A DNA stretch of 64,000 nucleotides from Ornithinimicrobium sp. F0845 (GTDB taxonomy: Bacteria > Actinomycetota > Actinomycetes > Actinomycetales > Dermatophilaceae), in NCBI RefSeq assembly GCF_023015765.1, contig NZ_JALKAL010000002.1, forward strand, positions 221,778-285,777, given 5' to 3'. Positions within the stretch are counted from its first letter, which is position 1; each line of letters opens with the position of its first letter. The notes under the pieces are model-generated. The model did not search any database and was not told where the DNA came from. It worked only from the letters and a program-made list of their open reading frames with translations. The translations under genes and the position numbers were made by a program. This document shows positions 1 to 64,000 of the stretch, piece after piece.

Positions 1-653
1 CCGATCCGGGCGCGACAGCCGACCCGGCGTCGTCGCTGGCGGGCTCACTCGCGTTCGACCCGTGGCTGTCGCTCGGAGCACCCGGGGTCGGCTACATCTT
101 CGGGCCCGAGTGGCTCATGGTCAGCTGGACGCTCAACAGCACGGCCGAGGAGCCCGTGCTGGTCGCCCGGGGCGTCCCGCGCCGCCCACAGTTCGAGGGC
201 GTCGACCCCCACTCCATGGTGCTGCCGGATCAGCGTGACCAGGCGGTCTGGGCGTTCGGCACCCCGGAGGGCCGGGTTCGGCTCAGCCAGCAGACCTTCC
301 CGGTGCTCGACGACGCGGACGGCGGCTCGTACGCAGTGGCCGCCACCGTCCTCGACCCGGGCCGCGGCCTGGGCGGCGGCGGTCAGGCGATCCTGCCGCT
401 GGAGGCGGCCATCCCGGACCGCACGCTCTTCGCGGTCCCGGGCCCGGCTGACCTGCCGGAGCAGGCGACCGAGTGGGAGTTCTGCCTGCAGGTCGCGCCG
501 CTCCCGGACGACTTCGACCCGGCGGCCCCCGTCATCACGCCAGACACTCCAGGCGCCGAGCTGCTCTGCTCCGAGCCCGCCAGTCTCCCCGCCGACTGGG
601 CCACCCGGCCCGCGAACACTGCGCCGCCCACGGCACCCTCGTCGGGCAGCTGA
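1..653 (+). CDS. C-terminal part of an unknown protein (truncated by window edge)
   Basis: The frame is open from base 3 to a TGA at 651-653, about 216 residues, with no start needed inside the window. It is rich in Ala, Pro, Gly and acidic residues, has no long hydrophobic segment, and ends in a low-complexity Pro/Thr/Ser tail, which resembles the soluble end of an exported or anchored protein. I recognise no family. It converges on the glucosidase gene with 18 bp between the two stops. An internal ATG at 117 is probably just a codon, because the coding character continues upstream of it. Confidence 0.6.
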   Translation, partial: DPGATADPASSLAGSLAFDPWLSLGAPGVGYIFGPEWLMVSWTLNSTAEEPVLVARGVPRRPQFEGVDPHSMVLPDQRDQAVWAFGTPEGRVRLSQQTFPVLDDADGGSYAVAATVLDPGRGLGGGGQAILPLEAAIPDRTLFAVPGPADLPEQATEWEFCLQVAPLPDDFDPAAPVITPDTPGAELLCSEPASLPADWATRPANTAPPTAPSSGS

Positions 654-671
654 TGACCCCGGGCCACACCC

Positions 672-3356
672 TCAGCGGTTGGTGATGCCCTCCGGTGCAC
701 AGATGAAGTGCGCGACCATCGCGGTCCACCCGGTCTGGTGCGAGGCGCCGAGTCCGGTGCCGTCGTCGCCGTTGAAGTACTCGCTGAAGGTCGGGTGCTC
801 GTCCCACAGCGGACCGCTCGGGTGGTGGATCGGGGTGCTCGGCCGCCGGCCGTCCGGACCGGGCCGGAACAACGAGACCAACCGCTGCTCCAGCTCGGTC
901 GCGACCTGCGTCAGTGACCGCTCCTGACCCGACCCGGTCGGGAACTCCACCCGCAGGTCGACCCCGGCTCCCCGGCCGTAGATCCGCAGGGCATCGGTGA
1001 GCAGCGAGTTGACCGGGAACCAGATCGGCCCGCGCCAGTTGGAGTTGCCGCCGAACATCCCCGACCGGGACTCGGCCGGCTCATAGCTCAGTCCGAGCTC
1101 GTCCCCACCGACCCGCACCCTCAACCCGTCCCGGTGGGCCGCCGACAGCGACCGGATCCCGTGCGGCGCCAGGAACTCGTCCTCATCCACGAGATATCCC
1201 ACCAGCGACGCGAGCTGCTCCTGGCTGACCATCGACAGGGTGCGGACCGAGTAGCCGCGGAAGTTGGTGTGCAGCAACGCATCCTGCAGCTCCGGTCGCC
1301 GCTCGGTCCATCCCCGCAGGAAGTCGGTGAGGTCGGGCAGCTCCTGCGCCACCCAGTTCGGCAGGATGGAGACCCCGGTCAGGGGGAGGAGACCGACCAT
1401 CGAGCGGACCGGCATCCGGTGGGCCGTCCCATCGGCCTCCACCAGGACGTCCTGGAAGAAGCTCACCTCCGGGTCCCACAGCGAGGTGTCGTCGGTGCCG
1501 GTGTCCTCCATGACCTCGGCGATGGCCAGGAAGTGGACCAGGAACTTGGTGGCGACCTCGTCCCACGCGCGGTCCTCGCGGGCGAGCTCCACCGCCATCC
1601 GCAGCATCCGCAGGCAGAACATCCCCATCCAGGCCGTGGCGTCCGCCTGCTCCAGCCGGCCCCCACCGGGCAGCTCCTCGGAGCGATCGAAGAGCCCGAC
1701 GTTGTCCATCCCGAGGAAGCCGCCCTCGAAGACGTTGGACCCGTCGGCGTCCTTGCGGTTCACCCACCACGGGAAGTTGAGCAGCATCTTGAGCACGATC
1801 CGCTGCAGGAAGTCCCGGTCCCGGTTGCCGTCGATGCTGTAGACCTGCCACGCCGCCCACGGGTGCACCGGCGGGTTGACGTCGGAGAAGTTCCACTCGT
1901 AGGCCGGCAGCTGACCATTGGGGTGCATCGCCCACTCGCGGCACATCAGCAGCAGCTGGAACTTGGCGAACGCCGGGTCGACGTGGGCCAGCGGCACGCA
2001 GTGGAAGGCCAGGTCCCAGGTCGCGAACCAGGGATACTCCCACTCGTCCGGCATCGAGATGACCTCGGCCAGGTTGACGTGCTGCCAGTGGGCGTTGCGG
2101 CCAGTATGCCGATCCGCCCGTCCGGGGGGTGGCGGCGGCTGGGCGGGGTCCCCGGCGAGCCAACGGGGCACGTCATACAGATAGAGCTGCTTGCCCCACT
2201 GCAGCCCGGCGAACGCCCGGCGCGCGATGTGGCGGTCCTCCTCGGCCGTGTCCTGCGGGATCACCGCGTCGTAGAAGGCGTCAGCCTCCAGGCCGCGCTG
2301 CGTGAGCACCTCCTCGGCTTCTCCCTTGGGCTCCCCGCCAGAGAGCTGGGTCAGGCGCACCCGCACCGTGACGCTCTCCCCCGGCGGCACGGCCTCGAAG
2401 CTCCACCACAGGGCGGCCTTGGTGCCGACGCGGTCCGGGTTGGTGGCCTCCTCGCCGTGGACGACGGTCTGGTTGATCGCGTCCTTGGGGTATGCCGTGT
2501 GGTCCGGCGGCGCCGCGTCCTCGCCGTAGAGGGAGGCCAGGTTGGTCTCGTTGTCGCAGAAGAGCACCCGCGGCGAACCGTCAGCGCTCAGGCGGACCCG
2601 GCCCAGCTCGTGGTGGCGTGCCTCCAGGACCACCTGCTCCCGGTGCGGGTCGCCGCTTCCCTGCTCCCCGGCATACTCCCCCGGCGCGGTGGCGACCACG
2701 ATCTCCGGGCGACGGTCGTCCAGCCCCCAGGACCAGGTGTTGCGGAACCAGAGGTGCGGCAGCAGGTGCAGCGGCGCGGCGTCCGGCCCGTGGTTGGTCG
2801 CGGTGACCTCCGTGACGAGGTCGGTCGGCGACGCCTTGGCGTGCGTGACGACCACGTCGAAGAAGCGGTCCTGCTGCAGCACCCCGGTGTCGGTCAGCTC
2901 GAACTCGTCGTCCGCGAAGCCGCGGGCGGCGTTGCGCTCGACCAGCTCCCGGTAGGGAAAGGCGGCCTGCGGGTAGCGGTAGAGCCACCGGGCGTAGCTG
3001 TGCGTGGGCGTGCCGTCGAGCGCCCACCAGTACTCCTTGGCGTCCTCACCGTGGTTGCCCTGCGGGTTGGTGAGGCCGAAGAGCCGCTCCTTGAGCCGGT
3101 CGTCGCGCCCGTTCCACAGCGCCAGGCCGAGGTTGAGGTAGCCGTCGAGGTCGCAGATGCCCGCGAGCCCGTCCTCGCCCCAGCGGTAGGTGCGCTGGTG
3201 GGCGTGGTCGAAGGGAAAGTAGTCCCACGCGTTGCCGTCCGCGGAGTAGTCCTCCCGCACCGTGCCCCACTGGCGGGCCGAGACGTAGGGCCCCCAGGTC
3301 CGCCAGGGCGCGCGGGGGTCGTCGGACTCCTCGAGGCGTTGCTGCTCGGCGTTCAC
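672..3356 (-). CDS. MGH1-like / GH63-type glucosidase
   Basis: A protein of 894 residues in the family annotated in actinobacteria as glucosidase with an MGH1-like (alpha/alpha)6 barrel, related to GH63. The N-terminal third is beta-rich with aromatic segments ([20 protein letters not shown]), and the rest carries barrel motifs such as [22 protein letters not shown] and [13 protein letters not shown]. It probably trims glucose from an oligosaccharide; the substrate cannot be read from the sequence. There is no signal peptide, so it should be cytosolic. I chose the GTG at 3356 (reading [10 protein letters not shown]). The frame stays open far upstream, but that part runs through the 32-bp repeats and into antisense of the oxygenase gene. 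Confidence 0.85.
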
Positions 3357-3368
3357 GCCACCGACCCT

Positions 3369-3464
3369 CCCACAATTTTGGTAGTGGTTCTGTCGGTCCG
3401 CCCCGCATTTTCGTAGTGGTTTTGTCGGTCCGGCCCGCCTTTTTTCAGGGCTTTCGTCGATCCC
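3369..3464 (+). repeat. 32-bp tandem repeat locus 1 (3 units)
   Basis: Three head-to-tail units of exactly 32 bp at 3369-3400, 3401-3432 and 3433-3464. Units 1 and 2 differ at few positions and share a core TAGTGGTTYTGTCGGTCCG; unit 3 is divergent. Each can form a 4-bp stem before TTYTG or TTTCG: CCAC/GTGG, CCGC/GTGG with one wobble pair, and GCCC/GGGC. It lies upstream of the glucosidase start. Nothing else is seen in the remainder of 3357-3538. Confidence 0.75.
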
Positions 3465-3538
3465 TCGCGCTCCGTTGGCGTTTCGGGAGTCCGCTCGGAT
3501 CCGCTGGCGCGCACGTCCTGCCGCTCGAGCCCCGCGCC

Positions 3539-4558
3539 TCAGGCGGTGCGCCGGGCGGGCGGCGCCAGGTGCGAGTTGTGCCGCTCGGTGACGTCGGGGT
3601 GGGCGCGGACCCGGCTCTTGAGGGCGTTCGCGCCGTAGACACCGACGATCGGGTTGCTCTCGTCGAGCGTCACCCCGGGAGCCCGGGCGGCCAGCTCCGG
3701 GGGCAGCGTCAGCTTCGGGAAGACGGCGTCGAGGGCGGGGTTGTGGAAGTAGGGCACCGAGATGCGGTCGGTGCCCGGCTCGGGAGCCAGGACCCGGTGG
3801 TTGGTCGCCTTGAGGTAGCCGTCGGTGGCCCACTCGAGCATCTCGCCGATGTTGACGATGAGGGCACCCTCGATCGGCGGCGCGTCCAGCGGCACGCCGT
3901 TCCGCTCCACCTGGAGGCCCGCCTTGCCGGGCTCCACGAGCAGCAGGGTGAGCACGCCGGAGTCGTTGTGCCAGCCGACGCCCTGCGTGGTCCCGCCCTC
4001 GACGCGACCCGGGTAGCGCACGACCTTGGTGAGCGTGGCCGGCGTGTCCCTGAAGGTCTCGTCGAACACGTCGCGCGGCTGCCCGAGCGACTCGGCCCAC
4101 TCGGCCAACAGCCTCGTGGACACCTCCGACAGGGTCTGGTTCCACGTCTCGACGACCTCGCGGACCCGCGGCAGGGCGCTGGGCCAGAGGTTCGGGCCCT
4201 GCAGGACCCAGTAGTCGGGGACGTCCGGTCCAGCGGGCACGGCCTCGCGCTCTGGCCCGATGTCGATCTGCTCGCGCCAGTCGACCTTCCCCTGGGTGCG
4301 CTCGCCACCGACGCGGGTGTAGCCGCGGTAGTGCGGGCTGAGGACGTTCTCGATTTCCAGCTTGTCGGCCTCGGGCAGGGCGAAGAACTCGCGGGAGACG
4401 CTGATGATCTCGCGGGTCAGGTCAGGGTCGATGCCGTGGCCGACGAGGTAGAAGAAGCCGTAGTCGTGCGTCGCCTCGCGCAGCTGCTCGCGGAACTGCG
4501 CGGCGGTGGCAGGGTCGTTGGCGAGGGACAGGTCGAGGACGGGCAGGTGGTCAGTCAT
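3539..4558 (-). CDS. 2-oxoglutarate/Fe(II)-dependent oxygenase, isopenicillin N synthase-like
   Basis: 339 residues with the two-part layout of the family: a DIOX_N-like N-terminus (GFFYLVGHGID, residues 35-44) and a jelly-roll core. The iron triad is visible as H197 and D199 in WHNDSG and H254 in TNHRV; R265 and S267 in DRISVPYF would bind 2-oxoglutarate. It should oxidise a small molecule in the cytosol, substrate unknown. The ATG is preceded by GAAGGA. The only feature upstream on the same strand is a predicted cysteine-type leader peptide (4608-4670), which suggests sulfur-dependent expression, so a sulfur-containing substrate is worth considering. That link is inference. Confidence 0.9.
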   Translation of the reverse strand: MTDHLPVLDLSLANDPATAAQFREQLREATHDYGFFYLVGHGIDPDLTREIISVSREFFALPEADKLEIENVLSPHYRGYTRVGGERTQGKVDWREQIDIGPEREAVPAGPDVPDYWVLQGPNLWPSALPRVREVVETWNQTLSEVSTRLLAEWAESLGQPRDVFDETFRDTPATLTKVVRYPGRVEGGTTQGVGWHNDSGVLTLLLVEPGKAGLQVERNGVPLDAPPIEGALIVNIGEMLEWATDGYLKATNHRVLAPEPGTDRISVPYFHNPALDAVFPKLTLPPELAARAPGVTLDESNPIVGVYGANALKSRVRAHPDVTERHNSHLAPPARRTA

Positions 4559-4607
4559 GGGTCGGGTTCCTTCGGGGTATGTCGGTGGTCGGGTGCGGGG
4601 GGTCGGC

Positions 4608-4670
4608 TCACCGGCGACAGAGGTCGCTGGCCGTGCACCCGAGGTCGACGTGCAGGCGCCGCACGAGCAT
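4608..4670 (-). CDS. putative cysteine-responsive leader peptide
   Basis: A 20-codon ORF containing RRLHVDLGC and ending LCRR, with Cys at codons 12 and 18. It closely matches the short leader peptides (RRxHVDLCR...C type) found upstream of sulfur-assimilation genes in actinobacteria, which are proposed to attenuate downstream transcription or translation. It ends 49 bp before the oxygenase start on the same strand. A TACAGT hexamer at 4687-4692 (minus strand) could be a -10 box for a transcript with a very short leader. The identification rests on motif similarity and position only. Confidence 0.6.
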   Translation of the reverse strand: MLVRRLHVDLGCTASDLCRR

Positions 4671-4681
4671 GACTAACACGC

Positions 4682-4694
4682 GCTTACTGTAAGC
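4682..4694. promoter_or_regulatory. 13-bp palindrome GCTTACTGTAAGC
   Basis: Perfect inverted repeat with 6-bp arms around a central T, 12 bp upstream of the leader-peptide start. It overlaps the possible -10 hexamer TACAGT read on the minus strand. A regulator operator would fit this position. No known box was recognised. Confidence 0.4.
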
Positions 4695-4709
4695 ATCACT
4701 TGTGGTTCT

Positions 4710-4803
4710 CCCCCAATTTCGCAGGGGTTTTGCTGCTTCACCCCGCCCTTTCTCAGGGGTTTCGCTGGCGCACCCGCCGCGTCTCGTGGTTTTGCTGTCA
4801 GTG
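4710..4803 (+). repeat. 32-bp tandem repeat locus 2 (3 units)
   Basis: Units at 4710-4740 (31 bp), 4741-4772 (32 bp) and 4773-4803 (31 bp). They follow the same plan as locus 1: a C-rich start, a T-rich middle, then GGGG or GTGG followed by TTTTG or TTTCG. Stems are CCCC/GGGG in the first two units and CCGC/GTGG in the third. The array lies between the leader-peptide promoter region and the lipoprotein stop at 4810. Confidence 0.65.
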
Positions 4804-4809
4804 CCGCGC

Positions 4810-5310
4810 TCAGCTCGGGTCGCCCCAGGGCGGGGGCACCAGGCTGGGCTCGTCGCCGAAGTAGCTGCGCGGGACCTCGAAGACGTCGACCGTGAACGGC
4901 GACCACGCACACTCGATCCCCTCACGCTCTGGCGGGACGAGCGGGTCGAACCACACGGAGGAGCCGTCGCTCCACACGGTCCCTCGCTCCTGGCAGGCGT
5001 GGTAGCCACCCACGACGAGGACGCTCTCCTCGAGATCGACGCCGGCGAGGGCAGTCCGGTCGGGGCCGAGCGGTTCACTCGCCAGAAGCTGCTCCATCTC
5101 CGTCTCGGTGGTGACAAGCCAGGAACCCAGCCGGAACTCGGGGTTGTCCCGCAAGTCCGGGACGCTCCCCTCGTCCCAGGAGGCCAGCAGGGTGCCGATC
5201 CGGGCGGCCGGAGGGCCAGGGTCCAATGGCGGCGGCTCCCCAGAGGTGCAGCCGCCAAACCCGGCCATCCCGAGGACCATCGCGAGCAGCAATCCCAGCA
5301 CCTGCGTCAT
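4810..5310 (-). CDS. putative lipoprotein, unknown function
   Basis: 166 residues. The N-terminus is hydrophobic (VLGLLLAMVLGMAGFGGC) and ends in a plausible lipobox with Cys at about residue 21, so it should be lipid-anchored on the outer face of the membrane. The mature part is acidic and Trp/Pro-rich with two further Cys (HACQ and IECAW) that could form a disulfide. I recognise no domain. It has its own spacer on both sides, each holding 32-bp repeats, so it is probably transcribed separately from hflX. Confidence 0.7.
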   Translation of the reverse strand: MTQVLGLLLAMVLGMAGFGGCTSGEPPPLDPGPPAARIGTLLASWDEGSVPDLRDNPEFRLGSWLVTTETEMEQLLASEPLGPDRTALAGVDLEESVLVVGGYHACQERGTVWSDGSSVWFDPLVPPEREGIECAWSPFTVDVFEVPRSYFGDEPSLVPPPWGDPS

Positions 5311-5418
5311 ACCTCTGTCCTCCCGGCACGGATGACGCGGTCGGCCACCCTCGATGCGGGTGGGACGCGACGGCGATCGCGCAGGTTCCGGGGTACGAAG
5401 CAGCTCCGAGGCGTGGCG

Positions 5419-5480
5419 GGACCAACAAAACCGCTACGAAAACCCGTGGGGGACCGACAAAACCCCTATATTTTTGGGGG
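5419..5480 (-). repeat. 32-bp tandem repeat locus 3 (2 units, inverted relative to loci 1-2)
   Basis: Read on the minus strand, a 30-bp unit (5480-5451) begins directly after the hflX stop, followed by a 32-bp unit (5450-5419). Both contain the GGTTTTGTYGGTCC core seen in locus 1. The first can fold CCCC/GGGG followed by TTTTG, so it could act as a weak terminator for hflX. Confidence 0.65.
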
Positions 5481-6956
5481 TCAGACGGCGTACGAGCCCA
5501 GGACGCCGTGGAGGTCCTCGGAGACCTTGGCGGTGACCCGCGTGCCCTCGGCGGTGTGCTCCTCGGTGAGGACGTCGCCCTCGGCGTGCAGACGGCTGAC
5601 CAGGTCGCCCCGGTCGTAGGGCACCAGCACGTCGACCTCGATCTCCGGCCGCGGCAGCGCGGCCTCGACCCGCGCGATCAGCGCCTCGACGCCCTGACCG
5701 GTGCGGGCCGAGACGATCGCGACGTCGGGGTAGGCGCGCTCCAGCCGGTCCAGCACCTCCGGGTCGGCCAGGTCGGCCTTGTTGACCGCGATGATCTCCC
5801 GGACATCGCCGGCGTCGACGTCGGCGAGCACCTCGTGCACCGCGACGATCTGGCCCTCCGGGTCCGGGTGCGCGCCGTCCACGACGTGGAGCAGCAGGTC
5901 GGCGTCGGCGGCCTCCTCAAGGGTGGACCGGAACGCCTCCACCAGCTGGTGCGGCAGCGCCCGCACGAAGCCGACGGTGTCGGTGAGGGTGTAGGGCCGT
6001 CCCTCGGACGTCTCCGCCCGGCGCACCGTGGTGTCCAGCGTCGCGAACAGCTGGTCCTGGACGAGGACACCGGCACCGGTGAGCCGGTTCAACAGCGAGG
6101 ACTTGCCGGCGTTGGTGTAGCCGACGATCGCCACCGACGGGATGTGGTTGACCTTGCGCGAGGCGCGCTTGGTGTCGCGCGTGGTCTTCATGCTCATGAT
6201 GTCACGGCGCAGCTTGGCGATCCGCTGGTTGATCCGTCGCCGGTCCAGCTCGATCTTGGTCTCACCGGGGCCGCGGGAGCCGATGCCCTCACCGCCGGCC
6301 ACGCGTCCACCGGCCTGCCGGGACATCGACTCACCCCAACCACGCAGGCGCGGCAGGAGGTACTGCAGCTGGGCCAGCTCGACCTGCGCGCGGCCCTCCT
6401 TGGACTTGGCGTGCTGGGCGAAGATGTCCAGGATCAGCGCGGTCCGGTCGATCACCTTGACCTTGACCACGTCCTCGAGGGCACGGCGCTGCGACGGGCC
6501 GAGCTCACCGTCGACGACGACGGTGTCCGCCCCCTCGGCGATGACGATGTCGCGCAGCTCCTCCGCCTTGCCGGAGCCCAGGTAGGTCGCCGGGTCCGGG
6601 TTGGTGCGCCGCTGGATCAGTCCCTCAAGGACGGTCGAGCCCGCGGTCTCGGCGAGCGCGGCGAGCTCGCGCAGCGAGTTCTCGGCGTCGGTCTGCGTCC
6701 CGTCGGTCCAGATGCCGGCGAGGACGACCCGCTCGAGCCGCAGCTGGCGGTACTCGACCTCGGTGACGTCCTCGAGCTCGGTGGACAGCCCGGCGACGCG
6801 ACGGAGCGCCTCGCGCTCCTCGCGGTCGAGCTGTTCGCCGTCGAAGGACTCCAGTCCCTCGTCGTATGTCGGATCCTCGGTCTCCCTGTGCAGCGCGGCG
6901 GCGCGCTGGTCGAGCAGGCCGGGTCGGTCGGGGTGCTGGGTGCGTGCGTCTGTCAT
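5481..6956 (-). CDS. hflX: HflX, ribosome-associated GTPase
   Basis: 491 residues with the HflX layout: N-terminal nucleotide-binding domain, a coiled-coil/glycine-rich linker (GGEGIGSRGPGETKIELDRR, about 221-240), then a G domain. The P-loop GYTNAGKS is at about 279-286, with DTVGFV as G3 and NKAD as G4. HflX splits stalled or hibernating ribosomes in stress. It has an N-terminal extension of several dozen residues, as is usual in actinobacteria. The ATG follows TGAGGAGA at good spacing. Its neighbour in the window that also acts on translation is the RsmC-like methyltransferase transcribed divergently from 7024. Confidence 0.95.
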   Translation of the reverse strand: MTDARTQHPDRPGLLDQRAAALHRETEDPTYDEGLESFDGEQLDREEREALRRVAGLSTELEDVTEVEYRQLRLERVVLAGIWTDGTQTDAENSLRELAALAETAGSTVLEGLIQRRTNPDPATYLGSGKAEELRDIVIAEGADTVVVDGELGPSQRRALEDVVKVKVIDRTALILDIFAQHAKSKEGRAQVELAQLQYLLPRLRGWGESMSRQAGGRVAGGEGIGSRGPGETKIELDRRRINQRIAKLRRDIMSMKTTRDTKRASRKVNHIPSVAIVGYTNAGKSSLLNRLTGAGVLVQDQLFATLDTTVRRAETSEGRPYTLTDTVGFVRALPHQLVEAFRSTLEEAADADLLLHVVDGAHPDPEGQIVAVHEVLADVDAGDVREIIAVNKADLADPEVLDRLERAYPDVAIVSARTGQGVEALIARVEAALPRPEIEVDVLVPYDRGDLVSRLHAEGDVLTEEHTAEGTRVTAKVSEDLHGVLGSYAV

Positions 6957-7023
6957 GTTCTCCTCAGGATCTCACCGTTCAACGCGCGGAGCCACCGGTT
7001 TCGTCCCGTCTACACTTCCCGGG

Positions 7024-7626
7024 ATGCCGCAGGACCACTATTTCTCCGCCGAACCCGCCTCGCCCGCCGAGCTGCGGGAGCGTGACGTGGTGCTCGCGGG
7101 CCGTCCCGTGACGGTGCAGACGGCGGCCGGGATCTTCTCCCCCGACGGCATCGACAAGGGCACCGCCGTGCTGCTCAAGCACGCCCCGGAGCCACCGGCG
7201 ACCGGCACCTTCCTCGACCTGGGCAGCGGCTGGGGACCCATGGCGCTCACCCTGGCCCTGCACTCCCCCGCGGCGACCGTCCACGCGGTCGACGTCAACC
7301 AGCGGGCCCTCGACCTGGTGCGTCGCAACGCCGCCGTCCTCGGCTGCGCCGTCACCGCCCTGGCACCGGAGGACGTGCCCGAGCACACGGCATACGACCT
7401 GATCTGGTCCAACCCGCCGATCCGGGTCGGCAAGGCCGTGCTGCACGGGATGATGCGGACCTGGCTGCCCCGGCTGGCGGCCGGCGGTGAGGCCTGGCTG
7501 GTGGTCCAGAAGAACCTCGGGGCCGACTCGCTGCTGAGGTGGCTGACCACCGAGTTCCCCGACCTGGTCGTCGACCGGCCCGCCACGAGCGGCGGCTTCC
7601 GGCTCATCCGCGTGGCACGTCCCTGA
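7024..7626 (+). CDS. RsmC-like class I methyltransferase (16S rRNA guanine N2 type)
   Basis: 200 residues forming a single Rossmann methyltransferase domain. Visible are the SAM motif FLDLGSGWGPMAL, an acidic motif AVDVNQRA, and NPPIRVGK, the NPP[IF]R-type motif of RsmC/RlmG enzymes that methylate a guanine N2. The N-terminus (MPQDHYFSAEPASP) matches the short actinobacterial form that lacks the degenerate N-terminal domain of E. coli RsmC. A TACACT hexamer at 7011-7016 lies just before the ATG, so the mRNA may have almost no leader. Its last 23 bp overlap the convergent membrane-protein gene. Confidence 0.85.
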   Translation: MPQDHYFSAEPASPAELRERDVVLAGRPVTVQTAAGIFSPDGIDKGTAVLLKHAPEPPATGTFLDLGSGWGPMALTLALHSPAATVHAVDVNQRALDLVRRNAAVLGCAVTALAPEDVPEHTAYDLIWSNPPIRVGKAVLHGMMRTWLPRLAAGGEAWLVVQKNLGADSLLRWLTTEFPDLVVDRPATSGGFRLIRVARP

Positions 7627-8023
7627 CCTGCCGCGACGTCAGCCACAGCCCGACCAGCGCCAGCAGCGCGCCGGCCCCCTCGACCACCGCGCTGAGGGTC
7701 TTCTCGGGATACCAGAGCGGGTCATACATCGGCGGGATCGGACCGATCGCGGGCAGGTCGACGAAGGCATAGGTCATCACCGCGCCGAAGACCGAGATCA
7801 GGACGACCGCCGCGACGAGGTAGGCGAGCCGGCTCCCCTTCCACAGCAGGTACACCGCGGCGAGCAGGGCCACGACCGCCTGGATCCGGAACAACCAGCC
7901 GCCACCGATCCCGCCCGGCGCCGCGAGCTGCATCTGGGGTGCGAGCCGCAGGTGGATCACCGCGTCGACGACGAGGGCCAGCACCACCAGGCCCCGGACC
8001 ACCCGCTCGGCCACCGGACTCAC
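7604..8023 (-). CDS. small four-helix membrane protein
   Basis: 139 residues with four predicted membrane segments (about 9-25, 45-62, 67-87 and 113-130) and a short basic tail. The start is a GTG at 8023 that overlaps the TGA of the cupredoxin gene (GTGA), so the two are probably translationally coupled and may work together at the membrane. No catalytic motif is seen. Its 3' end overlaps the convergent RsmC-like gene by 23 bp. I cannot name the function. Confidence 0.8.
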   Translation of the reverse strand: MSPVAERVVRGLVVLALVVDAVIHLRLAPQMQLAAPGGIGGGWLFRIQAVVALLAAVYLLWKGSRLAYLVAAVVLISVFGAVMTYAFVDLPAIGPIPPMYDPLWYPEKTLSAVVEGAGALLALVGLWLTSRQVRDVPRG

Positions 8024-8442
8024 CCCACCGTCAGGACCGACACCATCGCCGGGTGCGGGATGCAGTGGTAGGGGTAGTCCCCCGGCTCGTCCGGCGCGGT
8101 GAAGGTGACCGTCTCACCCGGGCCGACCGCGACGTCGAAGATGCCCTCCTCGTCTGAGGTCACGGTGTGCCCGACGCTGTCCTCGTTGGTCACCGTGATC
8201 GTCGCGCCGGGCTCGACGGCGCCGGTCAGGGTGTACTCGAAGTCGGTGATCGTGATCAGGGCTGCGCCGTCCTCGACGGTGGCGGCGGGCGACTCCGGCT
8301 CCTCCTCGCCGGAGCAGCCGGACAGCACGGCCGGGAGTATGCCGAGGGCCAGGATCGCGGTCGCCGCGCGGCGGGCGCTGGGCCGGCTCGGGCGACGGCT
8401 GCCGGTCGGGAGGGTGCTCGAGGTGTGGGTCCACAGGCTCAT
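8020..8442 (-). CDS. cupredoxin-domain lipoprotein
   Basis: 140 residues: a basic N-terminus, a hydrophobic stretch ending in a lipobox (VLSGC), an acidic linker, then a plastocyanin/amicyanin-like beta domain. Type-1 copper ligands can be read: His in VGHTVTSDEEG, then Cys, His and Met in YHCIPHPAM. It should sit on the outer membrane face and carry copper or electrons. I used the ATG at 8442 because it gives a proper signal peptide. It is coupled to the downstream four-helix protein, which may be its membrane partner (inference). Confidence 0.85.
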   Translation of the reverse strand: MSLWTHTSSTLPTGSRRPSRPSARRAATAILALGILPAVLSGCSGEEEPESPAATVEDGAALITITDFEYTLTGAVEPGATITVTNEDSVGHTVTSDEEGIFDVAVGPGETVTFTAPDEPGDYPYHCIPHPAMVSVLTVG

Positions 8443-8525
8443 GCCGGATTGTACGGCGCCGCTCCGTCGGGGGATTGGACCAGGCCTCGTCCATGCCGTG
8501 GCGCCGCAGCTGGTCGCGCGGGGGG

Positions 8526-9461
8526 TCAGCGGGTCGAGGCTGCGCTCAGGACCGCCGCGAGGGCGCGCTCCACCAGGTCGCCCGCGTCGTGCTCGAGCCA
8601 CGTGATGCGCGGGTCGGGTCGGAACCACGCCTCCTGGCGGCGCACCAGGCGGCGGGTGGCGGTGACCGTGGCCTCCCGCGCCGCCTGCTCGGTGACCTCA
8701 CCGTCGAAGAACGCCAGGACCTGGGCGTAGCCGATCGCTCGGGAGGCGGTGCGCCCCTCCCGCAGACCCGCCTGCTCCAGGGCGCGCACCTCCGCCACCA
8801 GGTCCTGCTGCCACATCCGGTCCACCCGGCGTGCGATCCGCTCGTCCAGCACCGGACGCTCGGCGGTCAGGCCGAGCTGCACCGTCGGCACGGCATACTC
8901 CCGCCGCGGCAGCGTGGCGCTGAACGGGCGACCGGTCAGCTCGATCACCTCCAGCGCCCGGACGATCCGGCGACCGTTGCGCGGCTCGATGCGCTCGGCC
9001 GCCTCCGGGTCGACCCGGACCAGGTGCGCGTAGAGGGCGTCGACCCCCATCGCCTCCAGCTCGGTCTCCCACCGCTCCCGCACGACAGGATCGGTCGGGG
9101 GGATCTCCAGCAGGTCGAGCAGGGCTCGCACGTAGAGCCCGGAGCCGCCGACGACCACCGGGACGTGGCCACGCGCGCGGATCGCATCCAGATCGACCCG
9201 CGCGGCGGTCTGGTAGGCCGCGACGCTGGCCTCCCGCCTCACGTCGAGGACGTCCAGCTGGTGGTGAGTGACCCCCTGGCGCTCCGCAGTGGTCAGCTTG
9301 GCCGTGCCGATGTCCATGCCGCGGTAGAGCTGGGAGGCGTCGGCGTTGATGATCTCGCCGCCCAGCGCCTGGGCCAGGGCGACTCCCAGATCGGACTTGC
9401 CCGTGGCGGTCGCCCCGACGACGGCGACCACGGGCAGCTCGCTGGTCTCGATTCCGGCCAC
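8526..9461 (-). CDS. miaA: tRNA dimethylallyltransferase MiaA
   Basis: 311 residues. MiaA transfers a dimethylallyl group to N6 of A37 in tRNAs that read UNN codons. Visible are the P-loop GATATGKS, the DASQLYRGMDIGTAK substrate motif, GGSGLYVRALLD, and the C-terminal RRQEAWFR tRNA-binding helix. The frame is open upstream to 9593, but that part is made of the 32-bp repeats. I therefore chose the GTG at 9461 (MAGIETSELP), about ten residues before the conserved VVAVVGATATGKS. The start is not certain. Confidence 0.92.
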   Translation of the reverse strand: MAGIETSELPVVAVVGATATGKSDLGVALAQALGGEIINADASQLYRGMDIGTAKLTTAERQGVTHHQLDVLDVRREASVAAYQTAARVDLDAIRARGHVPVVVGGSGLYVRALLDLLEIPPTDPVVRERWETELEAMGVDALYAHLVRVDPEAAERIEPRNGRRIVRALEVIELTGRPFSATLPRREYAVPTVQLGLTAERPVLDERIARRVDRMWQQDLVAEVRALEQAGLREGRTASRAIGYAQVLAFFDGEVTEQAAREATVTATRRLVRRQEAWFRPDPRITWLEHDAGDLVERALAAVLSAASTR

Positions 9462-9482
9462 TGCGGCAGTCTGGCACGCGGG

Positions 9483-9602
9483 CAAGACCTCCCCCAAGGA
9501 GGCGCGAGAGGCGTTCAAAACCTCCCCAAAGAGACGCGAGAGGCGTGCAAAACCTCCCCAAAGAGGCGCGAGAGGCGTGCAGAACCTCCCCAAGAATTAG
9601 GG
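9483..9602 (-). repeat. 32-bp tandem repeat locus 4 (about 3.7 units)
   Basis: Units at 9483-9515 (33 bp), 9516-9547 and 9548-9579 (32 bp each, nearly identical), and a partial one at 9580-9602. Read on the minus strand each shows CCTC, a short loop, GAGG, then TTTTG, which is the plan of loci 1-3 with different stem bases. It occupies almost the whole divergent space between miaA and the PPDK regulator, where promoters for both should lie. Confidence 0.75.
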
Positions 9603-9619
9603 GCGACATACTGGGGCCC

Positions 9620-10456
9620 ATGAATGGGCCGCCGCTGGAACTGCACGTCATCGCCGACTCGACCGGTGACACCGCTGCGCGCGTGGCGCGCGCCTCTGCG
9701 GCGCAGTATGCCGCCTACGACGTGCGGATCATCCGGCACCCGCGGATCACCTCGGCGGCCGGACTGCGGGCGGTGATCCGCACGCTGGACCCGGCCGAGC
9801 ACCGCATGGCGGTCTTCTCCACCGTCGTCGACGACGAGCTGCGGGCGCTGGTCGCCGAGCTCTGCGCGGAGCGCGGCATCCCGCACGCCGACCTGCTGGA
9901 GCCCGCGCTGAGCGCCCTGCAGTCCGCGACCGGCGCCGCCCCCGAGCGCGTCATCCGGCCGGTCGGCGTGGGCGAGGACTACTTCAAGCGGATCCAGGCG
10001 ATGGAGTTCGCCATCGCCAACGACGACGGGCACCTGACCAACCCGCTGACCCAGGCCGACATCGTGCTGATCGGGGTGTCGCGCTCGGGCAAGACGCCGC
10101 TGTCGATGTATCTGGGGTACCTGGGCTACCGCACCTCCAACATCCCGCTGGTGCGGGGGATCGCGCCGCCGGATGAGCTCTTCTCGGTCGACCGCTGGAA
10201 GATCGTGGGGCTGACCCTGGACCCCGAGCGGCTCAAGGAGATCCGGCAGAAGCGGGTCCGGGCGCTCGGCAGCCTGCGGCAGGGCGACGGCTACACCGAG
10301 CTGATACGGATCTATGAGGAGCTGGACGAGGTCGGCGCGATCCAGCGCCGGCTCGGCTGCCCCGTCATCGACACCACGGCCCTGGCCCTGGAGGAGGCCG
10401 CCGGCCGGGTGATCGAGATCGTGGAGCGGCGCCGCGAGGCCGCGACCGGCAGCTGA
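9620..10456 (+). CDS. pyruvate,phosphate dikinase regulatory protein (bifunctional kinase/pyrophosphorylase)
   Basis: 278 residues of the DUF299/PSRP family. Members inactivate PPDK or PEP synthase by ADP-dependent phosphorylation of a Thr near the catalytic His, and reactivate it by phosphorolysis. Visible are the N-terminal HVIADSTGDTA motif and the P-loop GVSRSGKTPLSMYL (about 148-161). The ppdK gene follows after 141 bp on the same strand, the usual pairing. I chose the ATG at 9620 because earlier in-frame codons run through the repeat array. The last 17 bp, including the stop, are duplicated directly downstream. Confidence 0.93.
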   Translation: MNGPPLELHVIADSTGDTAARVARASAAQYAAYDVRIIRHPRITSAAGLRAVIRTLDPAEHRMAVFSTVVDDELRALVAELCAERGIPHADLLEPALSALQSATGAAPERVIRPVGVGEDYFKRIQAMEFAIANDDGHLTNPLTQADIVLIGVSRSGKTPLSMYLGYLGYRTSNIPLVRGIAPPDELFSVDRWKIVGLTLDPERLKEIRQKRVRALGSLRQGDGYTELIRIYEELDEVGAIQRRLGCPVIDTTALALEEAAGRVIEIVERRREAATGS

Positions 10457-10473
10457 CCGCGACGGGCAGCTGA
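10440..10473 (+). repeat. 17-bp tandem duplication at a stop codon
   Basis: Two copies of CCGCGACSGGCAGCTGA, one mismatch apart. The first ends with the stop codon of the PPDK regulator gene; the second is immediately downstream and carries a second TGA. Confidence 0.8.
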
Positions 10474-10597
10474 CCGCGGTCGCTGTCGTCAATCTCACGC
10501 GGCCGCCGACCCAGGGCGCCGTCGGGTGCCAGTAGTCTGCGCACATGGAGACGGTGCGGGCCGTCCCCCGAGCACACGACGTCACCGAGGAGACCCG

Positions 10598-13267
10598 ATG
10601 AGCGACGACGCCCAGACCACCCGATACCTCTACGACCTGGCCGACGGCGATGCGTCGATGAAGGGACTGCTCGGCGGGAAGGGGGCCAACGTCGCGGAGA
10701 TGATGCGCCTGGGCGTCCCGGTGCCGGACGGCTTCACCATCACCACGACCGCCTCCATCGACTCGATGAACGCCGGCGGTGAGTGGCCGAGCACCCTGTG
10801 GGCAGAGACGCAGGAGGCGCTCGAGCGGCTCGAGCAGCGCACCGGGCGCGTCCTCGGCTCGGCCGAGCGGCCGCTCCTGGTCTCGGTCCGCTCCGGCGCC
10901 GTCGTGTCGATGCCCGGCATGATGGACACGATCCTCAACCTCGGGATCGGGGACGACACCGTGGACGCACTCGGGGCGGAGGCGGACAACCCGCGCTTCG
11001 CGTGGGACTCCTACCGGCGGTTCATCCAGATGTACGGCGAGGTCGTCGAGGGTGTCCCGGCCCACGCCTTCGAGGACGAGCTGACCGCGCTCAAGCGGAC
11101 CCGAGGGGCCGAGCAGGACACCGACCTGTCGGTCGAGGACCTCCAGGAACTCGTCGAGAAGTTCAAGGGCGTGGCCCGGGAGCACATGGGCGCCGAGTTC
11201 CCCGCCGACCCGCGCGAGCAGTTGCAGCGGGCCGTCGACGCGGTCTTCCGGTCCTGGATGAACCCGCGGGCCGGCGTCTACCGCAAGGCCCACGGCATCT
11301 CCGACTCCCTGGGCACCGCCGTCAACGTGATGCAGATGGTCTTCGGCAACCGCGGCGACACCTCGGCCACCGGCGTGTGCTTCACCCGCAACCCCTCCAC
11401 CGGCGCCCAGGAGCTCTATGGCGAGTTCCTCGTCAACGCCCAGGGAGAGGACGTGGTCGCCGGCATCCGCACCCCACGCCCGCTCGCCGAGATGGAGTCG
11501 GTGCTGCCCGAGGCCTACGGCCAGCTGCTCGACACGATGAAGCGTCTGGAGGGCCACTACGGCGACATGCAGGACATCGAGTTCACCGTCGAGGAGGGCA
11601 AGCTCTACCTCCTGCAGACCCGCAACGGCAAGCGCACCGCCCCGGCCGCCTTCAAGGTGGCCCGCGACCTCGTCGAGGAGGGCACGATCACCCGCGAGCA
11701 GGCGCTGCGCCGCATCGAGGCCGCCCAGCTCGACCAGCTGCTGCACCCGGCCATCGACCCCGACCACGGCCAGAAGCCGATCACCAAGGGGCTCAACGCC
11801 TCCCCGGGCGCCGCCGTCGGTGAGATCGTCTTCGACTCCGACACTGCCGAGAGTCGCGGCAAGGCCGGCGACCAGGTCATCCTGGTGCGCTGGGAGACCA
11901 CGCCGGACGACATCGCCGGCACCATCGCCGCCCAGGGTGTGCTCACGGCACACGGCGGCATGACCTCGCACGCAGCCGTCGTCGCCCGCGGCATGGGCAA
12001 GCCCTGCGTCGCCGGCGCGTCGGCCGCCAAGATCGACGCCGCCGCCAAGCAGGTCACCATCGGGGACACGGTCCTGCACGAGGGCGACACCATCACCCTG
12101 GACGGGTCCACCGGTGAGGTCTATGTCGGCGCTCTGGAGCTGGTCCCCCCGCAGATCAACGAGGACTTCTCGGCAGTGGTCGGCTGGGCCGACGAGGTGC
12201 GGCGCATGGACGTGCGCGCCAACGCCGACAACGGCGAGGACGCGGCACGGGCCCGCGAGTTCGGGGCCCAGGGCATCGGTTTGTGCCGCACCGAGCACAT
12301 GTTCATGGCCGAGGACCGCCTCCCGGCCGTGCGCGAGATGATCCTGGCCGGCGACGAGGACGCCCGGGCCGCCGCCCTGGAGAAGATCCTGCCCATGCAG
12401 CAGGCCGACTTCGAGGCGATCTTCGAGGCGATGAGCGGCCTGCCGGTCACCATCCGGCTGCTCGACCCGCCCCTGCACGAGTTCCTCCCGGACCTGGTCG
12501 AGCAGGCGCTGCTCGTGCAGCGGCTCGAGCTGCAGGGCGGCTCCGAGGACGAGCTGCGTGCGGCCCGGGTGCTGCTCGCCCAGGTCAAGAAGCTCACCGA
12601 GATGAACCCCATGCTCGGCACCCGCGGCGTGCGCCTGGCGCTGCTCTACCCCGAGATCCCGGCCATGCAGGTCCGTGCCATCGCGCGAGCCGCCTTCGCG
12701 GTCCGCGAGCGCGGCGGCGAGCCCGTCGTGGAGATCATGGTCCCGCTGGTCGCCTTCGCCGAGGAGCTCAAGCGCATGCGCGAGCTGATCGAGGAGACCC
12801 TGGCCGAGGAGTTCGAGGCCAGCGGTCAGCAGTTCGACTACACGGTCGGCACGATGATCGAGCTGCCGCGCGCCGCCGTGGTCGCCGACCAGATCGCCGA
12901 GCACGCCGACTTCTTCTCCTTCGGCACCAACGACCTGACGCAGACCGGCATCGGCATCTCCCGCGACGACGCGGAGGGGTCATTCCTGGCGCCCTACGTC
13001 GACTCGGACATCGTCCCGGAGAACCCGTTCGCCTCGATCGACGTCGACGGCGTCGGCGGGCTGGTGCGGCTCGGCTCGGAGGGCGGTCGCCGGACCAAGG
13101 CCGACCTCAAGCTCGGGGTCTGCGGCGAGCACGGTGGCGATCCCGCCTCCATCGCGCTGTTCGAGTCCATCGGTCTCAACTACGTGTCCTGCTCACCGTT
13201 CCGGGTGCCGATCGCCCGTTTCTCCGCCGCCCGGGCGGTGCTGGACGCCCAGGACCAGCAGGACTGA
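10598..13267 (+). CDS. ppdK: pyruvate, phosphate dikinase
   Basis: 889 residues, the normal length. It interconverts pyruvate + ATP + Pi and PEP + AMP + PPi. Domain order is visible: an N-terminal ATP-grasp region (LLGGKGANVAEM, SVRSGAVVSMPGMMDT), a central phosphohistidine domain (GGMTSHAAVVARGMGKPCV, with catalytic H458 and regulatory T456), and a C-terminal PEP/pyruvate barrel (GLCRTEHMF, MIELPRAAVVAD, FFSFGTNDLTQT, CGEHGGDP). The ATG follows GAGGAGA. The TSH triplet is the target of the regulator encoded just upstream, so the pair forms a self-contained carbon-flow switch. Confidence 0.96.
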   Translation: MSDDAQTTRYLYDLADGDASMKGLLGGKGANVAEMMRLGVPVPDGFTITTTASIDSMNAGGEWPSTLWAETQEALERLEQRTGRVLGSAERPLLVSVRSGAVVSMPGMMDTILNLGIGDDTVDALGAEADNPRFAWDSYRRFIQMYGEVVEGVPAHAFEDELTALKRTRGAEQDTDLSVEDLQELVEKFKGVAREHMGAEFPADPREQLQRAVDAVFRSWMNPRAGVYRKAHGISDSLGTAVNVMQMVFGNRGDTSATGVCFTRNPSTGAQELYGEFLVNAQGEDVVAGIRTPRPLAEMESVLPEAYGQLLDTMKRLEGHYGDMQDIEFTVEEGKLYLLQTRNGKRTAPAAFKVARDLVEEGTITREQALRRIEAAQLDQLLHPAIDPDHGQKPITKGLNASPGAAVGEIVFDSDTAESRGKAGDQVILVRWETTPDDIAGTIAAQGVLTAHGGMTSHAAVVARGMGKPCVAGASAAKIDAAAKQVTIGDTVLHEGDTITLDGSTGEVYVGALELVPPQINEDFSAVVGWADEVRRMDVRANADNGEDAARAREFGAQGIGLCRTEHMFMAEDRLPAVREMILAGDEDARAAALEKILPMQQADFEAIFEAMSGLPVTIRLLDPPLHEFLPDLVEQALLVQRLELQGGSEDELRAARVLLAQVKKLTEMNPMLGTRGVRLALLYPEIPAMQVRAIARAAFAVRERGGEPVVEIMVPLVAFAEELKRMRELIEETLAEEFEASGQQFDYTVGTMIELPRAAVVADQIAEHADFFSFGTNDLTQTGIGISRDDAEGSFLAPYVDSDIVPENPFASIDVDGVGGLVRLGSEGGRRTKADLKLGVCGEHGGDPASIALFESIGLNYVSCSPFRVPIARFSAARAVLDAQDQQD

Positions 13268-13355
13268 CGCGACGGCTCCTGCACTGACGTGACGGCTCGC
13301 ACTGACGTGACGGCTCGCACTGACGTGACGGCTCCCGCACTGACGTGACGGCTCC
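13264..13355 (+). repeat. 18-20 bp tandem repeats between ppdK stop and FhuF-like start (5 units)
   Basis: Five head-to-tail copies built on CTGACGTGACGGCTC (units of 20, 18, 18 and 20 bp, then a final partial one). The first contains the ppdK stop codon; the last supplies the GTG start of the next gene. Any change in unit number would change the spacing between the two genes. Confidence 0.85.
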
Positions 13356-14130
13356 GGACCGGGGGCCCGACGGCATACTCACCCCCGCGCAGCGCGCCGC
13401 CGAGCTCACCGAGCTCGGCGGCTTCGCCGTGTTCCAGGTCGGCACCGACGGACTGCTCAGCCTGTCGACGGCGCTGGACGCCGAGCACCTCGCCGAGCGC
13501 TTCGCCGCCACGCACGCCGGTCTGGCGGCAGGCACAGGCTTGCGGCGGGAGCAGGTGATGCCCAGGACCGCGGTCTCGGCCGCCCAGGTGGGCCTCGTGT
13601 CGCGGTTCTGGTCGATCGCCCTGGCCTCCGTGGCGCTGCACGACTGGGTCCCCGCGCTGACGACCGACCTGGTGCGTGTGGCCCCCGGCCACCGCAACCC
13701 CTCCCCCATCGCCCTCGGCGACCCCGACGCCGGCCAGAGGGTGGAGGAACTGAGCGAGACGGTCACGACCCTCGAGACCCTCGTTGTCCACGGCGCGGTC
13801 GCCGCCGTGACGCGGGCGTGCCAGGAGCATGGCCGCACCTCGGCCACCGTCCTGGTGAGCAACGCGGCCTCCAGCCTGGTCGCGGCCGCGCGGGTCGTGG
13901 GCGGCAAGGTGCCCGGGCGGGCCGGGTTCCTCGATGCGGTGACCCGCCACCTGCTGCAACGGCCCTGGCTGGCCGCGGGAGGCTCCTACCGGAGGGCCGA
14001 GGACGACGCCGGGGCTGGTGAGGCGTTCAAGCGCTCTGGCTGCTGCCTCTACTACCGCCTCCCCGGCCACGGCCTGTGCCCCGACTGCGTGCTCGTGCGC
14101 CCGGGACATCCTGCTGACGAGCACCACTGA
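13345..14130 (+). CDS. FhuF-like (2Fe-2S) protein, putative siderophore-iron reductase
   Basis: 261 residues. The C-terminus carries the four-cysteine cluster SGCCLYYRLPGHGLCPDC (Cys-Cys-x10-Cys-x2-Cys), typical of FhuF-type 2Fe-2S proteins that reduce ferric siderophores in the cytosol. The rest is helical with several short HxD or RxxH patches but no further motif I can name. The GTG at 13345 lies inside the last repeat unit and lacks a clear ribosome-binding site, so a start further in cannot be excluded. A predicted iron box lies 64 bp after its stop, which supports a role in iron use. Confidence 0.8.
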   Translation: MTAPDRGPDGILTPAQRAAELTELGGFAVFQVGTDGLLSLSTALDAEHLAERFAATHAGLAAGTGLRREQVMPRTAVSAAQVGLVSRFWSIALASVALHDWVPALTTDLVRVAPGHRNPSPIALGDPDAGQRVEELSETVTTLETLVVHGAVAAVTRACQEHGRTSATVLVSNAASSLVAAARVVGGKVPGRAGFLDAVTRHLLQRPWLAAGGSYRRAEDDAGAGEAFKRSGCCLYYRLPGHGLCPDCVLVRPGHPADEHH

Positions 14131-14193
14131 GATGGTTCCGCTGGGACAAGGAGCGCCCGGGCACCCGGCCAGGCTCAGCTCTCGAGCGCACTG

Positions 14194-14212
14194 TTAGGTC
14201 AACCTAACCTGA
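14194..14212 (+). promoter_or_regulatory. DtxR/IdeR-type iron box
   Basis: The 19 bp from 14194 match the DtxR/IdeR consensus TTAGGTTAGSCTAACCTWA at 16 positions, including both TTAGGT and CTAACCT arms. It lies 18 bp upstream of the GTG start of the small Cys-rich gene, a position expected to block transcription when iron is plentiful. Confidence 0.75.
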
Positions 14213-14229
14213 TGTTCTACGCTGCTTCC

Positions 14230-14463
14230 GTGCCGAAGAAGGACAAGAAGCGGGCGACACAGGCCGCGGGCCGCACGCCGAAGAAGAAGTGCTGCGCCAG
14301 CAAGCCCAAGTGCTCCCGCTGCCCCTTGCGGATGCTCGCGGAGGGCACACTCCCGGACGGCTACACCGTCAGGAAGCGCAAGCTCGTCAAGCTCGACGGC
14401 GCAAAGCAGAAGAAGGGCGCAGGACCGAAGAAGAAGAAGGACAAGCGCCCCACCGCCGCCTGA
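14230..14463 (+). CDS. small Lys/Cys-rich protein, predicted iron-regulated
   Basis: 77 residues: a basic start, a cysteine cluster (KKKCCASKPKCSRCP, four Cys) and a Lys-rich tail (KKKKDK). The Cys pattern resembles a metal-binding knuckle and is shared, as I recall, by small uncharacterised actinobacterial proteins. The basic tails could bind nucleic acid or a membrane surface. I chose the GTG at 14230, since the in-frame ATG at 14212 overlaps the iron box. There is no ribosome-binding site upstream, which fits a short-leader or leaderless mRNA. Function unknown; regulation by iron is predicted from the box. Confidence 0.75.
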   Translation: MPKKDKKRATQAAGRTPKKKCCASKPKCSRCPLRMLAEGTLPDGYTVRKRKLVKLDGAKQKKGAGPKKKKDKRPTAA

Positions 14464-14497
14464 GCCACCGGCCGGCACCTGGGGGGCGGCCCAGGAG

Positions 14498-15097
14498 TCA
14501 GCCGTGGTCGGCCATCACCACCATCGACATCACGCAGTTGCCCTTGCCCTTGGGCCGATCGTAGGTGAAGCCGAGCCGCTCATACATGGTCCGGGTGCTG
14601 TTGTAGAGGAAGGACGCGGACGTCTTCCTGCCCTCGGGCAGGTCGTGCGGGTAGGACTCCACCGTGCCGCCACCGGCCCGCGCGATGAGCTCGAGGGCAC
14701 CGCGCACCGCCACGGCGGCGACCCCGTCCCTGCGGACGTCGCGGTCCACGAACAGGCAGGTCAGTCGATAGTCGGGCACCCTCGTCACGCCCTTCTCCCA
14801 CTCCTTGCGGTGGTGGATGTTGGGCAGCTCGGCCACCGTGCCGAACTGGCACCAGGCGATCGCCCGCTCACCGTCCAGCACCACGGCAGCGTGGGTGCGG
14901 CCCTCCCGGACGAACTTCTCCTTCAGCGCCCGGCCGCCGAGGGCACGCTCCTGCGGGTCCAGCGGCTGATGGAACCACAGGCACCAGCAGCCGCCCCAGA
15001 CCCCGTTGTGCTTCTCGGCGAGGTCGGCGTAGGCCGGCCAGGTCTGGGGCGTCAGCGGCTCGATCCGGTAACCGTCGATGGTGATCGGTGTGCTCAT
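14498..15097 (-). CDS. GNAT-family N-acetyltransferase
   Basis: 199 residues. The acetyl-CoA fold is suggested by LTCLFVDRDVRRDGVAAVAV (the beta4-alpha3 segment that holds pyrophosphate) and the closing motif YERLGFTYDRP. The N-terminal part has the WGGCWCLWFHQP segment seen in a subgroup of uncharacterised actinobacterial GNATs. The substrate is unknown. It stands alone between convergent and tandem neighbours. The ATG at 15097 is the only reasonable start. Confidence 0.85.
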   Translation of the reverse strand: MSTPITIDGYRIEPLTPQTWPAYADLAEKHNGVWGGCWCLWFHQPLDPQERALGGRALKEKFVREGRTHAAVVLDGERAIAWCQFGTVAELPNIHHRKEWEKGVTRVPDYRLTCLFVDRDVRRDGVAAVAVRGALELIARAGGGTVESYPHDLPEGRKTSASFLYNSTRTMYERLGFTYDRPKGKGNCVMSMVVMADHG

Positions 15098-15179
15098 GGC
15101 CTGAAGTTAGTGGTGGTTGCGGACGATCCGCGACCGCGAGCTGCCTGAGGTGATCAGCCTCTGCGCACCCCGTCGTGTC

Positions 15180-16370
15180 TCAGCGGGGCAGCACGACGCC
15201 CCTGCGCTCCTGCTCGTCATAGGTGTAGACCTCGCGGCCGTCGATCCAGACGCGCAGGGCACGGGACTGCAGGTCGAGCGGGTCCCCGGACCAGAGCACC
15301 AGGTCGGCGTCCTTCCCGACCGCGAGCGAGCCGACCCGGTCGGCGACGCCCATGACGGTGGCCGGGTTGATCGTCACCGAGCGCAGCGCGGCATCGCGGT
15401 CCATGCCTTCCTTCACCGCGAGCGCCACCTGGGTGATCAGGTGCTCGATCGGGACGACCGGGTGGTCGGTGATGATCGAGACCTGCACGCCGGCCCTGTC
15501 CAGTATGCCGGGGGCCGAGGGAGTGCGCTCGCGCACCTCCACCTTGGAGCGGCTGACGATGAGGGGGCCGTAAAGCACCGGCACGCCCTTCGCTGCCACC
15601 AGGTCGGCGATCAGGTAGCTCTCGGTCCCGTGGTCGAGGACCAGCTGGTAGCCGAACTCCTCGGCGATCCGGATCGCGGTGGCGATGTCGTCGGCGCGGT
15701 GGCAGTGCTGCCGCCACGGGATCTCCCGGTTGAGGACCTGAACGAGAGCCTGGTTGACCAGGTGACCCTCGGCATACTCCCCGTCCTTGGTGGCCTTGCT
15801 CGACTTCTCGGCGTAGTTGCGGGCCTCGGTGAAGGCCTTGCGCAGGATCAGCGCCACGCCGAGGCGGGTGGACGGCGTCTTTTTCTGGTCGCCGTAGACG
15901 CGCTTGGGGTTCTCGCCCAGCGCCGCCTTGAGGCCGGAGGGGCTACGCAGCACCATCTCGTCGACATAGCGGCCGTAGGTCTTCAGCGCGACGGTGAGGC
16001 CGCCGATCGGGTTGCCCGAGCCCGGGTTGACGTTGACCGAGGTGATGCCGCCCCCGAGGGCGTCGTCGAAGCCCTGCTCGCGCGGGTTGATCCCGTCGAG
16101 CGCCCGGGCGGCCGCCATCACCGGGTCGGTCATCTCGTTGGTGTCCTGGCCGGCCCAGCCCTCACCCTCCTCCCACACGCCGAGGTGCACGTGGGCGTCG
16201 ATCAGTCCCGGCAGGACCCACTGGCCCGCGGCGTCCACGACCTCCGCACCGTCCGGCAGCGCGACGTCCGCGCCGAGTGCGGTGATCCGGCCGTCCTCCA
16301 CGAGCACCGTCCCGTCGAAGGATTCACCCTCGACGGGCACGACGTGGGCATTGACGAGAGCAAGGGTCAT
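15180..16370 (-). CDS. amidohydrolase, imidazolonepropionase/dihydroorotase-like fold
   Basis: 396 residues of the metal-dependent amidohydrolase superfamily. It has the N-terminal beta sandwich and LPGLIDAHVHLG (HxH metal site), a later HCHRADDI segment and VLDHGTES, then the closing beta domain with VGSLAVGKDADLVLW. Members hydrolyse cyclic amides or related C-N bonds; this subgroup is annotated only as amidohydrolase. The start at 16370 gives the usual MTLALVNAHVVP opening; an upstream in-frame ATG at 16427 would add an Arg-rich stretch with no similarity. Confidence 0.88.
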   Translation of the reverse strand: MTLALVNAHVVPVEGESFDGTVLVEDGRITALGADVALPDGAEVVDAAGQWVLPGLIDAHVHLGVWEEGEGWAGQDTNEMTDPVMAAARALDGINPREQGFDDALGGGITSVNVNPGSGNPIGGLTVALKTYGRYVDEMVLRSPSGLKAALGENPKRVYGDQKKTPSTRLGVALILRKAFTEARNYAEKSSKATKDGEYAEGHLVNQALVQVLNREIPWRQHCHRADDIATAIRIAEEFGYQLVLDHGTESYLIADLVAAKGVPVLYGPLIVSRSKVEVRERTPSAPGILDRAGVQVSIITDHPVVPIEHLITQVALAVKEGMDRDAALRSVTINPATVMGVADRVGSLAVGKDADLVLWSGDPLDLQSRALRVWIDGREVYTYDEQERRGVVLPR

Positions 16371-16767
16371 GAGGGGTCCTCCACGTGGTCGGGGACACCA
16401 CCGTGCGGCGGCACGGATGGTGGACACCCAGGGGTGTCGCTGCCCAGCCTAGAACGCGGCCTGCTTGCCTCTCGGGCCATGTGACCCATCCCTCAGTGTT
16501 TCGGAGAGGTTTCTCGGCGTTATCTCTTGTGTGCGGTTCAACTACCTGTGAGGATAGGAACGCTGTGCTCAGCGGCCCCGCTGGCGCAACACGAATGAGC
16601 AGTGCACAACGTAGTGCCCTGATGCGTGTGAGCGGCAAGCCCGATGATGGACTAGCGCCGACAATCACGCTACACCAGACATCGGGCGACGCGAAGTTGG
16701 GTCACCCGCACCACACCCGGGCCCTTCGCGAGGCGCGAACCCGGGGGAATGAACGAGGAGCACATAG
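16371..16767. other. 397-bp divergent intergenic region before whiB1
   Basis: No ORF is supported here. It holds an inverted repeat GACACCC-AG-GGGTGTC at 16423-16438 near the amidohydrolase start and a strong hairpin at 16716-16745 in the presumed whiB1 leader. I could not fix a promoter: AT-richer stretches near 16515-16560 and 16655-16680 are candidates. Confidence 0.6.
16716..16745 (+). promoter_or_regulatory. hairpin in the whiB1 5' leader
   Basis: CCCGGG-CCC-TTCGCG-AGG-CGCGAA-CCCGGG reads as a 12-bp stem with one CCC bulge and a three-base loop. It ends 9 bp before the GAGGAG ribosome-binding site (16755-16760) of whiB1. No T tract follows, so it is more likely a stability or translation element than a terminator. 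Confidence 0.55.
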
Positions 16768-17016
16768 ATGGATTGGCGCAGTCGCGCTGCCTGCCTGGAC
16801 GAGGACCCGGAGCTGTTCTTTCCGATCGGCAACACGGGTCCCGCCCTGCAGCAGATCGAGGAGGCCAAGGCCGTCTGCCGACGCTGCCCAGTGATGGACA
16901 CCTGCCTGAAGTGGGCGCTTGAGACCGGCCAGGACGCAGGGGTCTGGGGCGGTCTCTCCGAGGACGAGCGCCGGGCGCTGAAGCGCCGCAAGGCACGCGC
17001 CCGCCGAGCGGGCTAA
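16768..17016 (+). CDS. whiB1: WhiB1, 4Fe-4S transcription factor
   Basis: 82 residues. The four cluster ligands are C9, C37, C40 and C46 (RCPVMDTC), followed by the turn GVWGG and a basic tail (KRRKARARR) that contacts DNA. The sequence matches WhiB1 of M. tuberculosis (DEDPELFFP, GVWGGLSEDERRALKRR) rather than other Wbl paralogues. WhiB1 is an NO-sensitive essential regulator that binds the primary sigma factor. GAGGAG lies 7 bp before the ATG. It faces pdtaS, as Rv3219 faces Rv3220c. Confidence 0.95.
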   Translation: MDWRSRAACLDEDPELFFPIGNTGPALQQIEEAKAVCRRCPVMDTCLKWALETGQDAGVWGGLSEDERRALKRRKARARRAG

Positions 17017-17033
17017 CACATCGCAGACGCCTG

Positions 17034-18548
17034 TCACGCCTCGGCTGACAGCCCCCGGAGCCGCACGACGAACCGCACGACGGTTCCGTGCGGCTCCCGC
17101 GTTTCCCAGGTGATCTCCCCGCGCAGATCGCTGATGAGGGCCTGGACGATCTGCATTCCCAGCCCGGTGCCGGGCTGATGGTCCTCGGGCAGACCGCTCC
17201 CGTCATCGGTCACGGTCACCGTCAGCAGGTCCCCAGTGTCGTCATCGGCCTCTGCCCCGGTGGCCGAACCCCGCTGAGCCTCGATCACGACCGAGCCGAC
17301 CGGCTCACCGTCCACCGTGGGGCGGCTGGTGTCGAAGGCGTGCTCCACCGCGTTGTGCACCAGCTCGGCGAGGATCATCGCCAGGGGTGTGGCGTCCTCG
17401 GCGCGCACGCGTCCGAACGACCCCCGGTGCCCTGCGCTGACCCGCGCGCTCCCCTGTGACGCCACCTCCACGGTGGCGCGGGCGATCCGCACTGCGATCT
17501 CGTCGAACAGCACGGTCTCGTCGAAGCCGTGGCTGAGTGTGTCGTGCACGAGGGCGACCGTGGAGACCCGTCGTCCCGCCTCCTGCAGCGCCTGCTTGGC
17601 ACCCGGGTCGTCGAGCCGGCGGGACTGCAGCCGCAGCAGCGCCGAGACCGTCTGCAGGTTGTTCTTGACCCGGTGGTGGATCTCCCGGATGGTGGCGTCC
17701 TTGGTGAGCAGCTCCCGCTCGCGCCGACGCAGCTCGCTGACGTCCCGCACCAGCAGCATGGCGCCGTAGCGCGTGCCACCGTCGAGCAACGGGACGGCGC
17801 GCATCGTCAGGTTGATCCGTGTTGTCTCGATCTCCGTGCCCCACGGTGCTCGACCGGTCAGCACCAGGGGCATGGTCTCATCGAGCGTGGCGCCCGTCGG
17901 CAGGCGGCTGGTCACGATCTCCGAGAGATCTGTGCCGGTCACCTGGTCGGTGTAGCCCAGCCGGCGCAGCGCCGAGATCGCGTTGGGGCTGGCGTAGTCG
18001 ATGTGTCCCTCCCCGTCGAGCCGCAGCACCCCGTCCCCCACGCGCGGGGTGCCGCGACCGATCCCCGTCGGCGCCAGCTCGCTGGGGAAGCTCCCCTGGC
18101 CCACCATCCGCAGCAACGCCTGGGCCAGTTGCAGGTAGTTGACCTCGAGGCCACCCTGCTGACGCATACTGTGCAGGTCAGTGTGCCGGACCAGGACGCC
18201 GACCGCACGACGGGCCCGGACCACGGGGACATACTGCTCCCGGATCGACTCCATCTCCGGTGGGTCGACAGAGCGGATCGTGCGCAGCACGTGCTCCAGC
18301 ACCTCACGACGCTCTGTCTCGGCGGTCAACCCGACCACGTCGTCGTTGTAGAAGTTGGGCCCGGTGGTGGGCCGAGCGTGGGCCACGAGCACCCAGCCGT
18401 CCTCACCGTCGGCCGTGGGCACCCACAGCGTCAGGTCCGAGAAGGACAGGTCCGCCACCATCTGCCAGTCGCCCACGAGTCGCCGCAGCCAGTCGGCATC
18501 CGCCCGGGACAGGGATGCCCGGCCGATGACGTCGCGCAGGGTCGGCAC
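17034..18548 (-). CDS. pdtaS: PdtaS-type sensor histidine kinase
   Basis: 504 residues: an N-terminal GAF-like domain (about 15-140), a PAS-like domain (about 170-290), a HisKA_2 phosphoacceptor helix with REIHHRVKNNLQTVSALLRLQ (the usual H-box of this group), and an HATPase (ELVHNAVEHAF, DDGSGLP, GLGMQIVQ). No membrane segment, so it is a cytosolic sensor. In mycobacteria PdtaS phosphorylates PdtaR, an ANTAR antiterminator; no pdtaR is in the window. It starts 29 bp after the gdh stop on the same strand, so read-through is likely. Confidence 0.92.
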   Translation of the reverse strand: MPTLRDVIGRASLSRADADWLRRLVGDWQMVADLSFSDLTLWVPTADGEDGWVLVAHARPTTGPNFYNDDVVGLTAETERREVLEHVLRTIRSVDPPEMESIREQYVPVVRARRAVGVLVRHTDLHSMRQQGGLEVNYLQLAQALLRMVGQGSFPSELAPTGIGRGTPRVGDGVLRLDGEGHIDYASPNAISALRRLGYTDQVTGTDLSEIVTSRLPTGATLDETMPLVLTGRAPWGTEIETTRINLTMRAVPLLDGGTRYGAMLLVRDVSELRRRERELLTKDATIREIHHRVKNNLQTVSALLRLQSRRLDDPGAKQALQEAGRRVSTVALVHDTLSHGFDETVLFDEIAVRIARATVEVASQGSARVSAGHRGSFGRVRAEDATPLAMILAELVHNAVEHAFDTSRPTVDGEPVGSVVIEAQRGSATGAEADDDTGDLLTVTVTDDGSGLPEDHQPGTGLGMQIVQALISDLRGEITWETREPHGTVVRFVVRLRGLSAEA

Positions 18549-18577
18549 CTCCGCAGACTAACGCGCCAGCGCGTGGG

Positions 18578-21500
18578 TCAGTTGCTCGCGCCCTGGCGCA
18601 CCAGGCCGCGCAGCGCACGCAGCGCCACGGACAACGGCCCCATACCCGGGGTCTCCAGCCGGTTGACGTTGTTCAGCACCTGGCTCACGCGGGTGATCGC
18701 CTCGGCGTTGCTCTCGGCCCACTGCTCGAGCTGCGCGCGTTCGTCGGCACCTGAGTCCGCGGTGCTGCCGAGGACCGTGCGCGTCAGCGCCTTGAGCACG
18801 CCGTAGAGGTCGTCGCGCATCGCGCCCCGGGCCAGGGAGTCCCAGCGGTCGTGCCGGGGCAGCTCGGCCACACGGTTGAGCAGCGTGTCGATCCGGAAGC
18901 GTTCGGACACCCCGAAGTAGAGGGCCGCGGTCTCCTCGAGTGGGCGGTCGGTCTCCTGGGCCAGCTCGACGATGTCGAGGACGGAGAAGGAGTCCAGCAG
19001 ACCCGCGTAGGTGATCGCCAGGTCTTCGGGAACCCCGCCACTGCGGGCCTCCTGCGCCTGCTGCTCGAAACGCTCCCGCTCCTCTGCCTGGAGGAACTGG
19101 GCCAGCAACGGACGCAGGGTGCTCACCGGGCCGGTGAACCGTTCGATCTCGCGGTCCATCTCCCCGGTCAGCGACTGGTTGTTGAGGAACCACCGGACGC
19201 TGCGGTCCATCAGGCGCCGGAACTCGAGGTAGAGCTTGGTCTGCAGCTGGGTAGGCACCACGTTGTCCAGTGCCTCGACCCGCTCCATGAAGCCGGCCAT
19301 GTCGAAGACCTCCCGGCACACCACGAAGGCGCGGGCGATCTGGGGCATCGTCGCCCCGGTCTCCTCGACGCACCGGAAGGCGAAGGTGACCCCACCCCGG
19401 TTGACCATCGCGTTGGCCAGGTCGTTGACGATGATCTGCCGACGCAGGGGGTGATCGCCGAGACGGTCACCCAGCCTTTCCTGGAGGGGTTCTGGGAAGT
19501 AGCCCCGCAGTGCGTGCTCGAAGTACGGGGAGTCGGGCAGGTCGGACTCGCCGAGCTCCTCCTTCAGGTTCAGCTTGGAGTAGGCGACCAGCACGGAGAA
19601 CTCCGGGGAGGTCAGTCCGGTGCCGTTCTCCTCGTGCTCGTGCATCGCACGGTCGTCCGGCAGGAACTCCAGCTCCCGGTCCAGCCCGGCCTGCGCGGAG
19701 AGGTGGTCCATGAGCCTGCGGTGCACGGGTGCCATGACCCCGCCCTGGTCACGCGAGTTGCCGATCAGGACGTTCTGCTCGTAGTTGGTCCGCAGGACCC
19801 GGTGGGCCACGTCGTCGGTCATCGAGGCCAGCAGCTCGTCGCGCTGTTCGAGGGACATCTCGCCGTCGGCGACGACCGGGGCCAGCGCGATCTTGATGTT
19901 GACCTCGTGGTCGGAGGTGTCGACACCGGCCGAGTTGTCGATCGCGTCGGTGTTGATGTGGATCCCGGCCCGGGCGGCCTCGATGCGACCGCGCTGGCTG
20001 AAGCCCAGGTTGCCGCCCTCGCCGACCACCTTGACCCGCAGGTCACCACCGTTGATGCGGATCGCGTCGTTGGCACGGTCACCGATGTCGCTGTCCGACT
20101 CCTGAGCGGACTTCACGTAGGTGCCGATGCCGCCGTTCCACAGCAGGTCGACCGGGGCCTTGAGCACCGCGGTGAGCAGCTCGTTGGGCGTCATCTTCGT
20201 CGTGCCCTCGTCGAGGCCGAGGACCTCGCGCACCTGGGGTGTGATGTCGATGGACTTGGCAGACCTCGGATAGACACCGCCGCCCTCGCTGATGAGCGAC
20301 TCGTCGTAGTCGGCCCAGCTGGAGCCGGCCAGGTCGAACAGCCGCTGCCGCTCCGCGAAGGAGGTCGCCGCGTCCGGGTCGGGGTCGAGGAACACGTGCC
20401 GGTGGTCGAACGCGCCGACCAGCCGGATGTGCTCGGACAACAGCATGCCGTTGCCGAAGACGTCGCCGCTCATGTCACCGATGCCGACGGCCGTGAAGTC
20501 CTCGGACTGCGTGTCATGGCCGAGCTCGCGGAAGTGCCGCTTCACCGACTCCCAGGCGCCGCGGGCCGTGATGCCCATGCCCTTGTGGTCGTAGCCGGCC
20601 GACCCACCCGAGGCGAAGGCGTCGTCCAGCCAGAAGCCGTACTCACGCGAGACGCTGTTGGCGATGTCGCTGAACTTGGCGGTGCCCTTGTCCGCGGCCA
20701 CGACCAGGTAGCTGTCGTCGCCGTCGCGCCGGACCACGTTCTCCGGGGGCACGATCTCCCCGCCCACCCGGTTGTCGGTGACGTCCAGCAGACCCTTGAT
20801 GAAGATCCGATAGCACCCGATGCCCTCGTTGAGCCAGGCGTCCCGGTCACTGGGCGGCGGCAGCTGCTTGGCCACGAAGCCGCCCTTGGAACCGGTCGGC
20901 ACGATCACAGCGTTCTTGACCATCTGCGCCTTGACCAGGCCCAGCACCTCGGTGCGGAAGTCCTCCCGACGGTCGCTCCACCGCAGTCCGCCGCGGGCGA
21001 CAGGACCGAAGCGCAGGTGCACACCCTCGATGCGGGGCGCATAGACCCAGATCTCATAGGCCGGCCGAGGCTCGGGCAGCCCCTCGATGTCGCGTGGGCT
21101 GAGCTTGAGCGAGACGTGCGGCTTGGCTCGCCCATCCTCGTCCAACTGGTAGAAGTTGGTCCGCAGCGTGCCCTCCACGACCGAGATCAGCTGCCGGATG
21201 ATCCGGTCCTGGTCCAGGCTGGCCACGTCGTTCAGTGCCTCGTGGATCTGCCCGATCACCGTGGCCGCGGCCTCATCACGCTGGTCGTTCCCGGCGCCGG
21301 TCGAGGGATCGAAGCGCGCGGCGAACAGGTCCACCACGAGCCGGGCGATGTGCGGGTTGGCGACCAGCGCCGACTCGAGGTACTCCAGGCTGAAGGACCC
21401 CACCTGGCGGACATACCGGACCAGGGTCCGCAGGATGACGACGTCGCGCCAGGACAGGTCCGCACCGAGCACGAGCGCGTTGAGGCTGTCGCTCTCACCC

Positions 21501-23377
21501 TGACGGCTCCACGCGACGGCGAAGGCTTCCTCGAACTCGGCGGCGACCTCCTCCTCGGAGCGCAGGTCGTTGCCCTCCCAGACCGTGGGGTCCTTGGCAC
21601 GCAGACCGAAGTCGTAGATCCGCATGGCGATGTCGTCGGCGTCCTCCCCGACGACGTAGGGCCGCTCGTCGGTCACCTCCACGCCGAGGTGGCTGAAGAT
21701 CGGCATCGCCTCGGTGAGCGTCATCGCCTCCTGGCGGTAGAGCTTGAGCCGGCGCTCCCCCTCGGGTGCACCCTCCTCGGCATAGAGGCGCAGCCGCATG
21801 TTGCGCTTCGGGTCGGAGACGACGGAGCGGATGCGCGCCAGGTCGGTGTAGCCCGTCGCCGGCTCGAAGTCCTCCTTGTACCCCTCGGGGAACGCCGCCG
21901 AGAAACTCGCGGCGGTGTCACCGACCGTCTCGTCCTCCTCGTGCTCCTGGATGACGTCGGTGAGCTTCTCCTGCCAGGTGCGCATCGCGTCCTGGACCCG
22001 CTCCTCCAGCGCAGTGGTGTCCACGTCCGGGATGTTCCCCCCCGGCTGCATCCGCAGCACGTAGTGGACCTGCGCCAGCGCTGCCTCCCCGACGCGTGTG
22101 GTGTAGTCAACCGTCTCTGCCCCGTAGGCCTCACGGAGGATCTGTTCGATCCGCACCCGCACCGCCGTGTTGAACCGGTCCCTGGGCATGAACACCAGGA
22201 TGGAGACGAAGCGCCCGAACTCGTCCTTGCGCGCGAGCAACCGCGAGCCCCGCCGCTCCTGCAGGTGCAGCACCTCGTTGGCGCTGTCCGCCAGCCAGTC
22301 CGTGTCCGCCTGGAAGAGCTCGTCGCGGGGGTAGTTCTCCAGCACCCCCATGAGGTCCTTGCCGGAGTGGCTGTCGGGGGCGTAGCCGCTGCGCGCCAGG
22401 ATGGTGCGCACCTTCTCCCCGATCACCGGCAACCGGGTGACCGACTCCGCATAGGCACTCTGGGTGAACAGGCCGAGGAAGCGCCGCTCACCGATCACGG
22501 CGCCGTCGGCATCGAACTTCCGGACACCGATGTAGTCGAGGTAGACCGGCCGGTGCACGGTCGCCCGCGAGTTGGCCTTGGTGATCGTCAGGAGCCGGGG
22601 CTCGCGGGCCGTGGCAGCGGCCTCGGGACGCAGGCGGCTGACCGACGGCGCCTGGCCCTCCGGCACGCGCAGCAGACCCAGGCCGGTCCCGGGCTTGGAG
22701 CGCAGCGCGTCGCTGCCGTCCTCCTGGACGAGTTCGTACTCGCGGTAGCCGAGGAAGGTGAAGTGGTTGTCCTCCAGCCAGGTGAGGAACTCGATCGTCG
22801 GTCCCACCGAGTCCTGGTCGACCGTGTCCGGCACCCCCTCCTCGAGCTCGAAGATCAGGTCGCGCGCCTGCTTGCGCATCGCCCGCCAGTCTGAGCAGGC
22901 CCGGCGCACGTCCTCGAGCACCTCGAGGAGCCGGGACTGGAGCGCCTCACGCGAGGACTCCTGGGGGATCCGGTCGATCTCCACGTGGATCCAGGACTCG
23001 ACCCGGTCGTCGTGGCCGGCCTCACTGGTGTCGACGTCGACGACCTCGTGGGTCTCGGCGGAGCCGCGCACCACGATCTGCGGGTGCAGGAGCAGGTGCA
23101 CGGACAGTCCGCGGGTGCTCAGCTCGCCCAGGACCGAGTCGACCAGGAACGGCATGTTGTCGGTGACGACCTGCACGACAGTATGCCGTGAGGTCCAGCC
23201 TTCCTGGGCGCGCGAGGGATTGAGCACCCGGACCTGGGTGGTGCCGGGTTCGCGCCGGCTCGACAGCTCCGCGACCTGCCCTGCGATGGCCTCACGGACG
23301 TCCGGTCCGCGCTCCAGCAGGTCCGTGTGGGAAGCGTGCCGGTAGAACCGGTCGAGCAGGGTGTCGTCGGACGACAT
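18578..23377 (-). CDS. gdh: large NAD-specific glutamate dehydrogenase
   Basis: 1599 residues, the size of the 180-kDa GDH class (Streptomyces and M. tuberculosis Rv2476c). It oxidatively deaminates glutamate to 2-oxoglutarate. The long N-terminal ACT-like regulatory region spans roughly the first 700 residues. The catalytic core follows, with RGGLRWSDRREDFRTEVLGLVKAQMVKNAVIVPTGSKGG split over the substrate-binding Lys residues, and then a dinucleotide fold near GVGDMSGDVFGNGML-like sequence (read GIGDMSGDVFGNGML). I chose the ATG at 23377; the open frame upstream has no similarity. Expression may be tied to pdtaS downstream. Confidence 0.95.
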   Translation of the reverse strand: MSSDDTLLDRFYRHASHTDLLERGPDVREAIAGQVAELSSRREPGTTQVRVLNPSRAQEGWTSRHTVVQVVTDNMPFLVDSVLGELSTRGLSVHLLLHPQIVVRGSAETHEVVDVDTSEAGHDDRVESWIHVEIDRIPQESSREALQSRLLEVLEDVRRACSDWRAMRKQARDLIFELEEGVPDTVDQDSVGPTIEFLTWLEDNHFTFLGYREYELVQEDGSDALRSKPGTGLGLLRVPEGQAPSVSRLRPEAAATAREPRLLTITKANSRATVHRPVYLDYIGVRKFDADGAVIGERRFLGLFTQSAYAESVTRLPVIGEKVRTILARSGYAPDSHSGKDLMGVLENYPRDELFQADTDWLADSANEVLHLQERRGSRLLARKDEFGRFVSILVFMPRDRFNTAVRVRIEQILREAYGAETVDYTTRVGEAALAQVHYVLRMQPGGNIPDVDTTALEERVQDAMRTWQEKLTDVIQEHEEDETVGDTAASFSAAFPEGYKEDFEPATGYTDLARIRSVVSDPKRNMRLRLYAEEGAPEGERRLKLYRQEAMTLTEAMPIFSHLGVEVTDERPYVVGEDADDIAMRIYDFGLRAKDPTVWEGNDLRSEEEVAAEFEEAFAVAWSRQGESDSLNALVLGADLSWRDVVILRTLVRYVRQVGSFSLEYLESALVANPHIARLVVDLFAARFDPSTGAGNDQRDEAAATVIGQIHEALNDVASLDQDRIIRQLISVVEGTLRTNFYQLDEDGRAKPHVSLKLSPRDIEGLPEPRPAYEIWVYAPRIEGVHLRFGPVARGGLRWSDRREDFRTEVLGLVKAQMVKNAVIVPTGSKGGFVAKQLPPPSDRDAWLNEGIGCYRIFIKGLLDVTDNRVGGEIVPPENVVRRDGDDSYLVVAADKGTAKFSDIANSVSREYGFWLDDAFASGGSAGYDHKGMGITARGAWESVKRHFRELGHDTQSEDFTAVGIGDMSGDVFGNGMLLSEHIRLVGAFDHRHVFLDPDPDAATSFAERQRLFDLAGSSWADYDESLISEGGGVYPRSAKSIDITPQVREVLGLDEGTTKMTPNELLTAVLKAPVDLLWNGGIGTYVKSAQESDSDIGDRANDAIRINGGDLRVKVVGEGGNLGFSQRGRIEAARAGIHINTDAIDNSAGVDTSDHEVNIKIALAPVVADGEMSLEQRDELLASMTDDVAHRVLRTNYEQNVLIGNSRDQGGVMAPVHRRLMDHLSAQAGLDRELEFLPDDRAMHEHEENGTGLTSPEFSVLVAYSKLNLKEELGESDLPDSPYFEHALRGYFPEPLQERLGDRLGDHPLRRQIIVNDLANAMVNRGGVTFAFRCVEETGATMPQIARAFVVCREVFDMAGFMERVEALDNVVPTQLQTKLYLEFRRLMDRSVRWFLNNQSLTGEMDREIERFTGPVSTLRPLLAQFLQAEERERFEQQAQEARSGGVPEDLAITYAGLLDSFSVLDIVELAQETDRPLEETAALYFGVSERFRIDTLLNRVAELPRHDRWDSLARGAMRDDLYGVLKALTRTVLGSTADSGADERAQLEQWAESNAEAITRVSQVLNNVNRLETPGMGPLSVALRALRGLVRQGASN

Positions 23378-23523
23378 GATCAGGCGTTCTCCTGTAGACG
23401 TGCCACGGCGGCGCACCCGGTCGTGCGCCGCCCCGAGCCTATCGCTCGCCACGGTGACCGGCAGGTCGGGCGGTGGTGGACAACCCCGGCCGAGTGTCCC
23501 CGCTCGACCGTAGGGTGTGCGAC

Positions 23524-23988
23524 ATGTCCGGGAACCCCTCATCGCTGCCGCTGCTCGGCCTGGCCGAGGAGCTCAGTGCCTGCGAGGTCCCCGTGGGTGA
23601 CCCCGTGACCGAGGACGCGCTGCGGGCGATCCTCGACCGCGTCGTGGACGCCGTGGTCGACGTCAGTCTGGGCAGGTCCACACTCTCCCGCCCCCACCCG
23701 CCCGGCGCCGGGGTCGCACCTGGCTCCACCGCACCGACCGCCCAGCTCGACCCGGTCGCCTGTTCTGCGCTCGCCGCCCGCTGCCACCGCGCGGCTGCCC
23801 TGCTGACCGAGGTGGAGGACCAGCGGCTCGCGGGCGTCGTGGCCTCGTGCCTGACCACGATCGCGGACGGCCTGCAGCGGTTGACCCAGGACGCGAGCGA
23901 CGCTCGCGTCCATCCACCAGCGGCCCAGCAACGGCTGCGGCGGAGCCTGGTCCGGGCCGGGGCGCTGTTGGACGCCGCAGCACCCTAA
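23524..23988 (+). CDS. small hypothetical protein
   Basis: 154 residues, mostly helical, Ala/Leu/Arg-rich, with a Pro-rich linker near residues 60-75. No signal, membrane segment or motif I recognise. It ends 9 bp before the DUF2505 gene, so the two form a small operon divergent from gdh. The ATG at 23524 was preferred over an upstream GTG at 23473, which would add a segment with no coding character. Confidence 0.65.
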   Translation: MSGNPSSLPLLGLAEELSACEVPVGDPVTEDALRAILDRVVDAVVDVSLGRSTLSRPHPPGAGVAPGSTAPTAQLDPVACSALAARCHRAAALLTEVEDQRLAGVVASCLTTIADGLQRLTQDASDARVHPPAAQQRLRRSLVRAGALLDAAAP

Positions 23989-23997
23989 AGTGACCCC

Positions 23998-24504
23998 ATG
24001 AGGATCCACGAGACCGTCGAGCACGCGGCGTCGCCGCAACAGGTGTTCGAGATGATCTGCTCCCCCGACTACCAGGAGCTGAAGTGCTCGCGCAGCGGCG
24101 CTATCGAGCACGAGGTCGCGATCGAGGTCGAGGAGGACGCACGCACGATCGTGACCCGCCGTCGGCTACCCACTGACGGTTTCCCTGACTTCGCCCGGAA
24201 GTTCGTCGGGGACTCCGTGGACGTCATCGAGACCACCGTGTGGGGCATGACCCCTGACGAGGACGGCGGCTACTCCGCCTCGCTCCACCTAGAGATCCCG
24301 CGGACGCCTGTCAGCATGTCCGGCAGCGTCGTGCTCGAGGCCACCGAGGCTGGCGGGACGCAGCACACGGTCGAGGGCGAGCTCAGGGCCAACGTCCCGT
24401 TCCTCGGGAGCAAGGTCGAGGCCGCCGTGGCCCCGGTGCTGGCCAAGGCGCTCCGGCTGGAGGGCCGGCTCTCCAGCGAGTGGTTCGAGGAGAACCCGGC
24501 CTGA
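23998..24504 (+). CDS. DUF2505 (SRPBCC/START-like) protein
   Basis: 168 residues. The opening MRIHETVEHAASPQQVFEMI and the body match DUF2505, a helix-grip fold with a hydrophobic cavity found mainly in actinobacteria. Such proteins may bind a lipid or polyketide; no ligand is known for this one. It ends with a helix (SSEWFEENPA) that would cap the cavity. It converges on pruA with 7 bp between stops. Confidence 0.85.
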   Translation: MRIHETVEHAASPQQVFEMICSPDYQELKCSRSGAIEHEVAIEVEEDARTIVTRRRLPTDGFPDFARKFVGDSVDVIETTVWGMTPDEDGGYSASLHLEIPRTPVSMSGSVVLEATEAGGTQHTVEGELRANVPFLGSKVEAAVAPVLAKALRLEGRLSSEWFEENPA

Positions 24505-24511
24505 CTCCCTC

Positions 24512-26140
24512 TCAGCCCATGTGCGGATAGCGCCACTCGGTCGGCGCCACGAAGGTCTCCTTGATAGACCGGGCGCTGGTCCACCGCAGCAGGTTCTGCA
24601 GGGAGCCCGCCTTGTCGTTGGTGCCGGAGGCCCGCGCACCGCCGAACGGCTGCTGTCCCACGACGGCGCCGGTGGGCTTGTCGTTGATGTAGAAGTTGCC
24701 CGCTGCGAACCGCAGCTTCTCCGTGGCCAGGGCGATGGCTGCCCGGTCGCGGGCGATGATCGCGCCGGTCAGCGCGTAGTGGGCCACCGACTCCATCTGG
24801 GTGAGCGTCTGCTCGAACTGGTCGTCCGGGTAGACGTGCACGGCCAGGATCGGCCCGAAGTACTCGGTCGTGAACGAGTCGTGGGTCGGGTCGGTCACCT
24901 CCAGGACGGTCGGGCGCACGAAGTATCCGATCGAGTCGTCGTACGTGCCGCCCGCCACGACCGTGACCGCGTCGTCGGCCTTGGCGCGGTCCAGGACGTC
25001 CTTGTGCTTGGCGAAGGCCCGGTCGTCGATCACCGCGCCCATGAAGTTGCTGAAGTCGCGGACGTCACCGACCGGCAGTGCGTCGGTGATCGAGGCCAGG
25101 TCGTCGCGGATCTGGCTCCACAACGAGGCCGGGACGTAGGCGCGGGAGGCTGCCGAGCACTTCTGTCCCTGGAACTCGAAGGCACCGCGCACCATGGCGG
25201 TCCGCAGCACGTCCGGATCGGCCGACGGGTGGGCGACGATGAAGTCCTTGCCGCCGGTCTCGCCCACGATCCGCGGGTAGGAGCGGTAGTCAGCGATGTT
25301 GGCGCCGATCTTGCTCCAGAGCAGCTGGAAGACCCGGGTCGACCCGGTGAAGTGAATGCCCGCGAGGTCCGGGTGCTCGAGGGCGACGTCGGACACCTCG
25401 ATGCCGTGCCCGGTGACCATGTTGATGACCCCGTCGGGCAGGCCCGCCTCCTGCAGGATCTCCATCACGACCGAGGCGGCCCGCTGCTGGGTGGTCGCCG
25501 GCTTCCACACGACGGTGTTGCCCATCAGGGCCGGTGCGGTAGGCAGGTTGCCGGAGATGGCGGTGAAGTTGAAGGGGGTGACCGCGTAGACGAAGCCCTC
25601 GAGCGGGCGCTGGTCGGTGCGGTTCCACACACCGGTGGCGTTTCGTATCGGCTGGTCGGCAAGGATCTGCCGACCGAAGTAGGCATTGAACCGCCAGAAG
25701 TCGATCAGCTCGCAGGCAGAGTCGATCTCGGCCTGGTAGGGAGTCTTCGACTGCCCCAGCATGGTCGCCGCGTTCAGTCGTGCGCGCCAGGGGCCGGAGA
25801 GCAGCTCGGCCGCCCGCAGCAGGATCGCGGCCCGGTCGTCGAAGTCCATCGCGGCCCAGCCCGGCGCGGCCTCGCGCGCCGCGTTGATCGCCGCCTCCGC
25901 ATCAGCCGCCTGGGCGTTGCGCAGCGTCCCGAGGACCTCGGCGTGGGCGTGGGGCTGGACGACCTCGATCTCCTCGCCGCCGCCGGTCACCCGCTGGCCA
26001 CCGATGACGTGGGGCAGGTCGACAGGGGTGTTGGCCATCTCGGCGATGGCTACCTCCAGCTCGGCCCTCTCGGGGCTGCCGGGTGCGTAGTCCCGCACCG
26101 GCTCGTTGATCGGCTCGGGAACACTCGTCACGGCATCCAT
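24512..26140 (-). CDS. pruA: L-glutamate gamma-semialdehyde (P5C) dehydrogenase
   Basis: 542 residues, the length of the monofunctional enzyme. It oxidises glutamate semialdehyde, formed from proline or ornithine, to glutamate with NAD. Visible are the catalytic Cys in GQKCSAASR, the general-base Glu in GETGGKDF, the cofactor loop FTGSTRVF, and TPFNFTAISGN at the nucleotide site. The start at 26140 (MDAVTSVPEP) is conserved in style. No proline dehydrogenase is in the window. Glutamate from this step would feed the GDH encoded at 18578-23377 (inference). Confidence 0.95.
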   Translation of the reverse strand: MDAVTSVPEPINEPVRDYAPGSPERAELEVAIAEMANTPVDLPHVIGGQRVTGGGEEIEVVQPHAHAEVLGTLRNAQAADAEAAINAAREAAPGWAAMDFDDRAAILLRAAELLSGPWRARLNAATMLGQSKTPYQAEIDSACELIDFWRFNAYFGRQILADQPIRNATGVWNRTDQRPLEGFVYAVTPFNFTAISGNLPTAPALMGNTVVWKPATTQQRAASVVMEILQEAGLPDGVINMVTGHGIEVSDVALEHPDLAGIHFTGSTRVFQLLWSKIGANIADYRSYPRIVGETGGKDFIVAHPSADPDVLRTAMVRGAFEFQGQKCSAASRAYVPASLWSQIRDDLASITDALPVGDVRDFSNFMGAVIDDRAFAKHKDVLDRAKADDAVTVVAGGTYDDSIGYFVRPTVLEVTDPTHDSFTTEYFGPILAVHVYPDDQFEQTLTQMESVAHYALTGAIIARDRAAIALATEKLRFAAGNFYINDKPTGAVVGQQPFGGARASGTNDKAGSLQNLLRWTSARSIKETFVAPTEWRYPHMG

Positions 26141-26195
26141 CGGTCTGTTCCTCCAGTCGTTGGGGTGGTCTCGGCATTGAGCCCGGTCGTCATGG

Positions 26196-26633
26196 TCACA
26201 GCAACGCCCGCACGTCGGCAAGCTCGGTGGCGTCGTACCAGGAGAGCTCGATCACGTGCTCATCGTCCGAGACGGACGACACCTCACCCACTAGGTCGTC
26301 ACCGGCGTGCAGGGAGGCGATCCTCGGGAGGGTGACGGATCCGCGGAGCAGGACCCGCGAACCGGTCGGGCCACTGTCATCGATGGTATCGCGGGCGACG
26401 TCAGCGGCCGCCACGAGCACCGGCTGCCCCTCCTGCAGGCAGTAGGCCGCTGCGTCCTGGAGCGCGGCGTACTCCCACGACTCCTCGTCACCGGAGGGGT
26501 CGGACCGGCGCACCGACTCGGTGACGACGAACGCGACCAGGTCACCCGGCATACTCCCGGTCTCGTGCAGGGTCTGCGCCAGGTCGGCGGTGAGGGGGAG
26601 GTAGCAGCGGACCTGTGGGGGGATGGGGGCCAT
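26196..26633 (-). CDS. DUF6912-like protein
   Basis: 145 residues. The opening (RCYLPLTADLAQTL) and ESWEYAALQDAAAYCL match the small actinobacterial family named DUF6912, function unknown. The ATG at 26633 has AGGAGAG at ideal spacing, so I prefer it over the GTG at 26657, which would overlap the stop of the preceding acyltransferase gene. It lies 13 bp after that gene and 55 bp before pruA, and is probably in one transcript with both. Confidence 0.65.
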   Translation of the reverse strand: MAPIPPQVRCYLPLTADLAQTLHETGSMPGDLVAFVVTESVRRSDPSGDEESWEYAALQDAAAYCLQEGQPVLVAAADVARDTIDDSGPTGSRVLLRGSVTLPRIASLHAGDDLVGEVSSVSDDEHVIELSWYDATELADVRALL

Positions 26634-26646
26634 CGTCTCTCCTGTC

Positions 26647-28062
26647 TCAGTCGTCACCGGCGACCAGCTCCGCGAGCGCCGAGTCGATGCACTCGGCGAG
26701 CACTTCCAGGTCGGTCATGGCGTCCCGGTCGGCGTTGAGGCCGAGGTGGACCTGACCGTCGTAGGACGTCAGACCGACCGCGAGAGCCTGGCCCTGGGCC
26801 AGGGGGATCACCGGGTAGCTCGCGATCAGGCGTGCGGGGCCGGCATACCTCGCCTCCTGGGGGCCCGGGACGTTGCTGATCACGAGGTTGAACATGCGAC
26901 GGGACATCGCGCTCGCGGCCCGGGCCGCCATGGAGTGGAGCGTGGGCGCAGCAAAGCCGGCGAGCCCGGCCAGCCCCGCGGCGCCGATCGCCCGACCGTC
27001 GCTGAGCTGCTTGACCATCCGGAAGCTCACCTGCTGCAGGCGCATGGCCGGACTCGGCTCGCCGATGGGCAGGTCGACGAACGCCGCCACGACCGGTCCG
27101 CCGACGTGGGAGTCACCCGCGGCGTCCTCGACCGACAACGGCACCATGGCGCGCAGCGTGCTCGCCGCGCTGATCGGCTCGCCCCGGGTCATCAACCACT
27201 CGCGCAGCGCCCCCGTGAGCGTGGCCAGCACCACGTCGTTGACCGTGACGTGGCCGAGGTCCCCCGCCCCGAACTTGCGGCGGCGCACCGCCCGGAAGTC
27301 CTCCAGGTCGAGGTCGATCAGGCGGACCCGGCGGGCCGAGCCGACGAGCGCGTTGAGGGGGGTGTGCGGTGCGGGACTGGCGGCCGTGCGGACCAGGGCG
27401 GTGCCGGCCTGACGGCCGACCTCGGCCACCTTCGCGCCGGTGTGCCGCAGGTCGGTGAAGCCGCCCCGGACCCCGTCCCAGAGCCGACGCGGGGAGGTGA
27501 CCGTGCTGATCGCCGAACGGGTGAGCAGCTCGACGTCGCTGGGCTCGGGTGCCGGTGTCCACGTCTGCACGATGGGGGCCACGTCCGTCGGGGAGGCGTC
27601 GAGGATGACCTGGCCCATGTCCAGCCCGTGGACACCGTCCACCATCGCCTGGTGGGTCTTGGTCACGATGGCGAACCGGTCGTCCTGCAGCCCCTCGACG
27701 AGGTAGACCTCCCAGAGCGGGCGCTCACGATCGAGCAACCTGGACTGGATGCGGGCGACGAACTCCGAGAGCTGCTCCATGGTGCCCGGCCGGGGCAGCC
27801 CGGACCGGCGCACGTGATAGGTCAGGTCGAAGTCAGCGTCGTCGACCCACACCGGACCCCCCAGCCCGGCGGGCACCTGGCGCACCCGCTGCCGGTAGCG
27901 GTGCACGTAGGCCATCCGGTTGGACACGAGGTCCAGCAGGGTCTCGTAGTCGAAGCCCTCCTCCGGGGTATCGAACACCAGCACCGAACCGACGTGCATG
28001 GCCGTGACCGGACCCTCGAGGTAGAGGAACGAGGAGTCCACCGGCGTCAGACGATCTAGCAC
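26647..28062 (-). CDS. wax ester synthase/diacylglycerol acyltransferase family protein
   Basis: 471 residues of the WS/DGAT family, which esterifies long-chain alcohols or diacylglycerol with acyl-CoA. The N-terminal LTPVDSSFLYLEG and the C-terminal NLVISNVPGPQE are diagnostic. The active-site motif HHxxxDG reads HQAMVDG here: the second His, usually taken as the catalytic base, is Gln. Either the enzyme works differently, uses another base, or is not an acyltransferase. It lies 12 bp after the CpaE-like gene. Confidence 0.85.
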   Translation of the reverse strand: MLDRLTPVDSSFLYLEGPVTAMHVGSVLVFDTPEEGFDYETLLDLVSNRMAYVHRYRQRVRQVPAGLGGPVWVDDADFDLTYHVRRSGLPRPGTMEQLSEFVARIQSRLLDRERPLWEVYLVEGLQDDRFAIVTKTHQAMVDGVHGLDMGQVILDASPTDVAPIVQTWTPAPEPSDVELLTRSAISTVTSPRRLWDGVRGGFTDLRHTGAKVAEVGRQAGTALVRTAASPAPHTPLNALVGSARRVRLIDLDLEDFRAVRRRKFGAGDLGHVTVNDVVLATLTGALREWLMTRGEPISAASTLRAMVPLSVEDAAGDSHVGGPVVAAFVDLPIGEPSPAMRLQQVSFRMVKQLSDGRAIGAAGLAGLAGFAAPTLHSMAARAASAMSRRMFNLVISNVPGPQEARYAGPARLIASYPVIPLAQGQALAVGLTSYDGQVHLGLNADRDAMTDLEVLAECIDSALAELVAGDD

Positions 28063-28074
28063 GCCCCCATCGTG

Positions 28075-29427
28075 TCAGACCCGGGCGGTGGCCCGCCGCG
28101 TGCGCCCTCGACCACGTGGCGGGGCCAGCGTGCGACCGCCCACCCGGCCCGCCAGTTCCCGGATGCCGGTGCGTGCCGCGCTCCCGGGACGCGCCTCCCG
28201 CAGGGTGCGTCCCTCGAGTACTGCCGCGTCCACCGAAGCCTGGTCCTCCGTGACGAGGACGACGTCGTCGAGGCCGGCGAACCGGCGCAGCGCCCCGCGG
28301 ACCCTGCTCCCCGGGTCCTTGCCCACGGCACCGGGCCGGACCCTGTTGACCGCAACCGTCAGGGGAGCCTCGGTCACCTCGCGCAGCTGGTCCAGGCCCC
28401 TGACCAGGCGCTGCAGCGCGACCGGGTCCGCGGAACCCACCACGAGCACATCGTCGGCGGCCTCCAGCGCGGCCAGCGCCGCACCGTTGCGTCGCGGGGC
28501 TGTGGTGTCGAAGCTCAGCTCCTCGTCCGACTCCAGACAGAACCCGACGTCCACGACGGTCACCGGCACCAGGGCGGAACACTCGGCCAGGATGTCCTGG
28601 ACGGCGTGCTCGCGCAGCTCGGTCCAGCGGTCCGGTCGCGGCATGCCGGTCAGGACCCGCAATCCCGGGGTGACCTCCGGTGCCAGACGCAGGAGGGTCG
28701 CACGATCGAGGTTGCCCTGGTCCGCGGCCCGCGCCGCCGCCGCCACCCCGGGGGCCTCGTCGAGCACCGCCAGGACCTGGGCCACGGACGCACCGTAGGT
28801 GTCCAGGTCAGCCAGGATCACGGGCGTGTCGACCTCAGCCAGCTCGGCCGCGACGTTCACGGCCACGGTCGTGCGACCCGGTGACCCCACAGGCCCCCAG
28901 ACCACGACGACCCTGCCCCTGTCAGGAGGGACGGACACCGCGTCACCGGACTCCTCGGGATCGACCGTTGCGTGTGCGCCACGGTGTCCCACGGAGCCGT
29001 CTGCGTCAGCAGTCTCTTCGGCCCCAGGCCCGGGCTTGTCAGCCGATGCCGACGGGGCCGTCGTCGGGTCCTGCCTGCTGGTCAGCTCAGCGAGTGCCGC
29101 GTCGAGCGTGGGCTGGTCCGCGTCTGCGGGCACCACGACGGCGACGCCCCACCGGCGCAGCATCCGTTCCCCCGCCTCGTCCCCCGGTCGGTGCACGCCG
29201 AGCACGAGCACTCCGTGGTCGAGGAGCTCGCGGATCGCTGCACCGTCGAGCCCGCGCAGGTCGGCCGAGACCACGGCGACGCGCCCGATCCCGGCCGCCA
29301 CCGCTCCGAGCAGCTCGGCAAGGTCGGGGCAGCGTCGCACCACGTGGACCGCACCGCTCGTGCCGAGCTTGGTGGTCAGCCCGGCTTCGTACTGCGGGGT
29401 GACCGCGGTGAGCAGCGGCAGACTCAC
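28075..29427 (-). CDS. CpaE-like/ParA-family ATPase-related protein
   Basis: 450 residues: an N-terminal receiver-like domain (about 1-120), an acidic Ser/Pro linker, then a MinD/ParA fold starting RVVVVWGPVGSPGRTTVAVNV. In ordinary ParA the loop is KGGxGKT; here both lysines are absent (GSPGRT), so ATP hydrolysis may be weak or lost. Later motifs VILADLDTYGAS and VVDVGF are the expected Walker-type strands. CpaE proteins place Flp/Tad pili; no other tad gene is present except the adjacent SAF protein. The GTG at 29427 overlaps the SAF stop (GTGA), so the two are coupled. Confidence 0.75.
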   Translation of the reverse strand: MSLPLLTAVTPQYEAGLTTKLGTSGAVHVVRRCPDLAELLGAVAAGIGRVAVVSADLRGLDGAAIRELLDHGVLVLGVHRPGDEAGERMLRRWGVAVVVPADADQPTLDAALAELTSRQDPTTAPSASADKPGPGAEETADADGSVGHRGAHATVDPEESGDAVSVPPDRGRVVVVWGPVGSPGRTTVAVNVAAELAEVDTPVILADLDTYGASVAQVLAVLDEAPGVAAAARAADQGNLDRATLLRLAPEVTPGLRVLTGMPRPDRWTELREHAVQDILAECSALVPVTVVDVGFCLESDEELSFDTTAPRRNGAALAALEAADDVLVVGSADPVALQRLVRGLDQLREVTEAPLTVAVNRVRPGAVGKDPGSRVRGALRRFAGLDDVVLVTEDQASVDAAVLEGRTLREARPGSAARTGIRELAGRVGGRTLAPPRGRGRTRRATARV

Positions 29428-30146
29428 GAGGTCGATCCCGCCCCACCGGGCGAGGGCACCAGGGTGAGCTTGGCCCCCTGGTCGACGCTGGAGATCACCG
29501 CGCCGACCCGGTCGGCCGGGACCACGACCTGCACCGCGGCGCGGCCGATCCCCATCCCGAGGCCGTTGGAGCTCGTCGGGGTCGCGGCGACCACCGCCCG
29601 GCTCAACAGCAGCTCGGGATCCAGGTAGGCGGTCCCGACCTGGTCGGGATCCCGGCGGCTGACCCACATGTCGACGACGGTGCCGACCGTGAAGGTCTGC
29701 GCCGCTGCCGGGTCGATGGGGACGGTCACCGTCTTGTCGCGGGCCTGGCTGGCCGTGCCCAGCGAGCCGGCGGGCACCAGCTCACCCTCGGCGACCTGCC
29801 GTAGCGCGACGGTGCCCGGGGCCAGTGGTTGGGTGCCGTCCAGGTAGTGCGCCATCGGCGCATCCATCCGGACCCGCACCGGGACCAGGTCCTGCGCCTC
29901 GACCTCCTGACCCGGCAGGATCTCCCGTGCCGCGGCATACACGGGGGTGGTCTCGTCCAGGGATGAGGCGAGCCGGACACCACCCGCGACCGAGAGCATC
30001 ACGAGGAGCAGCCCGACCAGCAGTCGGGTGTCGCGCCAGCCCGGAGCCCGCAACCGTCGGGCTCGTGGCGCCGTCGTCCGCTCCTCCCGCGTGATTGTGC
30101 TGCTGATGATGTCCCCCTCGGGTGGCTGTCGGTCGGCGGTCGCCAT
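29424..30146 (-). CDS. SAF-domain (CpaB/RcpC-like) membrane protein
   Basis: About 240 residues: a cytosolic basic N-terminus, one membrane segment (LLVGLLLVMLSVAGGVRLAS), then an extracytoplasmic SAF domain (AAREILPGQEVEAQDLVPVRV) and a beta-rich tail. This is the layout of CpaB/RcpC proteins linked to Flp pilus export. The start is unclear: I used the Met at 30146 because it leaves a short N-terminus, but 30209 is also possible. It is coupled to the CpaE-like gene and divergent from the HTH gene. Confidence 0.7.
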   Translation of the reverse strand: MATADRQPPEGDIISSTITREERTTAPRARRLRAPGWRDTRLLVGLLLVMLSVAGGVRLASSLDETTPVYAAAREILPGQEVEAQDLVPVRVRMDAPMAHYLDGTQPLAPGTVALRQVAEGELVPAGSLGTASQARDKTVTVPIDPAAAQTFTVGTVVDMWVSRRDPDQVGTAYLDPELLLSRAVVAATPTSSNGLGMGIGRAAVQVVVPADRVGAVISSVDQGAKLTLVPSPGGAGSTS

Positions 30147-30304
30147 CGACCGTCGGTCGCTGCGTGCTGCGGCGGCCCCACGGTAGCGGTCCCGCCGGGC
30201 CGCGAACATCTTGTCCACAGGCCCGTCCGCCGGACCACCCGCGAGAAGTAAAATCCCCGTCAAGGTTCGCCACCCGGCGTCCCGGACACCGTAGGAGTTC
30301 CCCG

Positions 30305-30586
30305 TTGGAGAAGCGGTTCCTGACCCTGGCCGACGTCGCCGAGACCCTCAACATCACCATGGCCCAGACCAAGGCCCTGGTGCGCAGCGGGTCGCTGCCC
30401 GCTGTCAAGATCGGAGGACGCGGCATCTGGCGGGTCGAGGTCAGCATGCTCGAGGACTACATCGAGCGGATGTATGCCGAGACCCGGGAGACCATCGCCC
30501 GTCTGACCGACGAGGTGGACGGGTCCACGAGCAGCACGGGCGGGTCGAGCGACGAGTCCGGGTCAGCTGCGGACGACACAGACTAG
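30305..30586 (+). CDS. excisionase/MerR-like winged helix DNA-binding protein
   Basis: 93 residues. A single HTH_17-type domain (FLTLADVAETLNITMAQTKALV then GSLPAVKIGGRGIWRVE) is followed by a coiled helix and an acidic Ser-rich tail. The size and fold match small actinobacterial regulators annotated as helix-turn-helix, excisionase family; there is no integrase nearby, so it is probably a regulator. The start is a TTG at 30305 with TAGGAG 7 bp before it. It is divergent from the SAF/CpaE-like genes and may control them (inference). Its last 24 bp overlap the next, convergent gene. Confidence 0.8.
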   Translation: MEKRFLTLADVAETLNITMAQTKALVRSGSLPAVKIGGRGIWRVEVSMLEDYIERMYAETRETIARLTDEVDGSTSSTGGSSDESGSAADDTD

Positions 30587-31123
30587 CGACGCGTAGGGGA
30601 TGGTCACCACGGAGTGGACGTCCCGGTTGCGCCGCGGGAGGTCGTCCGGGTGGGTGCTGAGGTCCAGGTGGTCGGCTCCGACCCGGTCGATGGTGCCCAC
30701 GCTCCCGCCACCTTCGACGTCTCGGACCCGCACCAGCGCCCGGTCGCGGCTCAGCGCCCGCAGGGCGTGACGGAGATCGAGCGACCGCTGCACGCGGCTG
30801 CGCCGGCCCGGGTCTGACCGACCCGAGAGGCCCTGCACCGTCAGCAGGCTCGCCAGGACCACGAATGCCTCGCGCCCATGCTGCGCGTCGCCCTCTCGGA
30901 TGAGCAGCCAGTCCTGCGCCACCTCATCGATCGTGCCCTCGACCGTGACACCGCCGCGCAGGCCCAGGCGGATCATTGCTCCGGTGTCGGCGATGAGGCG
31001 CTCGGTCAGACGCACCCGGCCCAGGCTCGCGCGGGTGTGCTCGGCCACCTCCCCCTGCAGCTCTGCCGCCTCCTGCGCAGCCAGTTGGGCCTCAAGGTCG
31101 TCGAAGAGATCGCTCCAGGGCAT
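30563..31123 (-). CDS. conserved hypothetical protein
   Basis: 186 residues: a helical N-terminus (LFDDLEAQLAAQEAAEL), then a beta-rich part with SH3- or Sm-like spacing (LGLRGGVTVEGTIDEVAQDWLLI, and GSVGTIDRVGADHLDL). It resembles two small barrels and is of a type common in this locus in actinobacteria. No known function. The ATG at 31123 is the best start. The 3' end overlaps the HTH gene by 24 bp. Confidence 0.75.
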   Translation of the reverse strand: MPWSDLFDDLEAQLAAQEAAELQGEVAEHTRASLGRVRLTERLIADTGAMIRLGLRGGVTVEGTIDEVAQDWLLIREGDAQHGREAFVVLASLLTVQGLSGRSDPGRRSRVQRSLDLRHALRALSRDRALVRVRDVEGGGSVGTIDRVGADHLDLSTHPDDLPRRNRDVHSVVTIPYASLVCVVRS

Positions 31124-31270
31124 GAGCCCGATTGTGCCCGACCCGCGCCCGGCGGTGCCCTCATCCACAGGACGATCCACCCCTTGCCCCACGTCGGGTC
31201 GATGCGCTCTAATGGTCGAGAACACACGCAACTGAACGCAAGTGAACGCATCACGGACTGTGGAGGGGCC

Positions 31271-32101
31271 ATGGACACACAGCGACTCGGCACGGGGCGA
31301 GGGGTTCGCCCACCCATGTCTGAGGCGGCGGTCGGCCTGGGCGCCGCAGTCCTGGGGGTGGCCGCCGCCGCGACCCTGTCGGTGCTGGCTCTGGCCTGTG
31401 GGCGCCACCTGCGACGGCAGTGGGAGACCGGGCTCCTCGACGACCCCCTGGTGGTCAGTCACGGTCTCGAGACGATCGCCGTCGCCGGCGCGGGGCTGGT
31501 TGCCGGCTGGTTGGCCGCGCTCCTGCTCGTCGGTGCGGTCGCGAGTCTCCCCGGGCGCTCCACAGCACCACTGCGATCCGGGGCGGCTCACCTGGCACCA
31601 CGGCTCGCCCCGAGGGTGTCCGCCGTCCTGATCGCGGTTGCGGCAACGGCGCTCCCGGTGGGGTCCGCCCACGCGCAGCCGTCCGACTCCTCCCACGGGC
31701 CGAGGGTCGAGTTCGGCCACGTGCAGCCGTCCGACCCCTCCCACGGGCAGACCGTCGGGTCCGGCCAGCCGGGGGGCGCGCCCGCACCGGCACCTGATCC
31801 CGCACCCCGTGCGCCTGAGCCGGGCTGGCGCCCCACGACACCACCAGCCTCACCCGATCCGTCGGCGATCACCCTGGTCAGCCGAGGTGGCGCACAGCCC
31901 GACTCGGTCGTGGTGCGGGCCGGTGACACGCTGTGGGACATCGCGGCGCGCCACCTCGGTGACGACGCGGACGCCGGGGCTGTCGCCGCGGCCTGGCCCA
32001 GGTGGTATGCCGCCAACCGCGCGACGATCGGCGACGATCCGGACCACATCCTGCCCGGGACGCACCTGGTCCCCCCGGACCCTGCCGAGGTGACCCCGTG
32101 A
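31271..32101 (+). CDS. LysM-domain membrane protein
   Basis: 276 residues: two membrane segments (about 22-42 and 73-95), a further hydrophobic stretch near 120-137, a long Pro/Ala/Ser-rich linker with HA[QV]QPSDxSHG repeats, then a C-terminal LysM module (VVVRAGDTLWDIAARHLGD ... ILPGTHLVPP). LysM should bind peptidoglycan on the outer face. It follows TGGAGGGGCC upstream of the ATG. Its TGA overlaps the GTG of the Rv3235-like gene, so the two are coupled. Confidence 0.8.
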   Translation: MDTQRLGTGRGVRPPMSEAAVGLGAAVLGVAAAATLSVLALACGRHLRRQWETGLLDDPLVVSHGLETIAVAGAGLVAGWLAALLLVGAVASLPGRSTAPLRSGAAHLAPRLAPRVSAVLIAVAATALPVGSAHAQPSDSSHGPRVEFGHVQPSDPSHGQTVGSGQPGGAPAPAPDPAPRAPEPGWRPTTPPASPDPSAITLVSRGGAQPDSVVVRAGDTLWDIAARHLGDDADAGAVAAAWPRWYAANRATIGDDPDHILPGTHLVPPDPAEVTP

Positions 32102-32649
32102 GCGCGCAGCCAGCGGTGTGCTCAGCGCCCCGACCGGGCCGGGAAGGCACACGCCCCGGTCACCTGACGGTCCTGCCCATCCCCGACAACGAGCCGCCGC
32201 CGATCCCCCACGGTCACGTCCAGACGGCGCCCGACCCCCGCTTCATCCAGGGCGCCCTTGCAGTGGACTTCCGGCGGGAGGGTCACGACCAACTCTTCGG
32301 CCCGCAGTCGACGGGGCGCCGGGACCTCCCGGACCCGGAGGTCTGGGCACGTCGGTTGATCACCGCGATCATCGAGGCCATGGACGGCCTGCGACCGAGC
32401 AACCAGTTGAACCGCTGGGTCGATCCCGCCATCCGCGACCGCATCATGCGCTGCGGCATCCAGGCCCGCCAGCGCAACCAGCGCCCGGGTGGGGCGCTGG
32501 TCGTGCGAGCCATGCGGGTGTGCGAGCCGGTCGACGGCGTCGCCGAGGTCGCTGCGGTCATCGGCTACCGCTCCCGCGTGCGGGCACTGGCCCTGCGGAT
32601 GAGCGGCGTCGACGGCCGCTGGCTGATCACCGCACTCGAGATCGGCTGA
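32098..32649 (+). CDS. Rv3235-family protein (DUF6459-like)
   Basis: 183 residues. The C-terminal half (VWARRLITAIIEAMDGLRPSNQLNRW, VIGYRSRVRALALRM) matches the Rv3235/DUF6459 family found next to secA in actinobacteria. Function unknown; the fold resembles a cystatin-like beta sheet in family descriptions I know of, which I cannot confirm. It begins at a GTG inside the LysM gene's stop and converges on secA. Its last codons (ATC GGC TGA) are repeated many times downstream. Confidence 0.8.
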   Translation: MSAQPAVCSAPRPGREGTRPGHLTVLPIPDNEPPPIPHGHVQTAPDPRFIQGALAVDFRREGHDQLFGPQSTGRRDLPDPEVWARRLITAIIEAMDGLRPSNQLNRWVDPAIRDRIMRCGIQARQRNQRPGGALVVRAMRVCEPVDGVAEVAAVIGYRSRVRALALRMSGVDGRWLITALEIG

Positions 32650-32745
32650 CCGGCTGATCGGCTGGCTGATCGGCTGACCGGCTGATCGGCTGGCTGATCG
32701 GCTGACCGGCTGATCGGCTGGCTGATCGGCTGACCGGCTGATCGG
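32646..32745 (+). repeat. 28-bp tandem repeats after the Rv3235-like gene (3.6 units)
   Basis: Units at 32646-32673, 32674-32701 and 32702-32729 are identical, with a 16-bp partial copy at 32730-32745. Each 28-mer is itself built from CTGATCGG/CTGACCGG octamers and repeats the gene's final codons with their stop. The array separates two convergent genes. Confidence 0.9.
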
Positions 32746-32754
32746 CTCAGCCGA

Positions 32755-32757
<3 letters not shown>
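32739..32757. terminator. palindrome at the convergent Rv3235-like/secA ends
   Basis: TGATCGGCT-C-AGCCGATCA is a perfect 9-bp inverted repeat around one base, ending at the secA stop codon. The 28-bp units upstream carry more copies of the left arm, so several alternative hairpins are possible. No T tract, so a bidirectional terminator is plausible but not proven. Confidence 0.5.
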
Positions 32758-35499
<2,742 letters not shown>

Positions 35500-35590
35500 G
35501 GAGTCTCCTGACACGTCGTCGTGGCCACGTGAAACCGCACGCGGACCTCAAGGACAGGCTAATCGCCGACGGGGTTCCTTCGGAAACCGA

Positions 35591-35627
35591 GGTGGGGCGC
35601 CACCGGCTCAGCCGGTGACGCCCCACC
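35591..35627 (-). terminator. strong hairpin after the nuclease gene
   Basis: Two 18-bp arms (35591-35608 and 35610-35627) separated by one base, with a single mismatch, centred on CACCGGCT-C-AGCCGGTG. It lies 19 bp after the stop of the nuclease gene on its strand. The stem is long and GC-rich; only a few T follow, as is usual at high G+C. Confidence 0.75.
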
Positions 35628-35645
35628 CTCTAGGTCCTGCGCCTG

Positions 35646-38600
35646 CTACGGGAGGAACAGTGCCTCGATGGCGGTCTGGACCGCCTCCGCGATCGCCACC
35701 GTGCCACCGAACAGAGTCACCGTGCTGGGCTCGCGCTCCACCAGGGCGGTGCCCGTGACCTGCGGCAGCTCGTCCTGCTTGGTGAGCAGCAGCGGGCTTG
35801 ACTCCAGCCCGGCCAGTGCCGCCCCGGAGAGCGCATCCGGGAAGACCTGGCCCGAGGCGACGAACACGGTCTCGGACGGAGCGATGCGCGAGGCGACTGC
35901 TGCGGCGGTGCCGTAGCGATCCTCGCCGTGGACCCGCTCGACGGTCGTGGCGTGACCCTCCAGCTCCGTCACGACATCGTCACTGATCGCGCCCGACCCA
36001 CCCAGGACCACGATGTGGTCCGGGTTGAGCGCCTCGATCGCGGCGATCGTGGCGTTCGGCAGGTCACCTGGCTTGGTGAGAACGATCGGATCGTCCTCGA
36101 GACCGGCGAGCGGCCCTGCGGCCAGCGAGTCCGCGAACTCCAGGCCGGAGGCGACGTAGACAGTGTCGACGTCCGCTGCGGTGAAGCGCGCCTGAGCCAG
36201 TGCCGACGCCGTGGCGTACCGGTCCACCCCGGAGATCCGAACCACGGCGGCACCGGTGAGTGCCGCCGTCTCATCCAGCACGTCGTCGCTGACCGCCGCC
36301 TCCCCGCCGAGCACGAAGACCTGCTCCGGCTGGAGGGACTCCAGGGCCGCCGTGGCTGCGTTGGGCAGCCCGTTGGCCCTGGTGAGCAGCACCGGCGCTC
36401 CGTCACGGACCGCAGGAGCGGTGCCGGTCAGTGCGTCCGGGAACTGCTGACCGCTGGCCAGGTAGACCGTGCCGACGTCACCGAACTCAGCGGCGATGTT
36501 CGCCGAGGTCGCATAGCGATCGGCGCCCGCGAGGCGGTCCACGACCACCGGGTCAACCGTCCCGGCCAGGGCCAGCCCCACGAGGACCGGATCGTGGTCG
36601 GAGGACCGGAAGGCGTTCTCCTCGAACAGTGCGTCCTGCTCGTCGGGCTTGAACGTCATGTCGTAGTCCAGGACGCTCGGCTCGTCGGCGTTGATCTTCC
36701 ACGCCTCCGTGCTGGTCACCTTGTCGGACAGCGCCTCGTTGGCCATTGCGTAGTCCAGGTAGCCCAACTGCCCGTCGAACACGTAGGAGTACTCGAGCTC
36801 GCCCTGGTGGTCCAGGAGCAGATCGGAGTAGCCCGCCTCCAGGAAGACGTTGATCGGGTCCTCCTTGTCGTAGGAGTTCAGGTCACCGATGATCAGCGTG
36901 TTCTCGGCACCGGTGCCGGTCGGGTCACCGGCCAGCCAGTCGACCATCGCCTCCGCGGCGTCGGTGCGCACCCCGTTGCAGTTGCCCGCCCACGGGTCCG
37001 TCGGGTCTCCCACGTCGAGGCAGTCTGAGCCCTTGGACTTCAGGTGGTTGACCGCCACCGTCACCTGCTCGCCGGTGGCGTTCTCCTCGAACGTCTGCGC
37101 CAGGGTCGGACGGTTCTTGTCGTCCAGGAAGCGCGGGTCGTCCACGGTCGTCAGGGTGGCGAAGTCGCCGACCGGGGTGACCGTGGACGGCTTGAAGATG
37201 AGGGCCGTCGTGATCTCGTCCGTCCCGATGGTCCCGGTCTCCAGGTAGTCGTAGGTGTCCGTGCCGATTGCCTCGTTGAGCGCGGCGGTCAGGGTCTGCA
37301 CCGCGAGGTCGTTGTTGTTCTCGATCTCGATGAGACCCACGACGTCGGCGTCCAGCTCGGCCAGGGCGGCCACGATCTTGACCTCCTGACGATCAAACTC
37401 TGCCTGATCGTTCGCCCCACGGCTGTTGAACGTGGTGAAGTAGTTCAGCACGTTGAACGAGGCCACCGTCATGGTGCTGTCGCCCGTGTCCGGCACCGCC
37501 GTCGGGCGGGGATTGGCCTCGGTGAAGACGGCGTCCTCGGTGGGCTGAATACGGTAGAGATCGAACCGGTAGTCCATCACTCCGGTCAGGTCGGTGATGG
37601 TGTCACCGCCACGGAAGGTGTGCTCCAGGGTGAACTGTCCACCGGCGGGGTGGCGCAGGAAGGGCGGGTTCTGCGAGCTCAACCCGTCATCGATCGTGAT
37701 CCCGTGTGTCGCGTTGTGGTCGCGGATCGCAATGGCCTCGGCGGAGGCCGGCGGGGCCAGCGCGGTGGGCTGGAACTGACGCGCAGTGTCCAACCCGGTG
37801 CCAACAACAACCTCGCCGAAGCGACCGTAGTTGAAGTACTCCAGGATCGACAGGTCAGCTGGGAAGGTGACGTACATGCCCTCGACGGCCTCCTTGTCGG
37901 CGTCCGTCATCGGGAACTCAAGGACGGTCGGCTCGGGGAGCTCGGCACCCACGGCGCAGACCTGGATCGTGGGCGACCCGCTGATCTGGGTCTGCCCCTC
38001 GAACTCGCCGGCGGTGCTGGTGACGCGGACCTGGTCGCCCACCGCGACGCCAGCGGCGCCGGGGGCGAAGACGAAGACGCCGTCGGAGGTCGCCGGGTTG
38101 CCGTCGCCACCGTCCTGCACGTAGAAGCCGTTGAACCCGCCGTCCTGGAAGTCACCCACGACAATGCCCTCGATGGTGACCGGCCCCGGCATCGGAGTGG
38201 CGTCACCCTCACCCTGGACCTCACCGATCAGCGTGGCGGGGTCGCCGCACTCACCGCCCGGCGGCAGGGGCTCCTCCTCGTAGACCTCGTTGGGCTCACC
38301 TGGGGTGTTCCAGGCCTGCCCCGGGACCGGCGTGCCCTCCCCGCCGATGCCCGCGAGGTTGAAGTCGTTGCGGACCCAGTCGGCAGTGGTGTCGGTGTCG
38401 GCACCGTCCGGGATGCGTGACGCACCGCCCGGGGCGAAGGCGGCCCCGTCGTAGGAGACTCCGAGGACCGTCTCGGAGTAGGTGGCGTCGCCCGCATCCC
38501 CGTCGTGCACTGAGACGGAGTCCAGCACAGTCAGCCCGGTGTCGTCGTCGAGGACACCGTCGTTGTCTGCGTCAAGATCTACCTGATCCGCGAAACCCTC

Positions 38601-39533
38601 AACCAGCAGCAGGGTCACGGTGCCGTTCTCGACCCGGTCTGACGGGAGGTTGAGAGACCAGAAACCTTGCGAATTGGTCGAACCCAACGGGTCAACGGTG
38701 TCGACGTTACCCAGCGCTGAACTGCTGTCCCCTTCCACCTGCAGGATGGCCAGGTGCGAGTAGTCGGTCTCCGGCTCGCCGTAGACCTCGTAGAACTCAA
38801 CATCCACGCCAGTTGTGCTGATTGAGAACTCGTTGATGACCGGCGCCTGCGGCTCGACCGCCCCGCACTCCGCGTAGTGCAACCCGAGCCCGTTGAAGGT
38901 GTCCTGGGGGAACCCGGCCCACTCGACCGCCGGGTCGAAGTCATCATCGGTGATGGTGTCCCCGGTGCAGATCGTGGGGAGTCGACGGAGGGTTGCATCA
39001 ACCGTAATCGTGGGCGGGGTCCCCCAGGACGAGCCTGGATCGAACTCGACCTCACCGAACGAGTCGACCACTGTGGCGGGTTCGCCCTTCACGAGCACGT
39101 ACGTGTCGTCGCCATTGTGCGACAGGGCGCCCGAGGTCTGGTTGATCACCATGACCGGGATGAGAGTCTGGCCGGTGTTAGCGATGACGTGAACCCCACC
39201 GGCCTCGATGGTCCCGGTGAGGGGTATGGAGGTGAAGCTGGAGTTGCCGTTGGAGTAGAGCCGGAGGACATAGCCCCCGGCTTGCAGGTCGACGGCGGCA
39301 TTCGTGCCGTTATAGATCTCGATGGCTTTGTTGTTGCTGGACCCCTCGACATACTCGCTGATGAACAGGTCCTCGGCGGCTGCGGGAGCAGCGGCCGCTG
39401 GGGTGGGGGCAGCAGGGACCCGAGTGGCCCCCGGAGTCAGCGCGGTGGCAGCGCCTGGGGCGAGCGCCCCGGCAATGGCGACGGACGCCGTCGCGGCAAG
39501 CACCGCGCGGGTCCGTCTGGTCAGTCGTGACAT
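35646..39533 (-). CDS. secreted ExeM/NucH-type nuclease with lamin-tail and cell-wall-binding repeats
   Basis: 1295 residues. In order: a signal peptide with an Ala-rich end, a lamin-tail domain (ISEYVEGSSNNKAIEIYN), an acidic beta region, an OB-fold DNA-binding domain (IGEVQGEGDATPM ... GFYVQDGGDGNP), an endonuclease/exonuclease/phosphatase domain (ASFNVLNYF, LIEIENNND, VNHLKSKGSDC, GDLNSYDKEDP, SSDHDPVLV), and three CWB2 repeats (RLAGADRYATS, RISGVDRYATA, RVHGEDRYGTA). It should sit on the cell wall and degrade extracellular DNA, for nutrients or biofilm release. It lies between secA and hpf, which are neighbours in M. tuberculosis, so it is probably an insertion. Confidence 0.92.
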   Translation of the reverse strand: MSRLTRRTRAVLAATASVAIAGALAPGAATALTPGATRVPAAPTPAAAAPAAAEDLFISEYVEGSSNNKAIEIYNGTNAAVDLQAGGYVLRLYSNGNSSFTSIPLTGTIEAGGVHVIANTGQTLIPVMVINQTSGALSHNGDDTYVLVKGEPATVVDSFGEVEFDPGSSWGTPPTITVDATLRRLPTICTGDTITDDDFDPAVEWAGFPQDTFNGLGLHYAECGAVEPQAPVINEFSISTTGVDVEFYEVYGEPETDYSHLAILQVEGDSSSALGNVDTVDPLGSTNSQGFWSLNLPSDRVENGTVTLLLVEGFADQVDLDADNDGVLDDDTGLTVLDSVSVHDGDAGDATYSETVLGVSYDGAAFAPGGASRIPDGADTDTTADWVRNDFNLAGIGGEGTPVPGQAWNTPGEPNEVYEEEPLPPGGECGDPATLIGEVQGEGDATPMPGPVTIEGIVVGDFQDGGFNGFYVQDGGDGNPATSDGVFVFAPGAAGVAVGDQVRVTSTAGEFEGQTQISGSPTIQVCAVGAELPEPTVLEFPMTDADKEAVEGMYVTFPADLSILEYFNYGRFGEVVVGTGLDTARQFQPTALAPPASAEAIAIRDHNATHGITIDDGLSSQNPPFLRHPAGGQFTLEHTFRGGDTITDLTGVMDYRFDLYRIQPTEDAVFTEANPRPTAVPDTGDSTMTVASFNVLNYFTTFNSRGANDQAEFDRQEVKIVAALAELDADVVGLIEIENNNDLAVQTLTAALNEAIGTDTYDYLETGTIGTDEITTALIFKPSTVTPVGDFATLTTVDDPRFLDDKNRPTLAQTFEENATGEQVTVAVNHLKSKGSDCLDVGDPTDPWAGNCNGVRTDAAEAMVDWLAGDPTGTGAENTLIIGDLNSYDKEDPINVFLEAGYSDLLLDHQGELEYSYVFDGQLGYLDYAMANEALSDKVTSTEAWKINADEPSVLDYDMTFKPDEQDALFEENAFRSSDHDPVLVGLALAGTVDPVVVDRLAGADRYATSANIAAEFGDVGTVYLASGQQFPDALTGTAPAVRDGAPVLLTRANGLPNAATAALESLQPEQVFVLGGEAAVSDDVLDETAALTGAAVVRISGVDRYATASALAQARFTAADVDTVYVASGLEFADSLAAGPLAGLEDDPIVLTKPGDLPNATIAAIEALNPDHIVVLGGSGAISDDVVTELEGHATTVERVHGEDRYGTAAAVASRIAPSETVFVASGQVFPDALSGAALAGLESSPLLLTKQDELPQVTGTALVEREPSTVTLFGGTVAIAEAVQTAIEALFLP

Positions 39534-39706
39534 GTGTTGTCCTTCGCAGTTCCGACACGGGAAGAGCCACCGGATGATGGGGCCTGAGGCGGACCCTAGC
39601 CGCCAGCAGTGACACCTGGGAAGACCTTGAGCCGTGTCGTCGGTGAACGGTGGGTGCCCTCACGGTGGCGCACGGCCGGGCCACGGGGTGGGTCGTGGGT
39701 TCCCGC

Positions 39707-40903
39707 TCAGGCACGCTCGACGCGGTCCAGACCCAGCCAGGTCGCCAACTGACCCAGCTCCTCCCTCAGCTCGGCTTCCGCCCTCGGCGGCGCCCCGGAC
39801 TCCAGGTGCGTCCGCCGGACCAGCAGCCGGCCGGCAGCCCGGTCAGCCTTGACGTCCACCCTCGCCACGAGTTCCTCCCCCAGCAGGAACGGCAGCACGT
39901 AGTAGCCGAAGACCCGCTTCGGCTCCGGCACATAGATCTCGATCCGGTAGTGGAAGTCGAAGAGCCGCTCGGTGCGGGCCCGCTCCCAGACCAGCGAGTC
40001 GAACGGACTCAGCAGGGCCCGCGCGCGGACCGACCGGGGCCGCCGCGCCGCGGCGTCGAGGTAGGCCGGTCGGTCCCAGCCCCGGACGGTCACCTCCTCT
40101 ACCTCCCCCAGCCGGACCAGCTCCGCCAGGGCCGGACCGGCCATCGACTGCTTCACCCGGAAGTAGTCGCGCAGGTCCGCTGCGGTGCCGATGCCGTGCG
40201 CCCGGACCGAGCGTCGCAGCAGCTCGACACCAGACTCGAACTCGTCCGGCGCCCCCGGCTGCCCGGGAGCGCGAAGCAGCACGTCTGGGGGAAGGACCCA
40301 GGAGGGATCGGCATACCGCCGCTCGAACTGGCTGTTGCGCCCCGAGCTGACGATCTGGCCCCCCCAGAACAGGTGCTCCAGGCACTCCTTGACCAGCGAC
40401 CAGTTCCAGCCCCAGTTCTCACGGGTGCGGACCTCGCCGTGCTCCACGAGGGCGTCCACCTCTCGGGCCGTCAGGGGTCCCTGCTCACGGACCACCTCGC
40501 GCACCGTCTCCAGGACCCCCGGGTGCTCCCGCGCCACGCGTCGGCTCCAGGAGTTGTCGTCCGCGGTGGCCATGCGGAACCCCAGGTAGGGCCAGGTCTC
40601 CGGCGGGACCAGGCTCGCGACGTGCGCCCACGTCTCGACCAGCCGGCGTGGAGCGCGCGAGCGCGGGCCGGTGCCGTCCCGCGCACGGTCCAGCAGCGCC
40701 GTGTCGTAGGGCCCGAGCCGAGAGAAGAAGGGGAGGTACTGGCTGCGCGTCACGACGTTGACGCTGTCGATCTGGATCACCTGCAGCCGGTCGATGACGC
40801 GCTGCACGTGCCGCATGGTGGGGACTGCGGGCCGCGGAACGGTGAAGCCCTGGGCCGCCAGGGCGATCCGTCGAGCCTGTCCGGCCGTCAGCTCAGCTCG
40901 CAT
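39707..40903 (-). CDS. YcaQ/AlkX-type DNA glycosylase (HTH_42, winged-helix)
   Basis: 398 residues. The N-terminal winged helices and the VIQIDSVNVV segment carry the catalytic Q-x-D/Q pattern of this family, here QID. YcaQ-type enzymes unhook interstrand crosslinks and bulky alkyl adducts; some relatives protect producers of DNA-damaging antibiotics. The C-terminus contains the conserved LLSPFDSLVWERARTERLF and FGYYVLPFLLGEEL. It stands alone, between the nuclease and hpf. No biosynthetic genes are seen nearby, so a general repair role is likely. Confidence 0.88.
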   Translation of the reverse strand: MRAELTAGQARRIALAAQGFTVPRPAVPTMRHVQRVIDRLQVIQIDSVNVVTRSQYLPFFSRLGPYDTALLDRARDGTGPRSRAPRRLVETWAHVASLVPPETWPYLGFRMATADDNSWSRRVAREHPGVLETVREVVREQGPLTAREVDALVEHGEVRTRENWGWNWSLVKECLEHLFWGGQIVSSGRNSQFERRYADPSWVLPPDVLLRAPGQPGAPDEFESGVELLRRSVRAHGIGTAADLRDYFRVKQSMAGPALAELVRLGEVEEVTVRGWDRPAYLDAAARRPRSVRARALLSPFDSLVWERARTERLFDFHYRIEIYVPEPKRVFGYYVLPFLLGEELVARVDVKADRAAGRLLVRRTHLESGAPPRAEAELREELGQLATWLGLDRVERA

Positions 40904-40967
40904 ACGCCGAACATAGACGAGGGCCCCGACACAGTCGGGACCCTCGCCTACACGTCAGTGCCGCAGG

Positions 40968-41660
40968 TCACCCCACAGCGGCGGTCTGCGCTTCCGCGGG
41001 CTCCTGCTCGGTGTCGGTGGACGGCGCCAGCCGCAGCACACCGTAGGACCAGCCGCGTCGGCGGTAGACGACGCTCGGCTGGTCGGTGTCGGCATCGTGG
41101 AAGAGGTAGAAGTCGTGGCCCACGAGCTCCATCTCGTTGAGGGCCTGTCCGGTGGACATCGGCTCGGAGGCATGCACCTTCTCGCGCAGCTCGATCGGGC
41201 TGTTCCCCTCGGTGCCCAGAGCCTGGGCCACTGCCTCCTCCGGGTCGTCGGGCACGCCGTTGACGGAGTCCTCGGACGGCAGGCTGGTGGGCAGCGGGTC
41301 GGTCGGGAGCCCGAACGTCGCCTCGGCGACGGAGGGCTTGCGGTGCTTGCCGGTGTGACTGATCCGGCGACGGTCGTTGGACCGGCGGAGGCGCTCCAGG
41401 AGTCGGGTCATCGCCAGGTCGAGGGCGGCATAGTCCTCGTCGGCGCAGGCCTCGGCGCGGACCACGGTCCGCTTGATGTAGCAGGTGATCTCCACGCGCT
41501 CGCTCTCCTTGGACTGCCGCGGGTTGCTCTCGTGCGTGAGCACCACATCGGTCCGGGAGACCCGCGGCGCGAGCTGCGGGATCTTGTCGAGCTTTTCCTC
41601 CAGGTGGCGGCGGAAGCGGTCGGACACCGTCTTCTTCCGGCCGGTCACGGTGATTTCCAT
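40968..41660 (-). CDS. hpf: long-form ribosome hibernation promoting factor
   Basis: 230 residues: an N-terminal S30AE domain (MEITVTGRKKTVSDRFRRHLE), an acidic linker, and a C-terminal dimerisation domain (NEMELVGHDFYLFHDADTDQPSVVYRRRG). Long HPF pairs 70S ribosomes into inactive 100S dimers in stationary phase. GAGGAGGATCCT precedes the ATG. The gene lies in the conserved secA-hpf-comF-lpqB order, here with two extra genes between secA and hpf. HflX, also in the window, can reverse hibernation. Confidence 0.95.
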   Translation of the reverse strand: MEITVTGRKKTVSDRFRRHLEEKLDKIPQLAPRVSRTDVVLTHESNPRQSKESERVEITCYIKRTVVRAEACADEDYAALDLAMTRLLERLRRSNDRRRISHTGKHRKPSVAEATFGLPTDPLPTSLPSEDSVNGVPDDPEEAVAQALGTEGNSPIELREKVHASEPMSTGQALNEMELVGHDFYLFHDADTDQPSVVYRRRGWSYGVLRLAPSTDTEQEPAEAQTAAVG

Positions 41661-41772
41661 AGGATCCTCCTCGAGCTGCTAAACAGTGCTGAACCGTGGG
41701 CTGTCTCGGCCCTCTACCCGTCCGGCACCACCTCCTCGCGGCGGCTCCCCAGTCGCCTCTCACAACGCTTGT

Positions 41773-41792
41773 GGTCACCTCGTGCGGTGACC
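41773..41792. promoter_or_regulatory. inverted repeat upstream of hpf
   Basis: GGTCACC-6 bp-GGTGACC, a perfect 7-bp inverted repeat in the 164-bp space between hpf and comF. Its position suits an operator or a leader hairpin for hpf. No known site is matched. Confidence 0.35.
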
Positions 41793-41824
41793 GTCAGGCG
41801 CTGGGGGCTTCCCATAAACAGACA

Positions 41825-42697
41825 CTAGCCCGGTTCCCTGCGGAAAGTAAGTCGGGGCTCCGTGTCGCCACCACCCAGCGGCGCGAACGTGGCCACACGC
41901 TGCTCCGGGCCGGTCAACGGGAACGGGGGAACACTGCCGAGACGATGGTCCTCGGCAGTCGCCACGACGGGAGAGGCGGGGCCAGTATGTCGTTGCGTCG
42001 CTGCCACCGTCGCCGCCAGGACGCCGGTGGCCCCCGCCGCGGACAGCGCGCGGGCAGCCTCCGTCAGGGTGGCCCCGGTGGTGATCACGTCGTCGACGAC
42101 GACACAGCACCCGCCGCGAACCTGCTGGACGAACCGGGGCGCCACCGTCATCGCGCCCGCCAGGTTCCGTGCCCGGTCCTGGCTGTCCAGCCCGGCCTGG
42201 TCGGCCACCCGCCGCGCGAGGCGCAGGGCGGGCACGACCCGCGGCCGGTCCGCCGGCGGGAGGGCAGCAAGCGCCCGGCGGATCAGGGACTGCAGCGGGC
42301 GGTCGCCGCGCCGGCGGACGTTGGACCGGGCCGACGGGGTCGGGACGAGGACCACTGGCCTCCCGTCCGGGCACGCCAGCAGAGCCGCGAGCAGCGCCTC
42401 GGTCAGCGGCGGTGCCAGCACCCGCGCCAGGTCCCGGCGGCCGTTGTCTTTCCAGTTGACCAGGCCCGCCCGCACGGCACCCTGGTAGGCCAGGGCCGTC
42501 CACACCACGGGCAGCCCGGGTGGCGCCGGCGTGGGCATCCACCGGTGCGGGGCAGGCGCGCCCGCCAGCGCGCGCCCGCAGTCCGCGCACCAGGGCATTC
42601 CCTGCCGGTCGCACCCGCCGCAACGGGTGGGCAGCACCAGGTCGCCCGCCGCAGCGAGCAGTCCGTCACGCAGGCCGTTGAGAAGTCCACCTGGCAT
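41825..42697 (-). CDS. comF: ComF-family phosphoribosyltransferase
   Basis: 290 residues. The N-terminal zinc knuckle is visible (RCGGCDRQGMPWCADCG) and the PRTase motif is VVVDDVITTGATLTEAARAL. ComF helps natural transformation in Gram-positive bacteria; in actinobacteria its role is unproven. I chose the ATG at 42697 rather than the open frame up to 42826. It is the second gene of the conserved lpqB-comF-hpf order. Confidence 0.88.
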   Translation of the reverse strand: MPGGLLNGLRDGLLAAAGDLVLPTRCGGCDRQGMPWCADCGRALAGAPAPHRWMPTPAPPGLPVVWTALAYQGAVRAGLVNWKDNGRRDLARVLAPPLTEALLAALLACPDGRPVVLVPTPSARSNVRRRGDRPLQSLIRRALAALPPADRPRVVPALRLARRVADQAGLDSQDRARNLAGAMTVAPRFVQQVRGGCCVVVDDVITTGATLTEAARALSAAGATGVLAATVAATQRHTGPASPVVATAEDHRLGSVPPFPLTGPEQRVATFAPLGGGDTEPRLTFRREPG

Positions 42698-42840
42698 CCG
42701 TCCAGTCTCGCGGCGCGGGCCACCGCGTACGGTCTTCTCCCCCGAGCCTGTGGACGGCCACGCCCGCAGCGCACGGGCGGTGGACGGAGCTGACCGGCCA
42801 CTCCGGAGAGGACGGGCGAGGCGCAATCGGCGCCAGCGAG

Positions 42841-42995
42841 CGAGCGCTCAGGTGCCGGGGAAAGGCGCTCGCGCAGCGCGCGTCTTCGAGCGCCCTCGCG
42901 TTCTTCGAGCCGACTGCAGTCGGCTCGGGGATACGGGGCACGCTCGAAGACGACCGCGAGGGGTCAGAATGCGCCCGAGCGCTCAGGTGCCGGGG
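42841..42995. repeat. composite palindromic element flanked by 21-bp direct repeats
   Basis: Identical 21-mers CGAGCGCTCAGGTGCCGGGGA start at 42841 and 42975; the second contains the lpqB stop. Between them lie a perfect 20-bp palindrome (42907-42926, centred CTGCAG) and a 12-bp inverted pair CGTCTTCGAGCG (42881-42892) / CGCTCGAAGACG (42941-42952). No ORF is seen. It could be a terminator cluster or a small mobile-like element that duplicated the gene end. The rest of 42698-42840 shows nothing recognisable. Confidence 0.75.
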
Positions 42996-44836
42996 ATGAT
43001 GACGTCGTCACCATTGCGTCCGATGCCCCAGTCGTTGCGGTCCTGGGTGTAGATGCGTCCCCGCTCGCTCAGCACGATCCGGGCGGCACCCTCGTCAGAG
43101 GGCACGGCGCGCACCTCGGTCGCCTGCGCGACCAGCCGCAGGGGCTGGAGCCACCCGCCGATGTGCACGACGAATGGCCGGTCCGAGGTGTCCGAGGCCT
43201 GCGTCCCGAGCACGAACAGCTCGGTCTGGGAGGACCAGACCGCCGAGCTGACGCTGGTCAGGGTCGGCGCGACCCAGTACGGCTCGGTCAGCGCCGTGGC
43301 CCTGCCGTCCTGGTCCCGCACGATGCCGGTGATGCCGATCTGCACCTCCTCGGTGTCCATGTCCTCCAGCACGATCAGGGCCCGGCGGTCGTCGGCTGCG
43401 GGGCGGAACTCGGTCACCTGCTGGTCCGGGTCCAACCACGGCGCCTCGAGCGGCCGGGCCACCGCCTGGCTCAGGCTCTCGCTGCGGGAGATCACCCAGA
43501 CCCGGGGGCCGGTCGTGGACCGCCCCGCCACCCACAACCCGTCGGAGCGGTCGAAGGAGGGCGTGGTCAGCCCGGTGCCGACCCCCTCCATCTCGACGTC
43601 GACGTCGTTGCGCCACCGCCACAGCGTCTCGCGGTCCACCGACACTCCGGCGAACTCCTCGACGTTCTCGTCGGTCGCCAGCTGCTGCCAACGGATCGGC
43701 ACGTCCGGCAGGTCATCCTCGATGCTGAGGTTGTCCTGCAGCTGGTAGTGGTGGGGCATGACCGGTGTGAGCTCCACGGAGATGCGCAGCAGTCCGTAGG
43801 GCACCGACCACTCCGCCGCCTCGAACCCGGTCGACGCCACGTCAGAGAGCGGGTTCTCCACGCCCTCGACCTCCAGCGGCCGCCCCGAGCTGCGCACCAG
43901 CACGTTGTTCACTCCCGGGGCCTGCCGCAGGGTCTGCGTGAACTGGGCCAGCAGCTCACGCTGCTGCATGGGCGAGCTGCCGATGGCCAGACCCCGGAGG
44001 TCGACCGTCGCCGTCTGTGTGGCCGGGTCGACCGGGACGGCGCTGGCGACCAGCTGCAGGTTCTCGGAGATCCCGGTGGTCGCGGCACCGTCCAGGTACT
44101 CCGGGACTCGGCCGATCTGGGCCGTGGCCAGGCTGGTGGCCAGCCCGTCGCCGCGGGGGAACCACCGCACGTCGGGGACGAACACGCCGGTGTCCGGCGT
44201 CACGTAGTTGATCGAGGCAGAGGTGTACTGCTGCTCGAACGCCGTCTCCGACAGCCACACCCCGTCGCCACCCTCGGGGAAGCCCGCGATGCGCCACTCG
44301 CCAGCCACCTGCTGCATGGTGAACCGGTGGGTCTGCTCCGTGCCGCGGGGCACCTCGACGAGGTAGCCGTCCTGGTCGACCGACCCACGCACGCTGACCT
44401 GGGCCGCCACGGTCTCGTCCTCCTCCGTGGCGGTCAGCTCCGGCTCCCCGTCGTAGATCAGCACGCTGCTCGTGGGACGCCACTGGCGCGCCAGATCACC
44501 GGTGAGGAAGGACCGCGCCACCTCGTGGTCGTCGGCGAAGCTGCTGCTGGCCCGGAGGAAGCTGTCCACGATCTGCTCGGGCGAGGCATCGGCCTCCGGT
44601 CCGACCGGGAGGGCCTGCACGTTCTGGACAGGGGCACCCTGGACGGGCAGGCCGGGGCGCACGGTGTCGCTGGTGGGCAGACCGGCACAGGCCGACAGCG
44701 CGAGCAGCACCGGCAGTATGACGACGAGCAGGCGGGTGCGTAGCGGCCGGCGGGCGCTCCTCTGGCGGGTCATCGACTGGCGGGTCATCGACTGGCGGGT
44801 CATCGACTGGCGGGTGATCAGCTGGCGGGCGCTCAT
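42983..44836 (-). CDS. lpqB: LpqB lipoprotein, MtrAB accessory
   Basis: 617 residues. After a basic leader a hydrophobic stretch ends in a lipobox (LLALSAC), then GerMN-like (AVPVDPATQTATVDLRG) and beta-propeller regions. LpqB contacts the extracellular part of MtrB and modulates it. The start at 44836 overlaps the mtrB stop (ATGA). The leader is odd: three MTRQS repeats come from 15-bp DNA repeats, and each offers an in-frame Met, so signal length could vary with unit number or start choice. Its 3' end is duplicated 134 bp downstream. Confidence 0.93.
   Translation of the reverse strand: MSARQLITRQSMTRQSMTRQSMTRQRSARRPLRTRLLVVILPVLLALSACAGLPTSDTVRPGLPVQGAPVQNVQALPVGPEADASPEQIVDSFLRASSSFADDHEVARSFLTGDLARQWRPTSSVLIYDGEPELTATEEDETVAAQVSVRGSVDQDGYLVEVPRGTEQTHRFTMQQVAGEWRIAGFPEGGDGVWLSETAFEQQYTSASINYVTPDTGVFVPDVRWFPRGDGLATSLATAQIGRVPEYLDGAATTGISENLQLVASAVPVDPATQTATVDLRGLAIGSSPMQQRELLAQFTQTLRQAPGVNNVLVRSSGRPLEVEGVENPLSDVASTGFEAAEWSVPYGLLRISVELTPVMPHHYQLQDNLSIEDDLPDVPIRWQQLATDENVEEFAGVSVDRETLWRWRNDVDVEMEGVGTGLTTPSFDRSDGLWVAGRSTTGPRVWVISRSESLSQAVARPLEAPWLDPDQQVTEFRPAADDRRALIVLEDMDTEEVQIGITGIVRDQDGRATALTEPYWVAPTLTSVSSAVWSSQTELFVLGTQASDTSDRPFVVHIGGWLQPLRLVAQATEVRAVPSDEGAARIVLSERGRIYTQDRNDWGIGRNGDDVIIPGT
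44762..44832 (-). repeat. 15-bp tandem repeats in the lpqB 5' end
   Basis: Three identical copies of CTGGCGGGTCATCGA at 44762-44806, a variant unit at 44807-44821 and a partial one after it. They encode MTRQS units ahead of the LpqB signal peptide. The 15-bp period keeps the frame if units are gained or lost. Confidence 0.9.
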
Positions 44837-46605
44837 GTCGAGGACTCCTTTCCGGCGCGGCCGCGTGCCGTCGCGGCCTTCTCCAGCGGTTCGGTGCGGG
44901 TCGCGGCCGCGTCGGTCCCGGCCGGGCCCGAGTCGGTGGGGCCCGAGTCGGTGGGGCCCGAGTCGGTGGGGCCCGAGTCGGTGAGGCCCGAGTCGGTGAG
45001 GCCCGAGTCGGTGAGGCCCGAGTCGGTGGGGACCGGGTCGGTCGGGAACGGGACCGGGCCGGGCTCGTCCGCGATGGGCGTGTCCTGTCTCCGGGGCAGC
45101 ACGAGCCGGAAGGCGGCTCCCTCGCCCGGGGCCCCGGCCACCTGCAGGTAGCCTCCGTGCAGCTTGGCGTCCTCGAGCGAGATCGCTAGCCCCAGCCCGG
45201 TGCCGCCGGTCGTCCGGTTGCGCGCCGGGTCACTGCGCCAGAACCGGTCGAAGACCATGGCAGCCTCCTCCGCGGTGAGTCCGACGCCGTGGTCCCGGAT
45301 GGTGACCGCCACCGAGTGCTCCCGTTCCTCCAGGATGACGTCCACCGGCTTGCCCTCCCCGTGGTCGAGCGCGTTGGCCATCACGTTGCGCAGGATGCGG
45401 CTGACCCGCCGCTGGTCCATCTCCACGAGGACGGGCTCGTCCGGCACCCGGACCCGCACCTCGGAGCCGGTGTGCGCGGACAGCGCCGTCAGCGCCTCGA
45501 GCACCTGGGTGACGACCCCGGCCAGGTCGACCCGGTCGATCTCCAGGTCGGCCGCGCCAGAGTCGTAGCGGCTGATCTCGAGCAGCTCGGTCAGCAGGTC
45601 CTCGAACCGGTCCAGCTCCTCGTAGAGGAGCTCGGCGGACCGGGCGACCGGGCTGGAGAAGTCATCCCGTGCGGAGTAGAGAACCTCCCCGGCCATCTGG
45701 ATCGTGGTCAGCGGGGTGCGCAGCTCGTGGGACACGTCGGAGACGAACCGCTGCTGCAGCATCGACAGGGTCTCCAGCTGCCGGATCTGGCTCTGGATGC
45801 TGTCGGCCATCGTGTTGAACGCCATCGCGAGCTGGTCCAGCTCGTCCGAGCCGCGGACCGGGAGCCGTTCGTCCAGATGTCCTCGGGCCATCTGCTGGCT
45901 GACCCGGGCGGCCTGTCCGACGGGGCTGGCGACCATGCTGGAGGCGACCCACCCGACGGCTCCCATGAGGATCAGCAGAGCCAGTCCGCCAACGGCGAAC
46001 CACTGCCGGATCAGGTCGAGTGTGGCCTGCTCCCGCTCCATCGGGTAGATCAGGTAAAGGTTGTGCGGCCCCGCCCGGGAGATGTCCACCCGGGCACCGA
46101 CGATCACCGAGGCGACTGCCTGGTCGCTGGTGCTGAACTCGACATCGGTCACCATCACCTGCTGGTTGCGGGGGTCCTCCTCGAGCGCGCCGACCAGCTG
46201 CTCCGGGATCTCATCGGGCTCGACGTCGTCGGAGGCCAGGGTCGCGATCCGCGCGTCGCGGTCATTGCCGAGACTGCGGGTGAGCACGCTGCGGCGCTGC
46301 GCCTGGTCCGCCGAGGCGACCTGGCCCTTGATGATGTCGTTCGCCGTGGCGTTCAGGCTGCTGTCGTCACTGCGGCTCATCGCGTCGAACGACGCCTGGA
46401 CGCTGCGGACCTCCTGCGCGGCGTCGGCCGTCGCGGCCGTCACGGCCTGCCGGACCAGCCCCTCGGCGACCTGTCCGAACAGAGCGGTGCCGACGAGGAC
46501 CGTCACGACGGTGCCGAGCAGCATCGTGGTGATGATCACCCGCAGCCGGAGGGAGGAGCGCCACCAGGCGACCACTCCCCCGGCGCCCTGCGCGGGGGTG
46601 CTCAT
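44833..46605 (-). CDS. mtrB: MtrB sensor histidine kinase
   Basis: 590 residues: two membrane segments (about 20-42 and 202-222) around an extracytoplasmic sensor, HAMP, HisKA with SDVSHELRTPL, and HATPase with N box (RNVMANALDHGEG), DHGVGLT and GGTGLGLAIS. Partner of MtrA; controls cell wall and division genes. The C-terminus carries an unusual run of seven TDSG[LP] repeats (15-bp DNA units), probably a flexible tail. The ATG at 46605 lies 4 bp after the mtrA stop; lpqB overlaps its end. Confidence 0.95.
   Translation of the reverse strand: MSTPAQGAGGVVAWWRSSLRLRVIITTMLLGTVVTVLVGTALFGQVAEGLVRQAVTAATADAAQEVRSVQASFDAMSRSDDSSLNATANDIIKGQVASADQAQRRSVLTRSLGNDRDARIATLASDDVEPDEIPEQLVGALEEDPRNQQVMVTDVEFSTSDQAVASVIVGARVDISRAGPHNLYLIYPMEREQATLDLIRQWFAVGGLALLILMGAVGWVASSMVASPVGQAARVSQQMARGHLDERLPVRGSDELDQLAMAFNTMADSIQSQIRQLETLSMLQQRFVSDVSHELRTPLTTIQMAGEVLYSARDDFSSPVARSAELLYEELDRFEDLLTELLEISRYDSGAADLEIDRVDLAGVVTQVLEALTALSAHTGSEVRVRVPDEPVLVEMDQRRVSRILRNVMANALDHGEGKPVDVILEEREHSVAVTIRDHGVGLTAEEAAMVFDRFWRSDPARNRTTGGTGLGLAISLEDAKLHGGYLQVAGAPGEGAAFRLVLPRRQDTPIADEPGPVPFPTDPVPTDSGLTDSGLTDSGLTDSGPTDSGPTDSGPTDSGPAGTDAAATRTEPLEKAATARGRAGKESST
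44926..45030 (-). repeat. 15-bp tandem repeats in the mtrB 3' end (7 units)
   Basis: Seven units of GCCCGAGTCGGTGRG, each encoding TDSG[LP] on the minus strand. Units 1-3 end in GG, most of the later ones in AG, which suggests two rounds of duplication. The frame is kept whatever the unit number. Confidence 0.92.
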
Positions 46606-46609
46606 GTCC

Positions 46610-47287
46610 TCAGGCCGGCCCGGCCTTGTAACCGACCCCACGGACGGTCAGCACGATCTGGGGATTCTCCGGGTCCTTCTCGATCTTGGCCCGGAGCCGC
46701 TGGACGTGGACGTTGACCAGACGGGTGTCCCCGGCGTGGCGGTAGCCCCAGACCTTCTCCAGCAGCGACTCGCGGTCGAAGACGTGGTTGGGTCGGCTGG
46801 CCAGCGCGACGAGGAGGTCGAACTCGAGCGGCGTCAGCGGCAGCTCCACGCCCTCCCGCTTGACGGTGTGGCCCGCGACGTCGACGACCAGGTCGCCGAC
46901 GCTGAGCTGGGACGGCTCGCGCCGGTCACTGCGCCGCAGGCGGGCCCGGATCCGGGCCAGCAGCTCCTGCGGCTTGAACGGCTTGACGACATAGTCGTCG
47001 GCTCCGGCCTCCAGGCCGGCGACGACGTCCTTGGTGTCGGTGCGTGCGGTGAGCATCACGATCGGGACGCCGGACTCCGCCCTCAGGTGACGGCATACTT
47101 CCACGCCGTTGAGAGTGGGCAGCATGACGTCGAGCAGGACCAGGTCGGGCCGGAACTCGCGGAAGAGCGCGACGGCCCGCCCACCGTCGGCGCAGTGCGC
47201 CACCTCGAGACCCTCCTTGCGGAGCACGATCCCGAGCATCTCGGCGAGGGCCTGGTCGTCATCGACCACCAAAACGCGTGCGTTCAA
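46610..47287 (-). CDS. mtrA: MtrA response regulator
   Basis: 225 residues of the OmpR class: receiver domain with LVVDDDQ, phospho-Asp in LVLLDVMLP, and KPFKPQEL, then a winged helix (LTPLEFDLLVALASRPNHVF, RLVNVHVQRLRAKIE, VRGVGYKAG). The DNA-binding helix is that of MtrA. First of the mtrA-mtrB-lpqB operon, 9 bp from the sahH gene, which precedes it on the same strand. Confidence 0.97.
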   Translation of the reverse strand: MNARVLVVDDDQALAEMLGIVLRKEGLEVAHCADGGRAVALFREFRPDLVLLDVMLPTLNGVEVCRHLRAESGVPIVMLTARTDTKDVVAGLEAGADDYVVKPFKPQELLARIRARLRRSDRREPSQLSVGDLVVDVAGHTVKREGVELPLTPLEFDLLVALASRPNHVFDRESLLEKVWGYRHAGDTRLVNVHVQRLRAKIEKDPENPQIVLTVRGVGYKAGPA

Positions 47288-47296
47288 CTTCTCACC

Positions 47297-48763
<1,467 letters not shown>

Positions 48764-48960
48764 CGTCGGGTGCTCCGTCGGTCGGGGTCCGCGGCGCGGT
48801 CTGCCGCGTGGCTGGTCAACGGGGCCGGTCACGTTCCGGTTCCCCGCCTGCCCATCCTACGTTCTCTTGCGCCACAGACCGCTTTGTGCGCACCCAGGCT
48901 GCTCTCCCAGGCTTCTCGCCCCGGCACCCGGAGCAGCCACACATCGCACCTGAGCCCGTC

Positions 48961-50355
48961 TCACAACCCGAGCAGCGCGTTCTCCACGACCTCCGCGAGG
49001 GCCGGATGGATCCAGAACTGGTCCCGGGCCACCTCATGGGCCGGCTGCTCAAAGGCCATCGCGTGGATGACCGTCTGGATGAGGGTCGAGGCGTGCGGGC
49101 CCATGAAGTGTGCCCCCAGCACCAGACCCGTCGAGGCGTCCCCGATCAGCTTGACGACACCGGTCGTGTCCTCCATCGCCCAGCCGTAGGCGGTGTCCCC
49201 GTAGCGCTGCACCTTGACGGTGACGTCGTGGCCGGCCTCCCGGGCCTGCTCCTCGGTCAGGCCGACGGTGGCCACCTGCGGGTGGGTGAAGACGGCGGCC
49301 GGCACATTGGTGTGCACGAAGCTGCGCAGGTCCTCGGGGTGCACCAGGTTGTGGGCCACCACCCGCGCCTCGTGGTTGGCCAGGTGCTTGAGCTGCACCG
49401 GCGCGCTCACATCACCGAGCGCCCACACTCCAGGGGCGCTGGTCCGACCGTGCTCATCGGCGACCACCCGGCCGTCGGGGTGCAGAGTCACCCCTGCCAC
49501 GTCCAGCCCCATGCCGTCGCTGTTGGGGACCCGGCCCGTGGCGACCAGGAGCACGTCGACGTCGAGCGGGCCGCCCTGGTTCAGCTCCAGGCGCACGCCG
49601 GAGTCGGTGCGGGTCGCTCCGGTCACCTCGGTGTTCAGCCGCAGGTCCCAGTGCTGCCGAGCCTGCTCGGTGAACAGGAGGCTGATCTCACGGTCCAGGC
49701 GGTGGTGCAGCAGCCGCTCGCTGCGCTGCAGGTGAGTGACCCGCACGCCGAGCGCGGAGAACACGTGCGCGAACTCGGCCCCGATCACGCCCCCGCCGAC
49801 GATCGCCATGGACTCCGGCAGCTCCTCCATCCGCATGACCGTGTCAGAGGTGTGGAAGGGCACGCCGGACTCCTCGATCACCCCGGGGACCGTCGCCCTG
49901 CTGCCGGTTGCGATGACAACCTGCTCCCCGGTGATCCGGTGGCGCTCGCCGACGGTGTGCTTCCCGCCCGGCTGGGTGATCTCGACCTCGAGCTCGCGGT
50001 CGCCCACGAAGGTGGCGTGGCCCAGGTACGCGTCAGTGTTGGGGCCGTTGACCCGGTAGTCCCGGCCGCTGTCGGAGATCGGATCGATCCGACCGAAGAC
50101 CCTGTCCCTGATGTCGGCCCAGCGGACGCCGTCCAGCGTGGCGTCCACGCCGTAACGATGCGCCTCGCGGATCGTCGTGGCGACCTCCGCCGCGTAGACG
50201 AACATCTTGGTGGGGATGCACCCCACGTTCAGACAGGTGCCACCGAAAACACCGCGCTCGACGACGGCCACCTTCTTGTCCGCGAAGTCCTCGGTGACCA
50301 GGGAGTTGCCGGAGCCGGTGCCGATGATGATGAGGTCATAGTCCGCCACGCCCAC
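48961..50355 (-). CDS. mtr: mycothione reductase
   Basis: 464 residues of the class I pyridine nucleotide-disulfide reductases. The FAD motif is IIIGTGSGNS, the redox-active disulfide GGTCLNVGCIPTKM, an NAD(P)H motif VGGGVIGAEFA, and the C-terminal catalytic His in FWIHPALAEVVENAL. GTGSGNS rather than GxGxxG plus A distinguishes mycothione reductase from lipoamide dehydrogenase. It reduces mycothiol disulfide. The start is a GTG at 50355 or 50349, neither with a clear ribosome-binding site. Confidence 0.92.
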   Translation of the reverse strand: MGVADYDLIIIGTGSGNSLVTEDFADKKVAVVERGVFGGTCLNVGCIPTKMFVYAAEVATTIREAHRYGVDATLDGVRWADIRDRVFGRIDPISDSGRDYRVNGPNTDAYLGHATFVGDRELEVEITQPGGKHTVGERHRITGEQVVIATGSRATVPGVIEESGVPFHTSDTVMRMEELPESMAIVGGGVIGAEFAHVFSALGVRVTHLQRSERLLHHRLDREISLLFTEQARQHWDLRLNTEVTGATRTDSGVRLELNQGGPLDVDVLLVATGRVPNSDGMGLDVAGVTLHPDGRVVADEHGRTSAPGVWALGDVSAPVQLKHLANHEARVVAHNLVHPEDLRSFVHTNVPAAVFTHPQVATVGLTEEQAREAGHDVTVKVQRYGDTAYGWAMEDTTGVVKLIGDASTGLVLGAHFMGPHASTLIQTVIHAMAFEQPAHEVARDQFWIHPALAEVVENALLGL

Positions 50356-50821
50356 AGACTACGGTCCCGTCCCACCCAACCGTGCGCACGGTGAGGACCC
50401 ACCAGCGCCACCCAGCGCGTGGCTGAGACGCGGAGCCGTGTGGACTCCGTGCCAGCCACGAACCCGAGCCCCCTCTGTCGACTCCGTGCCCGCGTGTGCA
50501 CGAACCCGAGCTCCCTGTGTGGACTCCGTGCCCGCGTGTGGCCTTTGGTCCCTCTACGGGGTCAAAACCCACACACGGGAACAGAAGCCACACACAGGAC
50601 CGTGCGCAGGCACGAACCCGAGCCTCCTGTGTGGACTCCGTGCCTGCGTGTGGCTTTTAGTCCCTCTACGGGGTCAAAACCCACACACGGGAACAGAAGC
50701 CACACACCGGACCGGCGGGGAACGACCTCGGGTCATGCGTCCGGCGCCAGGGCCCGCGCCCGGCGTCAGGTCATGCGTCCGGCGTCAGGGCAGCGTCTGG
50801 GGGTCAGGTCACGTTCCGGAC
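50356..50821. other. 466-bp repeat-filled region between mtr and kynU
   Basis: No ORF is supported. Two nearly identical 85-bp blocks lie at 50517-50601 and 50629-50713 (112-bp period), with fragments from about 50438. Inside each are CGTGTGG/CCACACACG-type inverted segments and CCCTCTACGGGGTCAAAACC. A second, shorter repeat (GGTCATGCGTCCGGCG, near 50733 and 50768) comes next, just before the kynU stop. Confidence 0.8.
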
Positions 50822-52066
50822 TCAGGTCAGCTGCTGCCGGATCGCCTCCAGCCCGGTTGCCACCTCGGCAAAGCTCGTCGACAACGGAGCGAGCCCCAGC
50901 CGGAGTCCGTCGGGCGCGCGGAAGTCCGGGATGACACCCTCCTGCCACAGCCGCCCGTTGACCTCGCGGAAGTCAGGTCGTCGGATCGTGATGTGCCCGC
51001 CCCGCCGCTCGTGCTCCCGCGGCGAGGCGATGGTCACCCCGAGCGCAGCCGGCCAGGACTCGACGATCCGCCAGGCGAGGTCGGTCAGCGCGAGCGACTT
51101 GGTGCGCACGGCTCCGATGCCGGCCTCGGCCAGCTGCTCCACGGACAGTCGTAGCGGGACCATGCTGACCACCGGCGGGGTGCCGCTGACCAGGGAGCGG
51201 ACGCCCGCCGCCGGCTGGTAGCCCGGCCCCATGAGGAACGGGTCGCGCCGGCCCATCCAGCCCTGGATCGGCTGCTGGAGTATGCCGTGGTGCCGGCTGG
51301 CCAGGTAGGCGAAGGCCGGCGACCCGGGACCGCCGTTGAGGTACTTGTAGGTGCAGCCGACCGCGCTGTCCACCTCCCACGCATCCAGCTCGATCGGCAC
51401 CGAGCCGGCCGAGTGGCACAGGTCCCACAGGACCAGGCCGCCGCTCTCGTGCACGAGCCGGGTGATCGCCCGTGCATCGGCGAGGTAGCCCGAGCGATAG
51501 GCGACGTGGCTCAGCAGCACGACCGCGGTCCGCTCCCCCACCACCTCGGCCACCTGCTCGACGGTCACCCCGGAGGCCGGGTCCGACTCGATCCACACCA
51601 GCTCCAGGCCACGCTCGGCGGCCACTCCCTCGGCGACGTAGCGGTCGGTCGGGAAGTTGTCGGTGTCCACCACGATCTGGGTCCGCGCCGGATCGGCCGC
51701 TACCTGGCCGTCGGCGAGCGCCCGCAGCATCTTGTAGAGCATGACGGTGGTGGAGTCCGCCACGACGGTCTGCCCGGCGGCAGCCCCGAGAGCCGCTGCC
51801 GCCACCAGGTCACCGGTCTGCTCCGGCCACCGCATCCAGGCCTCGTCCCAGCCGCGGATCAGTCGGGTCCCCCATTCCTGCTCCACGAAGCGCGCCAGCT
51901 CCTGCGCGGTGCCGCGCACCGGACGCCCGAGGCTGTTGCCGTCGAAGTAGGCCCGCAGCCCCTCGGCCGGTTCGAAGCGCTCGGCGAAGGGGGCGAGCGG
52001 GTCCTGCGCGTCGAGGTCGGCGGCGACCGCGGACCAGTCCTCGGTCGTCACGGCACGCTCACTCAT
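50822..52066 (-). CDS. kynU: kynureninase
   Basis: 414 residues, a fold-type I PLP enzyme. It hydrolyses kynurenine to anthranilate and alanine. The PLP lysine is in CTYKYLNGGPGSPAF; GNSLGRP near the N-terminus and WDLCHSAGSVPIEL are also typical. It overlaps the tryptophan dioxygenase gene by 8 bp, so the two form one operon. Kynurenine formamidase, the step between them, is not recognised in the window. Confidence 0.95.
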   Translation of the reverse strand: MSERAVTTEDWSAVAADLDAQDPLAPFAERFEPAEGLRAYFDGNSLGRPVRGTAQELARFVEQEWGTRLIRGWDEAWMRWPEQTGDLVAAAALGAAAGQTVVADSTTVMLYKMLRALADGQVAADPARTQIVVDTDNFPTDRYVAEGVAAERGLELVWIESDPASGVTVEQVAEVVGERTAVVLLSHVAYRSGYLADARAITRLVHESGGLVLWDLCHSAGSVPIELDAWEVDSAVGCTYKYLNGGPGSPAFAYLASRHHGILQQPIQGWMGRRDPFLMGPGYQPAAGVRSLVSGTPPVVSMVPLRLSVEQLAEAGIGAVRTKSLALTDLAWRIVESWPAALGVTIASPREHERRGGHITIRRPDFREVNGRLWQEGVIPDFRAPDGLRLGLAPLSTSFAEVATGLEAIRQQLT

Positions 52067-53000
52067 GGTGGTATCCCTCCGGGGTGACGTCCTGGATGCG
52101 GGACCGCACGGCATACAGCTCGGGAAAGAAGGTGAGGTCCAGCGCCCGCCGCAGGAAGGGCACCCCCGATGAGCCACCCGTCCCCCGTTTGGACCCGATG
52201 ATCCGCTCCACCGTCTTCAGGTGCCGGAAGCGCCAGAACTGGAAGTTGTCCTCGACGTCGATGAGCTCCTCGCACAGCTCGTAGACGCCCCAGTGCTGCT
52301 CGGGGTCGGCGTAGATCTGCCCCAGCAGCTCGACGAGCCCCTCGTTCTGCTCGTGCGGCCGCGACCAGTCCCGGTCGAGGAGCTCGGCCGGCACGGCGTA
52401 GCCCTGCCGGGACAGCCAGGCCAGCACCTCGTCATACAGGCTGGGCTCGTGCAGCAGGGCCGACAGCTCGGCGTGCACCGCAGCGTCGTGCTCGAAGACG
52501 CGCAGCATCTCGGCGTTCTTGTTGCCGAGGATGAATTCGACGCAGCGGTACTGCCAGGACTGGAAGCCCGAACCGGTGGCCAGGAACGAACGGAACTGGG
52601 CGTACTCGCTGGGCGTCAGCGTCGCCAGCACGGTCCACTGCTCGGTCAGCACCGTCTGGATGTCCTTGACCCGGGCCAGTCGCTTCAGCGCCGGCCGCGG
52701 GTCGTCGGCCCGGATCAGGTCGCGGGCGGAGCGCAGCTCGTGGAGCATCAGCTTCAACCACAGCTCGGAGGTCTGGTGCTGGATGATGAACAGCATCTCG
52801 TCGTGCCGGGTGGGCACCGAGCGCGGGTGCTGCGCGGACAGCACCTTGCCCAGGTCGAGGTACTCCCCGTAGGAGAGGTTGCGGGCGAAGTCGCGCTCGA
52901 TCCCCTCCTCGAGATCCCGCTGGGCAGTATGCCGTGGCTCCGGTTGGTCGGGGACCGTCCGGTCTGACCCGGGTTGGCCGGGCGCACTCTGGTGGGACAC
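52059..53000 (-). CDS. kynA: tryptophan 2,3-dioxygenase
   Basis: 313 residues, heme-dependent. It opens the indole ring of Trp to N-formylkynurenine, the first step of the kynurenine route. Motifs RHDEMLFIIQHQTSELWLK and SGFQSWQYRCVEFILGNK and the end VPFLRRALDLTFFPELYA are diagnostic. I chose the GTG at 53000, with GAGGAGG 5 bp before it. An N-terminal extension of about 30 residues is Pro/Gln-rich. First gene of kynA-kynU. Confidence 0.95.
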   Translation of the reverse strand: MSHQSAPGQPGSDRTVPDQPEPRHTAQRDLEEGIERDFARNLSYGEYLDLGKVLSAQHPRSVPTRHDEMLFIIQHQTSELWLKLMLHELRSARDLIRADDPRPALKRLARVKDIQTVLTEQWTVLATLTPSEYAQFRSFLATGSGFQSWQYRCVEFILGNKNAEMLRVFEHDAAVHAELSALLHEPSLYDEVLAWLSRQGYAVPAELLDRDWSRPHEQNEGLVELLGQIYADPEQHWGVYELCEELIDVEDNFQFWRFRHLKTVERIIGSKRGTGGSSGVPFLRRALDLTFFPELYAVRSRIQDVTPEGYHHE

Positions 53001-53085
53001 GCAAACCTCCTCGTCGGCGCGGGGTCCCAACGGTATCCTTCCCGGCCGGCTCCGCGCACGGGGCCTACAGTGACCAGCGTGAGCG

Positions 53086-53700
53086 ATGGTCTGCAGCGGG
53101 CTGACGGTGGTGGCCGAGGACCTGCTGGCCATGGTCGAGCAGGTCGACCAGGAGACCCAGGACACGCACCGCCGGATCGCCCGCACCACGCTGGTGGCCC
53201 GAGTGCTCGCGGTGGCGGCGACCCTCATGGTGCTGGCCCTCCAGCAGGTGCTCTCCGGCTCCCTGGACCAGACCGCCACCTGGATCCCGCTGATCGACAG
53301 CACCATCGACACGGTAGTCTTCATCGGCATCGCGGTGCTCTTCCTGTGGGCCTTCCCGGAGCGCCGTGAGCGCAAGGGACTGCTGGCTCTCCTGCACGAG
53401 CTGCGGTCCCTGGCCCACGTGCTGGACATGCACCAGCTCACCAAGGAGCCGGGCCGGCTGCGGCCGGACTACACCCCGACGGCGCGGAGCCTGCCCAGCG
53501 ACCTCACCGCGGGCCAGATGCAGGACTACCTGAGCTACTGCAACGAGCTGCTGTCGCTCATCGCCAAGACCGCTGCACTGTGCGCCGAGCGCACCTCGGA
53601 CGGCACCGTGCTGGACACGGTCAGTGACGTCGAGACCCTCACCAGCGAGATCGCCACGAGGATCCACCAGAAGGTGGCGCTGCTGCAACCTCGGTCGTAG
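53086..53700 (+). CDS. two-helix membrane protein, unknown
   Basis: 204 residues: a helical N-terminus, two membrane segments (about 37-56 and 70-90) and a helical cytosolic tail of about 110 residues. No motif is recognised. It is divergent from kynA with 85 bp between. A TACAGT hexamer stands about 20 bp before the ATG, so the mRNA leader may be short. The start could also lie a few codons inside. Confidence 0.7.
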   Translation: MVCSGLTVVAEDLLAMVEQVDQETQDTHRRIARTTLVARVLAVAATLMVLALQQVLSGSLDQTATWIPLIDSTIDTVVFIGIAVLFLWAFPERRERKGLLALLHELRSLAHVLDMHQLTKEPGRLRPDYTPTARSLPSDLTAGQMQDYLSYCNELLSLIAKTAALCAERTSDGTVLDTVSDVETLTSEIATRIHQKVALLQPRS

Positions 53701-53800
53701 GCCCCGCCGCCCGCACCAGACCAGGGTCGCACCGCGCCCGACCACACATCAGGCCCGTGGTCCGACGCGCCGGGGGTCCGCTCTGCCGGACGCTAGAAGC

Positions 53801-54640
53801 ATGCACTCATCTCCCTTCCCGTCACCCCTTCCCCCGTCGTCGGTCGGCTCGCCGTCCGTGCTCCCGTGGTCGGTCGGCTCGTCGTCCGCGAACCCGTCGG
53901 CCGTGCTCACCGCGCAGTCGGTGACGAAGTCGTACGGGCCGACCGTGGCCCTGGCCGGGGTGGCCCTCCAGATCGGGGCCGCCGAGTCGGTCGCCGTCAT
54001 GGGCGCCTCGGGCTCGGGCAAGACCACCCTGCTGCACTGCCTCGCCGGGATCATCGCTCCCGATGCGGGCGCCATCACGCTGCTCGGCCCGGACGGTCCG
54101 CAACGGGTGGACACCCTCGGACCCGAGGGCCGCTCCCGGCTGCGCCGCCAGCACTACGGCTTCGTCTTCCAGCAAGGGCTGCTCCTGCCCGAGCTCACCG
54201 CGGTCGAGAACGTGGCCCTGCCGCTGCTGCTCGACGGCACGGACCGCCGCCGGGCGGAGGCCGAGGCCGCGCACTGGCTGGCCGTGCTCGGGCTCGCCGG
54301 CCTGGAGGCCCGCAGACCCGGACAGCTTTCCGGTGGCCAGCAACAGCGGGTCGCCGTGGCCCGCGCACAGGTCGGTGCACCGTCGGTCGTCTTCGCCGAC
54401 GAGCCGACCGGCGCCCTGGACTCACGCACCTCCGAGCAGGTCATGACGGCCCTGCTGGAGACCACGACCGGGGCTGGCCGCAGCCTCGTCGTGGTCACGC
54501 ACGACGAGCGGGTCGCCGCGTCGTGCGACCGCATCCTGGAACTGCGCGACGGGCTGGTCGTCCACGAGCGAGCCACCCTCCCCCAGCAGGATGCCCACGG
54601 CCAACAGGTGCTCGTCCGCGGGCAGCAGGTGGCCCGATGA
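53801..54640 (+). CDS. ABC transporter ATP-binding protein (LolD/MacB-like)
   Basis: 279 residues. Walker A GASGSGKTT, Q loop FQQGLLLPELT, signature LSGGQQQRVAVARA, Walker B VVFADEPTGALD, and H loop VTHDERVAA. The pattern is that of the MacB/LolCDE group, which exports or extracts rather than imports. The first 35 residues are a Ser/Pro-rich extension that may not all be translated. Its stop overlaps the permease start (ATGA), so the two are one transporter. Confidence 0.9.
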   Translation: MHSSPFPSPLPPSSVGSPSVLPWSVGSSSANPSAVLTAQSVTKSYGPTVALAGVALQIGAAESVAVMGASGSGKTTLLHCLAGIIAPDAGAITLLGPDGPQRVDTLGPEGRSRLRRQHYGFVFQQGLLLPELTAVENVALPLLLDGTDRRRAEAEAAHWLAVLGLAGLEARRPGQLSGGQQQRVAVARAQVGAPSVVFADEPTGALDSRTSEQVMTALLETTTGAGRSLVVVTHDERVAASCDRILELRDGLVVHERATLPQQDAHGQQVLVRGQQVAR

Positions 54641-55977
54641 GGACGGCGACCCGGCTGTCTTTCCTGCTGCTCCGGCGCGGCGGGGACGCGAGCCGGATGT
54701 CGCTGGCGCTGCCCGTCGTCGCCTTCGCGGTCGTGACCGCGCTGGCGCTGACCGTGCTGGGTGGGGCGCGGTTCTTCTTCACGATCGAGGGCATGGACGC
54801 CCCCATCTACCAGGCGCTCGCCGCGCTCGCGGTGACGCTCCTGCTCATCCCGCTGCTGACCCTGTGCGGGTCGGCGGCCCGGCTCTCCGCCCGGCGGCGT
54901 GACCAGCACCTGTCCACGCTGCGACTGCTCGGGGCGCCGACCCGGACGATCACCTCGATGACGGTCCTGGAGTCCACCGTGCTGGCTGCGGTCGGCACCG
55001 GCCTGGGGATCGTGGGTCATGTGGCCCTGGCTCCCCTCCTGGGGCTGCTCACCTTCCACGGCGAGCAACTCGGGGCCGGCAACATCCTGCTCGGGGTGGG
55101 CGGCACCCTGGCGTGCGCCGTCGGACTGCTCGTGATGGCCGCCGCCAGCGCGGTGATCGGGCTCCGCGGTGTGGTGGTATCCCCGCTCGGAGTACGCACC
55201 CGCTCCGAGGCCCCGCGCATGAGCTGGGCGCGCGCCGTGGCGGTCGTCGTGGCGCTGGGCGCCGGACTGCTGGCCTCGCAGGCGCTGCGCATCGACCAGG
55301 GCACCGTCGCCCTCGTGTCCGGGATCGTGGTGGCCTTCGGGCTCACCATGGCCGTCCTCAACCTCGTGGGGCCGTGGGTGCTCGGTCTGGTCGCGCGCGT
55401 CCAGGTCCGTCGGGCGGGAGGCCGGCTGGTGGCCGAGCGCCTGCTGGCCGCACGGACCGTGCTCGACGCGCCGAAGGCCGCCTGGCGGCAGGTCAGCGGC
55501 GTGGCCCTGACCTCCTTCGTCGCCGTCTTCGCCGGCGTCGGCGTGGCCGTCACGAACGTCATGGCCGCCGGTGCGGCGTCCACCGAGGAGGACCTCCTGC
55601 TGGTCGACCTGCGGACCGGCATCGTGCTGACCCTGGTCATCTCCTTCGTCACGGTGGCGGCCTCGGTCGCCGTCAACCAGGCCTCCGACATCCTGGACCG
55701 GCGCGAGCTGTTCACCAGTCTGGAGCGGATGGGCATGTCGCTGGAGAGCATGGACCGGGCGCGCCGCCGTGCCGTGCTCTCGCCACTGCGGGTGGTCGCG
55801 GTCGGCAGCGCCGCTGCCGCGGGCCTGCTAGTCCTGCCCCTGACCGGCATGGTCCTGCTCACGGACCCGCTGTCACTGGTCATCATCGTCGCGCTGCTCG
55901 CGGCCGGGATCGGTGTCGTGTGGCTCGCCCTGCGGGCCACCTCGCCGCTCCTGACGAGGGTGGCCTCCCGGGTCTGA
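54637..55977 (+). CDS. FtsX-like ABC transporter permease
   Basis: 446 residues with about ten predicted membrane segments in two FtsX-like halves, each with an RR(R)DxxLSTLRLLGAP-type coupling motif (residues near 85-100) and LFTSLERMGMSLESMDRARR (near 345-365). No large extracellular domain, so it is a compact, fused permease of the kind often linked to antimicrobial peptide or lipid export. Coupled to the preceding ATPase. No two-component partner adjoins it. Substrate unknown. Confidence 0.88.
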   Translation: MRTATRLSFLLLRRGGDASRMSLALPVVAFAVVTALALTVLGGARFFFTIEGMDAPIYQALAALAVTLLLIPLLTLCGSAARLSARRRDQHLSTLRLLGAPTRTITSMTVLESTVLAAVGTGLGIVGHVALAPLLGLLTFHGEQLGAGNILLGVGGTLACAVGLLVMAAASAVIGLRGVVVSPLGVRTRSEAPRMSWARAVAVVVALGAGLLASQALRIDQGTVALVSGIVVAFGLTMAVLNLVGPWVLGLVARVQVRRAGGRLVAERLLAARTVLDAPKAAWRQVSGVALTSFVAVFAGVGVAVTNVMAAGAASTEEDLLLVDLRTGIVLTLVISFVTVAASVAVNQASDILDRRELFTSLERMGMSLESMDRARRRAVLSPLRVVAVGSAAAAGLLVLPLTGMVLLTDPLSLVIIVALLAAGIGVVWLALRATSPLLTRVASRV

Positions 55978-56002
55978 CCTGGCACACGGCATACTCACCC
56001 GT

Positions 56003-56980
56003 GTGGGGAAGGACGACCGGACCGACGGACCGGCGACCGATGCCGACGTGCCGGCGTGGGTCGCCGGCCTCGGGCTGCCCGGTCTGGCCGACATCCACGT
56101 GCACTTCCTGCCCCAGCCGGTGATGGACAAGGTCTGGGCCTATTTCGACGCGCACGGCTGGTCGGAGGGGGGCGACTGGACGATCCACTACCGCCTGCCC
56201 GAGGACGAGCGTCTGGCCGTCGTCCGGCACCTGGGCCTGCGCGCCGTCCCGGCCCTGACCTACGCCCACAAGCCCGGCATGGCCGCCTGGCTGAACGAGT
56301 GGTGCGCCGACTTCGCGCGCCGGGTCCCCGACGCGGTGCCCTGCGGGACCTTCTTCCCGGAACCGGAGGCGGCCCACTACGTGCCGGAGGCGCTGGAGCG
56401 GGGCGTCCGGCTGTTCAAGACGCACGTCACCGTCGGGGACTTCGACCCCACCGACCCGCTCCTGGACCCCGCGTGGGCGGCGGTGCAGGAGGCCGGGGTC
56501 CCGGTGGTACTCCACGCCGGCTCGGGGCCGCACCCCGGCCGGCACACCGGCCCAGCACCGGTGGCCGCGCTGCTGCGGCGCTTCCCACGGCTGGTGCTGG
56601 TCATCGCGCACCTGGGCATGCCCGAGCACCATGAGTTCGCCGACCTCGCCGAGCAGTATGCCGGGGTGCACCTGGACACCACCATGGCCGGGACCGACTA
56701 CGTGCAGGCCCGTTCCCCCCTGCCGCCGGACTACCTGCCCAGGTTGCGGCACCTGCAGGACAAGGTGGTGCTCGGCGCGGACTTCCCCAACATCCCCTAT
56801 CCCTACGCACACCAGCTGCAGGCGCTGGCGCGGTGGGACCTCGGCGACGACTGGTTGCGAGACGTGCTGTGGCACAACGGTGCCCGCCTGATGCGCCTGC
56901 CGCAGACTCGCCCGGAGCCCGCCCCTGCGCCAGCCCCTGACCCGGCACCAGGACCCGACCCGGCGGAAGGCGGCCGGTGA
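56003..56980 (+). CDS. amidohydrolase (PF04909-type TIM barrel)
   Basis: 325 residues. Metal ligands are visible: HVH in GLADIHVHFLP, His in VVLHAGSG, His in VIAHLGMPEHHEF, and Asp in GADFPN. This is the family of ACMSD and related decarboxylases or hydrolases. The C-terminus is a Pro/Ala tail. A role in aromatic breakdown beyond kynA-kynU is possible but is only inferred from neighbourhood. The GTG at 56003 lies right after a CGGCATAC motif and has no ribosome-binding site, suggesting a leaderless mRNA. Confidence 0.85.
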   Translation: MGKDDRTDGPATDADVPAWVAGLGLPGLADIHVHFLPQPVMDKVWAYFDAHGWSEGGDWTIHYRLPEDERLAVVRHLGLRAVPALTYAHKPGMAAWLNEWCADFARRVPDAVPCGTFFPEPEAAHYVPEALERGVRLFKTHVTVGDFDPTDPLLDPAWAAVQEAGVPVVLHAGSGPHPGRHTGPAPVAALLRRFPRLVLVIAHLGMPEHHEFADLAEQYAGVHLDTTMAGTDYVQARSPLPPDYLPRLRHLQDKVVLGADFPNIPYPYAHQLQALARWDLGDDWLRDVLWHNGARLMRLPQTRPEPAPAPAPDPAPGPDPAEGGR

Positions 56981-57435
56981 GGCGCTGGGGCGGCTGGATG
57001 GCCGGGGTCCTGCTGCTGCTCTCGCTCGGCCTGCCGTGGGTCCCCGCGCGCGGGCAGTACATCCCGGGCAGCGGACCGTCCTGCATCGCGGACCTGTCCG
57101 GCAGCGGCGGACTGATCTGCGACTACATCGGCACCGCGGCCATCAACACCCTGACCCCGGTGGCCAGCGGTGCCGACACGCCCTCCCGGTTCTTCCTCGT
57201 GCTGGCGCTAGTCCTGCTGGCCTGGCACCTGGCGTCGGGCCGGACGGCGCCCGCGCTGGCGTCCGCCGGCGCAGCCGTCGCCGGGGTGGCCCTGTCCCTG
57301 CCGCTGGTCCTCAGCGGTCAGGCCACCACCCTGCTGGCGGCGGTCCTGCTGGTCACGGTCGCACGGCCACCAGGTTCATCACCCGCTGGGACAGCACCAC
57401 CTCGTCGTCCTGGTTCAGCAGCTCGCAGACCGTGA
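56977..57435 (+). CDS. small membrane protein
   Basis: 152 residues: an N-terminal segment (VLLLLSLGLPWV), a short external part with two Cys (PSCIADL and LICDY), then two more membrane segments (about 71-86 and 93-125). The GTG start overlaps the preceding stop (GTGA). The last 28 residues read antisense through the MaoC-like gene (83 bp overlap), so the true stop may reflect poor selection on that tail. No function is recognised. Confidence 0.6.
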   Translation: MRRWGGWMAGVLLLLSLGLPWVPARGQYIPGSGPSCIADLSGSGGLICDYIGTAAINTLTPVASGADTPSRFFLVLALVLLAWHLASGRTAPALASAGAAVAGVALSLPLVLSGQATTLLAAVLLVTVARPPGSSPAGTAPPRRPGSAARRP

Positions 57436-57856
57436 CCACCAGACCGCGGTCGGGCTTGGAGCGGGACAATCTGGTCTCCAGAGTCTGGGCGTGCAGCCGC
57501 AGGGCGTCTCCCGGGCGCACCGGCCTCGGCCACCGGACCTCATCGACCCCCGGGGAGGCCAGCGACCCGCACCTGGTCAGGTAGTGGTCGGCGTACAGCC
57601 GCATGAAGACCCCGATGGTCTGGATCCCGCTCGCGATCAGCCCGGTAAACGGTCCGGTAGCCGCCCACTCCGGGTCGGTGTGCAGGCGTTGCGGATCATA
57701 GGTGCGGGCGAAGTCGACGATCTCCTCCTCGCTGAGCGTGATCGTGCCGTACTCACGCACGTCACCGACGGTGTAGTCCTCGAACCAGCGGTCGGTGCCC
57801 GGCGTCGGGAAGTCCTCACGCAGTGACCGGGTGGTGCTCCAGGAATCTGTCGACAT
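57353..57856 (-). CDS. MaoC-family hot-dog hydratase
   Basis: 167 residues. The hot-dog fold and catalytic segment FARTYDPQRLHTDPEWA (Asp and His pair) and GLIASGIQTIGVFMRL match (R)-hydratases of the MaoC type, which hydrate enoyl-CoA. The substrate is unclear, as no other fatty-acid gene is adjacent. I chose the ATG at 57856. Its 3' end overlaps the convergent membrane-protein gene by 83 bp. Confidence 0.9.
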   Translation of the reverse strand: MSTDSWSTTRSLREDFPTPGTDRWFEDYTVGDVREYGTITLSEEEIVDFARTYDPQRLHTDPEWAATGPFTGLIASGIQTIGVFMRLYADHYLTRCGSLASPGVDEVRWPRPVRPGDALRLHAQTLETRLSRSKPDRGLVVTVCELLNQDDEVVLSQRVMNLVAVRP

Positions 57857-57901
57857 GCCCCCATCCTTGCCGACACCTCGGGTCCGGTCCGACGGGACCA
57901 C

Positions 57902-59182
57902 TCAGCGGGTGCGGTCGTTGAGATCGGCCACGTGCGGGGAGACCGACGGGTCGAGGCCCAGCCCCAGCGCCAGGTAGGTCGCCGTGAAGTCAGCGGTGGC
58001 GACGAGTTCCGCCAGCCTGGTCAGTGGCCGTCCCGGTTGGGCGATGACGTCCATCACCCGCACGCCGGCCTCCCGTGCCGTCACGAGCACCGCATCGGTC
58101 AGCGCCTCGACCTGCACCGACTCCTGCGTCGGCGGGTCGACCGGCGCGTCCCGCAGGGTCAGCAGACCGAGCTGCGGCAGGGACGGGCCGTCCAGGAAGG
58201 GGTCGGCGAAGATGTCCCGTCCACCCTCCCCGCGCGGGATCTCCGCGAGGTCGCCCTCCGGCTCGTCGAACAGGTGCGGCTCCCAGCCGCTGGTGTCGAT
58301 GTCGCCGAGCTTGATCCGGCCCGCGTCATAGGTGCCGGGGCGCCGGCCCCCGATCGTCGTGTAGGGGCCGTCGAAGCAGGCCACGATCTGGCTCGCCGCG
58401 TCCGGGAGCTCCCCCCACGGAGCGGGGATGCGTGCGGTGCGCGCGAGCATCGAGGAGGCCCGGGCGGCCGCGACCCCGCTCAGCGGTGAGTCGCCCAGCA
58501 CCATCGGCACGGTCTCGGCCAGCTGCAGCGCGAGGAGCTTGGCCGGGTTGACGAACGACTCTGATGCCGGGCGGTAGGCCTCGGCCGCCTCGTCCAGCCG
58601 CTCGGCGACCTCACTCATCCCCTCCGCTGGGGCGTCGACGAGACCGACGGCGTCCGCGCCGAGTAGCACCGGCACCAGGAGGCTCCACAGTGCGGTCCGG
58701 GAACTGGTCCGCGAGCGGCCCACGCCGATGTGCACCCCCCGGGCGCGTCGGCATACGTCCGCCAGTGGTGAGTCGTCGGCACCGACGGTGAGGAGGGAGG
58801 ACCCCCGCCGGGCCGCCTCCGCCGCGATCGCCAGCGGTCCCGGGGCCCGGCCCGAGAGGGAGACAGCCACCACGAGATCGAGCGGGCCGACCCACCCGGG
58901 CAGCGGCAGGTTGCGGCGGGCCTGCACCGGCACCGGTGAGCCCGGCTCGGCCAGCAGCTCGAGGACGTCCGCGACCAGGGCCGAGCCCCCAAGTGCGGCG
59001 ACCAGGACCGACCTGGGCCGGTCGAGCCGCGCCAGTCGGTCGATGCCGGCCTCCTGGGCCAGCGTGACCGACTCGCGGACCTGGGCACCCGCTGTCGCCA
59101 AGGCGCGCAGCGTCTGCCGACTGTCCTTGCGCAGCAGCTCCTCGGAGTCGTCGAGCAGTGCGTCGTCGATGTGCGGTGCCAT
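57902..59182 (-). CDS. SIS-domain sugar isomerase-like protein (Rv3256c-like)
   Basis: 426 residues. Two SIS folds are visible (VLVAALGGSALVADVLELL and the second near PAKLLALQLAETVPMV), as in bifunctional phosphoglucose/phosphomannose isomerases. Next to manB it should feed mannose or GDP-mannose synthesis, which mycobacteria use for lipoglycans. The conserved ESFVNPAKLLA and GRIKLGDIDTSGWEPHLF are family-specific. The ATG at 59182 is 9 bp after the Trm112-like stop: one operon with manB. Confidence 0.85.
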   Translation of the reverse strand: MAPHIDDALLDDSEELLRKDSRQTLRALATAGAQVRESVTLAQEAGIDRLARLDRPRSVLVAALGGSALVADVLELLAEPGSPVPVQARRNLPLPGWVGPLDLVVAVSLSGRAPGPLAIAAEAARRGSSLLTVGADDSPLADVCRRARGVHIGVGRSRTSSRTALWSLLVPVLLGADAVGLVDAPAEGMSEVAERLDEAAEAYRPASESFVNPAKLLALQLAETVPMVLGDSPLSGVAAARASSMLARTARIPAPWGELPDAASQIVACFDGPYTTIGGRRPGTYDAGRIKLGDIDTSGWEPHLFDEPEGDLAEIPRGEGGRDIFADPFLDGPSLPQLGLLTLRDAPVDPPTQESVQVEALTDAVLVTAREAGVRVMDVIAQPGRPLTRLAELVATADFTATYLALGLGLDPSVSPHVADLNDRTR

Positions 59183-59191
59183 GTGGGCTCC

Positions 59192-59398
59192 TCAGCGCGT
59201 GACGGTCGCGGCGTCGCTCTCGAGGAGGACGGGGATGCCGTCGGTGATGGGGTACTGACGGCGCTGTCCGGGTCCCCCACAGTCCTCGGCGCACTCCAGG
59301 ACTGGATCCCCCGCCTCGTTGGTCGCGTCGACCAGCTCGTGGCGCCCGACCGGGCAGCGCAGGATCTCCCGCACCCAGGGCTCGATCGCGTCGGTCAT
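59192..59398 (-). CDS. Trm112-family protein
   Basis: 68 residues of the Trm112/YcaR fold: EILRCPVGRHEL, a Cys-containing loop (ECAEDCGGPG) and the closing RQYPITDGIPVLL. Such proteins often pair with a methyltransferase or stabilise a partner; the partner here is not known. It sits between manB and the SIS gene, as is typical in actinobacteria. Its start overlaps the manB stop (ATGA). Confidence 0.85.
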   Translation of the reverse strand: MTDAIEPWVREILRCPVGRHELVDATNEAGDPVLECAEDCGGPGQRRQYPITDGIPVLLESDAATVTR

Positions 59399-60816
59399 GC
59401 TCGCACCATCCTCAGGACTTCGTCACGGACCTTGCTCATGGTCGCCTCGTCGGAGGCCTCCACGTTGAGCCGCAGCAGCGGCTCGGTGTTGCTGGGCCGA
59501 AGCGAGACGGCCCAGTAGGCCCCGTCGGGACCGCTCGACATACTCAACCCGTCGAGCAGGTCGACAGTAGCGCCCCGCTCATCCCCCCACGCACGCACTC
59601 TCGCGGTCGCTGCTGCCACGTCCTCGACGCGGCTGTTGATCTCGCCCGAGCCGGTGTAGCGCTCGTAGGGTGCGACCAACTCGGAGAGCGGGCCGGTCTG
59701 CTCCCCGAGCGCGGCCAGCACGTGCATCGCGGCCAGCATGCCGGTGTCGGCGAACCAGAAGTCGCGGAAGTAGTAGTGCGCCGAGTGCTCCCCGCCGAAG
59801 ACCGCGGCGTGCTCGGCCATCTGCGCCTTGATGAAGGAGTGTCCGACGCGGGTGCGCACCGGGCGGGCCCCCGCCTCCAGGATCGTCTCCGGCACGGCGC
59901 GGGAGCAGATGACGTTGTGGACCACGGCGACGTCGCCGGGGTCGACCCCGGCCGCCACCTCGCGGGCGATCTCTCGGGCGGCGACCAACGCCGTGATGGC
60001 GCTGGGGGTCACCGGGGTGCCTCGTTCGTCGACGACGAAGCAGCGGTCGGCGTCACCGTCGAAGGCGAGGCCAAGGTCGGCGTCGTGGGCCAGGACGGCC
60101 GCCTGCAGGTCGCGCAGGTTCTCCGGCTCCAGCGGGTTGGCCTCGTGGTTGGGGAAGGTGCCGTCCAGCTCGAAGTAGAGCGGGACCACCTCCAGCGGCA
60201 GGGCCGTGCGCTGCAGGACGGCCGGCACGGTGTGCCCGGCCATGCCGTTGCCCGCATCGACGACCACCGTGAGGGGACGTCCCCGGGAGAGGTCGACGAG
60301 GGAGTGCAGGAAGTCGGCGTAGTCCACGAGCAGGTCGGCCTCGGCGATGCTGCCAGTCCGACTGCCTGACGGGAGGTCGTGGTGCGCGCCCCGGTCCAGG
60401 AGCCACTGGGCCAGGTCCCGCACCTCGGCCAGGCCGCTGTCCAGGCCGACCGGCCGGGCGCCCGAACGGCACAGCTTGATGCCGTTGTAGCCCGCGGGGT
60501 TATGACTGGCGGTGAACATCGCCCCCGGCACGCCACGAGCGCCGCTGGCGTAGTAGAGGCCGTCGGTGGAGCAGAGCCCGATCATCGTCACGTCCACGCC
60601 GTGAGCCGCGGCTCCGGCGGCGAAGGCCCGGGACAGCTCGGGAGAGGAGGGCCGCATGTCGTGGCCGATGACCAGGTCGGTTGCACCCCCGGGGATCACG
60701 ACGACCTGGGCGAAGGCGGAGCCGAGCGCGCTCGCGACGGCCGCGTTGAGCTGCTGCGGCACGAGTCCACGCACGTCGTAGGCCTTGATGAAGTCCTGGA
60801 GGCGCGGTGCGGTCAC
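59395..60816 (-). CDS. manB: phosphomannomutase/phosphoglucomutase
   Basis: 473 residues. The phosphoserine loop is TASHNPAGYNGIK, the metal loop DGDADRCF, the sugar-binding loop GEHSAHYYF, and the phosphate-binding end SLRPSNTEPLLRLN. It converts Man-6-P to Man-1-P for GDP-mannose. Position and partners match Rv3257c. It is the first gene of a coupled manB-Trm112-SIS run, 10 bp after the DUF3499 stop. Confidence 0.95.
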   Translation of the reverse strand: MTAPRLQDFIKAYDVRGLVPQQLNAAVASALGSAFAQVVVIPGGATDLVIGHDMRPSSPELSRAFAAGAAAHGVDVTMIGLCSTDGLYYASGARGVPGAMFTASHNPAGYNGIKLCRSGARPVGLDSGLAEVRDLAQWLLDRGAHHDLPSGSRTGSIAEADLLVDYADFLHSLVDLSRGRPLTVVVDAGNGMAGHTVPAVLQRTALPLEVVPLYFELDGTFPNHEANPLEPENLRDLQAAVLAHDADLGLAFDGDADRCFVVDERGTPVTPSAITALVAAREIAREVAAGVDPGDVAVVHNVICSRAVPETILEAGARPVRTRVGHSFIKAQMAEHAAVFGGEHSAHYYFRDFWFADTGMLAAMHVLAALGEQTGPLSELVAPYERYTGSGEINSRVEDVAAATARVRAWGDERGATVDLLDGLSMSSGPDGAYWAVSLRPSNTEPLLRLNVEASDEATMSKVRDEVLRMVRA

Positions 60817-60826
60817 GCGGGTGAGC

Positions 60827-61186
60827 CTATCGGTCGCGCAGCAGGCGCAGGTGACCGCGGCGACCGATCTCGGTCACGCTGGCCTCCGCCGGACGCAGCG
60901 GTGCCGCACCGGCGTCATCCCCCCGGACGGCCTTGTGCTCCCGCACCGCCTCGGCCAGGGCCACCAGGTCATCCGGCGGCTCCTCCCCCATGGCCAGGCG
61001 CACGACGTCCCAGCCACGCGGGGCCGTCAGCCGGCGCGCGTGGTTGTCGCAGAGGTCGTAGGAGTGCGGCTCGGCGTAGGTGGCCAGGGGACCCAGGACC
61101 GCGGTCTGCTCCGCATAGACATAGGTCAGCGTGGCGAGTGCCTGGTGGGCACACGCGGTCTTGGAGCACTGCCGGGAGATAGCCAC
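60827..61186 (-). CDS. DUF3499 protein
   Basis: 119 residues. Cysteines in RQCSKTACAHQA and the YDLCDNHARR pair would hold one zinc (C-x4-C ... C-x2-H). The family is actinobacterial, always near manB (Rv3258c), function unknown; a nucleic-acid or protein-binding role is plausible. I chose the GTG at 61186, after a TACAGT hexamer (part of a CGGCATAC motif) 8 bp away, which suggests a leaderless mRNA. The longer frame has an Arg-rich start with no similarity. Confidence 0.85.
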   Translation of the reverse strand: MAISRQCSKTACAHQALATLTYVYAEQTAVLGPLATYAEPHSYDLCDNHARRLTAPRGWDVVRLAMGEEPPDDLVALAEAVREHKAVRGDDAGAAPLRPAEASVTEIGRRGHLRLLRDR

Positions 61187-61292
61187 GATCCAAGACTGTA
61201 TGCCGTTCCTCGCCTCCCGCGTCGCAACCACGCCGAGACGGGACGCGCCCGCTCCCTGCCGGGTGTCCCGCCCCCCGGCCTGAGGGTGTTGG

Positions 61293-61715
61293 ATGGAGTC
61301 CATGCCAGGACCGCAGGGAGTGCCGCGACGTCCCCGCCGGCGCGACCGGCGCGGCAGGGGCCCGCGCGGCCCGCTCGCCTGGCCGCCCGTCCCGGTCATG
61401 ACCAGCCGGTCTGCCCGCTTCGACGACCTGGTGCTCGACGCCGTGCAGCTGATCGAGCAGCGTCTGGGACGCGAGCTGACCGGGCTTGAGGTGGCAGTGG
61501 AGGATGTGCCACCGACCGATCCGGCTCCCTGGGAGTCCGGGATCGCGCTGGGCCGGCTCTTCCCCGCCGAGGGTGCCCTGCCCGCGCGGGTCGTGGTCTA
61601 CCGGCGGCCCGTGGAGTCACGAGCACGGGATGACGAGCTGGCCACACTCGTGCACGAGGTCCTCGTCGAGCAGGTCGCTTCGATGCTGGGAATGGACCCC
61701 GAAGACCTCCTCTGA
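61293..61715 (+). CDS. Rv3259-like metallopeptidase-family protein
   Basis: About 140 residues. The central and C-terminal parts (RSARFDDLVLDAVQLIEQR, GIALGRLFPA, VVVYRRPVESRARDDELATLVHEVLV) closely resemble Rv3259, annotated as a minimal zincin. The site that should read HExxH is HEVLV here, lacking the second His, so it is probably not an active peptidase. It is divergent from DUF3499, as Rv3259 is from Rv3258c. The start is the ATG at 61293 or 61302. Confidence 0.8.
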   Translation: MESMPGPQGVPRRPRRRDRRGRGPRGPLAWPPVPVMTSRSARFDDLVLDAVQLIEQRLGRELTGLEVAVEDVPPTDPAPWESGIALGRLFPAEGALPARVVVYRRPVESRARDDELATLVHEVLVEQVASMLGMDPEDLL

Positions 61716-61731
61716 CACCGGTCGGGGCCTT

Positions 61732-61859
61732 CGAGTCACGGCAACCACGGGGCGACGGGTCCTCGCGTCCCGGCAACCAGGGGGCGACGGGTCCCCGCGT
61801 CACGGCAACCAGGCGGCGACGGGCCAGCGCGTCACGGCAACCAGGGGGCGACGGAGCGG
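61732..61859 (-). repeat. 32-bp tandem repeats at the end of the DUF5719 gene (4 units)
   Basis: Units at 61732-61763, 61764-61795, 61796-61827 and 61828-61859, each exactly 32 bp and sharing a CACGGCAACCAGGGGGCGAC-like core. The last contains the final codons and stop of the DUF5719 gene; the other three are copies of that gene end placed downstream, each with its own stop. Confidence 0.9.
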
Positions 61860-63769
61860 ACCTGGTGCGTGACGGGCGCCTCGGGCAGCACCGTCCCGGC
61901 GACCAGGACGCCCAGGTCGTCCTCCGCGGCCGTGAGCAGCGCAGAGGCCGCGGAGCCCTCGACGGCCCGGACCCAGACGCTCTCGGTGGCCGGGTCCAAC
62001 TCGATGGTGACGCTCCCGGCGGCGGGGACCTCCTCGGTGCGCACCTCGGTGCTGCCCTGGACGAGCGTGACGACCTCGACTCGGGCCCCTTCGGTGGAGG
62101 CCACGGACAGTTCCCGCGGCAACGGGTCAGCGTCGCGGTGCGCCAGGGGCAGGCCGACCAGACCGGTCGAGGGCGTGACCGCGGGGACCCAGGCGAACTC
62201 GCCCACCCCGTCCGCCTCCGCACGGAGGACGATCTGTGCCGCGGCCACGACGGGGGCGTCGGCCACGACCTCGATCGCGTGCGTCCCCTCGGGCAGGTCG
62301 GACACGTCGATGTCGGCGACCGCGCCGGCGTCGACGGTGGTCACCGCGTTGGCGACCCGCACCGGCCCCTCCGCCGTCAGCGCGCGCACCTGCACCACGG
62401 CCTGCTCGGTGCCGGGGACCCCCACCCGCACGGAGGATGAGTCGGCCGACTCGGCCCCGGGTCCGGGCACCGCCGGGATCACCTGGGCCGTGGCGGGTGC
62501 AGCAGTGGCGGTGGTGAGCTCGGTGCCCCGGTCGAGCGTCCCCTCGAGCCACCTGTCACCGACCGCGGCGAGCACCGGACCGCCGGTGGTCGTCAGGTGG
62601 ATGACGGGACGCTGCTCCCCGGGAGCCAGCGCATCGACGAGGACCACGTGGCGCCCTCCCGGAGCGATGACGATCCCGCGGCCGCCCACGACCGCGACCG
62701 GTCCACCCGCACCCAGCACCTCGACGTCGGCGGTCACGGGGTTGCCCGTGGGATTGGCCAGGATGAGCCGCTCGGCTCGGCCCGGTTCGGCCCCACCCGC
62801 GATGTACCAGGCCTCGTCCATCGCCTGCGTGCACGGCGCCATGCTGAGGCCGCGCTGCTGTTCCTCCTGGTCGAGCGCGAGCTGTGAGCCGGCGAAGCCT
62901 GCTGCGAGTGAGCCGGTGGCGGTGCCGCGGACCCAGTTGGCGCCGGACACCTGCAGTCGTGCCACGTCGCTGCGCGCGGCCGACCGTTCCGTCGCACCGT
63001 CCGGGGTCACGGCCAGCTGGAGCTGTCCGGTGCCCGTGGGGTCGATCCCCTCTCCGAGTGCCTCCATGGGCGCACTGCCCGCCGAGACCGACACTGTCTG
63101 GTCGGGCTCGGTCACCGTGGGGTCGTCGAGACCGACGAGGTCGGGGCCCACGCAGCCGATCGAGCTCTCGGTGACCACCGCGAGTCCGGCCTGCTGCCCA
63201 TCCGGGACGGACGCGGACGCGCTTCGGTCCAGCGCGGCGGCCAGGTCCACACCGCTGATCCGACCCGAGCCAGCACCGTAGACCAGGGCGCCCGCGATCC
63301 CGACGAGAGCCACTGCCCTCGCCCACCGCCCGACGGCGGCGCGCCGACCGCGGCCCGTGCCACCGGTCGACGCCGGCCCGCCGTCGTCGCCCCCCGAGTC
63401 GTCGCCCTCCCAACCCTCGGGGCTCGAGGCCTCCGCGTCCCTGTCGCCGTCACTGTCCGGTGCCGCGTCATCGCTGCTCGCGAGGTCCGCACCGTCCCTG
63501 TCCGGCGCCGCGCCGTCACCACCCGGCGCCGCGCCGTCACCACCCGGCGACGCGTCGTCGCTGGTCCCTGAGTCCACGTCGACGGTCGCCGAGTCGGCGC
63601 TGGCGGAGGCTGTCGCCTCGGCACCTGCGGCCTGCCCATCCGGGCGGCCGTCGTCCTCCGGCACGCTGGCCGTCAACGGCGTCTGATCGGACTCCGGGTC
63701 CGGGTTGTCGTAGAAGAGGTCGTCGACGCGCGGCCGGTCCGGGCCGGAGCGCCTGGTGTAGTCCGCCAT
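61832..63769 (-). CDS. DUF5719 membrane-anchored protein
   Basis: 645 residues: an acidic, Asp/Ser/Ala-rich cytosolic region with short repeats (GDGAAPGGDG), one membrane segment (about 174-192), then a long extracellular beta-rich region with two DUF5719 halves. DUF5719 proteins accompany a large membrane glycosyltransferase in actinobacteria and probably serve cell-surface polysaccharide export. The ATG at 63769 shares one base with the upstream stop (TGATG), so it is coupled to that gene. Confidence 0.85.
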   Translation of the reverse strand: MADYTRRSGPDRPRVDDLFYDNPDPESDQTPLTASVPEDDGRPDGQAAGAEATASASADSATVDVDSGTSDDASPGGDGAAPGGDGAAPDRDGADLASSDDAAPDSDGDRDAEASSPEGWEGDDSGGDDGGPASTGGTGRGRRAAVGRWARAVALVGIAGALVYGAGSGRISGVDLAAALDRSASASVPDGQQAGLAVVTESSIGCVGPDLVGLDDPTVTEPDQTVSVSAGSAPMEALGEGIDPTGTGQLQLAVTPDGATERSAARSDVARLQVSGANWVRGTATGSLAAGFAGSQLALDQEEQQRGLSMAPCTQAMDEAWYIAGGAEPGRAERLILANPTGNPVTADVEVLGAGGPVAVVGGRGIVIAPGGRHVVLVDALAPGEQRPVIHLTTTGGPVLAAVGDRWLEGTLDRGTELTTATAAPATAQVIPAVPGPGAESADSSSVRVGVPGTEQAVVQVRALTAEGPVRVANAVTTVDAGAVADIDVSDLPEGTHAIEVVADAPVVAAAQIVLRAEADGVGEFAWVPAVTPSTGLVGLPLAHRDADPLPRELSVASTEGARVEVVTLVQGSTEVRTEEVPAAGSVTIELDPATESVWVRAVEGSAASALLTAAEDDLGVLVAGTVLPEAPVTHQVRSVAPWLP

Positions 63770-64000
63770 CAGGTCACCCTCCTGCGTCGTGAGCCGAACG
63801 GGAGCGCGAGGAAGAGCACCAGCACGGCGACCGCCACGGTGATCAGGCGCCAGGTCCCGTCCTGTCGGGGTAGCTCGATCTGGAGCTGGTCCGCCGCGCC
63901 CTGGGACACCTCGTAGCGCAGCGGCCACTCGCCGTCGACGGACTCGAGGAGCTCGCCGCTGGCCCGGACCTGCGCGACGGTGGCCCACCCCGCCTCCTCC
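63769..64000 (-). CDS. C-terminal end of a probable membrane glycosyltransferase (truncated by window edge)
   Basis: 76 residues in frame to the window edge: a beta-rich stretch, one membrane segment (LITVAVAVLVLFLALPF) and a basic end (SRRRRVT). The position just before a coupled DUF5719 gene is where a large family-2 glycosyltransferase lies in related genomes; the catalytic part is outside the window, so this is inferred from context. Confidence 0.55.
   Translation of the reverse strand, partial: EEAGWATVAQVRASGELLESVDGEWPLRYEVSQGAADQLQIELPRQDGTWRLITVAVAVLVLFLALPFGSRRRRVT

Follow-up and report, generated by a model that had tools for sequence, protein, structure and literature searches.

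A non-palindromic octamer enriched in Ornithinimicrobium and its relatives is a probable DNA uptake sequence with dialects

The window, the whole 64-kb stretch of DNA that was analysed, contains 26 exact copies of the octamer CGGCATAC, which is not self-complementary and hence non-palindromic. Fourteen copies lie on the + strand (2669..2676, 7388..7395, 8891..8898, 13371..13378, 15770..15777, 26547..26554, 26841..26848, 29933..29940, 40309..40316, 47091..47098, 48253..48260, 52109..52116, 55987..55994, and 58749..58756) and twelve on the - strand (2104..2111, 2490..2497, 8337..8344, 9706..9713, 15503..15510, 23181..23188, 30472..30479, 32005..32012, 51280..51287, 52927..52934, 56656..56663, and 61198..61205). 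A preliminary description had listed 26 copies of the inner 7-mer, all extended to the same 8-mer and split 14:12 between the strands; on recount every position was exact, the extension was present in 26/26 copies, and the strand split was identical. The copies at 55987 and 61198 are outside called genes; for the codon-preserving shuffles, gene calls came from a simple in-house script. The word accounts for rare ATA codons at 8337, 13371, 15503, and 51280 and for GTA codons at 47091 and 58749, and it is followed by T in 16 of the 26 copies, both as previously described.

We found these 26 copies where 0.9 were expected. Dinucleotide shuffles of the window (n=100) gave a mean of 0.88 copies and a maximum of 4, and shuffles in which the proteins, codon usage, and non-coding sequence were held fixed (n=100) gave a mean of 4.0 and a maximum of 8. 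These results bear out the excess that had been proposed from an estimate of about two copies by chance. Moreover, CGGCATAC was the top 8-mer of the window when ranked by Markov z-score.

The enrichment extends to the whole host genome, which carries 1692 copies (828 forward and 864 reverse) compared to 112 copies (60+52) of the reversed word, leaving the count well away from expectation and upholding the earlier claim. In 464 kb of this genome, CGGCATAC again ranked as the top 8-mer by Markov z-score, and the word contained 20/56 of the ATA codons and 82/473 of the TAT codons in called genes. All six reading frames were enriched, and codon-preserving shuffles of 400 kb gave 41.8 expected copies compared to 171 observed. 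The suggestion that the word is not an amino-acid preference therefore stood insofar as all frames are enriched and the codon-preserving shuffle removes most copies; the protein sequence nevertheless matters somewhat, because the commonest genic readings in the 464 kb are Tyr-Ala and Ala-Tyr. The third base of the word is loose, as indicated by the counts of CGACATAC (52 compared to 10.7 expected), CGTCATAC (38 compared to 11.9), and CGCCATAC (23 compared to 10.7), and the favoured flanks in the host genome are C-A-CGGCATAC-T-n-C. One-mismatch neighbours (e.g., CAGCATAC, 0 compared to 9.5 expected) appeared depleted, a result that was set aside because CGGCATAC itself inflates the expectation.

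Many genomes of the host's family contain hundreds to thousands of copies of CGGCATAC on both strands. Its density was at least 80/Mb in 113 of 186 family genomes, and few of the 186 fell between 55 and 141/Mb. In 361 genomes representing 19 other families of the order, the count never exceeded 180 copies. Thus, we conclude that enrichment of CGGCATAC is a family trait. Several family members that lack CGGCATAC carry instead a variant that differs by one or two letters. In whole genomes, CGCCGTAC occurs 3117 times in G114 compared to 193 and 429 times in its congeners G115 and G116, and CGGCATAC occurs 19 times in G114, 3681 times in G115, and 1062 times in G116. Likewise, CGGCGTAC occurs 4185 times in G119 and 3903 times in G120 compared to 139 times in the host genome. 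In G114, CGCCGTAC was enriched in all six frames, as was CGGCGTAC in G120, and the three dialects keep a common core between related species. We did not count G034 (785 copies) and G049 (752 copies) as carrying the CGGCGTAC dialect, because these numbers are not clearly above the 502-648 copies in motif-poor genomes (e.g., G184, G047, G031, G152, G160, G178, and G126). Among 13 motif-poor genomes sampled, no clear replacement word was found in G031, G160, G051, or G184, and G038 gave only a hint; CGTCCGGC in G184, CGGTGACG in G051, and similar words were too weak to be given dialect status.

The family hosts have the genes of a putative DNA-uptake machine, comprising ComEC, ComEA, and a core Tad locus. 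ComEC was found in 179/184 family genomes, ComEA adjoined ComEC in 19/20 loci, TadE was present in 25/25, and core tadA, which encodes the Tad-pilus ATPase, was matched in 159/184 genomes at 1e-100, partial matches included. The six of 53 genera without a recognised core tadA orthologue were all motif-poor (Fisher p 0.003, uncorrected for phylogeny and with a threshold chosen after the data were seen). Many motif-poor genomes still have ComEC, ComEA, and tadA. ComEC, being near universal in the family, was rejected as a discriminating marker, as was ComEA as an on/off marker, which is found in motif-rich and motif-poor genomes alike. Five motif-rich genomes lacked a core tadA orthologue (three of them 68-75% complete, and G013 and G103 complete), and congeners with a partial tadA (G006, G016, and G019) were not clearly poorer in CGGCATAC, implying that the Tad pilus was recently lost in these genomes or is not required. 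A type IVa pilus was rejected as the machine, since its marker PilM was matched in only 7/184 family genomes.

Neither this PilM screen of 184 genomes nor the one Tad minor pilin that we examined yielded a dedicated receptor for the word. Tad minor pilin B showed 46-52% identity between G038 and four congeners, compared to 60-68% for neighbouring pilins. However, this excess divergence was seen in G038 and G009 and not in the dialect-switched G114, whose minor pilin B is 68% identical to that of G116, whereas the G115 and G116 proteins share only 58%. Across the family, the divergence residuals of minor pilin B were small and similar to those of pilin C, and a receptor role for this pilin was not supported.

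Mobile elements repeatedly split core tadA. Four such inserts contained 4 words in 65.7 kb, compared to 14 in the 39.3 kb that flank them (p 0.0008, assuming independent sites). This low density rests on two genomes, G138 (2 words in the insert compared to 10 in the flanks) and G110 (1 compared to 4); G146 (0 and 0) and G177 (1 and 0) were uninformative. The first 20-25 kb of contig C1 is also free of CGGCATAC and is a low-GC region with a glycosyltransferase cluster. It was rejected as a mobile element and counts only as indirect evidence, because 8 of 10 scanned proteins matched families, of which seven were glycosyltransferase or O-antigen ligase families.

The dialects, the six-frame enrichment, the few copies in the four mobile inserts, and the distribution of the core Tad gene favour the first candidate that had been named, a DNA-uptake-type sequence. 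We put at about 0.72 the probability that CGGCATAC and its dialects are DNA uptake sequences, serving natural transformation by way of a Tad pilus and Com proteins. Bacteria of this family would then be transformable, and CGGCATAC would act as a self-recognition word that raises uptake. DNA would be imported through the Tad (Flp) pilus, ComEA, and ComEC, with preference for fragments bearing the word, which a pilus or Com protein presumably reads. Recombination of imported fragments with the chromosome would spread word-bearing alleles, and the word would build up on either strand and in any frame at sites where the protein can accommodate it. Drift of the reader protein within a lineage would cause the word to drift, giving the dialects CGGCATAC, CGGCGTAC, and CGCCGTAC, and perhaps others. 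The ComEC/ComEA/Tad machine would take up DNA in family members, with the Tad pilus as the likely uptake machine of the family. The literature searched for Ornithinimicrobium yielded no transformation data, and neither the word nor an uptake sequence in Actinobacteria was reported among the matches listed by a search whose scope excluded preprints and most subscription journals.

HIP1 of cyanobacteria is a palindromic, highly repeated 8-mer found across a clade. A word of this kind that is maintained by mismatch repair, by a nucleoid protein, or by a DNA methyltransferase and has no role in uptake would show an identical non-polar, genome-wide enrichment in all frames. Consistent with such a word, CGGCATAC sites are somewhat evenly spaced: at short scale, after exclusion of the first 25 kb of C1, the gap CV was 0.85 (p 0.014), lower than for all 65 control 8-mers, and evenness at the 20-kb scale was not significant (p 0.29). 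In addition, among 16 motif-rich genomes of the host genus, word positions in the tad locus, only 7 in number, were retained at 0.364 compared to 0.112 for random 8-mers. However, CGGCATAC is non-palindromic and differs by single letters between relatives, whereas HIP1 is not known to have such letter-by-letter dialects. The scarcity of the word in the sampled mobile inserts and its absence from all six genera in which no core tadA was recognised also argue against this explanation, which we consider unlikely. A self mark for phage defence, by restriction-modification, BREX, or DISARM, would fit the low word count in mobile inserts as well, but a family-wide spread with letter-by-letter dialects is unlike patchy defence systems, and we know of no defence system that enriches its own site tens of fold in its host, making this reading very improbable. 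Chi words differ between lineages, as the present dialects do, yet a polar Chi- or KOPS-like signal for recombination or chromosome segregation is still harder to credit. The two strands of the genome are nearly balanced, the strand ratio was 96:101 in 464 kb, and no consistent bias appeared in 50-kb bins of the 400-kb contig C1, binned without reference to origin or terminus, each bin being near even; the argument against polarity drawn earlier from the window thus holds at this scale. Finally, a codon-pair or dipeptide artefact, suggested by the Tyr-Ala or Ala-Tyr reading of most genic copies, is refuted, because all six frames are enriched, shuffling synonymous codons without altering the proteins eliminates the majority of copies (from 26 to 4.0 in the window and from 171 to 41.8 in 400 kb), and the word accounts for over a third of ATA codons.

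The interpretation of CGGCATAC as an uptake sequence can be set beside known systems. PMC3630211 describes the DUS of Neisseriaceae as a short, non-palindromic word with about one to three thousand copies, whose dialects in related species are a few letters apart, as is the case here. By contrast, CGGCATAC belongs to a GC-rich pattern (CGnCRTAC) in hosts of another phylum and envelope, where the likely machine is a Tad pilus instead of T4aP, and the receptor in Neisseria is ComP, while Tad minor pilin B, the one candidate examined here, was not supported. The USS of Pasteurellaceae is likewise a genome-wide word with two dialects, for which a minor pilin has recently been predicted as the receptor (PMC12616744); it is an unrelated word in another phylum with another filament. 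Unlike DUS and USS, for which inverted-pair terminators are common and not essential, CGGCATAC showed no excess of close pairs (8 gaps <100 bp compared to 7.5 expected, in any orientation). Another actinobacterium, Micrococcus luteus, is no longer transformable once comEC is deleted, and its Flp (Tad) pili belong to the transformation apparatus (PMC4322843); the main text of that paper does not contain the phrase "uptake sequence". Prophages and islands that disrupt comK, comYC, and comM, as outlined in PMC4774983, resemble the mobile elements inside tadA, a putative uptake gene; unlike those targets, the Tad ATPase has a role in transformation that we infer.

In 2013, Neisseria and the Pasteurellaceae were said to be the only groups with required uptake sequences (PMC3630211). 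We lean slightly towards the view that the family harbours a third, independently evolved system, located in a Gram-positive phylum, read by the Tad-pilus/Com machinery, having undergone several dialect changes inside the family and being silenced when mobile elements insert into tadA. If this is true, such an additional origin, in Actinobacteria that use another pilus, would help in asking why self-marking of DNA is confined to a subset of competent lineages. The several natural dialect switches could be used to find the receptor, and the word, placed on donor DNA, would provide a handle for genetics in genera that include Ornithinimicrobium, Serinicoccus, and Arsenicicoccus.

The 26 positions that the preliminary description had listed for CGGCATAC, an 8-mer containing GGCATAC, were all exact (14 plus strand, 12 minus), the 7-mer GGCATAC never occurs outside CGGCATAC in the window, and the codon usage claimed for the word was correct at all six ATA and GTA sites. 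Against these 26 copies, dinucleotide shuffles of the window gave a mean of 0.88 (maximum 4), and synonymous-codon shuffles, in which every called protein and all non-coding sequence were held constant, gave 4.0 (maximum 8). The source genome (G000; 4.2 Mb in 59 contigs) contains 828 forward and 864 reverse copies of CGGCATAC, compared to 112 of the reversed word. In a 464-kb sample (the window plus positions 1-400000 of another contig, C1), CGGCATAC ranks first among 8-mers, with 197 copies compared to 11.8 expected from an order-3 Markov model. Preferred flanks are C-A on the 5' side and T-n-C on the 3' side, and base 3 of the word is loose. The base immediately 3' varies among relatives: T at 118/197 sites in our genome, G at 99/141 in G130, and C at 25/37 in the congener G020.

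Two other words are avoided in the window: GGTACC (the KpnI word), strongly, with one site compared to ≈21 expected (2 compared to 41.7 for both strands), and CGGTAC, with 3 compared to 39.4 expected. A minus-strand gene at 35646-39503, which adjoins secA and contains no CGGCATAC, encodes a protein of 1285 residues whose domains (lamin-tail, exonuclease/endonuclease/phosphatase, and CWB2 cell-wall-binding) predict a surface nuclease.

We consider CGGCATAC to be a putative DNA uptake sequence, with a probability of roughly 0.7. Its pattern agrees with that of an uptake sequence on most features examined, and an excess of inverted pairs is absent. No strand polarity was seen in the 464 kb (96 compared to 101 copies) or in 50-kb bins of C1, each of which was about balanced. 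Within the 464 kb, 164 of 197 sites lie in genes (98 antisense, 66 sense), chiefly in Tyr-Ala and Ala-Tyr contexts, and no excess of close pairs was found. With the first 25 kb of C1 excluded, sites were spaced more regularly than expected by chance (gap CV 0.85, p 0.014), and dispersion was 0.61 at 10 kb (p 0.03) and 0.79 at 20 kb (p 0.29). When 16 motif-rich genomes (≥80 copies per Mb) of the genus were aligned at the tad locus, CGGCATAC sites were kept in 36% of comparisons, and random 8-mers in 11%, based on seven positions only; the locus lacks the word in four of these genomes, including ours. A tandem repeat at C1:208282-208355 (L049) holds three copies of CGGCATAC with a 33-bp spacing. 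The first 20 kb of C1 (1-20000; L039), a region of low GC (0.61-0.65) with a glycosyltransferase and O-antigen-ligase-like cluster, contains none.

Among the 31 genomes of the genus, CGGCATAC counts ranged from 394 to 1901, with G009 (50 copies) the sole exception. Across the family, 113 of 186 genomes were motif-rich and 73 motif-poor (<80 per Mb), with only seven densities between 55 and 141 per Mb; the maxima were 4724 copies in G130 and 1356 per Mb in G166. NCBI taxonomy assigns Serinicoccus to Ornithinimicrobiaceae and Arsenicicoccus to Intrasporangiaceae. None of 361 genomes from 19 other families of the order exceeded 180 copies, and the highest (G468, 180; G389, 177; G204, 167) contained 195, 135, and 184 copies of the reversed word, respectively. 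Some large genomes outside the family had more CGGCATAC than reversed word, up to ≈threefold (131 compared to 45 in G297). Searches of the literature, preprints aside, listed no paper on such a word in Actinobacteria.

Variant words ("dialects") were sought in 80-160 kb from each of 15 genomes (13 motif-poor) as 8-mers enriched in several frames over codon shuffles. All six frames exceeded expectation for CGGCATAC (G000, G130), CGCCGTAC (G114), CGGCGTAC (G120), and CCCCTTCG (G094). Related words were GGCGTACG in G044, CGGCGTAC in G045, and CGTCGTAC and CGCCGTAC in G032; CCGCATCG in G113 and GCCGCTAC in G009 were less certain, with some frames missing. The scanned sequence gave no clear word in G031, G160, G051, or G184, and a hint only in G038. 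Whole-genome counts in 46 genomes confirmed two variants, CGCCGTAC and CGGCGTAC, which single-letter steps connect to CGGCATAC. CGCCGTAC reached 3117 copies in G114 (193 and 429 in its congeners; 141 in our genome) and 1031 to 1550 in G120, G119, G118, G045, G032, and G033, with all others at ≤579. CGGCGTAC was most abundant in G119 (4185), G120 (3903), G033 (2618), and G032 (2366), followed by G045 (2216), G118 (2111), G114 (1463), and G044 (1359), and was low in CGGCATAC-rich genomes (139 in ours; 70 to 374 in others counted). G034 (785) and G049 (752) were dropped from the CGGCGTAC dialect, because motif-poor genomes lacking a dialect call reach 648 copies. CGGCGTACG occurs at 256 per Mb in G044, compared to ≤≈91 per Mb in 228 genomes drawn from other families of the order. 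In a quick tadA-B-C tree of 49 genomes, the CGGCATAC label was scattered (9 changes, compared to a mean of 14.8 for shuffled labels, 1/500 of which were as low), and the five CGGCGTAC genomes, G049, and the CGGCATAC genome G059 formed one group of seven (SH-aLRT 98). CCCCTTCG in G094 (L111-L114; 75 copies in 80 kb compared to ≈23 after codon shuffling) is dissimilar to the other dialects and may be a separate word belonging to genus g27.

Of the 184 genomes of the family, 179 had a ComEC match; the five that lacked one are drafts in 330 to 760 contigs, with completeness between 58 and 95%. ComEA adjoins ComEC in 19 of 20 loci read, the pattern search having missed it in G160. The T4aP marker PilM is almost absent from these 184 genomes, and TadE-like pilins were present in 25/25 genomes tried. 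A core Tad locus (tadA-tadB-tadC-flp and three small pilin genes) is common across the family and in our genome lies on the same contig as the window, ≈21 kb past its right end. Over one pilin, the best named match to our genome was an unclassified MAG, at 84%. In G114 (L172, L167), tadABC and the flp/pilin genes, elsewhere adjacent, are separated by some 35-40 kb. Core tadA was matched, fully or partially, in 159/184 genomes at E 1e-100. When 36 genomes with absent or weak matches were re-searched at 1e-30, 19 gave no match or only paralogues at 30 to 41% identity. No core tadA was recognized in any genome of g2, g12, g16, g28, g29, or g38, all six motif-poor genera, so that such genera make up 6/22 of the motif-poor but 0/31 of the motif-rich (p 0.003, with shared descent ignored and the 80 per Mb cut-off chosen after the counts were known). 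Counter to this link, five motif-rich genomes lack a recognized core tadA, of which G017, G131, and G181 are incomplete, but G013 and G103 are not.

In nine of the 36 re-searched genomes, from six genera (G138, G146, G110, G129, G177, G159, G161, G163, and G034), tadA is in two parts on the same contig, 3.9 to 78.6 kb apart, with interruptions at several different positions (L209-L216). Four inserts were sampled: those in G110 and G177 over their full length, the G138 insert over 23.6 of its 70.6 kb, and the G146 insert over 22.6 of its 78.6 kb. Three encode a large serine recombinase, identified by its Resolvase and Recombinase domains, whose gene adjoins the break in both G138 and G177 and lies ≈3 kb within the insert in G146; the G110 insert encodes an IS110 transposase. 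CGGCATAC is scarce in the inserts (4 copies in 65.7 kb) compared to their flanks (14 in 39.3 kb; p 0.0008 if sites are independent), a difference that rests on G138 (2 compared to 10) and G110 (1 compared to 4), because counts differ little in G146 (0 and 0) and G177 (1 and 0). Conserved genes are frequent integration targets, and splitting of tadA therefore falls short of proof of a role in uptake. One published account interprets prophages and islands within comK, comYC, and comM as attacks on transformation (PMC4774983). The tadA inserts are like these in that a mobile element interrupts the gene, and this resemblance points, indirectly, to the core Tad locus as a putative DNA-uptake machine.
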